Shown here in pieces: positions 1-64,000 of a stretch of 64,000 nt of DNA. The notes beneath the pieces are model-generated. The model was not told where the DNA came from and made no database searches. It saw only the letters and a program-made list of their open reading frames with translations. The number at the start of each line of letters is the position of its first letter. Position 1 is the first letter of the stretch. Source of the DNA: Deroplatys truncata (lineage: Eukaryota; Arthropoda; Insecta; Mantodea; Mantidae); NCBI GenBank assembly GCA_030765065.1, contig CM060978.1, positions 113,689,692-113,753,691 of the forward strand, read 5' to 3'. The position numbers and the translations under genes were made by a program.

Positions 1-215
1 TGACTGATGTAAGTATAAAATGTTTATTTATTCAATGCTTCATTTTTTAATTTTGTTGCTTTCTCTCTCAAACATACACACATAGCGGACCGGCCCTTTT
101 ACTAGATATGGCCTTTTTTTTCCCTCGCAGGATCTCAAAGCGCGTATTCCGGTCGACATCCAGTTTTTGGATCGAATGTAGTATTACCTTTGTTATAGGT
201 AAACGATGAAGAAAG
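1..215 (-). repeat. ACTTTCTCTAC dispersed repeat, decayed fragment
   Basis: Read on the minus strand this matches the start of the dispersed family seen intact at 29788-30705. It begins with a degraded 'tactttcttc', followed by the section that normally carries the fused CpG motifs 'gatttcaccgg' and 'ttcgata'. It is truncated by the window edge. The match is visual and heavily diverged. Confidence 0.5.
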
Positions 216-537
216 TAATAATTTGATGTAATGAATACATTAACACAAAGCGGAATTACATAATTCGATATTCTACGACGATATTAAAGAATACCTAAAA
301 TTAAATGTTACATGTACAATTCCATATTGGTGTTAAATCATGAATTGAAAGCAGGTAGGAAAAGATAACGTGAAATTTTAGCCTTTAGGTATGCTTCCTT
401 GGCAACTCATCTCATTTACGAGTGCAAAACGAACTTAAAGACTTATGATTGTTAAAATATTTACTTTCTGCTAAACCAGAGCAGAGTGCATGACGTGTCC
501 TACTTTCGATGTACAACTGTACAGATGTACAGACTGA

Positions 538-538
538 T

Positions 539-589
<51 letters not shown>

Positions 590-591
590 CT
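538..591. repeat. (TAA)n microsatellite
   Basis: Uninterrupted trinucleotide repeat of about 18 units, seen directly. Confidence 0.95.
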
Positions 592-1790
592 ATGTTGAAG
601 CCTTCCATTGTTAACAAATAAAAATAAGACAGACGTTACTGCCTTCGTGTTACTTAATGGTGATTCTTTGATTACCTTTAATAATCGGAATGCAAGGACA
701 CCGATCTACATCGCACATCAAGAACGAAGATGCTTTCCTTGTTTTCTGTGGTTTTGTCTTAAAATGTGATGATGACCAAGCAACTATCCTAATATGAACC
801 CTCATATCACCGTTAAAAAAAGTGTTCCACATAGGTTACCTCCAAAGAAACACTAGATTACAAAGGAAGTACTGAGTTCCAACATCATAATAACAATTTG
901 TTCACCCACAAGGTTGTCACAACTTTAAACAAGCTTAAAATACTACAAGCTAAAGAAATGGTAAAGTAATAATGTACACTATAATAATTTGCCCATCTAC
1001 ATTTTCATCCAAAAAGCATTATATACCAGCTTCAGCTTGGGAACCTCTTCTTGTGACCATGCAGCACAATAATCATTCTCTAATATATTTACTCCATTAT
1101 GCGAAAACAAAACAGCTATATTACGTACCCGAAGTTTACTCTGTTATAGTTATTACAGCACTAGTCCCATTAATGCCCTGCAACTTGTTGCGAAATTGTC
1201 GGAATTAACTTAATAAAAATACCAAAATCAAACGTATTACTGGAACAGCAGCAAAAATTAGCGGGGCATTGCATTCCAACGCAACTTGAAAGGACCAGAA
1301 GGCCGGAAGAAGAGACGTAAATTCGGTTTTGCACAAGTCCCTTTAGGAACCTGTTTACTTCGTCAGCGGAGGGGAAATGTTTTTCGCGATGCGGGCCAAC
1401 TCAAAAGAGTCGTGGGAACTGCGCAAAGGGTTTCGTCTTCACGTGGGAAAAGTCGGCAGAACTGCTACTGTCACACCTGCCACCCTTTCGGACACCTTTT
1501 TCTGTAGCAAGCACCTTGACAGCCCTTAAATCGAGTTGTTTAAACCTCAAATTTCTTGCAAAGCGTTCTTTTTGTTCTCAGTGAAATTGCAATCTGCACA
1601 ACGCCAAGCGTTCAGTTCTTTGATGGAATTCTGAATGAAAATAATCAGCTGTACAGATGTGTTGCACAGCCTGCTCGTCCTCTTGGTGTTATACAAAATT
1701 CGGCGTAAATTATTTCCGGAATCGATCCCGTGATTTTAGGAGTGGTACGTGCCTTGGCAGCGTTAACCATGAAGCAAAACAAGAAACGTA
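592..1790. other. no recognisable gene
   Basis: Only short chance ORFs (60-78 codons) occur here and none resembles a known family. The part around 1250-1500 is richer in GC and CpG than its surroundings but holds no motif I can name. Confidence 0.5.
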
Positions 1791-1799
1791 AAAATAGAA

Positions 1800-1990
1800 G
1801 TGAGTTTATAGTTTACAACAAAAAGGTGACGAGTGCCTCAAGAGACTGGGTTCCTATTTATAGAACAGCCTGGGAGGCCTGCCTCTCTACACACCCCTCA
1901 CTGGCACGCATGTTTTTCACGTGGCGACAACTTGGATTCGAACCTCAACTTCTCAATCAAGCATAAACAGTTTGAGTAACCAAGAATAAT
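1800..1990 (-). mobile_element. possible tRNA-derived SINE fragment
   Basis: On the minus strand a perfect Pol III B-box core 'ggttcgaatcc' lies at about 1932-1942. It is followed by GC-rich, SINE-like body sequence towards 1800. A convincing A box was not found, so this could be a chance B box or a truncated element. Confidence 0.35.
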
Positions 1991-2555
1991 CGTGTACCTA
2001 CTTAAAACACGTTCTTGAAAATGACTGTGCTTACGCGGTAGCTCAAGAAATAAGAAAACCACACGGAATAGCAGAATCCATCGTTCGAATCTCTGTCGCA
2101 TCTCGAATGTTACAAATACTATTCATATTTGCAACATTTTAGTTATAATTGGTAGGGGAGATGATATCTTCATGCTTCAAGCTAAGTGTTCTTCAGAATT
2201 CTTGTAAACACAAAGAATTTACATGGCAATGTCATAAGCAATGCACGAGTTCTTGGCTTAATTCACTATGCGAAGAGCCAGACGAATGATCGGTTTCTTC
2301 ACCTTAATGCAGTGAATTCCCACACAAATATTTGCCACAGTTAGAGGAATAATTCAGCTTATTTAATATTCCCCGCGTCTTACGGAGCAATGTTGGGGCG
2401 GAAATCAAAGCATTCAACCTAAGTTTATGATTAACATTAATGTCTATATTAATTTGGCAAACATGTGCTAAAATGCACTAAGTATATTTAAACTACAAAT
2501 GTTTTGTTTTCCTGTCTTGCATACTGAGATATGAAAGAGCCTGTGTTTTACAACA
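1991..2555. other. unannotated AT-rich spacer
   Basis: No coding, RNA or repeat feature recognised. Confidence 0.5.
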
Positions 2556-2559
2556 AACT

Positions 2560-2947
2560 GTATGACGGCACAGCCGGGGACCCCGCCCCACATGTGGTCC
2601 AACGCCCCCACCGGGGGTGGTCCTTATACCCGGCAACCGGCCGAAGGCCAGGGGACGTAGAAAGTTCACAGGGGGCATCCTTTTACCCTGCACGCTGCAC
2701 CGAAGCACCATCGCCGACACTTCCAACCCTGAAACGGACCAAACGTGGTGGGTGTATTAAATGATCAGTGGAACGAAATGGAGGGACAGGAAATTCGGGG
2801 GTGAAAGAAACCACTCCAGCATTCGCTTATGACCCGGCAAAACCCCGGAAAAGCCCATGGGTCAGAGTGGGCGGTCGCCGGGGATCGATCCCGGGACCTC
2901 AGGAATACGGGCTACAGACATTGTCACCTGAGTCATTCCGCTCGGTA
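2560..2947 (-). mobile_element. GC-rich tRNA-derived SINE (second family)
   Basis: On the minus strand the element opens with a tRNA-like head. An A-box-like 'tgactcaggtgac' lies at about 2923-2935 and a B-box-like 'gggatcgatcccc' at about 2880-2892. A GC-rich body with many CpGs and runs of CCCC/GGGG follows. The abrupt rise in GC against AT-rich flanks supports an inserted element. Only this one copy is seen in the window, so the family assignment rests on the head alone. Translations across it are not genes. Confidence 0.6.
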
Positions 2948-3955
2948 AGTTTTGGACACTTTTTTTTCAACAAAGGCTTTAATATTTTTTATTAAAATAA
3001 AATAATTATTTCAATACGAGAAATTAATGTAGGGTATGTGTTGAATTTTCTGCGAATAGCCTATGAAGTTATCTCCATAATGTTTGAATTTTGTAAACTT
3101 TTATATAACAGGGAAATCATAACAAATAGACAGAACCTCATTATAGGAAAGCTGTAAGGCTCATTAAAGTACACAGTTTGTGTCAAATAAGTGTTCTTTT
3201 TTTTCGCAGCGTTTTTCGTTTTCGAATTATTCCATGTTGCACGTTTATACTTTCCCAAGTAATGTTGCCTGAATGACAAGCTTTTTGCCTATTTTCCCAT
3301 CGCAACAGTTTTCATAATACAAGTAAACATCTGAATACTGTTTCCGCAAATGTAGCTAAGCATTTTTGTTTATTTTGAAATCATTTCTAGGTAAAGATGA
3401 TTTGTGAATAACGCAACTGGATAGAAGAGTCTACTTATATATGAACACTAATATAAACGGATAATTGTGAATTTTCATGGGTAGGGAAAGTCGTACGAGT
3501 GTTCACATCAGGTCTTTCTATACTATACTTATTGTTATAATAAACATTGACCTAAAATAGTTTCCGTACATGTTCTATTGCAGTTGTTCAGGAACATACA
3601 GAAGGCTAAGAAGATAAATCAATGTTTAAAAGCGGGTCAGTAAATACCAGTCTTGATATTAAGTACTCTTTGAATGGGCTCATGAGAAGCAAAAGAACGA
3701 CCCATTAACATTTCAAGCTGCTGCCTAAAATACTGAAAAATTCAAAGGAACGGTGACCACTTCGGAAATTTGTAATGCCATATTTTTATATACTTCTTGA
3801 CAGTATTGATAAACATTCTCTAGAAATGGTTTCAATTGGCTAACACATTCTTCGTTATGGATACATACGAGGCTGAGACTGTAGTCAATTGCTTAAAAAA
3901 AGGTCAATAAATGCTAATCATGACACTATAGGTAGATTCTTTGCACGCACAAAGA
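2948..3955. other. unannotated AT-rich stretch
   Basis: No supported gene. Several ordinary poly-A/T runs and short chance ORFs only. Confidence 0.5.
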
Positions 3956-3958
3956 AAA

Positions 3959-4785
3959 TGTTACATTTACATGACTTTCTCTAACCTTCTTCAGCAAACA
4001 ATTCTTACAAAAGCTTATTCTTCGATCTACTTCATGTCAATCGAGATAAATAAGTATAGAAATGGTTTTACTACATATTTCCTTGTAGGTACAAAGGGAA
4101 TAGGGGAATACAGTAGGCTTGAGCGATGGTCAAATCTTTTAAGAGCCGGTCGCTGTGTGATGGTTTTGAAATTCCGTTCTCTTTGCATGCAGGAGAAAAA
4201 AAGCGAATGACTTCCCATTTGAAAAATTAAAGTATTTGAAAATTCAAATCAGTAACAATGAATATCTCGGAAATGGTTAACTCCACACCCCCACCCAAAA
4301 AAGACAAATTGTGAGATTAACACATCGGCATTTTGTGTGTAGTAAGATTGTCTCATTTCATAGTGTTTACCAGTTATGCAAAAGTTATTCAGAATGAAGA
4401 GGATTTCAGAGTTTATTCCCCCAAAATTCAAGATATACGTTTAATTTGTGATGAAAATATCTTAAACATGCGGTATTTTAATCGTTAGTCATTTTTTGAA
4501 AAAAAAATGGAAACTCTCGAAAAATTTTCTTGAAAATCTTCGTGTGGCATCCTTGGAGGAGCTGAACTTAAATGCCAAATTTGTATTTAACCGACTTTTC
4601 GTTGTTGAGTTATGCTGTTCAGACAGACAGACAACAGACACACACAGCCTTTTTTTTCCTTCTGAAAATGTTTTTTTGGGGTTCAGGGACCTCAAAACTC
4701 ATTTCGGGTAAAATCTCGACATCAAATTATTGGGTGGAATACAATACTTCCCCTACTTACTACACATGATACAGGAAGTAAAAAG
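3959..4785 (-). repeat. ACTTTCTCTAC dispersed repeat, near full-length
   Basis: Minus-strand copy. The 3' end motif appears as 'acatgactttctctaacc' near 3968. A short CA-rich tract lies near 4620-4645, where the family carries its (TG)n tract. The 5' end closes with 'aggaagtaaaaa' near 4775. It contains the conserved blocks for 'ggtgaaatctcg', 'ggaatacaatacttcccc' and the CTTTGCATG block. Non-coding. Confidence 0.8.
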
Positions 4786-4799
4786 ACGACGGCTTAATA

Positions 4800-5273
4800 T
4801 TTTCAGGTAATCAATTTAAAATATGGGAAACTTAAAAGGCAAAAGATTGTGTTAAATAATAATAATCATAATAATAGGTGATATCTAAAAGAACGAATAT
4901 TTCGGAAATGGCTAATGTCAAAAACACTTTCATTTGACATAATTTGCATATTTTAACGAAATCGACATATTTCCTGTAATATGTTTTTGTACGAGTTATA
5001 CAAAAGTCAATGGCAAGGATTACCTCAAGGCTATTTATAGAAAATTTAACGCATATACTTTATTTTTAGGACATCTACCTATAATTAATACTGCAATCAG
5101 TCTCTAAGATACTTTTGAAGGTAATAAAGCAGTAACAGATTCCTTCCCTTGAGTGTTGTTTGAGTTGGGGGAGAATTTCTAGAAAACCTTTCAAGTAGTA
5201 TTCTAAAACGTGACTGACTAAATATGAAATTCAACACTTAAATTTTCATTTTTGAGTTATGTTCTCTCACGCA

Positions 5274-5304
<31 letters not shown>

Positions 5305-5400
5305 CACTATCTCCGGCAAAATCTTGATACAGAATGTTTTAGACGGAAGACACTGCCTTCCCTACCTTATATAAACATAAATAAGGTACAAGGATGTTTT
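4800..5400 (-). repeat. ACTTTCTCTAC dispersed repeat, diverged copy
   Basis: A second minus-strand copy directly after the first, strongly diverged. The (CACG)/(CA) tract at 5268-5303 sits at the same internal place as the (TG)n of other copies. It is followed by the degraded terminal block ending near 5395. Confidence 0.6.
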
Positions 5401-7030
5401 AAATAAGTTTGGACAACAAACATAGTCGCACGTTCATGGTTTAATGTGAAACCAAAATAAAAATATTTAACGGGAACGAATTTGAATCAATACCGGTCTT
5501 ATACACAATCTTGAGCGAACTCTTCGAAACCGACATTTTTATGCACTTTGTTAATTTCACTCCTCTGGTAAATAAAGGTGTAGGGCGATGCGATTCCACT
5601 ATTCGTTTTTAGAAGACGTATCGCAATGTTTGGCTATAACGATCACTACAAATATTTTAACCAGTGTTTTTGGCAATCTTTACAAACTAAGCATTTAAAA
5701 CAACACAAGTTAATTATGTCGCTTGCAAGAACTCTACAGCTAGTTATAACATGCTTGTTTTACTTTCTTCAAGAAAAAACTGCAACGGAGATTAATGCTA
5801 AGTTCAAGAGCTTCTATAATCCAACTGTCATCCAACTCGTGATACGCTCTAGTTTTTAATGAGGTTGCAATGCTCCAGATGAGACTCCCTTTAGAGTGGT
5901 TTCTTCTGCCAAAAGTAATTATACAAAATTCGTCCAACTATTACTCTGCTATTTGTATGCGAATGCGCTTCCGTATAACCCTTTCTAAATGCCCCTCAAC
6001 ACTTCATTTCTAAATCGAATTTCAGCATTATATTACATTATTTACAATCATGACAAAAACACAGCATAACTAAACAGTTTCAAGTGCGAGAAGTACACAT
6101 TTTTCCAACTCAGTGTCTTAAACACAGTTGTTTATTCTCAATACGGGCCCTAAACTTAAATATCACAATATATTTTAATTTTCATTTCGCAGAGCTGTTT
6201 ATTGTGAATTTTTATGGTTTGTAAATAACATCATGTACGCAAATTGGGAACTTGAGAGTCTTTTATACTCTTGTAATTTTCAACACTGGCTATGCTGTTG
6301 TAGAAAATCTTTCTACTCGTAAAAAAATTCCACTTCAGCCATAAGTTCCGTAAGTAACCATTATCTACTCAGTACTAAAACTTACGTTTAATCATCATGG
6401 GCAGACCTGCAGATTCACTGCAGAATGTTATTAAGGGTAAACACAGGGTGAAGCAATTAAAACTGCTACCTTAAATATCACCTATACTATTACTGATATC
6501 GACGAAATGTTTTCATTAAATTGAAGCCTGAATGGCGCTATATAAAAAATGTATTTGAACAAGTATTGCTGATAAAACATGCAATCTGGAAAACAAATTG
6601 GTCTGTATTACAATAACGAATGTATCGTCAGATTAATTAGCCTGCAACATCTCCAAAGCTGGTGGGAGACCTTAGATGCTGTCAGCCGAGTGTTTTATGT
6701 TGAATGCCAGAGTAAAGCGCCCTAATACTTATACATTTCAGTAATAAGGTACTGTTGGTTCCCTTAACTCTGCTGCGCTTATGATGAAGTTTTAAAAACT
6801 AGATAGTGGACAGTGTAATTCGCTGCATTGTTTCTTAAGTTCACGAGCAACCTATGCTTCATTAGCAGCTATAAAGCTGAACTGTATTGGCACAAAGATA
6901 TCGAAACATTAACCCTAATAAACTAGAAATAATAATTATTTCAATTTGCTCTATTCTGAGTGAAAAATTCCACTCTATCTTTCAAATGAATTGTTAGAAG
7001 CTACTTTAAAGAAATGTATAAGTCTCGTTT
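5401..7030. other. unannotated CpG-retaining stretch
   Basis: No gene recognised. Short ORFs at 5626-5937 overlap on both strands and look like chance. CpG density is visibly higher than in the right part of the window. Confidence 0.5.
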
Positions 7031-7033
7031 AAT

Positions 7034-7305
7034 GTGTGTAGTGGTTACCATGCTAGCCTCTAGTTCCCGAGATCGCGGGTTCAAACCCGGCGGAGGACGA
7101 TGGATTTTTTCGGGCGTAAAATCCCATAGCATTGCTTCCTTCGGAAGGGGAGTAAAGCCGGTGGTCCCGTGTCGCAGATTTACGGCACATAAAAGAATCT
7201 CAAGTCTGATAAAGAGGCCTCTGAGCAAAATTACCGGTCTTTCATGTCCAATATAGAATGGGACGCTACGGACCACAGCAGTTAAATAAAGCTGAATTTG
7301 AGATT
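7034..7305 (+). mobile_element. tRNA-derived SINE (family S1), full-length
   Basis: The tRNA-like head has an A-box region 'agtggttaccatgctag' and a B box 'gggttcaaaccc' about 35 nt later. A conserved body follows, with blocks 'tttttcgggcgtaaaa', 'cttccttcggaaggg', 'gataaagaggcctctgag' and 'ggtctttcatg'. The end is 'agttaaataaagctgaattt'. Seven copies of this family are in the window. Conceptual proteins across it are artefacts. Transcription would be by Pol III from the internal boxes, and movement depends on a partner LINE. Confidence 0.85.
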
Positions 7306-7309
7306 TCAT

Positions 7310-8560
7310 TTAATGTTCCAAGTAGTGAACATTTGCTGCACATTATGCAGCATTAGAGATAATCGCGCTCAACAGCTGCTATAATGCACTTCTGCATGTC
7401 TCTAGTTACAGTCAGTATCAAACTTAAAAAAACAAAACATTGAGCAAAGTATCGTACAAACTTGCATCATGTACTGTTATTGCGTTTCTTGAAAAACAAA
7501 ATGTAAAACAAAATGAAAAACAAAAAGTTAACTCCCAAAACACCAATCAATTCTTTTAATGCATTAAAGTTCAATATCGATTTACTGATTAATTACTTGC
7601 TATAGGAATATACGGTAAACGTTCATTATTGCCCTAATTTTATGTAGTTTAATTTCTACTACATTAGGATTACTGTTCCGTTTAAAACATAACTCTGGGC
7701 TCGAAGTATCTTTAAGAAAGAAATTCTACTCTATAGGCAAAAGTTGTTTATCCCTTGGGTGCCCTTTAATCAAGAAAAGTAGATGGTCGATAGAAATAAG
7801 TAAACGTGCCATACATATATTTTTTCTCCTTTTGCTTTCTTCCCGCCTTATGTAAAGCTTAACTTCCCGCCAATTGCCAAAACTACTTGGAGACTGAGAG
7901 CAGAATGAGTGGCATGGCGCCAATGAGTGTGTACGAAGTCTATTGACACCGAAGTTACCTGTTTCGCTCTGGGAGGCAAAATGGCAATTTACGGAAGAAA
8001 CCCTGGCTAAAAGCTTTCAAATACAAGCCAGAAGAAGCACAAATGAACGACTGACAGAGTATTGCTTAACGGTGCTTTTTTGACTTCTTCTTTTTAATTT
8101 AGGGCGCTGTCCTGTATGTTTAAACTGCTTCTTTCTATTGGTGACAAGCTCTGTTTCCATCCAGCAGGTGATCGTGATGTGTCCGGTTTAAAGTTCATCG
8201 CAAGTTTCGAGAGACGAACTTCCGCCATTCTATTTAACATGATTTCTCCATCATTTCCTTCTTTGACCTACCTCATAATGTCTATAATCCCACAAAACTA
8301 TGCTACTTATATCTTCATTAGTCTTTTTATCATATAATGTAACACCTGTTATTAATCTTAAATTTTTCATTTCGTTGTTCTGCTTTCAGCCAGATCATTT
8401 CCGCAGCAAACATCATCAATAGTCTGATACAAGTTTATATATTCGGGTTTTACTTTCTACGCTGATATGCTTAATTCTCCAATAATCTCTCTTAATGCTC
8501 CTGATATCGTCGGCGTCTTTCTTACTTGTGTTTTTTAACTTGTAATTAAATTATTATTAT
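7310..8560. other. unannotated stretch
   Basis: No gene or known repeat identified. A tandem-like 'aaaacaaaatg' motif near 7490-7525 is a minor low-complexity feature. Confidence 0.5.
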
Positions 8561-8565
8561 TACTA

Positions 8566-8860
8566 AATAAACTGAGTTTTATTAACGGACGCTCTTTAAC
8601 TACTATGGTCCTTAGAGTCCCATTCTATATTGGGCGTGAAAGACCGGTAATTTTGCTCAGAGGCCTCTTTATCAGGCTTGAGGTTCTTTTACGTGCCGTA
8701 AATCTAAGACACGGGACCACCAGCTTTACTTCACTTCCGAAGGAAGCCCGAAGCCCCGATTTTTTCACCCGAAAAAAATCCATCGCCCTCCGCCGGGTTT
8801 GAATCCGCGACCTCGAGAACTAAAGACCAGCGTGGTACTTCTAGGCCATAGTTGGGTTTT
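8566..8860 (-). mobile_element. SINE S1 copy
   Basis: Minus-strand S1 copy. Its tail reads 'aactgagttttatt' on the plus strand and its tRNA head lies at about 8795-8850 with the B-box sequence 'gggtttgaatccg'. It is followed immediately by another S1 copy in the same orientation. Confidence 0.85.
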
Positions 8861-8865
8861 ATTTA

Positions 8866-8907
8866 TGGACGCTCTTTAGCTACTATGGTCCTTAGCGTCC
8901 CATTCTA
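8866..8907 (-). mobile_element. SINE S1 copy, 3' part, split by a MITE
   Basis: The SINE tail and the 'ggacgctctttagctactat' block run up to 'cattcTA' at 8907, where a mariner-like MITE interrupts it. The same SINE resumes at 9548. Confidence 0.85.
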
Positions 8908-9547
8908 CAGGGTGGATCATTTAACTTGAGACTGTACTATATCTCCAAAACTAAGCGTTACAGAAAGAAATGTCTTTAATAACAGTTGCTTGATATGGGG
9001 GAAAGTAAACGTCATTAGTCATGTTTTGTTTGGAGGACTTTGTGATGGTCATTTTAATGTCAATTTAATTTTTTTTAATGGAAACCCACATTTTGTATGT
9101 TATTTTCTCATTAGAAAATGGTTTATGAACAGCTGTTTATTTTTTGATGAGGAATAAGGAAACAAAATAAAAAATGTTGGTTCCAATTACGAAACGTAAC
9201 TTGACTCTCAAATGTCATCCATGGATGTTCCAACCATTCATTGCGCTCTTCGTACACAGCCATTCAGAATTTTCGTTGTTATTTACGTTGGTGTAAGAAG
9301 AATTACAATGTGCTTTATACAAATGTTTAATTTTTTTATGACGGGTGAGAAAACATTAAAAAGGTAAGTTCCCATTAAAAAAAATTAAATTGACCCTAAA
9401 ATGACCATCACAACGTCCTCCAAATAAAACACGACTAATGACATTTACTTTACCCCATACTATCAAACAACTTTTATTCAAGAAATTTCTTTCTATAACG
9501 CTTCGTTTTGGAGATATGTACAGTCTCAACTTAAATGGTCCACTCTG
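8908..9547. mobile_element. mariner-like MITE with ~175-bp inverted repeats, nested in SINE
   Basis: The ends are 'cagggtggatcatttaac' on the left and the inverse of 'cagagtggaccatttaag' on the right. The two arms match over about 175 bp with scattered differences. It is flanked by TA at 8906-8907 and 9548-9549, and removing it restores a continuous S1 SINE. TA duplication is the hallmark of the Tc1/mariner superfamily. No transposase ORF is present, so it is non-autonomous. Confidence 0.85.
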
Positions 9548-9772
9548 TATATTAGACGTGAAAGACCGGAACTTTTGCTCAGAGGCCTCTTTATCAGGCT
9601 TGAGGTTGGTTTACCTGCCATAAATCTACGACACGGGACTACCGGCTTTACTTCTCTTCCAAAGGAAGCCATTTTAAGGATTTTTACGCCCGAAAAAAAT
9701 CATCACCCTCCGCCGGGTTTGAACCCGCGACCTCGAAAACCAGAGGTAACCCCCACTAGACCATGCAGGACG
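9548..9772 (-). mobile_element. SINE S1 copy, 5' part, after the MITE
   Basis: Continues the SINE split at 8907 with 'tattagacgtgaaagaccg' and ends in the tRNA head, with B box 'gggtttgaaccc' near 9714-9725. Confidence 0.85.
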
Positions 9773-9779
9773 ACTTTAT

Positions 9780-10035
9780 TATTACTGGTGATATTAACTT
9801 CCAAGTAATTGAAGTTCGTTACTTACGCCTTTCGAGGGAAATATACGAAAATACCTATGTGATAATTTTATTGTATTCAATATTAACTGCATAATTTTCT
9901 TGCACGCGATGTTTGCGTGTCAAATGTGTTAGCTCAGAAGTGTGAATGTTTACAAGGCTGTAGTACATTCATAGCTTTACTGCGAAGTTACTTCTACAGG
10001 CCGCAACGAATACAACCTCTTTCATAATTCATTCA
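9780..10035. other. unannotated spacer
   Basis: No gene or repeat recognised. Confidence 0.5.
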
Positions 10036-10039
10036 TTCA

Positions 10040-10312
10040 TTATCTGTTTACCCTCCTCTTATGTAGGACTTACACCCCCCAGGACTTACAAGCGGGTGCC
10101 TGGGGGTCAGAGTCCCGTCGAGGAGCAGACACTCATGGATCAGACAGAGTATCCAGGATATGTGATCAGCCCGATGCCTGGTATGGGATGAAGTAAGTAG
10201 ATGAAACGAAATGTTGGTGAAATAGATGAAAGGAAAGGTGATGATGGAGCAGTTGGTGGAATGAATGGCGGGGGAAACCGGAGAACCCGGAGAAAACCCG
10301 CCCATACGCCTC
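10040..10312. repeat. GC-richer probable dispersed repeat
   Basis: A compact block of higher GC. It contains '(cattcatt)' at its left edge and the motif 'ggaaaccggagaacccg' at its right edge. That motif style is common in dispersed invertebrate repeats. Three overlapping minus-strand ORFs here are rich in Pro, Ser and His, change frame over the same bases and look non-coding. Only one copy is seen. Confidence 0.4.
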
Positions 10313-10664
10313 TTTCATAATAACATTTATTTGCATATTGAAGATCGAAAACAATATCCACGCTTTAATATGCTTTGTGGCATTCATTTCCATAAGAAGT
10401 TTGCGACGCGTTTTGGCAGATTCAAAAGGGCCATAACCGGAAATCCGTGTATGGTAATTGAGACAATGAGAAAATATAATGCCCTTTGACGCTTATGGAT
10501 AGAGCAATAACGAGGTATTACAACTTGTCATCAGTGTCGGTTCCTGTTCTTGTTCAGCTCTTCATTAACCTTCCGCTATTCCGCTGACGACAGTTTTAGT
10601 ATTTCCATGTTCTGCTGTTTCGAAATAAGGACAATACATTAAATGTTATATACATCAATTATAC

Positions 10665-10965
10665 TTTTAGAGATTTCATCGGAAATAGATGTTTTGAGGT
10701 ACCTACCCCGAGGTAAAAAAAATATTTTTTACAAAAATGTCCGATAAATACGAAACTTTGTATTTAATTTCAGCATCATCCAAGGATGCGACATGAAGAG
10801 TTAAAAAATACCCCCACCCCAAATTACCCTTTATATGGAAAAACGTTTGCTAGTTTTTACTTTCCAAAAAGTGGTTCTAATGATTTTGATCAAAATACCA
10901 GAGGTTTAAGAAATTTGCATGACAAATAAAATTCAATGAAAGACAGAAAATTCTATATATTTTCC
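10665..10965 (+). repeat. ACTTTCTCTAC dispersed repeat, 5' fragment
   Basis: Contains the family blocks 'gagatttcatcggaaata', 'ccaaggatgcgacatgaag' and 'tacccccacccc' in the right order. The first terminal block and the whole 3' half are missing. Confidence 0.7.
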
Positions 10966-11554
10966 TTTTTGTGGGACTGGAAACCTGTATTATTTCCAGC
11001 ATACTTGATAACAGCGAAAATAGCAATAAGAACAGCTTTTATCGCTTTGTAGTATGTTAATGACATCGCGATTAACCGCAACTTAAGTTCGCGCTAACGA
11101 CGACGATGAACCAACCTCAGGTTGTGCAACTTGCTGGGGCTTCGTTGTATGAGTATCTCAAGCGTCAACTTCGCGTTAGTTTTTCGGGATGTAACTGGCC
11201 CATTGGGATGCAACAAACGCCATTCCGAATGTAGCTTTCAACATTATTAATTGCGAAAAAAAAAATGGTGCGCGATCTCTCCGAAAATACGCTGCTACAG
11301 AGAAAACCGGAAGTAACATTTATTTCACGTGGACCATTCTCCGTTTGTTTTTGTCTATTTCTGTACTCCAGCATCCGTCTCCTACTGCGGCCGTCTCTTC
11401 TGCTTAGAATCGTGTAACATTATGAGCACGGGTTGGCTTAGTGCCCTGTAAATGGACCAAATTTGGTAAAATTTCACACAGCTGAAGCCATTATTGCAAA
11501 AGCGATTCCGCCCTACTTATTTAATTAGTCACACAGTTGGTCTCGTAGAGAAAC
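10966..11554. other. unannotated CpG-rich stretch
   Basis: CpG-rich around 11050-11400 with no recognised gene. Confidence 0.5.
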
Positions 11555-12690
11555 AAATCTGATGTGATACATTCACACGACTTTCTCTACCCTTTATAGT
11601 TTAGTATACAAACTATTCTTACTAAAACAGTTGATGCACTGTGTTTTTAACCTCACCAAATATATCATTATTTTGACTCATAGAACCAACAATCACTTTG
11701 ACTCCTTTCTCGGAAAACACTTTTTAACATTAAAGTTAAAGCTTATCCGTCACTTACTAAGCATAATGAACAGTCTTAAAATGTAAGCAACGAAAATAAA
11801 ATAAGGAGCACTTTAAAATGATATAACAAATAAGATATGAATTAATAAAATGAAATGGTCTTACGAAATTGGTTCAATCAGCACTCCTTCGAAGCAAAGC
11901 CGCTGAAAGAAGATTCACAAACGTATATTTTATAAAGTTACCATAGATGTTTATATTTGTTAACAAAATCAAGCAGTAAATTGATTTGTCAATGTAAACA
12001 TTTAAATGTTTTATTCGTAGTAACAAGCGCTTGCAATGAAACGAAAGAAACAAAGGAGAATCGCACAACTTCATGCTTGTCCGTTAGAAGACACAATTCA
12101 GTGTAAAATTAAAACATGGAATATTTCTAAAACGGCTAACGCTATGAAAAAATTATTAAACACAAAATGTTTGTTTTAATGAGCTCTACAATTCTTCTGA
12201 AATAAATTTTTGTCTATCCGTTATGGTTTTCTAGTAAAACAAATTTATACAAAATTCAATCAAATAAAGGGAATTTCACAAGCTATTCCCATAAAATTCA
12301 AGATATACATTTTATTTGTCATGTAAATATATTAAATATGTGCTATTTTAATAAAAATCTTTAGGGCCATTTTTGAGAAAATCAGAAATTTCAAAAAAAT
12401 GTTCATGTAGAGGGTAGTTTGGGATGGGGGAATATTGTTGAAAATCTTCTTATCGCATCTTTGGAAGATACTGAAACTAAATAACAAGTTTGGTATTTAT
12501 CCAACTTTTCGTTTTTGAATATGCTGTTCACACACACACACACACACAAACAGACAATTTTTTCAAAAAATGCTTTTTTTGGATTCAAGGACCTCAAAAA
12601 GTGTATTTCTGGTGAAATCTCTATATAGAATTTTTTTAGTGGAATGCAGTACCTTCTCTACGTACTAATTATGTGGTACAGAAAGTAAAA
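11555..12690 (-). repeat. ACTTTCTCTAC dispersed repeat with internal foreign segment
   Basis: Minus-strand copy from 'aatctgatgtg' (3' end) to 'cagaaagtaaaaatt' (5' end). The part from about 11645 to 12060 does not resemble other copies and is probably a later insertion or replaced segment. The (CA)n tract at about 12529-12548 is the mirror of the family's (TG)n site. Confidence 0.75.
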
Positions 12691-12694
12691 ATTG

Positions 12695-13130
12695 TATCAG
12701 TGATTGGTGCTTTGGATTCAAATCTAGACACATGTTAGGGTTGTACCGAAGTGATAATGTGTACAACATGCTACCATGAAGCATAAAACATCACTTTCAA
12801 AATGTTTGTGTGGTTATTGTGCGCGTATGCATGTTAGGTGTGTGTGTATAGTAGCGGAGCGTAGCAAAAAATTTTAGGTAGTCACTCTCAACGTTGTACA
12901 CCTGGTTGTTGCTGCTGACGAATATCCTGGATTAATACGTGACTTTTTCATTGTTTGTCGAAAGTGGTTTCACACAAATCATGAATAATCCTGCTTCTTC
13001 CTAACACATAAAGCATGTGCATTTTAAATACGACCTTCTGTTCCGGCGAAGTTCATCGGGTTAGCTTCAGTAGCAGTTTAGCTCCAGCAGAAGTCCCTAC
13101 ATCAGATATATATTACGAGGACCAAGAATA

Positions 13131-13165
<35 letters not shown>

Positions 13166-13820
13166 TAGATATGGAGAGCAGCGTTGTCAAAACCTTCTAT
13201 TTCAAATCATAATGATTACTACAAAGAATTAAAATTAGTGCATATTACCCCACATAAATAGATGTTCTGTTGTTAGCAGGACTGCTTGATTTTGAATTTC
13301 CCGTGATGCTATAAGTATCACGTGGATCATTAGACAGCGGTTTTAGTAAAAAGTAATTCCTAGTATTCATTTACTTTCACTTACTATATACACCTGCCAC
13401 TTCATTATTTGATAAGTTGTAACATGTTTAGTGTTCTTCACAAGTACCACGCTCTTTAATTATAAATTAAGGAAACACGAGCCAAATTTCTCCACTAATG
13501 CAATTTCAGATCCTTAAGCTTCTATCCTACTTTTGTGTTATAGTACACACGAACTTCATAACTCAAATGGCAATTTTATTTGTTTTCTAGATATCGTCTT
13601 ATATAAAAGCGGATCCTTGCGTTATAATTTATTTTTCTGAACTGGCATTGCAAAAATCCGTCATTAGGAAGTACACTAGGTTTTACTGTCTAATGATTAT
13701 ATTTAAATCTACTTTTTTTCGCCAAAATATTTGTTTTATTCTTGTGCAAGATGAGTTGATAAGTTTACCATATAAAAACTGCACACATATGAACAGTTCA
13801 AGTTTCAAAGCGATATTATA
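12695..13820. other. unannotated stretch with (AT)n
   Basis: Holds an (AT)n microsatellite at about 13134-13161. No gene recognised. Confidence 0.5.
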
Positions 13821-13823
13821 AAA

Positions 13824-14541
13824 AGCTGATGTGTTGCACTCACATGAATTTCTCTACTCACTCATTTAAAAACTATTCTTAGAAAAGCTTATTATCCACT
13901 TCTTTTAAATCCAGATAAAGTTTCATCACGCATTTACATATTTCGTGTAGGATACAGTAAGTAAAGAGATAGCCCGATTTTTAAAGAGCATGTAACTACA
14001 TATGTGATGGCTTTGAAATTCCATACTGTTTGCATGACCACAAGAAAAAGAAAAACGAATAGAGACTTACCAATTGAGAAAAGTATGTGTGCGAAAATCT
14101 AAAACAGTAACATGGAATACCTCGGAAATGGTTAACTCCACACAAAAAAAATTATTTAACATAAGCTGTATGCTTTAATGAGATCTATATATTTTTTTGG
14201 GGGGGGGAGTAGTAAAATTCTATCTCTTACGGTTTAGCAGTCATACAAAAGTCATTCAGAATGAAGAGAACTTCAGGAGTTTGGGGCGGGGGGGATTTTC
14301 TTGAACATTTTCGTGTAGAAACTTTGGAAAATATTGGACTTATATAATACCAAGTTTGGTTTTATCGGTCTTCTTGTTTTCGGGTTGCGCTGTTCATAGA
14401 CACACACGAATTGTTTTTGTAAAAACGTTTTTGGGGGGGTTCAGAGGTCTTCAAAACATATATTTCCAAGATATATTCTGGGGACGGGGAATACAATACT
14501 TCCCCTACTTACTGTAAGTACGTAATAGAGAAAGTAAAAAT
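13824..14541 (-). repeat. ACTTTCTCTAC dispersed repeat, near full-length
   Basis: Minus-strand copy from 'gctgatgtgttgcact' to 'agagaaagtaaaaatt', with all main conserved blocks. The microsatellite site is short here ('gacacacacg'). Confidence 0.8.
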
Positions 14542-14544
14542 TCC

Positions 14545-15345
14545 GGCGCAAAAAGCATGTTATAAAGAGAGAATGTCAGGAGAAGAGGAGGGCGAAAAAT
14601 GCTGTGTACTGATCTTATAATAGGCCTTTACCATGCGTTCCCCCATCAGACTCCATCCTTCTCTCTTCCACTGATATTTTCAGTAACTTGCTCGTTCTCA
14701 TACTCTGCTTTGGTTATTTCTGCTTCTATTTTCACTCGGAATATACAGATACATATTAGGTTCGCGCTTGGTGTCACACCCTACAGATAAGACTATAAAA
14801 GTGGCCATCCTGATTTAAAAATGTTCTTAGGAAGAAACTAATGACGCTACATGAGACAGAAAACTTGCGAGTATCTTTTGGGTATCCAATAAAAAGGTTG
14901 ACCAATCTATGACTACTTAGCGAAAATTGGCTTTGTCTCTTTTCATAACAATGATTTTAAATTTCCACGTGCTCCGAAACTGATAAGCCTAACCCATTGA
15001 AAAATTACCGGCAAGTGCACACGAAAGGAAACATTGCGGTGTAACATTACCTGACTAGTTTTCGTTAAGAGACAAAAGGGATCTACAGAGCGTGAGGAAC
15101 ACTGTACGTCACCATACGAACGTTTAGGGCAGCAGTTCCAGGCACCTTGTTTTTCTACTAGCGTCCCTCGTGATATACGTATAACGTCAATAAGAACCTT
15201 CAGAAACTTTAAGTACCCGAAACTCAATTCGGTTTATATTTTTAAATAATCTATAAATAATAAGATTTTCTTGCAAAAGAGAATTTTCATCCTTCCTAGC
15301 CATCGCTTAATGTCAATATTATTCCTAATCAAATAGGTAGAACTA
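14545..15345. other. unannotated stretch
   Basis: No gene recognised. A minus-strand 94-codon ORF at 14943-15227 has no family resemblance I can see. Confidence 0.5.
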
Positions 15346-15347
15346 AC

Positions 15348-16587
15348 TAGTGATTGGACGATACCACATTTCTCGATACTGACTTTTGAGCACATATACT
15401 CGATACTCACTTTGTAAAAAACTGTAAAGGCGATAACTTCTTCACTGAATTATGTCCTTCTAGTTGATAGTTTTCTGTGTATAACCGCATATAACCAATT
15501 TTTTATTGTATGCTAGTATGCGAATACCGAAATTGTTCCTGTTTGACAATCTCCACTTGGCAGTAATATTTTATCAGTAATGCTACAGGTTATATATTCC
15601 CTATTGTTAGTCAATAATAATAACAATAATAAGAATAATTTTTATGCTTCCCTTCTTATGTAATTATATTTTGTGCTGAAAACTTTCTTTTAATGGTTTT
15701 TTTATCCATAGAAAAACAAATATTAGCAATTCTTCTTTATTCTGCAATCTTGAAAATATACACTAATATGAAATTTACATGAAACTCAAATAACTAAAAA
15801 TAATGTGTGTGTTCTACCACTATTCAAACCACCACACAACATGTGTATTTTTTCATTCGGTAATAAGAAATTAACCACATAACACTCGGAAACATGGTAA
15901 GTCTGTGGATTAAGCCTCTCTACTACTACCCGCCCACATACATTAGCATATACATATTTAATACAAAGGCATATTAGACACAACAAAAAATTTGAAGAAA
16001 AAATCAAGGAAGCATTATATAAAATACAGAGATATAAAGGAAACAAAGATTTTTGTTTAAGAACACGAGCAGTCTTGAGAAACATATGTTTCCATGCGCT
16101 GTATTATCTGACGCCTTAAGTTCTGATTTTTTCTGCTGGATTCACAGATTTTGATCACCAAAGTAGGTAAATGTAATAGCAGAGAGTGACTTACCAAGCC
16201 AGACTATCGCAGAAACGCGATTCATTGCGTCAGCTAAATCAGCTTCATTGGCTACTCAGTTTTGCATGTTACCTCTACTCCTTCTGAGTATTGTATGTTT
16301 TTGTTTTAGAATCAAGAGTCTATGGAATGTTGCATTCATTCATTCATCCACAGGAAACGTAGTCAAGGTCTGTCAAGAACTATAGTCCAGCAACACTTTG
16401 GGAACACGTGCGAGGCAACAACGTGAAGTCTCGACTTGTTTCATTCGTTATCTAGAATAAAGTTAAACGCAACAACTTTCAATAATACAACATTTAAAAA
16501 TATAAAAAAAAGCATCGGAAGATTTATCTCAAAGTATCAGACATACTTCGATACCACCAGTATCGAGGTATCCAGGTTCCATCCCTA
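15348..16587. mobile_element. candidate non-autonomous hAT-like element
   Basis: The left end reads 'tagtgattggacgatacc'. The right end, inverted, reads 'tagggatggaacctggat'. Both subterminal regions carry repeated 'cgatac'/'tcgatact' motifs, a pattern known for hAT-type elements. The flanking 8-mers agree at only 5 of 8 positions, so the target duplication is weak. No transposase is visible inside. This may also be an unrelated pair of similar motifs. Confidence 0.4.
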
Positions 16588-16589
16588 GA

Positions 16590-17560
16590 TGGAACAGTAG
16601 TTCACGAAATGAGACAAGGAGATTTAGCAACTGTCCGATAGGCACAGAAAACTTAATTAACTAGTAATAATAATAATTATTATTATTTCCTTGGTGATTT
16701 TTATATATTTTGCTAATGAATTGAACGGATGCGCTCCAGAAACAGTTTCCTATGAATTGCGTTGGTGCTAGACGCTTTTAAGCGGAAATCGTGTTTACTT
16801 CTGGTATTATAAACAAAGTTTCATTATAATTTTCATCTTCTTTTGACAAGAGAATAACTCAAAAGCCTCAAGAAAAAACGCAGAGAAAAACAAATCATAT
16901 CACTTGTAATGAGATTCATCACAGGATTTAAAAAGTGGCTGCTGAAAGTGAAAGTTGTTGTCCCTGGTGCCTATTTGAATGCAAATCGTTTCTATAAATG
17001 TTGGGTAAATACGAGTTGAAGTAATGAATTTAGTTACGTGTTTATTTACATTCATTTTCAAGATTTGGAGCCACTCTAGACAAGACTGCGTGGAGGGGGG
17101 GGAATCCGATGACGATGCCTATATAACACTGGCATTGTTAGATCCCGTAAAATAAAAGGACAATAACAATCAGGATTTTTAAGTTTTACTTGCGTTTTTC
17201 TTCGCTTATCATAGATAAATTGAGAGCTTAGCTTACAGTACTCAATGCACTAAAACCCATTACCCTTCCTCCTTTACGCTCAGAACAGCACAAAAGCATG
17301 CTTAGAATAAAAATAATCACAAAAACACGCTCTGAGTCTCGCCCGAGGAAAACTTCGCATCTTCCACAAAATACATTTGAATGATCATAAACGGACACAT
17401 TTCAATGTCACGATTGTATTGTGGTGTTTTCCATCAACATTAATCGCAAAGCTTTTGCTTGAAGTAATTTCAACGTTTTCTGTTGACCTGATAGTGATGC
17501 TATTCAGTCTTTCACATACGTGTGGAATTGCAATGAAGTGATCAAAGAAATAAAAATATG
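16590..17560. other. unannotated stretch
   Basis: No gene recognised. Confidence 0.5.
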
Positions 17561-17562
17561 TA

Positions 17563-19106
17563 CAAAGGCGGACAAAAGTATTCATATCTATGGATATGCA
17601 GCTTTAAATGTTGAATTATTCGACATAGGAGGAGGAATTATTTATTATTTCGTGATTCCACTGATGCGTTATTGTGTGTTTCAAATACATACACAGTATA
17701 CAAAAGATAAGAATACGTATGTATTACTCAACATGTGATTTCTCTTAAAAACGTTACGTTACCTTCTGAAATAAGTATTCGAACACACTCTATGATACAG
17801 AAGTAAAACGCAATAAACGATAGAAATGTTGACGTTTGTACCTTCAGAGCTCCTCATTCGTGTCTGCTGTCATACAGTACACAAGCAACTTCAGCTACGA
17901 GTGGCCACAGTCCATATGGGGCGGAAATTAAAAGAGACGACTCTAGAGAAGAGAAAAATCATCTTGCATATGCATGAACAAAATAAGACATGTAAAGTAA
18001 CTGGAAAAGCTGTACACAGAAATCAATCCACTGTATGGCGTAACATCCAACGACATAAAACGAGAAATACCATTGTCAATCAGCCTAGGAAACGCGCTTC
18101 GCCAAAACTTAGTTCTAGAGATCAAAGACAAGTGCTGAAAATGAAGTAAAATCCCAGAATAACACAACAGAACTTAGAGCAGATATGGAAGAACATCTTG
18201 GGAAGGTGGTTCATGAAAGAACAGTTTGTAGGGCTCTGAACAGTACTGGGTACAATTCCAAAACACCAAGAAGAAAACGTAAGTAAAGTAAACAATAAAA
18301 AGCGTTTAGTATTTGCCAATGAGTATGTAACGAAGAACAATGAGTTCTGGGATCATGTGTTTGGTCAGATGAAAGCAAGTTCAATGTGCACCAAAATGAT
18401 GGCCGATTAAAGGTGTGGAGACAGACGAATACTGAGTGGGGGCGGCAACATGGGGATGTGTGGCGTCAAGTGGCGTGAGTGAGCTAGCTTTTATTGATGG
18501 TAACATGAACAAGTATGATTATAAGAACATACTACAAAGACATCTGCGGGAAGCGCTCAAAAACTAAATCTTGGAAATAACTTTTACTTCCAACAAGACA
18601 ACGATCCTTAGCACAGCTCAGAAGTTGTTAGGTTATGGATCATCTACAACACAACTCTACACTCAAAACAGCACCTCAACTACCCGATCGATCATCTGGC
18701 AAGAATTGGAAGATAGGATCAGGAAACACCACATCACAAGCAAAACAAGACTGAAAGACATTATTCTGAAGGAATGGAATAAAACTGATTCGGATTTAAC
18801 TAGTAAGCACGTACATCCAATGTCAAGGCGTTTGGCAACATTTATTCATAGGAAAGGCATGATAACCAAGTATTAGAAGGCTGTGTTTTGTTTATTTGAA
18901 TACTGTCCAACTGTTGGAAGAACATTTTTTTTTTTTCAGTTTTTATTACGAAGATATATTTGTGTTTAATTTAAATGAATACATTGACTAAATGAAATAA
19001 AGGAGTTTTAAAAACACAGAAGATATTGATTTTATTGTAGTATTTAGTAGTTAAATTGCTCTTTTAGTAGCATAATGTTGGCATTTGAAACGTCTGTCCG
19101 CCTCTG
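17563..19106 (+). mobile_element. full-length but inactivated Tc1-like transposon
   Basis: The ends are 'caaaggcggacaaaagt' and the inverse of 'cagaggcggacagacgt', flanked by TA at 17561-17562 and 19107-19108. The length of about 1.54 kb is typical of Tc1. It carries one decayed transposase reading frame on the plus strand. Confidence 0.9.
17916..18876 (+). pseudogene. Tc1-like transposase, decayed
   Basis: The start is the in-frame Met before GRKLKETT. The first 70 residues form the paired-type helix-turn-helix DNA-binding region and include the conserved QSTVWRNIQRH segment. The first catalytic block is readable as VWSDESKFN near 18362-18388. The second is QQDNDP near 18589-18606, followed by a stop. 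The third block (SPDLNP type) is damaged near 18675, and the segment IWQELEDRIRKHHI follows. The chain ends in RKGMITKY, like the usual Tc1 C-terminus. Stops and frameshifts between 18149 and 18571 make it inactive. An active enzyme would cut and paste the surrounding element at TA sites. Confidence 0.9.
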
Positions 19107-19109
19107 TAC

Positions 19110-19655
19110 ATCTCTAATTCTACACCACTTCTGTGTTAAAACAGCCATAAAACAATTTCAGAGGATGTCAATGTTACAACCTGCCTTTTGTCAAGCATAC
19201 TGCACATAGGCTTGCACTTTGGTTGCTTTAGTGCATGTGCATAAGTTCTGTTCTACCGTCTGTTTAAAGGCCAATTTTCCCGTTAAATACGGCAAATGGC
19301 ACATACCTCGGACACGTAGGTATTATTTTCGACGTAGATCAACCCTCAAAATGTGAACAAAATAGATGAGCCCACTGTTGTGGTCTCTGCTCACCTTTAA
19401 CCTCAATCAGAAATGGTCCAATCGCACGTAATTTCGTCCTGCGACTATAGATCCCGTAAATATTTACAGCTCTCCGTATCAGTTTTTGCATATGCGTTTT
19501 ACTCCTTAGAGCTTTATGCCGATATATGCAAAAATAAATATATGCCTGCCTGATAGCCCACACGTGGCCATGCAACGGTACAGAATTTATAATTAATTGG
19601 CGCAAGGAAGAATATATCAGGCTTGACCAAACACATCAGCCAAACCTACTTCATA
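19110..19655. other. unannotated stretch
   Basis: No gene recognised. The minus-strand ORF at 19339-19605 has no visible homology. Confidence 0.5.
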
Positions 19656-19659
19656 ATAA

Positions 19660-19705
19660 AGATGCCTCTGAGCAAAATTTCCGGTCTTTCATGCCCAATA
19701 TAGAA
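19660..19705 (+). mobile_element. SINE S1, short internal fragment
   Basis: Matches only the S1 blocks around 'gcctctgagcaaaatttcc' and 'ggtctttcatgcccaatata'. The head and most of the body are missing. Confidence 0.7.
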
Positions 19706-19719
19706 TGCGGCTAAGAATC

Positions 19720-21210
19720 ACACCAGATGTATTTATTTTCAAACCGTATTTAATGCACCAATAAAGAAGATCTTCACCGAAACGGCTGCCAATGTTGGAG
19801 TTATTGATAATGGTGGTAAAGTTGCTGTACTTTCCATGTTACTGACATGTTACTGCGTCGGTCATCGTGGAGGAACCAGTGCGTATTGTCGTAGATTGAT
19901 ATAACTGGTTTACTTTACCTTTGACGATTTTTCTATTGGCCCCTCGATCTACCTCTGGCTTCGTTGTATCTGTGTCGTGGCGGAAGAATCTTGTAGATAA
20001 ATGCGCTGAAATAAATTGTAGGGATGCCTCGGCTATCAGTTGGGAAGAGCAATGAGCTGCTCGGAGATCCAGGTAATGGTATGCAAGAGTTAATTTCACG
20101 AAATAATTACACTAAGGAGTTATTATGAAGAGACGTGAGTTTATTGTCTCCGTTGAAATAGTTAAATCTAACACACTCGTCATTTAAGGAATGAAGATTC
20201 ACACTTGTTAAAATTTAAGTTCCTATCAGAAAACTTCCACCCGTACAAAGGTAATTTATTCTTCCTATTCTTCTCTTTACAGTATCGGTTTATTTATAGC
20301 GCGATCACTTAATCATTCAAATGTTATATTAACGAAATTCACTAGTAACAACAAAGACTTTACATTTCGGCGCGCTTTTATTATAACTGATGCGGAGTGT
20401 ACCAGTGAGGCGGATGACGAACTGAGCTGAATTTGTTGTTCGACTCGGGGTTTATATGTATATGTTTACATCTTGGAGCGTCTGTTTAATTCCCAATTTT
20501 CTCATTGGCTACTTGTCGCCGCGCCTTCCAACGTTTGAAGATTTTGGGCGCCAACTACTCGAGTCTGATTTGACGAACCAGAGTCACGTGATTTCACGTA
20601 ATGGAAAACCACACGGTTTCCTTAATTTTCAGTGAAAACCCTGGCATCATAGCTTAAGTCTTTCTTGTTCGTACATAGCACAAAAGGCTTTCAGTTCCGA
20701 AGGTCTGTAGCAACAGCTTTCTCTCTGGCTATTACGTCGAAAATACACTTGTGGTTGTGGAAGTATTCCTTAACAATTTGTCCTTTACAAATATATATAA
20801 ACTTTTCTTATTAAGAACAGATAATGACATATACGATTGATAAAACATTATAGAGGGTATTATATAAATATATATATTTATATATTTATATATAGCAATG
20901 AGTGGCTAATTATACCACCTCAAGTGGAAGACAAGACTTTCTGAGTTTGGTCTCGTGATTATATATAATGGATACACACATAAATAAGTGAATACTATGT
21001 TTTAAATGCGATCGTGACTGTATGCATACCATTAAATTTCAGTAGCGTTGTCCCAGAAATGTGACAGCATTGTTATATTTATTTTTACGAATGCTTTGTG
21101 AAGTAATCCTAAATATCAACATTTTAGGAGGCCCTCCAGATAAAATATCCTTAAATTTGTATATATTTCAATCAAGTTGAAGTCAGTCAAGAAGTTTTTT
21201 TCAAGGTATT
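19720..21210. other. CpG-rich stretch, possible old LTR
   Basis: The part from about 19840 to 20600 is rich in CpG and has promoter-like motifs on the minus strand, annotated separately. The rest (20750-21210) is AT-rich, with an AT palindromic run near 20868-20895. No confident coding region. Confidence 0.4.
20415..20510 (-). promoter_or_regulatory. Pol II core-promoter-like segment
   Basis: On the minus strand a CCAAT box ('agccaatgag', near 20500-20509) is followed by TATAAA (20456-20451). An initiator 'ctcagttcg' follows, with its A at 20423, 33 nt after the first T of the TATA box. The arrangement resembles the LTR-like promoter at 61179-61272. An LTR origin is an inference. Confidence 0.4.
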
Positions 21211-21422
21211 GTACAACCGTGGACAAAAAACAAAGAGTAAACCCCAGATTCCATGTGATGATCGTAGGACTTAGTAAACTTTTGTAACAGCTGTGTTCAC
21301 AATGCACATGCAAGAACTGTAGAATGTTCTGTGCTTGTGAGCGCAATGGTCACCCTATAAAGGCGTTTCTTGGTTGTAACGCTTATAAGCTACTGAAAAC
21401 AGTGCGTGGAACAACACTTCGT

Positions 21423-21478
21423 TGGCCGAGAGGTTAAGAAGGCACTGCTTGTGCTCATAAGCTCCTCGGTTCAAATCT
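21423..21478 (+). other. tRNA-like Pol III box pair inside Tc1 element
   Basis: An exact A-box match 'tggccgagagg' at 21423-21433 and a B-box-like 'ggttcaaatct' at 21468-21478. The spacing suits a tRNA or tRNA-derived SINE head of Leu/Ser style, but I cannot fold a convincing acceptor stem. A weaker reverse-oriented set lies near 22290-22335 at the other end of the same transposon. Confidence 0.45.
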
Positions 21479-21683
21479 CACATTAGTTATTTTTTGTTGT
21501 TGGTTTTATGACTGAATGAGTAGAACATGATATTGCATTAATATAACTTTAGTATTTTAAGTTTTAGGCATATCTATACGCGCTAAAACGTAATCCTATT
21601 AAAACCTCATTTTAAATTACTAAAGAAGTAAATGCAAGTAAACCATTATCTTCTAAAACTAAAACACACAAAAATAAACAAAA

Positions 21684-22004
21684 TTAATATTGGGTGTATG
21701 AACCCTGAGCACATATGATTGCCCTCAATTTTTGGGTTATAGATGGAACTAAATTCCTGTAGTAACGTAGACGAGAACCTACAACATCCCAGGCTTCTTG
21801 AATTTGTGCACAGGGGCCATCTTTTGTCCTTCGCGCATCTACAGGGTAATTCGAGTGCAGCTCCCTTTTCACCTCAGCCCACACATTTTCATTAGGGTTC
21901 AAATCTGATGAACAGGGAGGCCAGTCTATCACTCTGATATCCTGCCTCTCTGAGAACCAATTTGAAACATTTCGATATTCATCAATTACATCAGGATATC
22001 TCAT
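21684..22004 (-). pseudogene. Tc1-like transposase, C-terminal third
   Basis: The 106 residues include the third catalytic block DWPPCSSDLNPNENVWAEV with its Asp and Glu, and the tail region expected of Tc1-type DD34E enzymes. The DNA-binding domain and the first two catalytic Asp residues are absent, so the protein cannot work. It lies inside the 21214-22491 element in the same orientation as its TIR-defined gene would have. Confidence 0.85.
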
Positions 22005-22494
22005 CCTATGGAGGGAATCAAAATGTTCTCAAGTATTACCATGTGTTGCGCACTGTTAAGTGTATCGTCAAGCTGCCACAACATGCCTAGATCGTTCCTT
22101 GATATCCAACATACAGATACGCGACCATCATGGAATTGTGAAGTCACGTACTTTGCATCGTAGTAACTATTCTATTATGAACTTTACCGAAGTTCATGTA
22201 ATAAATGTAGGATATCAAAAAATAAGTAGTCACTATGTGTTAATCAAACAATATTAAAAGAAGAAAAAAAGGGGAGGGTTGTTACATGGGAGAAGCGAAC
22301 CTGCGGTCTTAACCACAGAAGCACCCTAGGCTTTGCTACAGAGAAGATACATGGAGTATAGCATGTTTAATAATGCTGTCACAAAATAGCTGCAGCGGCT
22401 ACACAGCTGCATTGTGTAAACACGGCGCTGTGTCGTGTAGGACTTGTAAAAATTTGATATTCCAGACATGACGTTTTTTTGTCCACGGATGTAC

Positions 22495-23455
22495 ACTAAC
22501 TTTATTCAGTACCTGTAGTGCCCTCAACTAAAGTCGTTAACTTTTAAAAAGTTCTCTATAAATTCTTTCCTAATTCAAAGAAATTCGAAACTTATCGATA
22601 AATGCTTCTCAAACTAACAAAGTATAAGATCTCGAATCTGTAGGTGCAATGGTTCGTCTACAAATCTTAAATATTTAAGAGACTGTGTAATCAGATTGTA
22701 AAGATCTCAAGAAATGTTATATATTATTTAAACACAACTTCGACTTCGTAACATGCGGCGGTTCGTAAACTGTTTCGTGCTTACGGACGGAATGACAGCG
22801 CCACGCTAATAGACGTTCTGTAGTAGCGAAAAAATTTATAAACAATGTTAAACCACTCCCAGAACCAAATTCTGGCTGCACCACTGTATAACTAACCCAC
22901 TTGAAAAACACACAGCCCCCTCTTTGCAAAATTTGATAATATTTTCTGCATTATTCTATTTGAGTGGGATACTAGACCAGACTAGCAATGGGAGGACTGG
23001 GCCCTATTCATGGTAAGAAAGAAGCTGACAATCAATGCAAAGATCAATAAAATACCTCCAGATTTGACTCCTCGAAATTGCTACATCTCATACGCAAGAC
23101 ACCCGTGATTTTTCAGGAAAAACCAACCGCAGAGCAAGGCGTATTTACCCTAAAACCACCACGTGTAGTAGCCTCGTGACTACAACGGGTTAATGAGCGA
23201 TGGGTGTAATAAGGTTACAGTAGTACAAGCGGTCCTCACGTGCATGCGCCCGCCTTCTTCAACCACTGCTGCCTGAACGTTCCGTTTGGCTTACGGCACA
23301 TGGGCTGACAGTGGTGACGTGAATAAGGAAGATGGGCGTGCTTACCAGAATCTCTAATTATGAAAATGTAGTGTTTAATATGTTTTATGCAACAGAGGAA
23401 CACTGAAAAATTGATATATGTAATACTGGTTTTTATAACATAATTTAAGTCCTCT
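22495..23455. other. unannotated stretch
   Basis: No gene recognised. Confidence 0.5.
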
Positions 23456-24071
23456 TTTTACTTTCTCTACTACGTATAGTAAGTAGGGGAAGTATTGCAT
23501 TCCACCCAAAAATTCGATACCGAGATTTCACCGGAAATACATGTTTTGAGACCTCCTGAATCCAAAAAAAGCATTTTTGGAAACATGTCCGTGTGTGTGT
23601 GTCTGTGAACAGCATAACTCAAAAACTAACAGTCGGATAAACACCAAACTTGGTATTTACGTTCAGTATCTTCCAGAGATGCGACACGAAGGTTTTCAAG
23701 AAAATACCCCCACCCCAGACTACCCTTTACATGGAACATTTTTCGAAAATTGTAATTTTCTCCAAAATGGCTCTAACGATTTTGATGAAAATATCATATG
23801 TTTAAGATAATTTCATGAGAAATGAAATGTATATCTCGAAATTTCTGGGAATGTCTCCAAAAGTATTCTTCATTATGAACGACTTTTGCATAACTGGTAA
23901 ACCATAAGAGATAGACAAAATTTTACTACACAAAAAATGTAGATCGCGTTAAAATACACAACTTATATCATATACATTTTTTTTGTTGAGTGAACCGTTT
24001 TCGAGATATTGCTTGTTATTTCCTTAAATTTTCCAATACTTATACTTTTTCTCAAATTCGTTATTCATTTT
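23456..24071 (+). repeat. ACTTTCTCTAC repeat, A unit copy 1
   Basis: Starts 'tttttactttctctactacg' and runs through the (TG)n site to 'ttcgttattcatt'. It is followed without a 3' end by a second A unit with a period of 613 bp. The (TG)n tract is short here. Confidence 0.9.
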
Positions 24072-24743
24072 TACTTTCTCTACTACGTATAGTAAGTAGG
24101 GGAAGTATTGCATTCCACCCAAAAATTCGATACCGAGATTTCACCGGAAATACATGTTTTGAGACCTCCTGAATCCAAAAAAAGCATTTTTGGAAACATG
24201 TCCGTGTGTGTGTCTGTGTGTGTGTGTGTGTGTGTCTGTGTGTGTGTGTCTGTGTGTGTGTCTGTGTGTGTGTGTGTCTGTGAACAGCATAACTCAAAAA
24301 CTAACAGTCGGATAACACCAAACTTGGTATTTACGTTCAGTATCTTCCAGAGATGCGACACGAAGATTTTCAAGAAAATCCCCCTACCCCAGACTACCCT
24401 TTACATGGAACATTTTTCGAAAATTTTAATTTTCTCAAAAATGGCTCTAACGATTTTGATGAAAATATCATATGTTTAAGATAATGTCATGAGAAATGAA
24501 ATGTATATCTCGAAATTTCTGGGAATGTCTCCAAAAGTATTCTTCATTATGAACGACTTTTGCATAACTGGTAAACTATAAGAGATAGACAAAATTTTAC
24601 TACACAAAAAATGTAGATCGCGTTAAAATACACAACTTATATCATATACATTTTTTTTGTTGAGTGAACCGTTTTCGAGATATTGCTTGTTATTTCCTTA
24701 AATTTTCCAATACTTATACTTTTTCTCAAATTCGTTATTCATT
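24072..24743 (+). repeat. ACTTTCTCTAC repeat, A unit copy 2
   Basis: Nearly identical to the unit at 23456-24071 but with an expanded (TG)n(TC) tract at about 24203-24282. That expansion explains most of the length difference. Confidence 0.9.
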
Positions 24744-24974
24744 TTTTTTATGTCCTGGACATGCAAAGAGAATGGAATGCGCCACATAGCAACCAGCGAT
24801 AAAATATTTGACTATCGCTTAAAAGCTACCATATTCCCCTTGCATCTACAAGAAAATTACAAATAAGATTGACATCTCGATATCTCGATTAATATGAAGC
24901 ATATGGAGAATAGGTGTTTGTAAAAATAGATTGTACAAGAGTAGAGAAAGTCATGTGAGTGTAACACATCAGAT
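24744..24974 (+). repeat. ACTTTCTCTAC repeat, B unit copy 1
   Basis: The 3' portion of the family from 'atgtcctggacatgcaaag' to 'gtagagaaagtcatgtg' and 'acacatcagat'. It is repeated again immediately with a 231-bp period. Confidence 0.9.
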
Positions 24975-25207
24975 TTTTTTATGTCCTGGACATGCAAAGA
25001 GAATGGAATGCGCCACATAGCAACCAGCGTTAAAATATTTGACTATCGCTTAAAAGCTACCATATTTCCCTTGCTTCTACAAGAAAATTACCAATAAGAT
25101 TGACATCTCGATATCTCGATTAACATGAAGCATATGGAGAATAGGCGTTTGTAAAATTAGATTTTACAAGAGTAGAGAAAGTCATGTGAGTGTAACACAT
25201 CAGATTT
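24975..25207 (+). repeat. ACTTTCTCTAC repeat, B unit copy 2
   Basis: Nearly identical to the preceding B unit. It ends with 'gtgtaacacatcagat', the normal family 3' end. Confidence 0.9.
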
Positions 25208-25269
25208 TTATCATTTTTTTTTATCCACTGTATCTTAGAAGTAAAATTATATTCTACACACACTCCTAC

Positions 25270-27130
25270 ACAGGGTGAATCACCTAAAACTTGCACGGCA
25301 AATATTTCGGAAATGGAAAGTGCTATTGATGTGCAGTTTTCACAGCATTGATTAGTAGTCAGGGTCTCGTATATTTAGCCTATAAACAGATTTTAATAAT
25401 ACTGAGAAAGTGTATTTTTTTTAGCAAACAAGTTTTTAAACGAAACAATGCCTAGTTACATCAGCAGAATAAAGGTAGGGTAAATTAGAATGTCAGCGGC
25501 GTTTGTTACAAGTGGTTTACGAGAAATCTTATTTTGAAACTTTTACGCACCGACACTTGTACAATCTGTGGTAGCACAAACTAAAGTAAAACAAAAGGGA
25601 ATTATAATACTTCTGTGGATTCTTACAAGTAAAGAGAACATAGGTTGTGTTCAAAATAACCACCGGCAGTTTCAATACACGATTCCAGTCTGCTATGGAA
25701 AGACTGCTGCACACATTCTAGCATTTCAGCGGAAATTTCAGAGCAGGCAGCAGTAATACGTCGTTTCATATCGTCTGGTGTAGTTGGTACATCCTTTTAG
25801 ACTAGACAGTGTCTTTCAGCCTTCCCCACAGAAAAAAGTCTAAAGGGACCAGATCCAGTGAACGGGCCGGCCAAGGTACAGGTCCTCTTCGTCCAATCCA
25901 ACGATTTGGAAACAATCCGTTAAGACAAGCTGTAGTACCTCGTGCACTATGGGCGTCCAGCCATCATATTGGTACCACAGGTTCCTCCTAGTCTGCAAAG
26001 GAACGTCTTCTAGCATCTGTGACAGATGGTCTGTCAGGAGGCTGCGATACTTGTGCGAGTTCATTGTTCCTTCTATAACAAAGGGCCTATGAGCTGATGG
26101 TTCACTATCCCACACCACACGTTTAAACTCCATGGACGCTGACGTTCTACCTGACGAAGCTAATGGGGATTGTCAACAGACCAATAGTGCATGCTTCTGC
26201 GGTTTACCTGGCCATGATTAGTAAATGTTGCCTCATCACTAAACAAGATACATGATGAATCTGGAGTATCATGTCTTAATGCCCATGTACAAAAGTTAAC
26301 ACGATTCTCAAAATCGTTTCCATGCAGCTCTTGATGGAGAGAGATGTGATAGGGATGGAACCTATGTCGATGGAGAATGCGCAGCACACTTGCCTGACTT
26401 ATGCCACTTCCACGTGCGATTGCGCGGGAACTAATTTGCGGATCTACTGCAACGGCAGCCAAAGCTTAATTTCTGCTTCTTCTCCAGTCACTTGTTTGTT
26501 TCTGTTACGTTTTCTAGGTGTTATAGTACCACTTTCACGTAATTGGTTGATAAATAATTGCCGAGATGGTTGACGTCTATTGGGATACGTTTCCGCATAC
26601 ACCGGACAGGAACGAACTGCATTTTTCCTACACTCTCCATACACCATGATCATGTGTAAAGAGAACCTGCATTAGTAAACCCCATCTTCCACTCACAGCT
26701 TACTCCTTGAGCTGTCACAAACTAGCTGGCCAGAAAGTCGCAATGCAATCAATGAACAGAAAACACAATGCAAACAAACATAACAACATCGTACCTAGCA
26801 ACTAAGCAGGTTGAATGGGACAAACAATTGTCGGGGTAAAAACTTTTCAAAATACGATTTCTCGTAAACCACTTGCACTAGAATCCTGCAGCAAAGACCA
26901 TTGACATTCTAATTTACCCTACCTTGATTCTGTTGATGTAACTAGGCATTGTCCCATTTTAAAAATTGTATGTTTGCTCAAAAAATACACTTTCTCAGTA
27001 TTATTAAAATTTGTTTAAGGGCTAAATGTACGAGCCACTGACTACCAATCAATGTTGTGAAAACTGCACATCAATAGCACTTTCTATTTCCGAAATATTT
27101 GCGGTGCAAGTTTTAGGTGATTCACCCTGT
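25270..27130 (-). mobile_element. mariner-type transposon with ~260-bp TIRs, inactivated
   Basis: The ends are 'acagggtgaatcacctaaaa' and its inverse. The arms match over roughly 260 bp, up to the 'gatttctcgtaaaccactt' block at 26857-26875, whose inverse lies near 25512-25531. TA follows the right end and CA precedes the left, so the TA duplication is imperfect. It encloses one decayed transposase on the minus strand. Confidence 0.9.
25630..26653 (-). pseudogene. mariner-type (DUF4817-like) transposase, frameshifted
   Basis: The start is the Met at 26653. The N-terminal 70 residues (YGECRKNA...YPNRRQPS...LRESGTI) match the HTH-type N-terminal domain found in this insect transposase group. 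After a frame change come SRAIARGSGISQASVLRIL (second HTH) and the first catalytic block LFSDEATF, followed by HYWSVDNPH. Another break precedes the second block near WYQYDG. The third block (an LDLVPLDFF-like stretch) near 25830-25860 and the C-terminal part down to about 25630 are readable only with further frame changes. The protein is inactive. In an intact element this DDD enzyme would act on the flanking TIRs. Confidence 0.85.
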
Positions 27131-27177
27131 ATATGATTTCGCAATAAATATATATTTTTATTTCCCCTGAACTCCCT

Positions 27178-28028
27178 TTTTACTTTCTTTGCCACATACA
27201 TAGTAGGAAGAGAAAGTATTGCATTCCATCAAAAAAATCGATACCGAAATTTCACCGGAAATGCATGTTTTGAGGCCCCTAAATAAAGAAAAGCATTTTT
27301 AGAAAAATGTCTGCGCGCGCGTCTGTGTACAGCATAGCTCAAAAACGAAAAATGGAAAAGTACAAAACTTGGTATTTAAATACAGTATCTTCCAAGGATG
27401 CGACACGAAGATTTTCAAGAAAATCCCCCACCTCAACTACCCTTTACATGGAACATTTTTTTGAAAAGTTTGATTTTCTCTAACGATTTAGATTAAAATA
27501 CCATATATTAAAGACATTTACATGACAAATAAAATGTATATCTCGAATTTTCTGGAAATAGCCTGTGTAGTCCCATTCATAGGAAGGACTTTTCTATAAT
27601 CTTGTATAATTGGTAAACGTTAAGCGATAGACGAAAACGTACTACACAAAAACTGTAGATCTCTTTAAAACACACAATTTATTTTAAATAAGCTTTTTTG
27701 TAGCATAAGCCATTTCTGAGATATCTGAAATGTCTCAAATTGTTCAATATTTAGCCATTCTCTTAAAGTCCTATCAACATTCAAATGTTTTTCGCGATTC
27801 CACTGAAACAGTATGAAATTTTAAGGCCAGCATATAGTGTCTAGTTCTTAAACATTTGACTATCGCTGTTCTCTTTGTATCTGTAACGAAATGTGTAATG
27901 TAGCTATTTCTGCAAAGGTTTATTTGGATTAAAATGGTAGATAGAAAAATAAGATTTGTAAGAATAGTTTGTATACCCACTAATAAACATAGAGGATAGA
28001 GAAAGTCATGTGAATGTATCACATCAAA
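27178..28028 (+). repeat. ACTTTCTCTAC dispersed repeat, full-length
   Basis: Plus-strand copy from 'tttttactttctttgccac' to 'gtatcacatcaaatt'. The microsatellite position holds a (CG) run ('gcgcgcgcg') in place of TG. It begins about 47 bp after the mariner-type element. Confidence 0.85.
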
Positions 28029-28029
28029 T

Positions 28030-29060
28030 TGTTAGAAAACGGTACACGCGCGATAATACGTACTAACACCATAATCCATTAGCGAAAAGTAGATATTTAC
28101 CAAAATTCATTGTGAAATGTGGCACATTTTAAGAGGTTTCAAGGAATACCCTTCCCATAAAATACTTTCCTCGCAAAACAACCCTATGACATTGCTTAAG
28201 ATATGTTTGACATGTTAATATGCCGAATAAAATGTAGACATTAAATTGTCTATAAATAGCCTATACTTTTTAAATGTTATGTATCCAACAAAGCTTAACA
28301 AATGAGACAAAAGCTTTCTTCAGGAAAAATGTGTAACTCCTTAAAACATTCAATTTGTCATAATTATAACATGTGATAATAACCACTTCCGTCTTTAGTT
28401 TAAATTGCCCAATATTACGTACAGTACACTTCGAAATGTTAAGTGAGCGAATATAGCATCAAGCTTAGCATCTGTTTTTAAAACAGGTGACCGTCGCCTT
28501 CAGGCTACCGTGTACGGATGATTACGAAAGTATCTAGAAAAACAAGCTTTATAGGAGTAATATGTACAGCAGCTATGAAAATAAATGATACTGCATAGAG
28601 GAAACTATGTGATTCTTACATATCAGAATTTTGGGCTTAAACTGGTAATTCTGTTACAATTAATGGCCTTTAATCACAACTCTATGAGGGCCTTGCATTT
28701 CGCTAAATTCTATCCTAAGAAAAGCTAGCACTATCCTTTATATTATAGGGACATCATTTCACGAGACCTTATTACCGATTAAAATGTTAAGATCATAAAC
28801 AAATCCACTACTAAGTTCGACATTTAATCCAAAATGTTGATTGTGCAATAGGTTGTCAAATTCTTTGTACACATGTTGTTAAAACAAAAAGTCATAAATC
28901 TTGTCATCTACTTAGATTAATCTAAGAAAGATAGAAATATTAATAATATAATAAAACATAATTTTTCATTTTTTATGTGAAATTTCTCTTTTACACGAGC
29001 CACGTGAAAGACAAAAATCATCATCACGTTCAGGGAGAGAAATAATGATCTCACAGGAAA
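28030..29060. other. unannotated stretch
   Basis: No gene recognised. Confidence 0.5.
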
Positions 29061-29065
29061 TGAAA

Positions 29066-29330
29066 TGAAATTGAGTTTTATTTATGGACGCTCTTTAACT
29101 ACTATGGTTCTTAGTGTCCCATTCCATATTGGGCGTGAAAGACCGGCAATTTTGCTCAGAGGCCTCTCTATCAGGCCTGAGGTTCTTTTACGTGCCGTAA
29201 ATCTACGACACGGGACCACCGGCTTTACTTTACTTCCCTTCCGAAGGAAGCCGTGCTAAGGATTTTTACGCTCGAAAAAATCCATCGCCCTCTGCCGGGT
29301 TTGAACTAGAGGCTAGCACGGTACCACGAC
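29066..29330 (-). mobile_element. SINE S1 copy
   Basis: Minus-strand copy with tail 'gaaattgagttttattt'. The head is shortened: the part of the tRNA-like region that normally reads 'cgcgacctcgggaac' is deleted at about 29307. Confidence 0.85.
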
Positions 29331-29602
29331 TCTCACAGGAAGCTTCCTGGAGGAAAGTGTATTGTAAATGGCTAGAAACCTATAAAGTCTGGTTCGGCAG
29401 AAAGTAAATATTAATTAGAAGCTAAATCTGAATTAAAGAAATTTATTCTTCTAAAGGGCTTCTTTCAGAGGTATATAGAAACTTATATTGAATTCTGTGT
29501 CAGCAAAAATATCGAGTGTTCTGTGTATTGTCTGATTTCGCGCTCGACCGTATAGATATCGAAATTGATCACAGATTCGACTGTGAGGTGGATCAGACAA
29601 AT

Positions 29603-29609
29603 AATTAAC

Positions 29610-29664
<55 letters not shown>

Positions 29665-29708
29665 CATCATCATCATCATTATTTTTGTTGTTGTTGCTGC
29701 TGCTGCTG
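29603..29708. repeat. (TTA)n / (TCA)n / (TTG)(CTG) microsatellite cluster
   Basis: A compound trinucleotide tract seen directly. Confidence 0.9.
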
Positions 29709-29787
29709 TTTAGGTAGCACCACCCTCAAAGCAGGATCCATATTGCTATTATTTCACGCTTTGCTGTCCAATACCACAGCGTTTTTT

Positions 29788-29922
29788 TTTACTTTCTCTA
29801 CTACGTATAGTAAGTACGGGAAGTATTGTATTCCACCCAAAAATTCGATACCGAGATTTCACCGGAAATACATGTTTTGAGACCCCCTGAATACAAAAAA
29901 AAGCATTTTTGGAAACATGTCC

Positions 29923-29975
<53 letters not shown>

Positions 29976-30705
29976 CAGCATAACTCAGAAACGAACAGTC
30001 GGATAAACACCAAACTTGGTATTTAGGTTCAGTATCTTCCAAGGATGCGACACGAAGGTTTTCAAGAAAATCCCCCCACCCCAGATTACCCTTTACATGG
30101 AACATTTTAATTTTCTCAAAAATGGCTGTAACGATTTTGATTAAAATATCATATGTTTAAGATATTTTTATGATAAATAAAATGTATATTTTGAATTTTC
30201 TGGGAATGTCTCCAAAAGTATTCTTAATTGTGAACGACTCTTGCATAACTGGTAAACCATAAGAGATAGACAAAATTTTACTACACAAAAAATGTAGATC
30301 GCCTTAAAATACACAATTTATGTCATATACATTTTTGTTGTTGAGTGAACCATTTTCGAGGTATTACTTGTTATTCCCTTAAATTTTTCAATACTTATTT
30401 TCTCAAATGGGAATTCGTTATTCATTATTTTGTCTTGGATATGCAAAGAGTATTAATCTGTGGGAAAGGGAATGGTGCTGCACCTAGCAACCAGCTATTA
30501 AGAGATATGTATGTGCTTAAAGGCTACTGTATTTCCAAATTGCCCTTGTAAATATATATTCCCCTTACATCTACAAGAAAATTAGTAATAAGATAGAGAC
30601 TGCAAATGTTTATCTCGATTAACATGAAGTAGATGGAAAATAAGCGTTTGTATAAATAGTTTGTACACGAGTAGAGAAAGTCATGTGAGTGTAACACATC
30701 AGATT
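29788..30705 (+). repeat. ACTTTCTCTAC dispersed repeat, best full-length copy
   Basis: The reference copy for this family. The 5' end reads 'tactttctctactacg' and the (TG)n tract lies at 29925-29972. Conserved blocks include 'gaacagcataactca', 'aaacttggtattta', 'ggatgcgacacgaag' and 'cataactggtaaacc'. The 3' end is 'gtagagaaagtcatgtgag' followed by 'taacacatcagat'. The first and last parts share the inverted 12-mer 'actttctctact'. No plausible protein is encoded: translations across the TG tract give Val-Cys or Thr-His runs. Confidence 0.9.
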
Positions 30706-31430
30706 TTTCTTTTCCAGTTTTTATACATGAAATTTTTAGTTGCAACCTGTTTGATAATCGAGGCAGAAACACGTACATTTCGCAGGAGGAGTTGCGTTTT
30801 ATGTTGCCGTTGGGTACTCTGTGCAGATGAGAAGCTGTTGAGACGCAATTAGTATGGCCGAGATGTGACATCGGAAACAATGATCAACACCGAACGGTAC
30901 TTCTTACTCCTCTGCAGCATTCCCAAGCATTGTTCATCTCACGACATGGACATGGGAGGGGAAGGATGTTCGCCGTTGAGATTAACAATGCCTTTGAAAT
31001 ACAAAATCGCACTAGAATGAACTCTCTCGTTTGCAACCCAGAATAGAACAGCTCTTGCAAATACGCAACCGAAGACCCTAACAGAATTCTTGGGGAGAAA
31101 CCATCTATGAGTTTCTCTAACCATTACAATTCTCAGGTATATTTTAATACTTGTAGTAGTATTCATATAAAAAGTAATCCTGCTATATCTTTTGCATTAA
31201 TCACGTTAAACGTTTACCTACTAATGGCTTTATGCGAGATGCATGAACAATACTTATCTATTTATATCCTAAGTCGAGTTCAGTAACAGCTAAAGTTATA
31301 AAAAAATGCTTGGCATAGCTTAACAAGTCTATTATTTTTCCTTTTGTAGGGTTTTATCTACCTCTTACTAAGGTAGTGCCTAATTTATTTTAGATTGAAT
31401 AAGACTTCACAAAATATGACCAGAAAATTA
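30706..31430. other. unannotated stretch
   Basis: No gene recognised. Contains a CpG-richer part around 30760-31100. Confidence 0.5.
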
Positions 31431-31469
31431 AAAATATAGCTACCGTTCTGCCATAACAAGCAACCGCGT

Positions 31470-31595
31470 TTCTCTCTCTCTCTCTCTCTCTCTCTCGTTT
31501 TTATTCAGCGTACCTCAAAACGTGCATTTCAGTGAAATCAAACTTTTGGGTTAAATGTAATACTTCCTTTACCATAGGTAGAGACAGTAAAAAAT
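31470..31595 (-). repeat. (TC)n plus ACTTTCTCTAC repeat fragment
   Basis: A (TC)n tract at 31472-31495 is followed by the minus-strand 5' end of the dispersed repeat ('caaaacgtgcatttcagtg' to 'agagacagtaaaaaa'). Confidence 0.6.
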
Positions 31596-31599
31596 AAAT

Positions 31600-33238
31600 A
31601 AATGAATCAATAAAAATCGAAGGACGATAAAGCAATCCTTATACAGAAAGGGCAATAAAACAGCAATTCAACGGGTAATACACACTGCCAGGATAAAGGT
31701 TATTTTAAGCTGTTTAAAAATGTTTACCTACATGTAAAATTTTAGAAGGCTATCCATACAAGCTAATATTAATTTTCTATCAATTTGGAATGAGCACACA
31801 TATGTTCTTAAAATTCTTATGCATAAAATTTCAACTGCATACATTCACGTTTGCCTAAAAATCGTAAATGAGAAACTGACTTTCACTATGTGTCAATTTT
31901 AACTAAATGTGCAGTAAGTCAACAGATTTTCTTCAAACTCTTATAAATACCTAAACTTCAATTCTGTATGTGTAATGGTTTGCCCAAGTCATCAATTTTG
32001 TTATTAAGAACCTCTCTTTTTAACTACCCTTAATTACGTATAAAATTTAAGCAGATTTAAAATGTGTCGAAGAGAGTGTTATTATAAAATAAATCTGAAC
32101 TCCGTAATGGAACGATTCGTCTAGAAATTGTATAAAAGCAGCCTTAATTTAGCCATTGTTTCAAATAAATTTGAAATTTTTATAAAAACCTTGTACAAAC
32201 TCTTATATACTAAATTCCAACTCCGTGTATGTTGTTACATGCGGGTTACTTCATGATAGGCGCCAAAGATACGAGGTACGTTAATAGGTGCCCGCAATAG
32301 CGAACGGACCTAGAATGCGGTGCATTCAGCGTTCGATTCTATTTAAACGCGGCTATTAACGAATCTGTAATGTATGATGGTTAAATTTCTTAAAAAGGAC
32401 ACTACTGCAATAACTTTAAGTAAATTTAAAGTCGACATGCCTCTGCTCCACAGAGTTCCTGATAATTTCCTTGAAGTTTCCTTTTTGTGTCCTGTCTACT
32501 TTTGCGGCTGTTGTAGGTAAACAAGCGCATGTTTTCTTTTGACGACCTACATTTACACTGCATATCGTAAATTTTTGAAGTACCGTAAACTACAGCAATT
32601 GACAAAATAGGGTTTAGGGAGCATTCTGCAAGAAAACCACTGCAGAAGGGAAAGCATGTGCCCAGAAGGTCAGCAATAAATCTCCGGAGGGTGTCATAAA
32701 CTAAGTCAACAGAGAATAAACCTGTTCTGGCATGGCTCTCTGACATTCTTTATTTATGTTATGGTGATTCAACGCTATTCTATAGCACTTCGCATTGTTT
32801 GATAAGTAAACCTTGCTAACTGCCAGGGCATGATGAGTCTACCTGAAAAAGCAATGCCCGTTGTGCAAGTTCCTAAGGATAAACCAGCGGTGAAATACTG
32901 TGCTCAACTTAGAAATGAATCCAGTAACATCTGCATAGGGAGCATTTGTGGTGTACGTTCAACTTGTCCATACCCAAATTTCGGACAGATGGGAGAAGAC
33001 AACAAACACCAACATTTCAAAAATACCTATCATTATTTTTAAGTACTGCAATTATGAAGGTCCCTATTGGATTTTAATTTATTTTCCAGCCACGTTCTTC
33101 ATTAGTTGGAAGACAAATTTACAAGTTCTTCAATTTTGCTCCCCGAAATGATTTGATCATCACAAAAAGAAAGATACGGAAAATGTTATTTAATTTACAG
33201 ATATACAATTTTACCCCCCTCTCTTTACCGCTTAAGTA
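31600..33238. other. unannotated stretch
   Basis: No gene recognised. The minus-strand 106-codon ORF at 32426-32746 has no domain or family resemblance I can see and may be chance. Confidence 0.5.
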
Positions 33239-33254
33239 CATATCATTGATGATA

Positions 33255-33331
33255 TCAGGTAGGAGTAAAAGAAGCACTACATTCAACCCAAAAATGCAAT
33301 ATTGAGATTTCATCGGAAACACACGTTCTTT
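33255..33331 (+). repeat. ACTTTCTCTAC repeat, 5' fragment cut by a SINE
   Basis: The 5' end of the family ('aggagtaaaagaagcacta' to 'tcatcggaaacacacg') stops where an S1 SINE begins. Confidence 0.6.
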
Positions 33332-33606
33332 GAGTTTTTACTTATGGACGCTTTTTAACTGCTGTGGTCCTTAGCGTCCCATTCTATATTGGGCGTGAAA
33401 GACCGGTAATTTAGCTCAGAGGCCTCTTTATCAGGCTTGAGGTTCTTTCACGTGCCGTAAATCTACGACACCGTCCCACCGGTTTTACTTCCCTTCCGAA
33501 GGAAGCCATGCTAAGGATTTTTACGCCCGGAAAAATCCATCGGCCTCCGTCGGGTTTGAACCTGCCACCTCGGGAACTAGAGGCTAGCATGGTAACCACT
33601 ACCACG
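33332..33606 (-). mobile_element. SINE S1 copy, full-length
   Basis: Minus-strand copy with complete tRNA head. The B-box sequence reads 'gggtttgaacctg' on the plus strand near 33553, and the A-box region 'gctagcatggtaaccacta' lies near 33583-33601. Confidence 0.85.
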
Positions 33607-33614
33607 GAGGACAA

Positions 33615-35898
33615 CACACATTCTGAGGTATCCAGGTAAAAAGCCTGGGGTATTCACACCTATACAAAAAATTAGAAATGAACGAAGCTGGAATGTTATT
33701 AACAAATATTTTTTTAGGGAACAAATTCATAAAATAGAATGCTTAACTTTCAAGAATAATTCAATGGTTGTGTCCATAATAGCCACCAAATGCTTAAGTT
33801 GAGAAATACCTGTTTTTGCCAACCGATGTCTGAGCAGTTTCGTAGAATGAACCCTGAACGAGGTAATAGAAACGCAGTGTACGACGGATGAGAGTAATAT
33901 CCACGTCGAAAACCTTTATATTAAGAACCACTCCAATATCCAGTATTGGCTCTAAATTCATCCACGACATTCAAAATGAAGAATAATAATCAGACAGACT
34001 ATTAGAACATTAATAAAAACACTAGAAGAATTAGAACGAGGGAGCAAATGTAATTACCAACGAGTTAAAATCTGAACATAAAGAAAAATCAGATTCACTG
34101 CTGCATATATTTTTATGGCATCCTAAAGTTTAAAAAGAATAGTTATTTCAAAAACGTTAATGTCTTTATGTAACAAATATGTTTCAAATTATGACATGAT
34201 TTGAATGAGAGAGTGGATAACAAAGTTTGTACACAAGTTGCAGACGTTTTATGCATTTCTAGCCTTGTAGGTATAATGAATGTATATACAAATTTTTTTC
34301 GAATGAAAACGGCAGATAAGAGCAGCTGTGATGTATGGCGCCACGATTTCCAATTAAGTTGTTACAGCGATATGAGGCGTGTCGAAAATTCTTTCTTTCT
34401 CAGAGTGTCGGGAATAGGCAACCTGCAACACATTACTAGCAGCACGCAAAAAATACAAAAAGAAATGAGAGGGACTGTTATTCTGAGGGGAAGCGCCTTT
34501 TCACCACCTATCTGAGATGTTTGTCTCAATTGTTTTTGTGTAATTCTAGTCTGACGTAATTTACACTACTTTTATTTGCTTCAACAATGACAAAAGGATT
34601 GCACGACAGGGAACTGTAAGCAGTCTATATTTATTAGCCACAATGAATATTAAACATATACCCATGTATGGAGATCCGCATTCGGTGAACATCAGCCAAC
34701 CAGGCTCAGCTTTGCTCACAGAGGTATGCCATAACATCAAGATATCAGTAACCTTATGATGGAGACAACATTACTCTCCGAAAGCTCCTTTGTTTGCACA
34801 TGTTTACCCTTGTTATAGCCCCAAAAGACACATTCGCATACTCCTAGATTTATACGAATGAAAATTTCCATTGTCGTCTTACACAAGGCGGATTTTTGTC
34901 CCTGGAATATGACGTCATCATTTCCAATGCCAACCCATATGAGAAGGGCCATGTTGGAGGCTTCAGAATTTTGATGATTTTCGATGAAATTAGAATGGGA
35001 TTGAGTACGAATGCATTCTTTCAACGAACTTATTACGAGATTGTTTCTAGGCTTCTTCAATAGCACCGTGCCTTATTGGGCCAAATGTAAACGAACATGA
35101 CATCAAATAACTTGTTTGTAATACTAGGATTGTATACACTACATTAATTATAATGATTGTGTAGACTTTTTATGAACAATGTGCATCTGAAATGCACAGT
35201 AGTTGATACTGCATTATTTTCGTTAGCTACAACATCCCTTAAGTGATAACTTTGAAAAATAATTTCTCAAAACTACACTTCAATGGAAAGTATAAATTTA
35301 CATGAAAACTACTTTTCTTGAACATATGACAAAAACATCTATGAAAAATCCGATAATCGCTTCATATGTCCCTTGTAAGCAACTGGAAGCACCGAGTGTA
35401 TCCTGTCGCTCTAACATGAATTAGTACTAATTTGAAAGGACAAATTATAGTCTCTTAATTTCCTTGAAGGTGGGCACCTAGTAAAAAAAAACGATAAATA
35501 AAATAACGCACACGCACAAAGAGGAAGTCACACGATGTATCCAAGTCGCAGAGTTAAGCCACGTCATCCGTAATAACTTCCAACTGCCCACCAGCAATGA
35601 AGCCCACATTAACATCAGGGTTATATAAAAAGAGTTTGCTTCCTTATCTAACTAGTTTGCAATGTGTTCGTGACCCTGTAGAGCTGGATACTTTCTTCAC
35701 AGGGCCTCTTTGATAGCAGAGTATAACCTCGTTAACACGTGGCCAACGCCGTAATGAGCAACACAGCACTGTTAAAGGGAAATGAACACATTGTTGATAT
35801 AATATCCAGTCACAGTCTAAGTAATTTGCTGTAAAATAATGGAGTTCGGTGATGAGAATAAAAGCAAGGAATTTATGACCACGTTTTCCTAACACGCC
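33615..35898. other. unannotated stretch
   Basis: No supported gene. ORFs at 34201-34515 (+), 34737-35066 (-) and 35644-35895 (-) show no recognised domain. Confidence 0.5.
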
Positions 35899-35899
35899 T

Positions 35900-36654
35900 T
35901 TTTACTTCTCTGCTACGTATACTAAGTAGGGGAAGTATTGTATTCCAATAAAAAATTCGATACCGAGATTTCACCGGAAATACATGTTTTGAGGCCTCCT
36001 GAATCCAAAACAAAGTATTTTTGGAAACATGTCCGCGCGCGCGCGCGCGCGCGTGTGTGTGTGTGAACAGCATAACTCAGAAACGGACAGTCGGATAAAC
36101 ACCAAACTTGGTATTTAGGTTCAGTATTTTCCAGAGATGAGACACGAAGATTTTTAAGAAAATCCCCCACCCCAGATTACCCTTTACATGGAACATTTTT
36201 CGAAAATTTTAATTTTCTCAAAAATGGCTCTAACGATTTTGATTAAAATGTCATATATTTAAGATACTTTCATGACAAATAAAATGTATATCTTGAATTC
36301 TCTGGGAAGTCACCAAAAGTATTCTTCATTGTGAACGACTTTTGCATAACTGGTAAACCATAAGAGATAGACAAAATTTTATTACACAAAAAATGTAGAT
36401 CGCGTTAAAATACACAATTTATGTCATATACTTTTTTTTTGGTCCTGGTAATACAAAGAGAATGGAATACTCCACATAGCAACCAGCTCTTAAAATATTT
36501 TGACTATCGCTTAAAGCCTACCAATTCCCCTTGCATCTACAAGAAAATTAGCAATAAGATTAACATCTCGATTAACATGAAGCATATGGGGAATAAGCAT
36601 TTGTAAAAATAGTTTGTACAAGAGTAGAGAAAGTCATGTGAGTGTAACACAGAT
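35900..36654 (+). repeat. ACTTTCTCTAC dispersed repeat, full-length
   Basis: Plus-strand copy. The microsatellite is (CG)n then (TG)n at about 36032-36064. It ends 'gtagagaaagtcatgtgag', 'tgtaacacagat'. Confidence 0.85.
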
Positions 36655-36679
36655 GTTTTTTCTTTCTTCCCCCCCCCCT

Positions 36680-36795
36680 ATGGTTCTTGAAACTGTACAT
36701 TTCCATTTCAGGCGAAATTTCGACACCGAAATTTATGGGTAGAATGCAATACTTCCTGTATGTTATATACTTCAGCGACAGGGAAAGTAATAATG
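36680..36795 (-). repeat. ACTTTCTCTAC repeat, 5' fragment in reverse
   Basis: Directly follows the previous copy in the opposite direction, so the two ends face each other. It has the blocks 'caggcgaaatttcgacacc' and 'gaatgcaatacttcctgta', and ends 'agggaaagtaata'. Confidence 0.6.
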
Positions 36796-36799
36796 TATC

Positions 36800-37424
36800 G
36801 TTCCGCAATTTATTACCACTGAATGCGTAAGAACTAAACTGAACATAGACACGCAACGGGTTCATACATCCCTTGTTGAAGTATTGTGTTCCAAAATAGT
36901 AGCAACAGGATAAGAGCTGATCATAGGTGTAGCTAGGGATGAGTAAGGATTGGAAACCGACTCTTTGCTAAAACCAATTTAAAAATAGCAAAAGTAGCTT
37001 CATTAAAATAATAGTAGCTTTTTAGACTGGTGGGAACGAGATACTACTTCCTAATCTTATCATTGGTAGCGCTATATTTACGCCGTATGTCTTGAGAAAA
37101 ATTATTTAAAAAATGGGTCCCTATACATAACCCTCCCTCCCTCAATATTTTTCTCGCTACGCTGCTGGTGGTGATAAATAACCCGTCAAGAATCCCTTTC
37201 TGCTTGGCGCGTGCCAAGCATCACTTAACGGAACCCGCCGCGCGGCACTTCTATCGCGCAGTTTGATTTCCCCTCCCACTTGCATAAATAATCTGACTGT
37301 GTTGCGCTTTTGTTTCTTTATTCTGATGAGGCATCTCTTCTAACAGTTTTAGTCGTACTGGTATTTGCTAAGCACATAAATCAAAAACTCAATCACAATT
37401 CTGATTCAAAGGATAACAGTTACT
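36800..37424. other. unannotated stretch
   Basis: No gene recognised. Locally GC- and CpG-rich around 37180-37270. Confidence 0.5.
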
Positions 37425-37427
37425 ACC

Positions 37428-37428
37428 T

Positions 37429-37517
<89 letters not shown>
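37428..37517. repeat. (TAA)n microsatellite
   Basis: About 30 uninterrupted units, the longest microsatellite in the window. Confidence 0.95.
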
Positions 37518-37519
<2 letters not shown>

Positions 37520-37564
37520 GAAAAAGAGGCGGAATAATTCAAAGATGTACCACTAGCTTCAATT

Positions 37565-37850
37565 AGGCTACCATTTTTCAAAATACACAACATAAACAAT
37601 TTCATGAAAAATGAAAGAGAGAAGCCATTATAAATAAAATGTGTATATTGAAGTTTTTGTTATGAAGTCCTATTCATTCTTATTGAATTTTAATGTTGCA
37701 TAATTAAGTATAACTCAGAAATCATAAGAGATAGACAAAAGCTTACTACACGAAACATGCAGAGCTCATTGAAATATATGATTTATATCACATAACTAAC
37801 TCTGTGGCATAAACCATTCCCAAGTAGTCAGTGTTGTATGTGAATTTCTA
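37565..37850 (+). repeat. ACTTTCTCTAC repeat, middle fragment
   Basis: Contains 'cataagagatagacaaaag' and the neighbouring blocks of the family in the right order. Both ends are missing. Confidence 0.6.
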
Positions 37851-38607
37851 TGGCTGACTTACGATCTGGCAGCTATGTAACGTTTATGAACAACCATGAC
37901 ATGTATGGTCATCGCAGCCTTCGGATCCCCAAGCGGCGACCTTTGTGCAGTAGCCAAACACTTGTTCCCTACCCTCCCTAACCGCAAGCACCATAAAATC
38001 TTAGTGACATCCATGTGCATATGCGCGTTGTTGCCAAAATTAAAAATAGTATTTAAAAGCAAAACTTTGCAGGTGATTTCCACATGTACAGAATACAATC
38101 ATGCAGTTTGTCTGCTTGCTTTACACACAAAATAACTATGTAAATAACTATGAATCGCATAGTAATTACATTTAAGTTGCAAACGCTTTAAAATATAACT
38201 GAACTAATGAATGATCTGAACTAATATACTGCGCTACAAGAATAGAAATGCATGTTAACATATCCGAGAGAAACTTAGAAACATGTTCCGAATAAACTAT
38301 ACATTGTTGGACTATCATTAAATAATTAAAATACATAAATATTAATTTATTTTGAAAGGAACTCTTACTCCCAAATCAAAGCATCATTTTTGATTATGCT
38401 GTGCGCGGAGCTATGGTAAAAAGTTTTTTATCACTTGTATCACAACAATGTTTTATTAATATAAAGCTAATACAAGAAGTTGTGTATTGTTTAAGGTGTA
38501 AGATTTATAAGCATGACATCTTCTGTTTACTTAAATGAATAGCTTTATTATAAAATGCAGGATAAGTAAAAATACGAAGGCAAAAGAAAGAAAATAAAAA
38601 AAAAATC

Positions 38608-39180
38608 TTATGTATTATATTCACAAGATTATCTCTACTCACTCTTCTACAAACTACTTTCACAAAAGCTTATTCTATCTACTTCTTAAATAATAAGATA
38701 AAATTTCATTGCACATATCGTTGTAAATATAAGGATACATAGGCTAAAGCGATAGTCAGATTTTTAAAATACAGATGACTATATGATGACTTTGAAATTC
38801 CATGCTCTTAGCATGACCACGAGGAAAATACAAACAGAGACTTCCAACTTGTATTTCAAAATTCAAACCAACAACAAAAAATTTCTCGGAAATGGTTAAC
38901 ACAATTTGACCTAAAATTTGTCCTTTACCGAGATTGCATTTTACGCAAGGTAAGATTTTGTCTCTCTCTTAGAATTTACCAGTAATACAACAAGTTGAGA
39001 ACGAGGAAAATTTTACAAGTTATTCCCAGAATATAAAATTCATGATACAAATTTTATTTTTCCTGCAAATATCTTAAACTTGCGGTATTTTACTAAAAAT
39101 CGTTAAGCTGTTTTTGAGAAATTCAAAACAATAACAAACATTTTTCCACATAAAAGGTTCTTTTCTACATGTTCTTGAAC
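38608..39180 (-). repeat. ACTTTCTCTAC repeat fragment in left arm
   Basis: Minus-strand copy beginning at the 3'-end block ('aaaatcttatgtattatat', 'caagattatctctactca'). It runs to the 'ttttccacataaaaggttc' block and is truncated before the 5' end. Confidence 0.65.
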
Positions 39181-39205
39181 ATTACACATAAAAATCTGGC
39201 TTTGC

Positions 39206-39325
39206 TTATTCAGTTTTTGTAGCCCTTTTCTTCGTGGTCTTGGCATTACTGATATTCGGCAGAGGGTCACTTGCTGGTGCGACCGGAGGGGCATCAACTT
39301 GGTTCGTTTCCCAAGGTCTCCACAT
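39206..39325 (-). CDS. 39-codon ORF in left palindrome arm, unknown
   Basis: The ORF starts MWRPWETNQ and ends KRATKTE. It is the mirror copy of 41437-41556 and lies downstream of a TATA-like 'ttatatag' in the same orientation. I do not recognise it. The WRPW letters equal the Groucho-binding tetrapeptide, but that motif works at the C-terminus of Hairy-type repressors, so this is probably chance. It could be a first coding exon, a short peptide or no gene at all. Confidence 0.25.
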   Translation of the reverse strand: MWRPWETNQVDAPPVAPASDPLPNISNAKTTKKRATKTE

Positions 39326-39668
39326 CTTAATTAAACTATTAAACGCTAATAACTATTAAACACTGCTAAACTTACAAAATTGCACTAAGTAAAACACTAT
39401 ATAACTTCTCTGAAGAAGTAATATAGAAGCTTAGCTGAACATGGAAGAAAAGCACGAGCGAACAGTCACAGCTGCTAAAAACCGAAGAAACAGCAGAAAT
39501 GACATTGCAACAACGCTTTGCTTTGGTGGAGCTGGAGAAAGGACCACGTGTTGTGTTTAAGGGATGGGAAGACCCTACTAATCGTTTACTGATGGGTTTA
39601 TGGTCAGGCTTCAAAGCTTTCCGTTCGCTTTGAAGCCGGTTGGGGAAAGGATGCCCGCGACTAGTTTA

Positions 39669-41093
39669 TATACATAGTTGCTTTTTTTGGGAAGGGCCTT
39701 AAGCACTCAGCTAGATATACTGCAAACAGCTTTCCTAAACCCCTGCTTGTTTCTTTTCTTCCACATGAGCTTAACACTATGTCTTATGAAGCAAGCATCT
39801 GAATTATATTTCTGCATTTGTACATAAATAAGCTCATATTACTTAATTTGTAATCATTTCTAAGCAAATATTTATCATGAATGTGCAATATGAATAGAAA
39901 AATAAACTATATATGTGTGTGAATTTCTAACAAATAGAAAAAGTCATGTGAATGCTGCATTTCACATTTTTTCTTGTCCCCCCTTTTATCTCACAAGAAA
40001 CTGCAAATTTATGAGTGTATAACAACAACAATAAGATTAATACATTTTATTATTATTATAAAAGTAGTTGTACACTAGACAAAGGGCAGCTTATTCCACA
40101 AGATTAATAAGACCTGCACTATCCAAACTGCTAAAAACAATTTTTATTATCAGGTACTTCATTGCAGAAGTGGCAACAATTAAACTTGTCAGTAGTTGTG
40201 AAATGTTTAGTCCAGGTAGTGTAGATGGGGTTGCCAACTTTCTCTTCTTTTGTATCATGACTTTGAAGGCAAGCCCAGGACCTCTAACCCGAGGGGAGGG
40301 GAGACCACAACAGTTCAATCCTCCAGCAAGAGAAATATTTTGGCTCAGTATTTCTGTTGTTTGGGAAAGTTGCCATGGTAATGTGACGTCATTATTGCTT
40401 GTCAAGCTATGGGAGTGAAGAACTTCTGTCCCCACACTGAATATTCTATTGCACCCTCAGGTAGCAGTTTGTAGGTTGTAACCTAAAAGCTTTAAATGAA
40501 GAGTCAGTCAGTGAGTAGGTGTAAGCATGTGAGCACTGAATGTCTTGGTTCCTTCTTTTTTGTTTGTTTGTTTTCAACAAAATAAAATACGATGTCATGT
40601 GTACCTATGAGTAGTCAATAAGTAGTGTGAGATTGTGAATACCTATTACAAGTAAATTTGTGCTTCTTTCTTTTTATATATATGTTTCCAATTATATCAA
40701 GTGCATTTTGTTACAAACTCTGTTTAATAGGTGGAATAATAAGAACAAGAACATAACCTGTTAATTACTGGGTAGCCAATTAATTCATTGCAAATTTCTG
40801 TAAAGAAACAAAATATAAGCTTTGGGAAGTTGTATAATATAAAATTAAAAGATTTTTGTTTTTCTGAATTTTGTTGGTTATGCTCTATTGTATACTTTCA
40901 AATAATAGAAGACTTTGGTTTCTTGGACAACAGTATTGACTTAATATGCAAACAAGTAGGGTGAATAATATTAATAGTTATTCCAATTTTAGCATGCATT
41001 TTTTTTCATACAGCATTTTTCACTTTTTTTCTACACCACAAGCCCCCACCTAATGGGTTTAATAAATGCTAAATTACATAGAATGAATACAGC
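39669..41093. other. palindrome spacer, CpG-poor
   Basis: 1425 bp between the arms, with very few CpGs (for example 'tgacgtcatt' near 40383). It resembles the DNA right of 42.9 kb more than the arms. A remnant of the dispersed repeat's 3' end lies near 39925-39965 ('aaagtcatgtgaatg'). The ORFs at 40068-40435 overlap on both strands and are not recognised. Confidence 0.6.
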
Positions 41094-41124
41094 TAAACTA
41101 GTCGCGGGCATCCTTTCCCCAACC

Positions 41125-41155
41125 GGCTTCAAAGCGAACGGAAAGCTTTGAAGCC
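41125..41155. repeat. short perfect hairpin at arm inner end
   Basis: 'ggcttcaaagc', 9 nt loop, 'gctttgaagcc'. The mirror copy is at 39607-39637. It sits about 30 bp inside the arm's inner end and could be a protein-binding site or the subterminal hairpin of an element. Confidence 0.7.
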
Positions 41156-41436
41156 TGACCATAAACCCATCAGTAAACGATTAGTAGGGTCTTCCCATCC
41201 CTTAAACACAACACGTGGTCCTTTCTCCAGCTCCACCAAAGCAAAGCGTTGTTGCAATGTCATTTCTGCTGTTTCTTCGGTTTTTAGCAGCTGTGACTGT
41301 TCGCTCGTGCTTTTCTTCCATGTTCAGCTAAGCTTCTATATTACTTCTTCAGAGAAGTTATATAGTGTTTTACTTAGTGCAGTTTTGTAAGTTTAGCAGT
41401 GTTTAATAGTTATTAGCGTTTAATAGTTTAATTAAG

Positions 41437-41556
41437 ATGTGGAGACCTTGGGAAACGAACCAAGTTGATGCCCCTCCGGTCGCACCAGCAAGTGACCCTC
41501 TGCCGAATATCAGTAATGCCAAGACCACGAAGAAAAGGGCTACAAAAACTGAATAA
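41437..41556 (+). CDS. 39-codon ORF in right palindrome arm, unknown
   Basis: Identical in layout to the ORF at 39206-39325 and pointing away from the palindrome centre. 'agttatatagtg' near 41357-41368 could serve as a TATA box, with an initiator-like 'gcagtt' about 20 nt on. Rich in Pro and Ala in the middle and Lys/Thr at the end. No family recognised. Confidence 0.25.
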   Translation: MWRPWETNQVDAPPVAPASDPLPNISNAKTTKKRATKTE

Positions 41557-41581
41557 GCAAAGCCAGATTTTTATGTGTAAT

Positions 41582-42154
41582 GTTCAAGAACATGTAGAAA
41601 AGAACCTTTTATGTGGAAAAATGTTTGTTATTGTTTTGAATTTCTCAAAAACAGCTTAACGATTTTTAGTAAAATACCGCAAGTTTAAGATATTTGCAGG
41701 AAAAATAAAATTTGTATCATGAATTTTATATTCTGGGAATAACTTGTAAAATTTTCCTCGTTCTCAACTTGTTGTATTACTGGTAAATTCTAAGAGAGAG
41801 ACAAAATCTTACCTTGCGTAAAATGCAATCTCGGTAAAGGACAAATTTTAGGTCAAATTGTGTTAACCATTTCCGAGAAATTTTTTGTTGTTGGTTTGAA
41901 TTTTGAAATACAAGTTGGAAGTCTCTGTTTGTATTTTCCTCGTGGTCATGCTAAGAGCATGGAATTTCAAAGTCATCATATAGTCATCTGTATTTTAAAA
42001 ATCTGACTATCGCTTTAGCCTATGTATCCTTATATTTACAACGATATGTGCAATGAAATTTTATCTTATTATTTAAGAAGTAGATAGAATAAGCTTTTGT
42101 GAAAGTAGTTTGTAGAAGAGTGAGTAGAGATAATCTTGTGAATATAATACATAA
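41582..42154 (+). repeat. ACTTTCTCTAC repeat fragment in right arm
   Basis: Mirror image of the fragment at 38608-39180. Confidence 0.65.
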
Positions 42155-42859
42155 GATTTTTTTTTTATTTTCTTTCTTTTGCCTTCGTATTTTTACTTAT
42201 CCTGCATTTTATAATAAAGCTATTCATTTAAGTAAACAGAAGATGTCATGCTTATAAATCTTACACCTTAAACAATACACAACTTCTTGTATTAGCTTTA
42301 TATTAATAAAACATTGTTGTGATACAAGTGATAAAAAACTTTTTACCATAGCTCCGCGCACAGCATAATCAAAAATGATGCTTTGATTTGGGAGTAAGAG
42401 TTCCTTTCAAAATAAATTAATATTTATGTATTTTAATTATTTAATGATAGTCCAACAATGTATAGTTTATTCGGAACATGTTTCTAAGTTTCTCTCGGAT
42501 ATGTTAACATGCATTTCTATTCTTGTAGCGCAGTATATTAGTTCAGATCATTCATTAGTTCAGTTATATTTTAAAGCGTTTGCAACTTAAATGTAATTAC
42601 TATGCGATTCATAGTTATTTACATAGTTATTTTGTGTGTAAAGCAAGCAGACAAACTGCATGATTGTATTCTGTACATGTGGAAATCACCTGCAAAGTTT
42701 TGCTTTTAAATACTATTTTTAATTTTGGCAACAACGCGCATATGCACATGGATGTCACTAAGATTTTATGGTGCTTGCGGTTAGGGAGGGTAGGGAACAA
42801 GTGTTTGGCTACTGCACAAAGGTCGCCGCTTGGGGATCCGAAAGCTGCGATGAACATAA

Positions 42860-44795
42860 ACCTAAGTGCTTAGTGCCACTTCACACACCATGTTAAAACT
42901 ATTTGATTTCTATCAACACAATGATGGATTGCATATTATGAAAAACTGCCAAAAATCTCAATATATTTTTTCAATAGTTATGGGGGATCTAGGAATCCTT
43001 TTGCCTCTAACCGCACCCTAATTACATTATTGCTAAAATTTAAACAGCCCAAATTGTGTATACTGTCAGGGAACTTTCAGAGCCAGTAACTAGAGCTTAT
43101 TTTTCTGCCACCTTTGCATTTTGAAGCACAAATGTTATGCATTTTAGTGCTTATACAAGTAAATAAAAATTATGAACTGTATAAGGGGTTTTCTCCTGAA
43201 TTAATAATTTTGGATTTAATAATTTAGGACATGGTATTTTATAACTAGCATTTGCTGTTTTTTCCCCTTGAATATGAAGTTCTGTAAAATTTGTCTAAAA
43301 CTAAATAGTATAAAAAATAAATTCATTAATTTTGCTAAATAAAATCTTTTCATACAAAAATAGAAAACAAAGCAAACAAAATCATAGCAGAAAAGTGCAT
43401 AGCTAAGTGAAAAGAAAAAAAAAACAAAAAAAAAAAAACAAAAAACAAAAAAAAAAAACACACACGCACGCACACGCCCATGCCCACGCACGCACACACT
43501 ATATATATATATTGTTCATTTTTCTGAAAACACCCTATGGCAGTGCATGCTGTAACAAATGCACATCCATTCCATTCCAACATATTGTGACGTGTGGGTC
43601 ACATTGCCCAAACTGGTGCTTATACCAGATGTCATGGAAGCCCTGGTGGCTTCAACAAGTGGGATGAGGAAGGGGACATAATTTTCTAGACGGGAGAGCT
43701 TCACCTAGCAGAGAGGGAAGGGGGTGTGCTGCTGGGTATAGCAGTGGAAAAGTGTGGCTGCTAACTATGGCATGTAACTCTGGTTCCAAATTTAGTTTTA
43801 ATTATCTACAGTACTACTCCACACTACAATAAACATGTCAGCAATATTTAGTTAGCTGAAGTTCTACTCTACATTAACACAAATATCAACCAATGATAAG
43901 GCTGCATTGGACAAGTTTAGCTGTGGTACAAATAAGTTGAGCTCTCCATGTTCCGGAGGTCTTGTGGCATTGCTGAAGATTAGATTAAAGATTAAAAGAC
44001 TGAGTGTCACAGATTCCTGTTAGCACATGTAGCAGAGACTGCTGTCAAAAAAACTCTTAACTTTAAATACCCAAGGAGTATGCTGACTAGTATTTTATCC
44101 AGTACTGACATTTGTGGGTGTCAGCATGATTTTGCACACTCCATCCATGTGCTGAAAGCTTCGTGAATATCTGGAAACGTTCTTTAAAACATCGTATGAT
44201 ACTTCTGTGCTTACATAAAGATCTGGAAAATGACTCACCAGAATTTCTAAAGCCAATTTTATCGTTCTTCTTAAGAAAAGGTTTGTTCTGAACATTCTAG
44301 CCTTATAAAATTATATTTATCACATTCTTGTAAAATAAAACTATAACTGTCACAATATAATTAGGTAATTATTCGACATGCACACCAATTTTCAGAAATA
44401 CCTAAACTAGCTAAGTTGATGAAAATTGTTGATATCTAGACAGCTTAAAGTTTGTGCTCTAGTCACAGTCCTGTATCCTTCTGATTAGGTGTCATTTATG
44501 TCATTAGAATTTCCTTGCAGTGTTAAAATTGCAATAGTCATGCAGCCATTTCAGCTGACACCAAATTAATTAAGTGAATGCTTTTTAACATTCTGCTTGC
44601 ACAGTTCAAAGTTTTTCATCTTTCCAGCTTCTTTTTTCTGCCCCTATCAAACTCCATATCTAGCAAGTCCCCAACCCCCAAAAGAAACGAAAGAAAACAA
44701 AACAAAATGGACAGAGGACTGCCCAAGCAAAGGCCATTCTATTTTCAAATAATAAAGGAAATAGACATTAAGATATCTGCAATTCAATGATATTC
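42860..44795. other. CpG-poor, probably intronic DNA
   Basis: A-rich low-complexity DNA with (CA/CG) and (AT)n tracts lies at 43413-43511. No HECT-domain exon, which would be expected next downstream of the Hecw exon, was recognised on the minus strand. Confidence 0.5.
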
Positions 44796-44799
44796 CTAC

Positions 44800-45086
44800 C
44801 TCAGTAAGATGGTAAGATCAATGTCATCGCTCAATCGATCCAGAGCCATAGTCCCATCAACACGCACTGCATTTATCTTGTCCCGAAGTGTTTGCGAGGT
44901 ACCCACTGGAGCATGCCTCTCCTTCAAGATATCCAAAATGTTAGGCTGGCGCAAGAACGCCACTACTTTCTCATTGTATGCTGTTGGAATATCTGGTGGA
45001 GCCATGACACGAGGCACAATGGCTCCAGATAAGCTCACAGGACTGCAACCACAATTCACGGTGGGCCTTGGAGGTGGTGCTGGTGC
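44800..45086 (-). CDS. Hecw: internal exon of HECW-type E3 ubiquitin ligase
   Basis: One 287-bp exon on the minus strand. The acceptor is 'ttattttcag' before GCACCAGC at 45086, and the donor is 'ag|gtagga' with the intron starting at 44799. It opens in phase 0 and ends two bases into a codon. The peptide begins APAPPPRPT. After about 45 residues it contains the block AYNEKVVAFLRQPNILDIL, then ALDRLSDDIDLTILL, which I recognise from HECW1/HECW2 and fly Hecw. This is the helical-box region before the C-terminal HECT domain. HECW proteins carry C2, WW and HECT domains and transfer ubiquitin to substrates such as p53-family or cytoskeletal proteins. Those domains lie on other exons not seen here. 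The flanking DNA is CpG-poor, as expected for a methylated gene body. The longer ORF down to the in-frame stop at 44796 includes four intronic bases. Confidence 0.85.
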
Positions 45087-47984
45087 CTGAAAATAACTTT
45101 TCTTGTACAACTTTCACCCTTGTATTGTCAAATAGATATAATGAAACTTAACCAAACAGGTGACCTTACCACTACAGTAAAAAATGCATCAATATGGTCA
45201 CCAACATTTATAATAAGCAGTAGATCAAGGGGTAACTGAATACTACACACTGTGATGTTTATTCTGCTTATTGCAAGTGTTTGCATTTCAAATCCCTTGA
45301 TGAAGTAAGCAGTTCAAGATGTAGCACATCTCCAATGCGATACAAATTGATCGCACATTGATCCAAAGAAGCAACATGTAAAATATCTAAACTTAAGGAT
45401 ACTCAAGAAGCCTTAATAATTCAACAGAACTCAAGAATTGGGTGCAAACATTGTGCTTAAGAGTTCTTTTTAAGACCTAACTCCCTCTTTCTTCCACTCG
45501 TTAAGATATTTATAATCCCATTCTGTGTCTTCTCTAGAAGAATGTGTGTACAATATCCAATTGATATTTCTATTTTACACATTTTATTGTTGAATTATTG
45601 TGATTATAAAAGAACATCTCTGTTCAGCATTTGCTAGCATTCGTATTTAGATCTTTCTTTCCCCTTTCTGCACATATGCACTTTTTTCCTTTCTTGAATT
45701 TTTCCAGAAGATTATGGCATTTTTCAAAATTGTATTGATGTGGCATGTTAATTAAATTCATTGAAGCCTCCATTTCCCCAGTGTATTCTAAGCTATTTAA
45801 TCACCTGATGCAATTCAAAACTCATTGCATACACTTCATTAGAGCATTAGGCTCTTTAGACACTTTCTCATACTAGTACAAGTTACAGATTCTCATCTTG
45901 GTTTCATCAAGCCACTAATATGTTGAATAAGTTCTTCTAGGAGCATAAGGAAACTAAGTATTTGAAATGGTGCCCTACAAAAGTGGAAATGATTCTGCAG
46001 CTCACATACCCAAAAGCAATTGTAACTTAAATGCTACAGCAAACAAGTAATTTTAGTACCAAGTGACATATTCTGTGTACATTCTGCATTTCACATTAAA
46101 AACATTTGTTTAGCTTTGTAACAAGTGACAATCTGCATTACATGCAGCAGCAAGTATATTAAACAATTTAAATATCTTACATCAAACTTAAGAGAGAATA
46201 ATAGAAAGCAATATTTCCCACATATAGGTGTACTCAGGTTTTAACACCATGCATTAAAAAAAGTAAATAAGATTTTCTTTCACAATCAATGAGTAAGCAC
46301 AGTTACATTCCTTGTGAGCTAGAATTGAATTTAAAATGGGTCTATCTTCTCTATCATATTCCTAAACCCATAAAAAGGAAATTTAAAATGTTTAATTAAA
46401 AAAATAGGCTTTTATGTTTACTTTTAATCTGAAATTTGTTTTTAATATTCAGTTTGGAAATAATATAAAAAAATACTTTTCCGGAAACAGCAAAAGTGGA
46501 TTATGCATATATCACAAACATTTAATCTCTTTTTCTAAAATTTCCATAGTTAATGATTAAAACTAGCTTTTTCTTGTGTATTATTCACTGCTCACAAAAA
46601 CTGCAGTATTTGCAGAAATCTGTAATTCCTCCAAAACTAACTTTTATTTTGTGTCTAGCTTGCACTAAATACGTACATTTTTGCACCTGGAGAAGAAAAA
46701 AAATGCAACGAAATTTCAAAATTATTTTTCTCAAAATCACAATGCACTTTGCACAAAACTTTACTATAATTTGTTTACAAAACAGTAAAATTGGAAGCAA
46801 AAGATTACCTTTATATATGCATATGATGCAAAGGACCTTTATACTAAGTGATCCTTTTAATTTTTGAAAAATGCAAGATATTTTAAACTTTTGTATACTG
46901 CTTTGTTAACTTATACATAGTCATTTCTAAAAAAAATCTGCAATATGTATAAATACAAGTAAATTAACAAACATTGTTCATATAAGAAAGAAACAAAGAA
47001 AAAATATACATAAAAGCAGCATTTCACACATGCACCAAATAAGGCAGAAGGCAACAGCTTGCAGGGGACAAAAAGGCAAGAACACTAACTACATAAACCA
47101 GCAGTGATTAAAAAAACAGATTGCCCAAAATAATGTAACTAGATACTTGCCTTAAAACTGATCAGCAAAATATGCTACAAAATACACTGAATAACATGAC
47201 AGCTGTTTTAATACACATGCTTCTATTTTTACTTGTGTAACTCAAATCACTTTACCACATTGATATTTGATGCACTTGTCACCTAATACAAAACCTCTAT
47301 CTGATGCATAGGTGCATCCCAGAGGCTTTTTATGTACAAGAAAGTATTGAAATCAATGCCACTGGTAGACAGCTTAGTTGAGATATTATCAGCTTTGAAG
47401 TATTTCTCATTTCTGTCTAAAATACTTTGGTGCAGAGAATAAATTTATGACAGCAGCCTATACTTCAATAGTACAAAATAAGGGCTTTGAAGTTAAGTAC
47501 AAATTACAATTTTCTCCAAGTCTGCAGCTGCAATGAATATCCATCAAAATAAGATAATGCCCTGTTGAGTTAAATAAAATAATAACCCGCTAAGTTACTC
47601 TGAACAAAAATTATTGACATTCAATTAGTGCTTTATACTGCTATGTTGACATGCCACAATCTCGCTGGAAATTAACACATAAATCGAGGAGAGCTTTTTC
47701 AAAATTTTATAAATGCAGGATATTGAATTTTTCAGGAAGTGCATCCCCCCCCCACCTAGAGAGAGTCATTAGAAGAATTTAATATCTTTTCCAGCATTAG
47801 ATCTTATTGTTTTAAATAGAATGTCCTAGTAAGATAAATTGAAACAAAATTTGCATTATGCAGGATTATAGGATGATTTATTCAGGTTTTTCAAAACTTA
47901 ATAAATGTATGTTTACATAAAAGAAAAAATTGTTCTAATTCTGTGTTACAGTTTCAGTTTTGTTCTTTATTTGTATGCAACTAC

Positions 47985-48027
<43 letters not shown>

Positions 48028-48240
48028 TTATTATAATAATTCCTATGCATATACAAGTTTTCAGTTTACTGTTGGCTGCATTATCACTTATTACATACTA
48101 AACATTTGTTTTTAATTTTATTTTGTCAACTTTATTCAGAATAAATATAATAATTAACAACAAAAGCAAAACACAAAATGAATACGTTAACATGCAATGA
48201 TTTATCCTTAATAGTGCACATAGTACAATAATCTAAGCTA
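45087..48240. other. CpG-poor, probably Hecw intron
   Basis: Very AT-rich with few CpGs (roughly a dozen in 2.5 kb by eye). No upstream Hecw exon such as a WW domain was recognised. (TTTA)n at about 47985-48028. Confidence 0.5.
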
Positions 48241-48267
48241 CTAAAGTCATGTATCATTTACAAAATA

Positions 48268-48603
48268 CTAGCGGACCCGACAGACGTTCTGTTTGTTCAT
48301 AATTTGTTCCTGTTTCTCGGTGTGACTATATTGGCATCGTGTGTTAATTTGTTGTTCTGCATTTCCCATGAAGTAGATCTGCAAAAATTTAGGATCGATA
48401 TCAGGTATTGAGAACAGAGAACCAATTCGATGATACACTTGGCCCTGAATCTTAAATGTTGAATTAAAATTACAGCCATCCTCATTCTCAATGATTTTTG
48501 TTGCTCCAAATGATGTCATTTGGAAGCAAGAATTGAATTTACGAATTTTACGCAAAAACAATTTTGATTGAGATGTATTTCCAGCCAATAGTGCCCTGTG
48601 CAC
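48268..48603 (-). pseudogene. Helitron replicase/helicase fragment
   Basis: A 111-residue open segment with the blocks KLFLRKIRKFNSCFQMTSFG, QGQVYHRIGSL and KFLQIYFMGNAEQQ. This order is characteristic of the region before the Helitron-like N (Rep) domain of animal Helitron proteins. Nothing of the Rep HUH motif or the PIF1 helicase follows. The frame stops near 'ctagcggacccgacagacg', a sequence that itself looks like a repeat end. A broken, inactive remnant. Confidence 0.7.
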
Positions 48604-48838
48604 ATTGCTACGCCACTAACTGAAATAAATTTGAAGGAAAGACATTACACAAATATTCAATTTATTTTGAGTCATTTTATCGATTTTGTACCAACTCAGA
48701 AACCTTCATGGGCTCATGCACAACACTTTGATGAAGATCATCACATGATCAAATGCATAGTTTACAATTCTATAAAGGACATACAGACAAACAATCATTT
48801 TTATATATATAGAAGATTGAGCATTGCTAGCCTGATAT

Positions 48839-49330
48839 CTAGACATGGCCAGATTTGTAGTTGTTCCCTAAGACATCTTTGTAGAATGAAATTGCATCAT
48901 CTGGTACTTCAAAATACTTGAATAGTGCAGAAACGTCCTTCATCTTTCCTTTGCTAACCATGTTTTGCTTTGATAGAACAATGGATGATGGTAGTGCTGG
49001 ATGGCATGATTTTCTCCTAAGAACTTGAACTTCAACAGAATCTCCGAAGTATGTAGCATTCACTGATACATTAACATTATTCTTTACTTAACTTGTATGC
49101 AACGACATGCTGATTATTCATTTTGAATGGTAACCTAGGTTTTAGTACTTCTTTTGCACTATCCTTTAGGCTTTTAATTTCCCAGTCTTCATTGAGTACA
49201 TTCAGGGTACCGTGTCCCTTTAACATGCCATAGCATTCTTTAAGATACCATAATACTTTAAGTTGCCATAATATTCTTTAAGAGACAAAATGATTTCTTT
49301 TTTTTCTCTATGATTTCTCAATTCTACCAA
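48839..49330 (-). pseudogene. possible transposon protein C-terminus, unknown family
   Basis: The minus-strand ORF 48839-49063 (74 codons; LRRKSCHPALPSSIVLSKQN near its start, then KMKDVSALFKYF and SFYKDVL) has the look of a transposon-protein C-terminus. Upstream, 49085-49200, the frame can be read as LNEDWEIKSLKDSAKEVLKP-like. This layout reminds me of insect DUF7869-type transposon proteins, but I am not sure. It lies 5' of the Helitron fragment on the same strand and may be unrelated. Confidence 0.3.
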
Positions 49331-49334
49331 AAAC

Positions 49335-52300
49335 TAGGTCTGGAGCCATATAGCTACGTCCACAGAATGAAGAATATTCTTGAATCTTGAACTCTTTTCC
49401 AAGATTGCTATAACTGTCGCCATCATGCAACTATTTTTATTTTGACTGTTGCAGGAGTCACAGAATGGATGCATAGTCGTGACTATAACTGATTTAACCT
49501 GAAATACTTTTCTTTACTCAAACACGACTGCACAGCTGATAACTTCTCTGTAACTAACCTGGAAATATGCTAACAACAATGAAATCCGGTTGCAGGAATA
49601 TAAGCAGCCAATAAAGAATAAACACTGTTACAATAATGAGCAACACAGCCTGCAATAGCATGCTTCTATTATTGCCAACTGCTCACTTGAAATGAAAGTA
49701 AAGAAAAATTTATTGCATTTATCAACATTTGCTTTAACTCTCAGAGTGCATATACCGGTTTTTGCTAAAACCTCGTGAATTGGCCTGCTTGTGTACACAA
49801 CATTTATCAACTTTTGCTAAAACCCAATTCACAGAATGATGTTGAAGGTGAAAATTATATTGTTACAACGTATAACTCAATTTCGAAAAAAATTACATTT
49901 ATAAAGTTTTGAAAAAATGCTCCTCAATTTGCCTCTTTGAAGTAATAAGCAGAACTTAACATTACTTACTACAATTTCCCTACCTCCTCCTTTACAGTGG
50001 TTAATTTAGCACTTTCTTTCGATGATTACAATTTATTTTAAACAAGAAGGAACTTGTGACAATTAATGTAGGCGTATGTTTCCATGTGGTTTCCATGGCT
50101 ACCTCGCCTTCACTATTGGTCTAGCCAGTAAGGTTCTACCACCTTGCTTTCCCTTTGCCTACAAGCTGAACTTTGAGGGATGACAGGTTGTCATAAATTA
50201 CTTTGGAGCAGGTGCTTTCATACTGCCCGCTGGCTTTCTGATAACATCCCAGCAATACTGTTCTCCCACTTCCCTGCTATGAGTGAATGTCAAAGTCACT
50301 TCTTGTATAAGTGCTAATGTAATCATGTTTCCAGATGTTTAAATATTGTAGTTTTACATCAATGATGAATATTTATTTTTCCTTTGTTGAAAGAATATTC
50401 ATATATAGCACACATTATAACTTGCACATCTATGCTCATGCAGAAATTACCTTGTACAATTGCATGCCACCACTAAGAGTTTCAAACCAGCTCCTTTAAA
50501 CAAAGTAATACATGCACAATACTATAAACAATGCACAACACCATAATCCTTAGTATTACAACCAAACTAAAAGTAAATATTAACACCATTTATTTTCATT
50601 ATTGCATCATTAATTAGAAGTAAATATTAAATATATCATTAATTACTTATTTGTATAAGTTTATTTGTTGTGCAAAGAAACAAACATAACACTTATTAAA
50701 ACTGAAAAAAGAAGAGAGACTATAAATATGGAAAAAGAACAGAACATAAGGAAGATTAAAGGAATTTAAAAAAAAAATTACTTTTGAACATAATGAAGGT
50801 CTAAAACTTGTAGATTTTGTGATGCCATGCAGCTTTTTGTGAGTTTATTCTGCATAAATTTTAATCACAAGTTTAAGATTATTTTTTGCTTAAACTATTG
50901 TCAACCTTATTAGGTAATTAGAAGAAAACATGCACTCTGCTGGAATTGCAAAATTTTATAACACTTTGCTTCTTGAAAAAGTGAAACAGGAGGATCATGG
51001 GATACAGCATTTATCTGGGTTGAACAAACTATGTCCAAGACTCAAGTCAGCCCTCTGCAGACTATCTTTCTTTCTTTCCTTCCTTCGCCCCCCCCCCACC
51101 TCATCTGCCAAAACAGTTCTTTATTAGAAATAATTTGTTCCATTAATAACAATTTTCAAATTCAACATCTAGTAGTTGATGTGTACAGTATTAGCATGCT
51201 TGGAAAGCTAATGACTCTACAGCAATCTTACTTTCATTAAATGTTCTTTCTCAAACTGTATTCATTTATATGTCATGGGAATGTGCTTTGGAATGCTTGG
51301 AACTGGATTTTCTTATTACAAAAGGCTGTATATTCTAACTTCATATATTACAACCTTATCTTAACCCAGCAGTATTTATTTTGTTTCTTAATTTGTTACT
51401 CCCACAATTATTGGGTACTGAATATTCTACCATGGAAATACAAATTATGAGAGAGTGGTATGTTTGCAGAAATTTGGCTATATACTAGATATTTTGTGAA
51501 GGAGCATGACATAAGAATGTGGCTGTTTATTTAATGTTTATTAAATAATAATCACAGGTATCCAAGTTTAACGTTTAAAACAAAGACATGAAACATCCAG
51601 TTTGCTATACAAGCTAAGATATGTCCCTTTCAAAAACATTTAAACAGACCTCAACACACAACTGTTTTCGTAAAATGAATATCTGAATTTCCCTAAGAGC
51701 ACTAATGTTCATGCACTTTTCCCAAATTTTAAAGATTAGAGGAAGTTAAACTTACTCATTTATATTCCTTTCTTAATATTTAAATTGTGACATTTTGAAA
51801 TGTACTAGGTGAAACAGCACTAAGAATGATTAACACGTGAAAAGAAATCTTTACAATAACTATAATACTGGTTATAAAGAGAGTGATTTGCAAGCAAGTT
51901 ATTGCGATTTGGGAAATGCTGGCCCTAAAATTCTTGCAGAGTATCATTAAATTAATAAAAACTGTGCTAACCTTAGCAGCTGTCTAGTCATGCTGACACA
52001 AGCAGTTTAAGTAAGCAAGTTATACAAACTGAATGAGTTAATTCTTTCATTAAAAATATATGGCAAATAGCTTATTCAACTCTCTCTTTTTCTAATATCC
52101 TAAGTGCATATATAAGCTCAGAACAAAAATGGATTCTCCTCCAAAAACTGGTGATTTACCCCTTCCCTTCATTTTGCAATTTAGCAAATGTACTATCTGA
52201 GAGTTTCACATAAATTAGATGAAATGGCTTATCAACTGACCAACTCAAGTTTTCTGTATCACCTTACTGTATACTTCACAAAGAGGTGATGGACAAAATG

Positions 52301-53285
52301 TTCAGTTGTTCTGCACAGAACCTGTACTCTTTAGAATAAAATCACAAATCAGAATTTAAAACACACATTTTAATAGCATGCAAGGATTTGTTGCGAAGGT
52401 AAATTCACAGACAAAAGATTCTTATCTAAGATGTAATTATATTAATCTATAAAGAATTACCCTTTTAAATTATTTTTCTAAAACATTAAAGGAAATTTCC
52501 TTAAGCAAAATTAAAATTTAAGCTCTTTCCATCCAAAATAAACAGTCATATTTGTTTCAAGCAGTGGCTGCACCGTAAAGTGAATAAGCATTGGCTGATA
52601 TGCATAAAGCTGAATAGATATTTTTCTTTTACATTTTTAAGCACCTACTCACAATGACACACAGAAAAACAAGCATAGGTTTTAATCATTAAATGTGACA
52701 TCACAGACCAGAGTGCAGAGAGACAGCCTCTGCATTGCAGAGAAGCTTCTCCAATATGTTACACATTAACACTGAGAGAAGATAGCTTATGCTGGCAAAT
52801 AACTGAGTTTCCTAGACAGCCCACTGCAATATGGGATTTTTGGGAATGGATATTTATGGAGAAATTATAACATAAAATCAAAATAGCTTAGGTAAACATT
52901 TCAGTAGAAGCATAATCTGAGACATGTAGCCACTGATGACAATGACGATGATGCATAGAATACAAAATAAGTTTTCTTTTTATTTTAACCATTGTCTCTC
53001 ATGTGGTGTGGATAGGTTTTAATCCAGTTAAGTTTAAGCTGCCTTTCTGAACTTTTTATTTATCTTTCAATCTCAATCCTTAGATTGGATATTCAATAGT
53101 TTTAGTGCTTTAGGATCCAGTTTCATTTTGACATTTATTATTCATTATCTTATGTCATCTCCAGTAATTTAAAAGAAAGAAAAGTTAATGTTTTGAGTTG
53201 TGCCCTCACTGATATAGCTGAAATGCAAAAGAAATATAATTTCTGTGAAATTTGATAAAAGCTTACCTTTTTTACCTTGGAAACA
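49335..53285. other. CpG-poor, probably intronic DNA
   Basis: No gene recognised. Long AT-rich stretches with few CpGs. ORFs at 50930-51450 read through poly-C and T-rich runs and look like chance. Confidence 0.5.
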
Positions 53286-53292
53286 TACATAC

Positions 53293-53543
53293 ATGTTAAT
53301 TAATTTTCTTCACACATGCTGTGTGTCGGCTGAAGTTGGAAAGGTAGAATCAGACAAAAATTCAACAATATAGCCAGTATTTGAACCATGGATCTTTGGC
53401 TTGTCCTGTCACTACTCTGACCAACTGAGCTACCACGGCAAAATGCTGGCACACCAGTTCAAAACCCAGCTATGGCATTGCATTTCTCTCTGATAATATC
53501 TTTAACCTACACACAGCAAGTGTGAAGAACAATTAATTAACAT
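53293..53543. mobile_element. foldback element built from tRNA-like arms
   Basis: The outer ends 'atgttaattaatt...ttcttcacac' face each other as inverted repeats, continuing through 'tgctgtgtgt'. Inside the left arm (minus strand) is a tRNA-like unit with A box 'tagctcagttgg' (53421-53432) and B box 'ggttcaaatac' (53378-53388). The right arm holds a second, partial copy ('agttcaaaacccagctatgg', plus strand). Two related tRNA-derived segments therefore lie head to head in about 250 bp. Confidence 0.65.
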
Positions 53544-53699
53544 TAATTGACCTAACAATGGTTAACTATGAAGTCTGGGACTTAAAAGTACTTATTTACA
53601 AAACTGTAAGATGCCAATGGGGTATGTTATCTCAAAATGAATTTGAGAAAGCCTTGTGATTTACGGAGTAAAATGTGAGTCAGTTGGGAAATTTAATGT

Positions 53700-53850
53700 T
53701 GTGCCAACATGTTGCAATGGTAGTTCAGTTGGTCAGAGCAGTGACATGGAAAGCTGAAGAACCATGGTTCAAATCCCAGTTATTGCATTGAATTTTTCAG
53801 TCTCATTCTACCTCTCCAACATATACATGTGTTTAACAATCACTGCCAAA
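53700..53850 (+). mobile_element. tRNA-derived SINE related to the foldback arms
   Basis: A box 'tagttcagttgg' at 53721-53732, B box 'ggttcaaatcc' at 53766-53776. The body is 'ttattgcattgaatttttc' to 'tacctctccaacatatacat'. It is the third copy of the unit in the foldback element next to it. Confidence 0.65.
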
Positions 53851-54732
53851 CTTACTTTTTCTTTGAGTTCAAAATAAATAACTCACAGATTTACTTTGAA
53901 AAGTTTAGTGAACTTAATAACTTTTAGCTCCATGGTTTTGACTCTGAGACACACAACATATTACAAAGTTGTATGCTTGCAATTTTTAATACTCAACCTT
54001 CAGTCAATTCCAAATTTGCTTATAATTTTAAGAATTATGCGCTTCAGTGGACCTACATTCTTTGCTTTATCAGGTATCTAATATTTAGAATTTATGATTG
54101 GATGTTTCTCTAATATTCACACAAAATACCCATGAGATACTTATTTTTTTTCCACAGCAATTGCCTTGTGACTTAAGTTTTATATGCTTTAGCCCAAGAA
54201 TAACAATCTTAGCTCTACTTACTTCTGAGGAATACATAGAGTGATTAAATATATGCAGGTACTACCCTCAAGATCTATTTTATGCATTTGGATTATAAGA
54301 GAAACATTTTTAAATTTCTGCTTGCAAATGGAGAGTACTTGAGGCAAACATTCCACTATTATGCATATCAGCCATTATTATAATTATTACAATATTAAAC
54401 ACAGAGGGCAAATTCATCTGGATTAAGAAAATTAAAATATGCATGCCATATACATTTTGGTAGTAAATATAGAACACTAAAATTTGCATAGTGGCAAACA
54501 GTGTTATGTGGTAGTATTACTGCTGTAGTACTGGTTTGTAAAACTTGCTTCCTAGCAAAGGTGCCATTACAAAATCTTACTCATGGAAGTCTGAAAAAAA
54601 AATGACAAGCAAACATTCAAAAGAAACTTGTCTTGAAATAGAGGTTTGCAATATGGAGAAAAAGTATATTTTAGTACACTGGCATGATATGGCAATGTAA
54701 TACAGAAGTGTGAACAGAACTGCTTTTGATTG
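53851..54732. other. CpG-poor, probably intronic DNA
   Basis: No gene recognised. Confidence 0.5.
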
Positions 54733-54747
54733 AACATAATGGATATA

Positions 54748-54918
54748 TTTAAAGGTGAGTCGGAATTGTTACACTAACATCACTTAAGTTTACTCACTTA
54801 ACATGTTTCGGGAAACTTAAGTGAGTAAACTTAAGTGATGTTAGTGTAACAATTCCGACTCACCTTTAAATAAATTCAATACACATCACTGTTTCTAGCT
54901 TCTTTTCATTACAATATC
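54748..54918. mobile_element. 171-bp hairpin insertion with 15-bp target duplication
   Basis: The direct repeat 'aacataatggatata' flanks the insert at 54733-54747 and 54919-54933. The insert begins with a perfect inverted repeat of 54 bp (54748-54801 with 54817-54870) around a 15-nt loop that holds a mini-hairpin 'gtttcgggaaac'. A tail of about 48 bp follows. The target duplication shows an inserted unit. Its length is typical of target-primed retrotransposition, not of DNA transposons. Confidence 0.8.
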
Positions 54919-55005
54919 AACATAATGGATATAGTTGATCTGAATTGTAACAATGCTGGATACAGTGTTTTTAGAATGGAAAATTCATGCTAAATTATTA
55001 GTCAT

Positions 55006-55185
55006 ATTACTTTCTCTACTACATACCAATAGTAATCCTATGAAATACATGTTTTAAAGGCCTCTTAACCCTCCAAAAAAGCATTTTCAAAAAAAGGCCA
55101 GTGTGCATGTGTGTGTGCGTGCGTGTACATGTGAACAATATAACTCAAAAATGAAAAGTCCCATTAATACCTAATTTGGTATTTA
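55006..55185 (+). repeat. ACTTTCTCTAC repeat, 5' part, split by a LINE
   Basis: Begins 'attactttctctactacat', keeps the (TG)n site at about 55100-55132 and stops at 'cctaatttggtattta', where a LINE is inserted. It resumes at about 56563. CpGs of the consensus are TG/CA here. Confidence 0.8.
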
Positions 55186-56562
55186 TTTATTTATTCATTT
55201 ACACTGAAAATTCCAAGGATCAAATTAATCTAGGTATGGACTTTACTAATGAGGCAGTAAACCACAAAGATTTTCTGTTGCCGAGTTATTTAGAATAGGT
55301 AGTTTAAGAGCATGATTTTGAACTGAGATAGGCAATTCTTTCATGTCAAAAAATGCGAGACTGTTGTATGTTTTGACAGCACTATGTAAAATACCTTTTA
55401 TTCCATATTTGGTGCAGTCTTCCATGGTCTAGGGATACCATGCTAGCCTCTAGCTCTCAAGGTCATGGGTTCAAACTTGGCGGAGGGCAATGGATTTTTT
55501 CAGGTGTAAAAATCCTTAGCATGGCTTCCTTCAGAGGGGAGTAAAGCCAGTGGTCCCATGTTGTAGATTTGTGGCATGTAAAAGAGCCTCAAGCCTGATA
55601 AAAAGGCCTCTGAGCAAAGTTTCCGGTCTTTCATGCTCAATATAGAATAGAATGCCAAGAACCATAGCAGTTAAAGAGCATCTAAAAATAAAACTCAATT
55701 TTTTTCCCCCATATTTAACTGATTCTATGGAGATATGACTGACTGATCTTGTTTTGTCCAAGTGAATATCTTTATCGTGTTTTATAACTGAGTTGGTACA
55801 CAGGAGATTATTTTCAATTTTATACATGAGTAGAGAGATTCACTATATTTGCACAGAAAGAAAAATTGCAGGATGCTTGTTTCCTTATATTCTTCTGCAG
55901 AGGGCTTAAAAATACTGAACCGAAAAGTATTTTAATAGCTCTTTTGCAGCATTTCTAAACAGTTTACTTGTTCTTTATTACTATTGGACCATACTGCATT
56001 TAAATACAGAAACTTGAGGTAAAAGAAAGTAAATAAAAACTTCTTAATAGCTGTTATCTAACTAAATCTTTTAATCTGTACAATATGCAAATAACAGAAT
56101 TTGTTTCATTGACAATATGTTCAATATGGCAAGACCAAGTCAAGGTTGAATGCAATGTAAGACCGAATTATATAAACCTGTTTGAACTACATTATCTTTG
56201 ATTTTGATTGATGTACTATTTGTACTGACTAGAGGGTTTGTGAAAAGCATATATATATTTCCTATATTATGTACAAAATAATATGGATTTAATACAGTTC
56301 CTTGTGGGACTTCATGCTTTACTCTTAATATTGGGCTGGAATAATTGCTTAAGCTAAGTACAACACTCTTAGGAGTTAGCTTCTAAACCAGTTCATGGCA
56401 ATTCCTCTTATTCCTGGCTGTGCTAATTTTATTTAAGGAATTCATGATTGGCAGTATCAATTATTTTATTTAGATAAATGAAAAGACCACCTGCAATTTA
56501 TTCATTGTCTGAAGTTTTTGTAATAAGTTAACTACATCATGCACTACTGCTTCTGTGTTTAA
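55186..56562 (-). mobile_element. jockey/CR1-type LINE, 5'-truncated, decayed
   Basis: On the minus strand a reverse transcriptase is readable with breaks. A DTANHEFL-like block (compare FDTVNH) and GIRGIAMNWF occur near 56400-56450. The B-motif-like EVPQGTVL lies near 56292-56315, and STLTWSCHIEHI plus an RAIKILFG-like block further on. These are standard for the fingers/palm and the post-RT region of non-LTR elements. An S1 SINE is inserted in its C-terminal part. The short TTTA-rich tail near 55186-55200 marks its 3' end. The insertion splits a dispersed-repeat copy. Numerous stops; inactive. Confidence 0.75.
55425..55698 (+). mobile_element. SINE S1 copy with decayed CpGs
   Basis: A complete S1 copy inside the LINE. 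Most CpGs of the other copies are changed: 'aggtcgcgggttc' is 'aggtcatgggttc' and 'tttacggcacgtaaaa' is 'tttgtggcatgtaaaa'. This is a clear methylation-type decay. Confidence 0.85.
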
Positions 56563-57216
56563 ATTCAATATCTTCCAAAGAGTGGCAAACATTTTTCAAG
56601 AAAATTCTCCCACCCCAGATTACTTTTACATAATTTTTTTTTGTTACTTTTGATTTTCTCAAAAATCACCCAAATAATTTTTATTAATATAACATATTTA
56701 AAATATTTATAAGGTATGTCTTGAATTTTCTAGGAATAGTCTGCTAAGTCCTCTTCATTCAGAATGAATTTTGTATAATTTTGTTTAATGGGTAAACCAT
56801 AAGAAATATATAAAAATGCACTACACAAAAAATATAGCCCTTTTTAAAATCCACAATTTATTTCAAATAAATTTGTTTTTGATGTCAACCATTTCCAAGC
56901 CATACATTATTACTGGTTTAAATTTTTCAATACTTTTGTCATTTGCTGTCACTATTAAGTTATTTCTTGTAGTCGTGGAAATGATAAGGCATTTCAAGGC
57001 CAGCATATACCGACTAGCTTTTAAACATCTATTGATTCAGTTTCTTTTATCTCCCTTGTACCCACAACGAAATGGTAATGAAATTACTTCTGTAAATGTT
57101 GATTTTGATTAACATGAAGTAGATGGAGAAATAAAGCTTTCATATGAATAGTCTGCTGAAGCTATATGTAGCAAATGGTAGTGGTAGAGAAACTCATGAG
57201 AATATTACACATAGGA
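56563..57216 (+). repeat. ACTTTCTCTAC repeat, 3' part, after the LINE
   Basis: Continues the copy at 55006-55185 from 'attcaatatcttccaaaga' through 'gggtaaaccataagaaata' to 'gtagagaaactcatgagaa'. Confidence 0.8.
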
Positions 57217-57219
57217 TTC

Positions 57220-58345
57220 TTTTTTATTAAGCAATAACGAAAGCTACAGTTCTGCTCAAATTATTGCATTAATTACCGCTCTCTCTCCCCTCTTACCCCT
57301 ATCCATCCCTTCCCCTTTTTTCCCTTTTCACCCTCTCACTCCTCACCTCCATAGCCTTCTTCCTCTCTCTATCCTGACTTTCTCTGTGCAACTTGGATGT
57401 AATGTGATGTTTTCAAAACAGTAATAAAAGTGTTTTTTTGCATTGTTGATAATAATAACAATAATTAAAATATAGTAAAAGACTTAAGAGGTCACAAACT
57501 TGTACCTGTTTCTTATCCTTGCTATGCAATCACAGCTATCTTCTTTCATGGTAAGTATTGTGCGGTCCAAACCTTATGATGTTTGGTGAGAACCAATATG
57601 GTGCAACTGTGTTGCTGCCAAACTTAACTCTGCTTCGACAGAGTGTTCTGTGTTTGTGGTAAATATTATTGCAACTCTATAAATGCTAGAACAGAGCCTA
57701 TCACTGAAAGAGCTGAACAGCATATTACACTAAAGTTAAGCTCGCAATTGAGGTGCCTACAACCCTTCACTACTAATTCTGATTTTTGTTATTGTCCACC
57801 AAACCTTAATTGCTTCAACCTGGAGGAAGTTATGGTTGTAGACTTTATATGTATCCTCATTTATCTATTAAAGGATTTCTTCAAACAATGCATGGCTTTC
57901 ACGTAAAGGAATGTTTCTTGAACTGGAAGCTCTGAATACTTCTTTTAGCAATTTGCAATATGTCTTGATGCAGCCATTATTTTATGAAAAGACATACATT
58001 TTAGTTCATCAAATTGTGAATAGCTACTATAAGCATAACTAGAACTAAAAGTCTTCATTTAAACATCACGAAAGATGCCTATAAATTAATAAGGCATAAA
58101 ATTTGGGTGTAAAAAGATGAGTCTTTTTTGCACTTGTTCATCTTTTATCCTAGCTTTTATTTGCTTTTCTATAATATGAAATACGCATATTGCATTTTGA
58201 GTTTTACAAGCGGCAAACTGTACTGTGCGCATAAGGCAGTGCTGCACCACTGCTATTCACTGGTGTTGTATTAGTGGACATGCCTCAAAAGTCAGGAAGT
58301 TTGGACCCAATAGTAGTTTACATTCATGATTAATAGTAATAAAAA
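57220..58345. other. CpG-poor, probably intronic DNA
   Basis: A pyrimidine-rich tract lies near 57275-57390. The 87-codon plus-strand ORF at 57643-57906 is not recognised. Otherwise nothing. Confidence 0.5.
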
Positions 58346-58346
58346 A

Positions 58347-59095
58347 TCTGATGTGTTGCAACTCACATGACTTACCCTACTCAATCTTGTACAAACTATT
58401 CTTATAAACTCTTATTCTTCTATTTACTTCATGTTAATTGAGATTAAACATTTGCAGAAATTGTCTTCTTGTTTTTTTCAAGGTACGAAGGGATTAGCAG
58501 AATAAGTAGGCTTTAGACAACAGTCAAATCTTTTATGAGCGGATCGCTAAGTAATGGCTTTGAAATTCCTTTCTCTTTGCATGGCCAAGAGGGGGAAGGG
58601 AAAACAAAAGAAGAACAAAAAGAATAATGACTTCCCATTTGAGAAAAGTATAAGTATTTTAAAATGTAAACCAATAACAAGGAATATCTGCAAAATGGTT
58701 AATGCCATTTAAAAAAAAAAATGCCATAAATTGTAAGCTTTAACAACGATCTACATTTTTGGAGTAGTAAGATTTTGTTTGTCTTTCTCTTATCGTTTAC
58801 CAGTTATGCAAAAGTAATTCAGAATGAAGAGGACTTCAGAGGCTTTTCTCAAAACGTTCAAGATATACTTTTCATTTATCATGAAAATATTTTAATCAAA
58901 TCATTAGAATCTTTTTGAGAAAATAAAACTTTTCAAAAACTTTTCCACGTAAAGTGAATTTGGGAGGAGGAATTTTCTTGAAAATCTTCATGACACATCC
59001 TTGAAAGATGAAGAACTTAAATACCAAGTTTGGATTTTAACTGACTTTTCATTTTTGAGTTATACCATTATCTCCCTCTCCCCACAGAACTTTTT
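58347..59095 (-). repeat. ACTTTCTCTAC dispersed repeat, lacking 5' end
   Basis: Minus-strand copy from 'aaaatctgatgtgttgcaa' up to 'tttttgagttataccatta', where the next copy begins. Confidence 0.8.
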
Positions 59096-59098
59096 CTA

Positions 59099-59712
59099 AA
59101 ATCTGATAAGTTACATTCACATGACTTTATCCTCTTTATTAGTGGGCACACAAATTATTCTTACAAAAGCTTATTTTCCTTATCTACTTCATTTTAATTG
59201 AGACAAACCTTTGCAGAAATAGCTGCATTACACATTTCATTATACATACAAAGGGAATAGAGATAGTCAAATGTTTTAGAACTGGATGCTATATGCCTGC
59301 CCTTAAATTCCATACTCCTTCCATCACATAACAAAAAACAACTGAAAAACAAAAGGACTTCAACAGTAATGGCTAAGTAATGAACAATTTGAACCATTAA
59401 TAATGAATATCATGGAAATGGCTTAGGCTACAAAAAGAGTATTTGAAATAAATTGTGTGTTCTAAAGAGATCTACATTTTTTGTGCAGTAGGTTTTCGTC
59501 TTATCACTTAATGTTTACTAGTTATACAAGATTAAACAATATTCCTTCCAAATGAAGAGGATGTACCGGCTATTCCCAGAACATTCTTAATATACATTTT
59601 AGTTGTATGTAAATATCTTTAATATATGGTATTTCAATCAAAATCATTGGCAATTTTTTAGAAAATTAAAAATTTTGAAAAATGTTCTGTAAAGGTGGGG
59701 AATTCTTTCTTG

Positions 59713-59719
<7 letters not shown>
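59099..59719 (-). repeat. ACTTTCTCTAC dispersed repeat, part 1, split by a SINE
   Basis: Minus-strand copy starting 'atctgataagttacattca' and running to 'tgaaaatct', where a SINE is inserted. It resumes at 60005. Confidence 0.8.
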
Positions 59720-59773
<54 letters not shown>

Positions 59774-60004
59774 CTCTCTCGTTTTGTTTTTACTGCATTG
59801 GTCTTATTGACAGCCTTTCCTTTGGAACTTATTACCTCTTGGCAATGGTGTTAACTCGTATTCTGTTGTTGGGTTTCTTTGCACTTTGTGGGTTTTCTCA
59901 TTCATACTTCCAAACTCTGGGGAGGATAGGGAATAATCTTAGCTAGAGAAAAATTCCACGCAGCCAGAAATTGAACCCGGGAACCCCTGCACAGCATGCA
60001 GGTG
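59720..60004 (-). mobile_element. third SINE family, (TC)n tail, 9-bp target duplication
   Basis: Flanked by 'tgaaaatct' at 59711-59719 and 60005-60013. On the minus strand a B box 'gggttcaattt' lies at 59968-59978 and the A box is missing, so the head is truncated. The element ends in a long (GA)n, seen as (TC)n at 59720-59777 on the plus strand. Target duplication and simple-repeat tail indicate LINE-assisted insertion. The plus-strand ORF starting in the (TC)n is an artefact. Confidence 0.7.
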
Positions 60005-60263
60005 TGAAAATCTTTGTGTTGCATCTTTGGAAGGTACTGAACCTAAATACCAAGTTTGGTATTTATCCGACTTTTCGTTTTTTGAGTTATGCTGTTCATG
60101 CACACACATACACACACACAGACCTTTCTCTAAGAATGCTTGTTTTGGATTTCAGGGGCCTCAAAACATATATTTCCAGTGAAATCTTGGTATCAAATTT
60201 TTGGGAGGAGTATAATACCTTCTCTAGCTGCTATATAAATGTACATGGTAAAGAAAGTAAAAA
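60005..60263 (-). repeat. ACTTTCTCTAC dispersed repeat, part 2
   Basis: Continues the copy from 59719 through the (CA)n site at about 60098-60120 to the 5' end 'aaagaaagtaaaaat'. CpGs are largely lost ('ttccagtgaaatcttgg'). Confidence 0.8.
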
Positions 60264-60300
60264 TGCCATTTTTTGGGTTCAGGGGGTTTCAAAGCATATA
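60264..60300 (-). repeat. second tandem repeat 5' unit, split by mariner-like element
   Basis: 'ttttttgggttcaggg' to 'caaagcatata' repeats the 5' part of the family immediately after the previous copy. It resumes at 62070-62157. Confidence 0.75.
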
Positions 60301-60544
60301 CAGTGTTACTATAAGTGACCTTTCCGATTACAAGCTTCAATAATACTTAGAAACATGGTACTGATATCAATGGAAAGAGAAACTGAAATGCTTTTGTTAT
60401 CCAATTGGTTCACAACATTAAATCATATGTACTACTCTTGAATGCAAAAATTGGAAAACATGAAATTGGTATCAATAAAAATAGAAACTCTAACACTTGG
60501 TTCACTGGAAAATATGAAACAGAAATATTTGGTTTACAACCATA

Positions 60545-60840
60545 CATAAATCACATGTGCTCAATGTGAGCCTCCCCGTGTCACATGACACACATAAAGC
60601 CTGTAGTCCAATTTGTGCCATAAATGTTGTAGCATTGAACCATCCACCAATCAAATGGCCTCTGTGATGCAGACACAAAGATCCTTGATGTTAGGTGGTA
60701 AGAGTGGGAGATACACTTGTTGTTTAATAAAACCCCAGAGAAAAAAAATCACAAGGTGTGAGGTTGGGAGAACCTGAAGGCCAATGCAAGCAAGCAAGCA
60801 AGATCTTCATGGCCAGCATGTCCAATCTGTTCCGTCTCCT
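60545..60840 (-). pseudogene. mariner-type transposase, C-terminal fragment
   Basis: Readable as SPNLTPCDF, a frameshift in the poly-T run at about 60745, then a VYLPLLPPNIKDL block. The end is close to the usual tail with VTRGG and an EHM-like end. The third catalytic Asp position reads Asn (SPNL for the usual SPDL). The N-terminal two thirds are missing, apparently lost before or with the LTR insertion. Confidence 0.7.
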
Positions 60841-60858
60841 AGCAACAAAATTATTAAG

Positions 60859-61741
60859 TGTCTGATACGGTAATTTGTATCACAAATTACTTAAATGTAA
60901 ATAATGATTGTAATATGAATATGTATTTTTATGTGACATTGATTTCAGATGTTTATTAATTGTAATTATTATTGGTAAATAATAATATACGGCTTTACTG
61001 AAACTGTCAATAATAACGCAATAATGCAGCGAGGGGGTGAGTTGTTTATCATTACCGGGAACAAGGAAGTTACGTAATGTTTCGCGCGGTTTTGGTAGAA
61101 CCTTCTAGAACATTTCCTAAAGCATATGTATTAGTGGTTTTCATTGGATATTAAAATAGACGCTAATGTTGGCGCGTTTTATTAGCCAATAGCAGTTCAT
61201 TTATAATCTTTAGGCGTATCTTGATGCAGGCCTATAAATAGGGTAGGTTCAAGGTAGCTTGCCCTTCAGTTCATCAAAATTTCGTGTACACTACACGTCG
61301 GCAGTAAGTCCTTCATTTCGTCAAGTTACGCGCAGCAGAATTACGAGAATTATTATAAAGTTAATTCTACACAAAGTTGAAATACATAGTTAAAAGTGAT
61401 AAGTAAGAAGTTATTACAAACAGTTTCAGTTTGGCGAGTATCTAAATCAATTTGTAAAAGTGTTAGTGAACGTGTTTCGACAATAAAAATTATAAAACCA
61501 ATTTTCTTCATTAAGTATAATTTCTGGATAAAAGATTCCTTTCCGTTTCACAACCTTGTATAGAGATACATGTCCTACCAAGATAAGATGATAGCTAGCC
61601 GGAGGACAATATACGAAAATTAAATTCTTTCGGAAACTAATTGATGCAAATTGCTACGCCAGATGGAGCTACAAACCAAAACAAGGAGTGACGTCACAAG
61701 ATGGCAACGCATGAAGTAAAAACAACATTGATACTACTTCA
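60859..61741 (+). mobile_element. probable solo LTR or 5' LTR of an LTR retrotransposon
   Basis: The segment starts with 'tgtctgatacgg' and ends with 'ctacttca', giving TG...CA ends of about 883 bp. It has upstream promoter boxes, TATAAATA at 61234-61241, an initiator TCAGTT with A at 61269, and AATAAA at 61482-61487. Primer-binding-site-like sequence follows immediately. This order (U3, R, U5, PBS) is that of an LTR. No gag or pol follows. It is CpG-rich inside a CpG-poor region, so it is a younger insertion. A displaced host promoter is the main alternative. Confidence 0.55.
61098..61272 (+). promoter_or_regulatory. heat-shock-type Pol II promoter
   Basis: A heat-shock element with alternating 5-bp units lies at 61098-61115: GAA, TTC, GAA and an imperfect fourth unit ('agaaccttctagaacattt'). 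A CCAAT box ('agccaatag') lies near 61180-61187. TATAAATA (61234) and the initiator TCAGTT (61267-61272) complete it, about 35 nt from TATA to the initiator A. The combination is typical of strong inducible arthropod promoters. Activity is inferred. Confidence 0.6.
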
Positions 61742-61742
61742 A

Positions 61743-61905
61743 ATTGGTTCCACAACGTGGGGCTAACAAAAAACACAAAAACATATTACGTAAACAAGCA
61801 TCGACCGTTGCATATTGGCTCCCATACGTGGGGCAGTTAAAGTTATATAAACAAACATTTGTAAGCATGTTCTCTTACAAATTGGCTCCCAAACGTGGGG
61901 CTACA
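61743..61905 (+). repeat. three tandem PBS-like motifs
   Basis: 'ttggttccacaacgtggggc' near 61744, 'ttggctcccatacgtggggc' near 61825 and 'ttggctcccaaacgtggggc' near 61883. Each begins with TGG, as required to pair with the CCA end of a tRNA. The first directly follows the LTR-like end, the normal PBS place. Confidence 0.65.
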
Positions 61906-62069
61906 ATAATGTTACAATATTTGTAACATTAATACTACTTACATGTCGCACCAACACAAGAAAAATATTTTAGTTTCTCTTTCCATTGATACCAATATTA
62001 TGTTTTTATGTGTTTCCTAAGGATAGTAATTCTAGTTTGTAATCGGAAAGATCATTTATAGTAATACTG

Positions 62070-62157
62070 TATTTCCAGTGAAATCTTGACATCAAATTTT
62101 TGGGTACAATACAATATTTTCCCCTCTTACTATAAATGTAGTACAGAAAGTAAAAAT
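62070..62157 (-). repeat. ACTTTCTCTAC repeat 5' unit, resumed after mariner-like element
   Basis: 'tatttccagtgaaatcttg' to 'tacagaaagtaaaaatt', the 5' end of the family on the minus strand. Confidence 0.8.
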
Positions 62158-62159
62158 TG

Positions 62160-64000
62160 GTATAACTCCTTAAATACTCATTCTATCAACATTTTATAAT
62201 TAACCAAACTTCTCAGATATGTTATGTTTATAAGCTTCTGTTACATAGCTTCTGTTAAGCTTGTATACATGATGCAAATTAGCACACCTTAAGATGCAAA
62301 AACTTACAGAATGGAATAAAATATTTAATCTCATGAAAACTTTTAACCATTAATCAAAGTAGCCCTTCATATGCTTTACTTTCTCTTACCCCATGTAAGG
62401 AAGGGGAAGTACTAAATTTATGATTTCACTGTAAATGCCAGATTTCAGACCACTGGGAGAGAGAGGGGAAGGGGACGTCAGAGTCCAGAGTAGCCAGTAA
62501 TGGCGTTGGCTTTCAAGGCTGGAGAACCATAATGTTAAAACTTTTCAAAAAATATAACATTCCATCCATAACTGCCAGGCATCACTCACAGATATGGATG
62601 AAATGTAAACCAATGACCACAGCAGCAAACCACAGAAGAAAACTTTGAATTTAAGTTAAACACTTTTAAGTATGCAAGGCAAAGCTTTCATTGAAATTTC
62701 CGCCACCTCTAACAACTGTTAATATGCAAAAGGTTACCTATTTTAGATTTACTCAAAATGCTGATCATCATGGCTATAATGGAGTGCACAAAATGCAATG
62801 TACTGATAGGTTGGTTTCCATGGTGAGGGCACTGCAACTGGCTAGAAATGATGCCTTGTTTGCATACAATTAGTAGACATTCAGGGCTCTTCTGTAACTT
62901 TGTTGTTAAGAGGGTGACTACAATTATTATTTATTAAGCTCTTAACCGCTCTTAACATAAATGCCACTATTTGACATTTTGTAACTCATTTATTATCGTG
63001 ATATTTGTTTTCTCGTGCTTTGTTAGACAGCTGGAGTGACTAATCGAAAATTAGGACTGCTGTGATAGCATTTTGCTTTTCACATTGCCACCAGCACCGG
63101 AATACAGACTACCAAGAGCTTTTGTTACTTTTGCTTGCCAAGTTGGAGACAAATCATGCTGTGAAAATGTCACATGAAAAATATAAAATAAATGTGGATT
63201 TTTAAAATTCACACCCATTGCTTAGAATAGCAAGATTTATACCTTCTTGTGATCCAAAGAATTAGATTTTTTTATGGGGAAAACTCCCAGCTGAGTTTAA
63301 TTTTACGTTAGGAAAGGGACAAAAGAAATAGCAACACAGTTTCATGTTTTTTTTATGCAAGTTTCATTAATGCATATCAATCCGGAATGATTGCTCAATT
63401 TTCTTTATGGTTTTTGACTTTTAAGTATACTTCTTAAAGATACCAATCATCGTGCAGATTTTTCTGAAATTTTAACATATACCATCAAGCATAAGTAGAT
63501 ACTTATATTTTTATTTATGATTTGGCAATGTTCAGCTTTAGTTCAGCTATGTGAAAATGTTCTTGCATCTTAACAATCTTTGATTGTAAATCATAATTGG
63601 TATATGATAATATCTGTATTATTTTAGGTACTTGTTAAATAGAAGGTTGTAGTGAAAAGAAAGGTCAGTTTCACTATCTGTTTTATCTGAGGGAATGTTG
63701 CAGCTACAAATATTTTATTGCGGATTATTTTTCATACAAGATTTATTAAGTATAAATTATCACTTTATAACCAAACTGACTGACTTCTGTTATGCTCTTC
63801 CTTTTCCAACAGCATTAATATAAATTCAATGTTCTACAGTTATGAGAAGCTGGTAAATAGCTTTCTGCTAGCCACTTCTTTTAGCAGATTAGAAATTATC
63901 TTAAAATGATTCTGGGAACAAAAATTATCCGTTGTAATATCCTACAGGTCTCACAAGGGCTCAGTTCCTAATCTTAACCTAAAAATGAGGCAAATATATT
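62160..64000. other. CpG-poor, probably intronic DNA
   Basis: No gene recognised. A short degraded match to the dispersed-repeat 5' end ('tttactttctcttacccca') lies near 62378-62455. Confidence 0.5.

Follow-up and report, generated by a model that had tools for sequence, protein, structure and literature searches.

A CpG step at the end of an inverted repeat near a predicted Hecw exon in the mantis Deroplatys truncata

INTRODUCTION

In the excerpts of published work on which we draw here, arthropods methylate a subset of their genes, and most species methylate exons above introns (PMC7343188). In Blattella germanica, the highly methylated class takes in 0.387 of genes and 0.145 of transposable elements (PMC7343188). 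In Zootermopsis nevadensis, methylation covers introns as well as exons in stretches that can reach hundreds of kilobases, and these methylated blocks are depleted of CpG and contain methylated intronic repeats (PMC5111047). CpG loss in methylated introns is already known, termites included. In cnidarians, bisulfite data revealed transposon methylation in introns, and intergenic transposons are methylated as well (PMC8857917). With regard to structural change, staggered breaks make inverted duplications at Drosophila inversion breakpoints; fragments of 380 and 128 bp are duplicated at the two breakpoints of inversion O8 (PMC5080602). The excerpt of a Blattella SINE paper (PMC9191728) holds no CpG result, and for palindrome gene conversion and the CpG decay of intronic insertions, nothing closer was noticed in the literature among the matches listed.

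Here we analyze a window of 64,000 nucleotides of the Deroplatys truncata genome (contig CM060978.1). Like the Zootermopsis blocks, it displays CpG depletion over an apparent intron and exon (PMC5111047), but it is known from sequence alone, unlike the bisulfite-based cnidarian case, which also belongs to another phylum (PMC8857917). Its CpG-rich exceptions are a probable recent duplicate and a putative young element, whereas those in Zootermopsis are promoters, and its edge lies at what appears to be a structural junction, which sets it apart from the Zootermopsis blocks (PMC5111047). The arthropod survey measured methylation, while the window shows only an apparent mutational trace of it, in putative introns (PMC7343188). 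In common with the Drosophila breakpoints, a segment beside a probable break is present twice and inverted; in contrast to inversion O8, arms of 1765 bp flank 1425 bp (PMC5080602).

RESULTS

CpG content changes abruptly at 39.67 kb

The window is divided by CpG content and by a large inverted repeat (a palindrome with a spacer) into the following parts:

1..37903, no strand: CpG-rich domain (observed/expected ratio, o/e, 0.89), in which the majority of scored repeat copies retain their CpGs for the most part
37904..39668, + strand: left arm of the inverted repeat, CpG-rich (41 CpG), with a CpG level like that of the DNA on its left
39669..41093, no strand: spacer, strongly CpG-depleted (3 CpG, o/e 0.08)
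41094..42858, - strand: right arm, matching the left arm in inverted orientation at 1762/1765 positions
42859..64000, no strand: CpG-depleted domain (o/e ~0.25 outside an insert near 61 kb), read as a probable long-methylated Hecw gene body

The initial annotation had described CpG as common to the left of ~39.67 kb and scarce in the spacer and beyond 42.86 kb, a view that equal ratios on both sides would have contradicted. The sides are unequal (0.89 versus 0.24-0.25, with 0.08 in the spacer), as that annotation held. More specifically, the o/e was 0.888 over positions 1-37903 (1102 CpG), 0.817 in the left arm, 0.078 in the spacer, 0.820 in the right arm (41 CpG), 0.248 over 42859-61000 (121 CpG), 1.124 over 61001-62000 (35 CpG), and 0.263 over 62001-64000 (14 CpG). 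GC content was 0.362 on the left (1-37903) and 0.328 over 42859-61000. Two features had been missed earlier: the right arm, which the initial annotation counts neither as spacer nor as right part, is CpG-rich within the poor side, and so is an insert near 61 kb, a putative LTR-type element whose edges in a two-state hidden Markov model (HMM) fall at 60990/61947:

60961..61928, no strand: CpG-rich insert, bounded by TG...CA and flanked by a 5-bp repeat, within the CpG-poor domain (ends tentative)

The single best change point in CpG fell at 39673 with a log-likelihood gain of 167, and the largest gain among 1000 shufflings of 500-bp blocks was 40.6. The best position of the step is 39658-39673, with a 95% interval of 39673-39855. 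The HMM, to which the palindrome was not supplied, placed its remaining edges at 39658/39673, 41090/41103, and 42848/42851, on three of the four arm ends; the fourth, at 37904 on the outside of the left arm, has no HMM edge.

A comparison of all 16 dinucleotides between 1-37903 and the right side minus the right arm and the 61-kb insert revealed that CG alone collapses (o/e 0.89 to 0.24). CA (1.10 to 1.27), TG (1.12 to 1.31), and GC (1.08 to 1.30) increase from left to right, and the remaining 12 shift by at most 0.12. The CpG difference is thus confirmed as an actual feature of the sequence, and the right domain combines CpG depletion with the TG/CA excess expected of a methylated gene-body domain.

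Repeat copies on the right have lost their CpGs

Repeat families present on both sides of the step allow CpG decay to be compared. Three of the right-hand copies are:

55417..55705, + strand: SINE copy, CpGs mostly TG/CA (2 kept, 14 decayed)
60005..60264, - strand: dispersed-repeat copy (2 CpG kept, 6 TG/CA)
62068..62157, - strand: dispersed-repeat copy (0 CpG kept, 4 TG/CA)

These counts bear out the earlier observation of CpG turned into TG/CA in the SINE at ~55424 and in the dispersed copies at 60005 and 62068. Its counterpart, that left copies keep their CpGs, holds for most scored copies but not for the one at 12130-12692, which has lost most of them (2 kept, 6 TG/CA, 6 other). The 79 CpG sites of the five left SINE copies comprise 63 kept, 9 TG/CA, and 7 other, against 2, 14, and 0 among the 16 sites of the one right copy, while C>T changes outside CpG do not differ significantly (26/413 left versus 8/90 right, p = 0.36). 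Among low-divergence dispersed repeats, 43 sites are kept and 2 are TG/CA on the left, compared with 2 and 10 on the right (p = 9e-8); for older copies the counts are 16 and 14 versus 0 and 14 (p = 5e-4), with divergence classes drawn post hoc, once the counts were known. In this family the non-CpG C>T control is also unequal (98/1011 left versus 58/327 right, p = 1.5e-4).

Since CpG sites picked from the left consensus favour the left, a side-neutral count was added. It found CG at 69/144 SINE sites on the left versus 2/32 on the right (p = 5e-6), and at 83/408 versus 4/106 dispersed-repeat sites (p = 9e-6). The seven left dispersed-repeat copies include a pair of near-identical neighbours (98%), which are therefore not independent; with one of the pair dropped, the count was 56/304 versus 4/96 (p = 3e-4). 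Gain of CG at consensus TG/CA sites showed no side difference (p = 1.0 for the SINE, 0.39 for the dispersed family). The right-hand copy at 58338-58953 has a CG fraction of 0.093, within the left range of 0.090-0.150. A copy near 55006 is present but distant (65-82% identity to the listed copies), and the CpG counts leave out this and other short copies. The repeat set DR2 offers too few CpG sites (3 kept, 0 TG/CA, and 2 other on the left; 0, 1, and 1 on the right).

Relative to other divergence, CpG decay is ~13 times faster on the right (23 versus 1.8), a crude figure that depends on one right-hand SINE copy, as does the SINE evidence for CpG-specific decay among repeat copies of similar age. 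The idea of methylated-CpG decay in a gene body, with repeats as its clock, is well supported by the sequence, which shows CpG-specific loss, a gain of TG/CA, and CpG differences between repeat copies that are about equally diverged. Collectively, the right side looks like it carries an old mutational scar of methylation, as methylated genes usually do.

The right domain contains a predicted Hecw exon

The gene evidence for the right domain is one predicted exon with splice-site sequences, which alone set its ends:

44800..45086, - strand: 287-nt Hecw exon for the linker that precedes the HECT domain (acceptor ...TTTTCAG, donor GTAGGA)

It was found with a linker probe (E = 2.7e-18) and reads leftward. 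Homology and splice sites thus support the Hecw exon already annotated in the right part, and by homology this predicted exon is real. Searches of the window turned up neither a HECT exon (best E 0.88 with a HECT probe that Pfam recognises) nor a WW exon of Hecw. A frame near 48.3-48.6 kb, which to us resembles a Helitron helicase, had no match in Pfam, and Rfam gave no match at gathering score.

The right arm is probably a recent copy of left-hand DNA

The arms match at 1762 of 1765 positions and have all 41 CpGs in common. They are sharply bounded and represent host DNA present twice in opposite orientations, as a staggered-break or fold-back duplication would leave. The left arm is indistinguishable from the left domain in CpG level (41/260 versus 1102/5962, p = 0.29), and the spacer is somewhat more depleted than the right domain (p = 0.03). 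The sequence past the right arm differs from the reverse complement of the left DNA. The arm termini, judged by eye, show no more than a terminal TA, as any palindromic end would yield by itself.

Several other identities were considered for the arms. They are not evidently a gene: of the nine open frames that lie within them or extend across them (longest 97 aa), none had a Pfam match, and for the frame at 41132-41323 a PDB sequence comparison gave one chance hit (E 1.3) and a protein collection search no candidate. A mobile element was rejected, as the window holds no second full copy of the arm, and the arm itself contains an old dispersed-repeat copy. A transposon with long terminal inverted repeats would give arms and interior one history, which is not what we found, because their CpG contents differ (41 CpG in 1765 bases versus 3 in 1425; p = 1e-8, CG versus TG/CA). 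Had the right arm decayed and long gene conversion kept old arms alike, the left arm would be partly depleted as well, yet in CpG level it cannot be told from the left domain; modest gene conversion between the arms may have occurred.

A repeat interrupted by the right arm was searched for and none was seen; the joined flanks matched nothing informative on the origin of the junction, and the spacer could not be oriented by strand skew, which was too weak. In the reading that we consider best, left-hand DNA was copied very recently to give the right arm, whose CpGs are still undecayed.

DISCUSSION

The duplication ends at 39668, as does the CpG step, and because of this the step is most likely a rearrangement junction or an assembly join. 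The initial annotation had set the methylation border at the palindrome; this is not supported by the right arm, which lies in the poor side and is nonetheless CpG-rich, as a fresh copy of left DNA would be, nor by the coincidence of the step with the duplication end. A structural junction is therefore favoured over a methylation boundary element. We lean towards the full account, in which such a junction at 39668 abuts a long-methylated Hecw gene on the right and the right arm is a recent copy.

Under this account, the right part would be a Hecw intron and exon long methylated in the germline, from which deamination of 5-methylcytosine would have stripped the CpGs, while the left part, its arm included, would have evolved unmethylated. 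Methylation across the intron is an assumption for this lineage, because most arthropods in the excerpted survey methylate exons above introns (PMC7343188). A rearrangement, or an assembly join, would have set the unmethylated DNA against Hecw intron DNA, and a recent event would have duplicated the final 1.77 kb of left DNA and placed the duplicate, inverted, inside the methylated gene, 1.4 kb past the junction and too young for decay. The palindrome requires no role in setting methylation.

Alternatively, the step could be a native methylation edge in or after Hecw, beside which later fold-back or staggered-break repair duplicated the adjacent DNA and ended there by chance. Such edges are expected in mosaically methylated genomes, and, since introns here are long, with no WW exon found in the window either, Hecw could have an intron that exceeds 44.8 kb and whose far side is unmethylated, which would make 39668 a native border. 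By our reasoning, a fold-back or staggered break can yield the order of arm, spacer, and inverted arm, and inverted duplications are known from Drosophila inversion breakpoints (PMC5080602). We nevertheless regard this alternative as unlikely: the duplication end would have to coincide with the CpG step (a chance of ~4% by a rough estimate, 200/5000, if the two are independent within 5 kb), and it would place the edge within a gene for which no HECT exon was found as far as that point.

Less probable still is that the assembly wrongly joined the left and right parts, through either a repeat or a chimeric read. Such a join can look like what is seen here, with a near-perfect inverted repeat and a sudden compositional change in the same place, and the failure to find Hecw HECT exons beyond it also fits. 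A simple fold-back artefact, on the other hand, would run into the reverse complement of the left DNA, and the sequence past the right arm does not. In addition, the 3 mismatches between the arms suggest that two sequences were assembled, and repeat families are common to both sides, so both are probably from one genome.

A cause other than methylation, e.g., a compositional domain, is conceivable for a pattern read from the letters only, but it is very improbable given the close GC content, the CG-specific collapse with gain of TG and CA, and a SINE family whose copies differ at CpG and not significantly at other C/G sites.

Returning to the structural junction, we offer one specific form of it as a tentative possibility, namely, that at least 39.7 kb of unmethylated DNA recently moved into or against the Hecw intron and left a fold-back duplicate at the break. 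If so, the undecayed right arm would date the event, and the locus would be a natural experiment on whether newly arrived DNA takes on the old methylation around it. The repeats provide a within-window gauge of CpG decay in a presumed methylated gene and its neighbour at similar ordinary divergence, and by the same clock the right arm appears very young. Through this clock, an apparent methylation border would become a testable rearrangement junction.

CpG boundary and the palindrome

The CpG observed/expected ratio (o/e) is 0.888 across the left domain (1-37903) and 0.248 over 42859-61000, and within the palindrome that lies between them it is 0.817 in the left arm (37904-39668), 0.078 in the spacer, and 0.820 in the right arm (41094-42858). 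The best single CpG change point is 39673, with a log-likelihood gain of 167 versus a maximum of 40.6 among 1,000 shufflings of 500-bp blocks. A two-state HMM fitted to CG versus TG/CA only placed edges at 39658/39673, 41090/41103, 42848/42851, and 60990/61947. Three arm ends (39668, 41094, and 42858) thus fall on an edge or no more than 10 bases from one; the fourth, 37904, is no edge. By o/e, change point, and HMM, the sharp boundary proposed in the initial annotation is real, and sharper than claimed. Among the 16 dinucleotides compared, CG alone collapses (0.89 to 0.24), and TG, CA, and GC are higher on the CpG-poor side; the CG collapse with the TG/CA rise is the trace of C-to-T change at CpG.

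Repeat copies on the two sides

The direct, sequence-based case for this change comes from copies of the same repeats, whose CpG sites we scored against a leave-one-out consensus built from left copies. The five left SINE copies kept 63 CpG sites, with 9 turned into TG/CA and 7 otherwise changed; the single right copy (55417-55705) kept 2, with 14 changed. C-to-T change at non-CpG C/G sites, used as a control, was 26/413 on the left versus 8/90 on the right (p = 0.36). For the second family, a dispersed repeat, counts of kept, TG/CA, and other sites were 59, 16, and 14 in seven left copies and 2, 24, and 6 in five right copies. Since its non-CpG control also differed between sides (p = 1.5e-4), the copies were split by divergence, once the counts were known: kept and TG/CA sites numbered 43 and 2 (left) versus 2 and 10 (right) in low-divergence copies, and 16 and 14 versus 0 and 14 in older ones.

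Because a left-copy consensus is biased toward the left, a side-neutral choice of sites was added. CG then occupied 69/144 left versus 2/32 right sites in the SINE (p = 5e-6) and 83/408 versus 4/106 in the dispersed repeat (p = 9e-6), or 56/304 versus 4/96 when one member of a near-identical pair of left copies is dropped (p = 3e-4); the effect shrinks but stands. CG gain at consensus TG/CA sites was alike on both sides (2/82 versus 0/17; 15/415 versus 2/119). The two sides do not split cleanly: left copy 12130-12692 has lost most CpGs, and in right copy 58338-58953 the CG fraction, 0.093, falls inside the left range. The repeats are loosely reminiscent of those in cockroaches or termites.

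Inserts and minor repeats

The kilobase 61001-62000 is CpG-rich (o/e 1.124). A CpG-rich insert at 60961-61928 has TG...CA ends, a 20-base motif in three copies (≤3 mismatches), and TTAAT as its 5-bp flanking repeat, the sole one of that length among three TG...CA candidates with at least 4 bp. It is a putative LTR-type element that still retains its CpGs. Positions 48001-50000, inside the CpG-poor domain, are intermediate (o/e 0.52 and 0.43) and could represent an insertion that is neither very old nor very young; frame 48271-48615, which we take to resemble a Helitron helicase, had no Pfam match. The right domain also holds short inverted repeats at 53335-53820 (81% over 134 bp) and 54737-54881 (92% over 139 bp). 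Frames matching transposase models occur in the CpG-rich domain at 21684-22004 and 26160-26462 (DDE_3, E 1.1e-6; HTH_Tnp_Tc3_2, E 0.00067, under its cut-off).

Origin of the arms and the step at 39668

The arms differ only at 37908, 37919, and 39380, and share all 41 CpGs. The copied sequence probably evolved unmethylated, because the left arm's CpG level is not distinguishable from that of the left domain (p = 0.29) but is from those of the spacer (p = 1e-8) and the right domain (p = 7e-11); CpG is somewhat scarcer in the spacer than in the right domain (p = 0.03). The right arm is probably a newcomer within the CpG-poor domain. Its CpG loss is 0/41 (upper 95% bound, 7%), the bound corresponding to about 0.3% ordinary divergence at the SINE decay rate, itself a rough value taken from a single right-hand copy. 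Youth alone explains its CpG richness.

The expected Hecw exon was supported in the right part by splice-site sequences, protein relatives, and a linker match:

45086-44800, minus strand, Hecw exon, 287 nt, acceptor and donor sequences present

Among protein fragments, 29 of 33 candidate relatives pass (the top one with 82% identity over 98%), three carrying the source-given name HECW2, and the exon matches a human linker sequence used as a probe (E 2.7e-18). Presumably the exon precedes the HECT domain in domain order, so HECT exons are expected at lower coordinates; a HECT probe, itself recognised as such by Pfam, detected none across the window (best E 0.88). A WW exon was likewise not found in the window, so introns here are long.

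The CpG step meets the inner duplication end (best position 39658-39673; 95% interval, 39673-39855). Because of this coincidence and the missing downstream exons, we favour a junction at 39668, which could be a genuine rearrangement or a join made in assembly; strand skews and interrupted repeats did not help to separate these two. A native methylation edge, met by the duplication end through chance, is possible, but both observations count against it.

Relation to known systems

In the termite Zootermopsis nevadensis, PMC5111047 describes long methylated blocks that span exons and introns, with CpG depleted everywhere except promoters. PMC7343188 reports that arthropods methylate a subset of genes, and TEs too in some lineages, with exon methylation exceeding intron methylation in most species, and PMC5080602 describes Drosophila breakpoints with inverted duplications. 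The kind of phenomenon is thus already known, and the present locus is a clear instance of it with the comparison built in.
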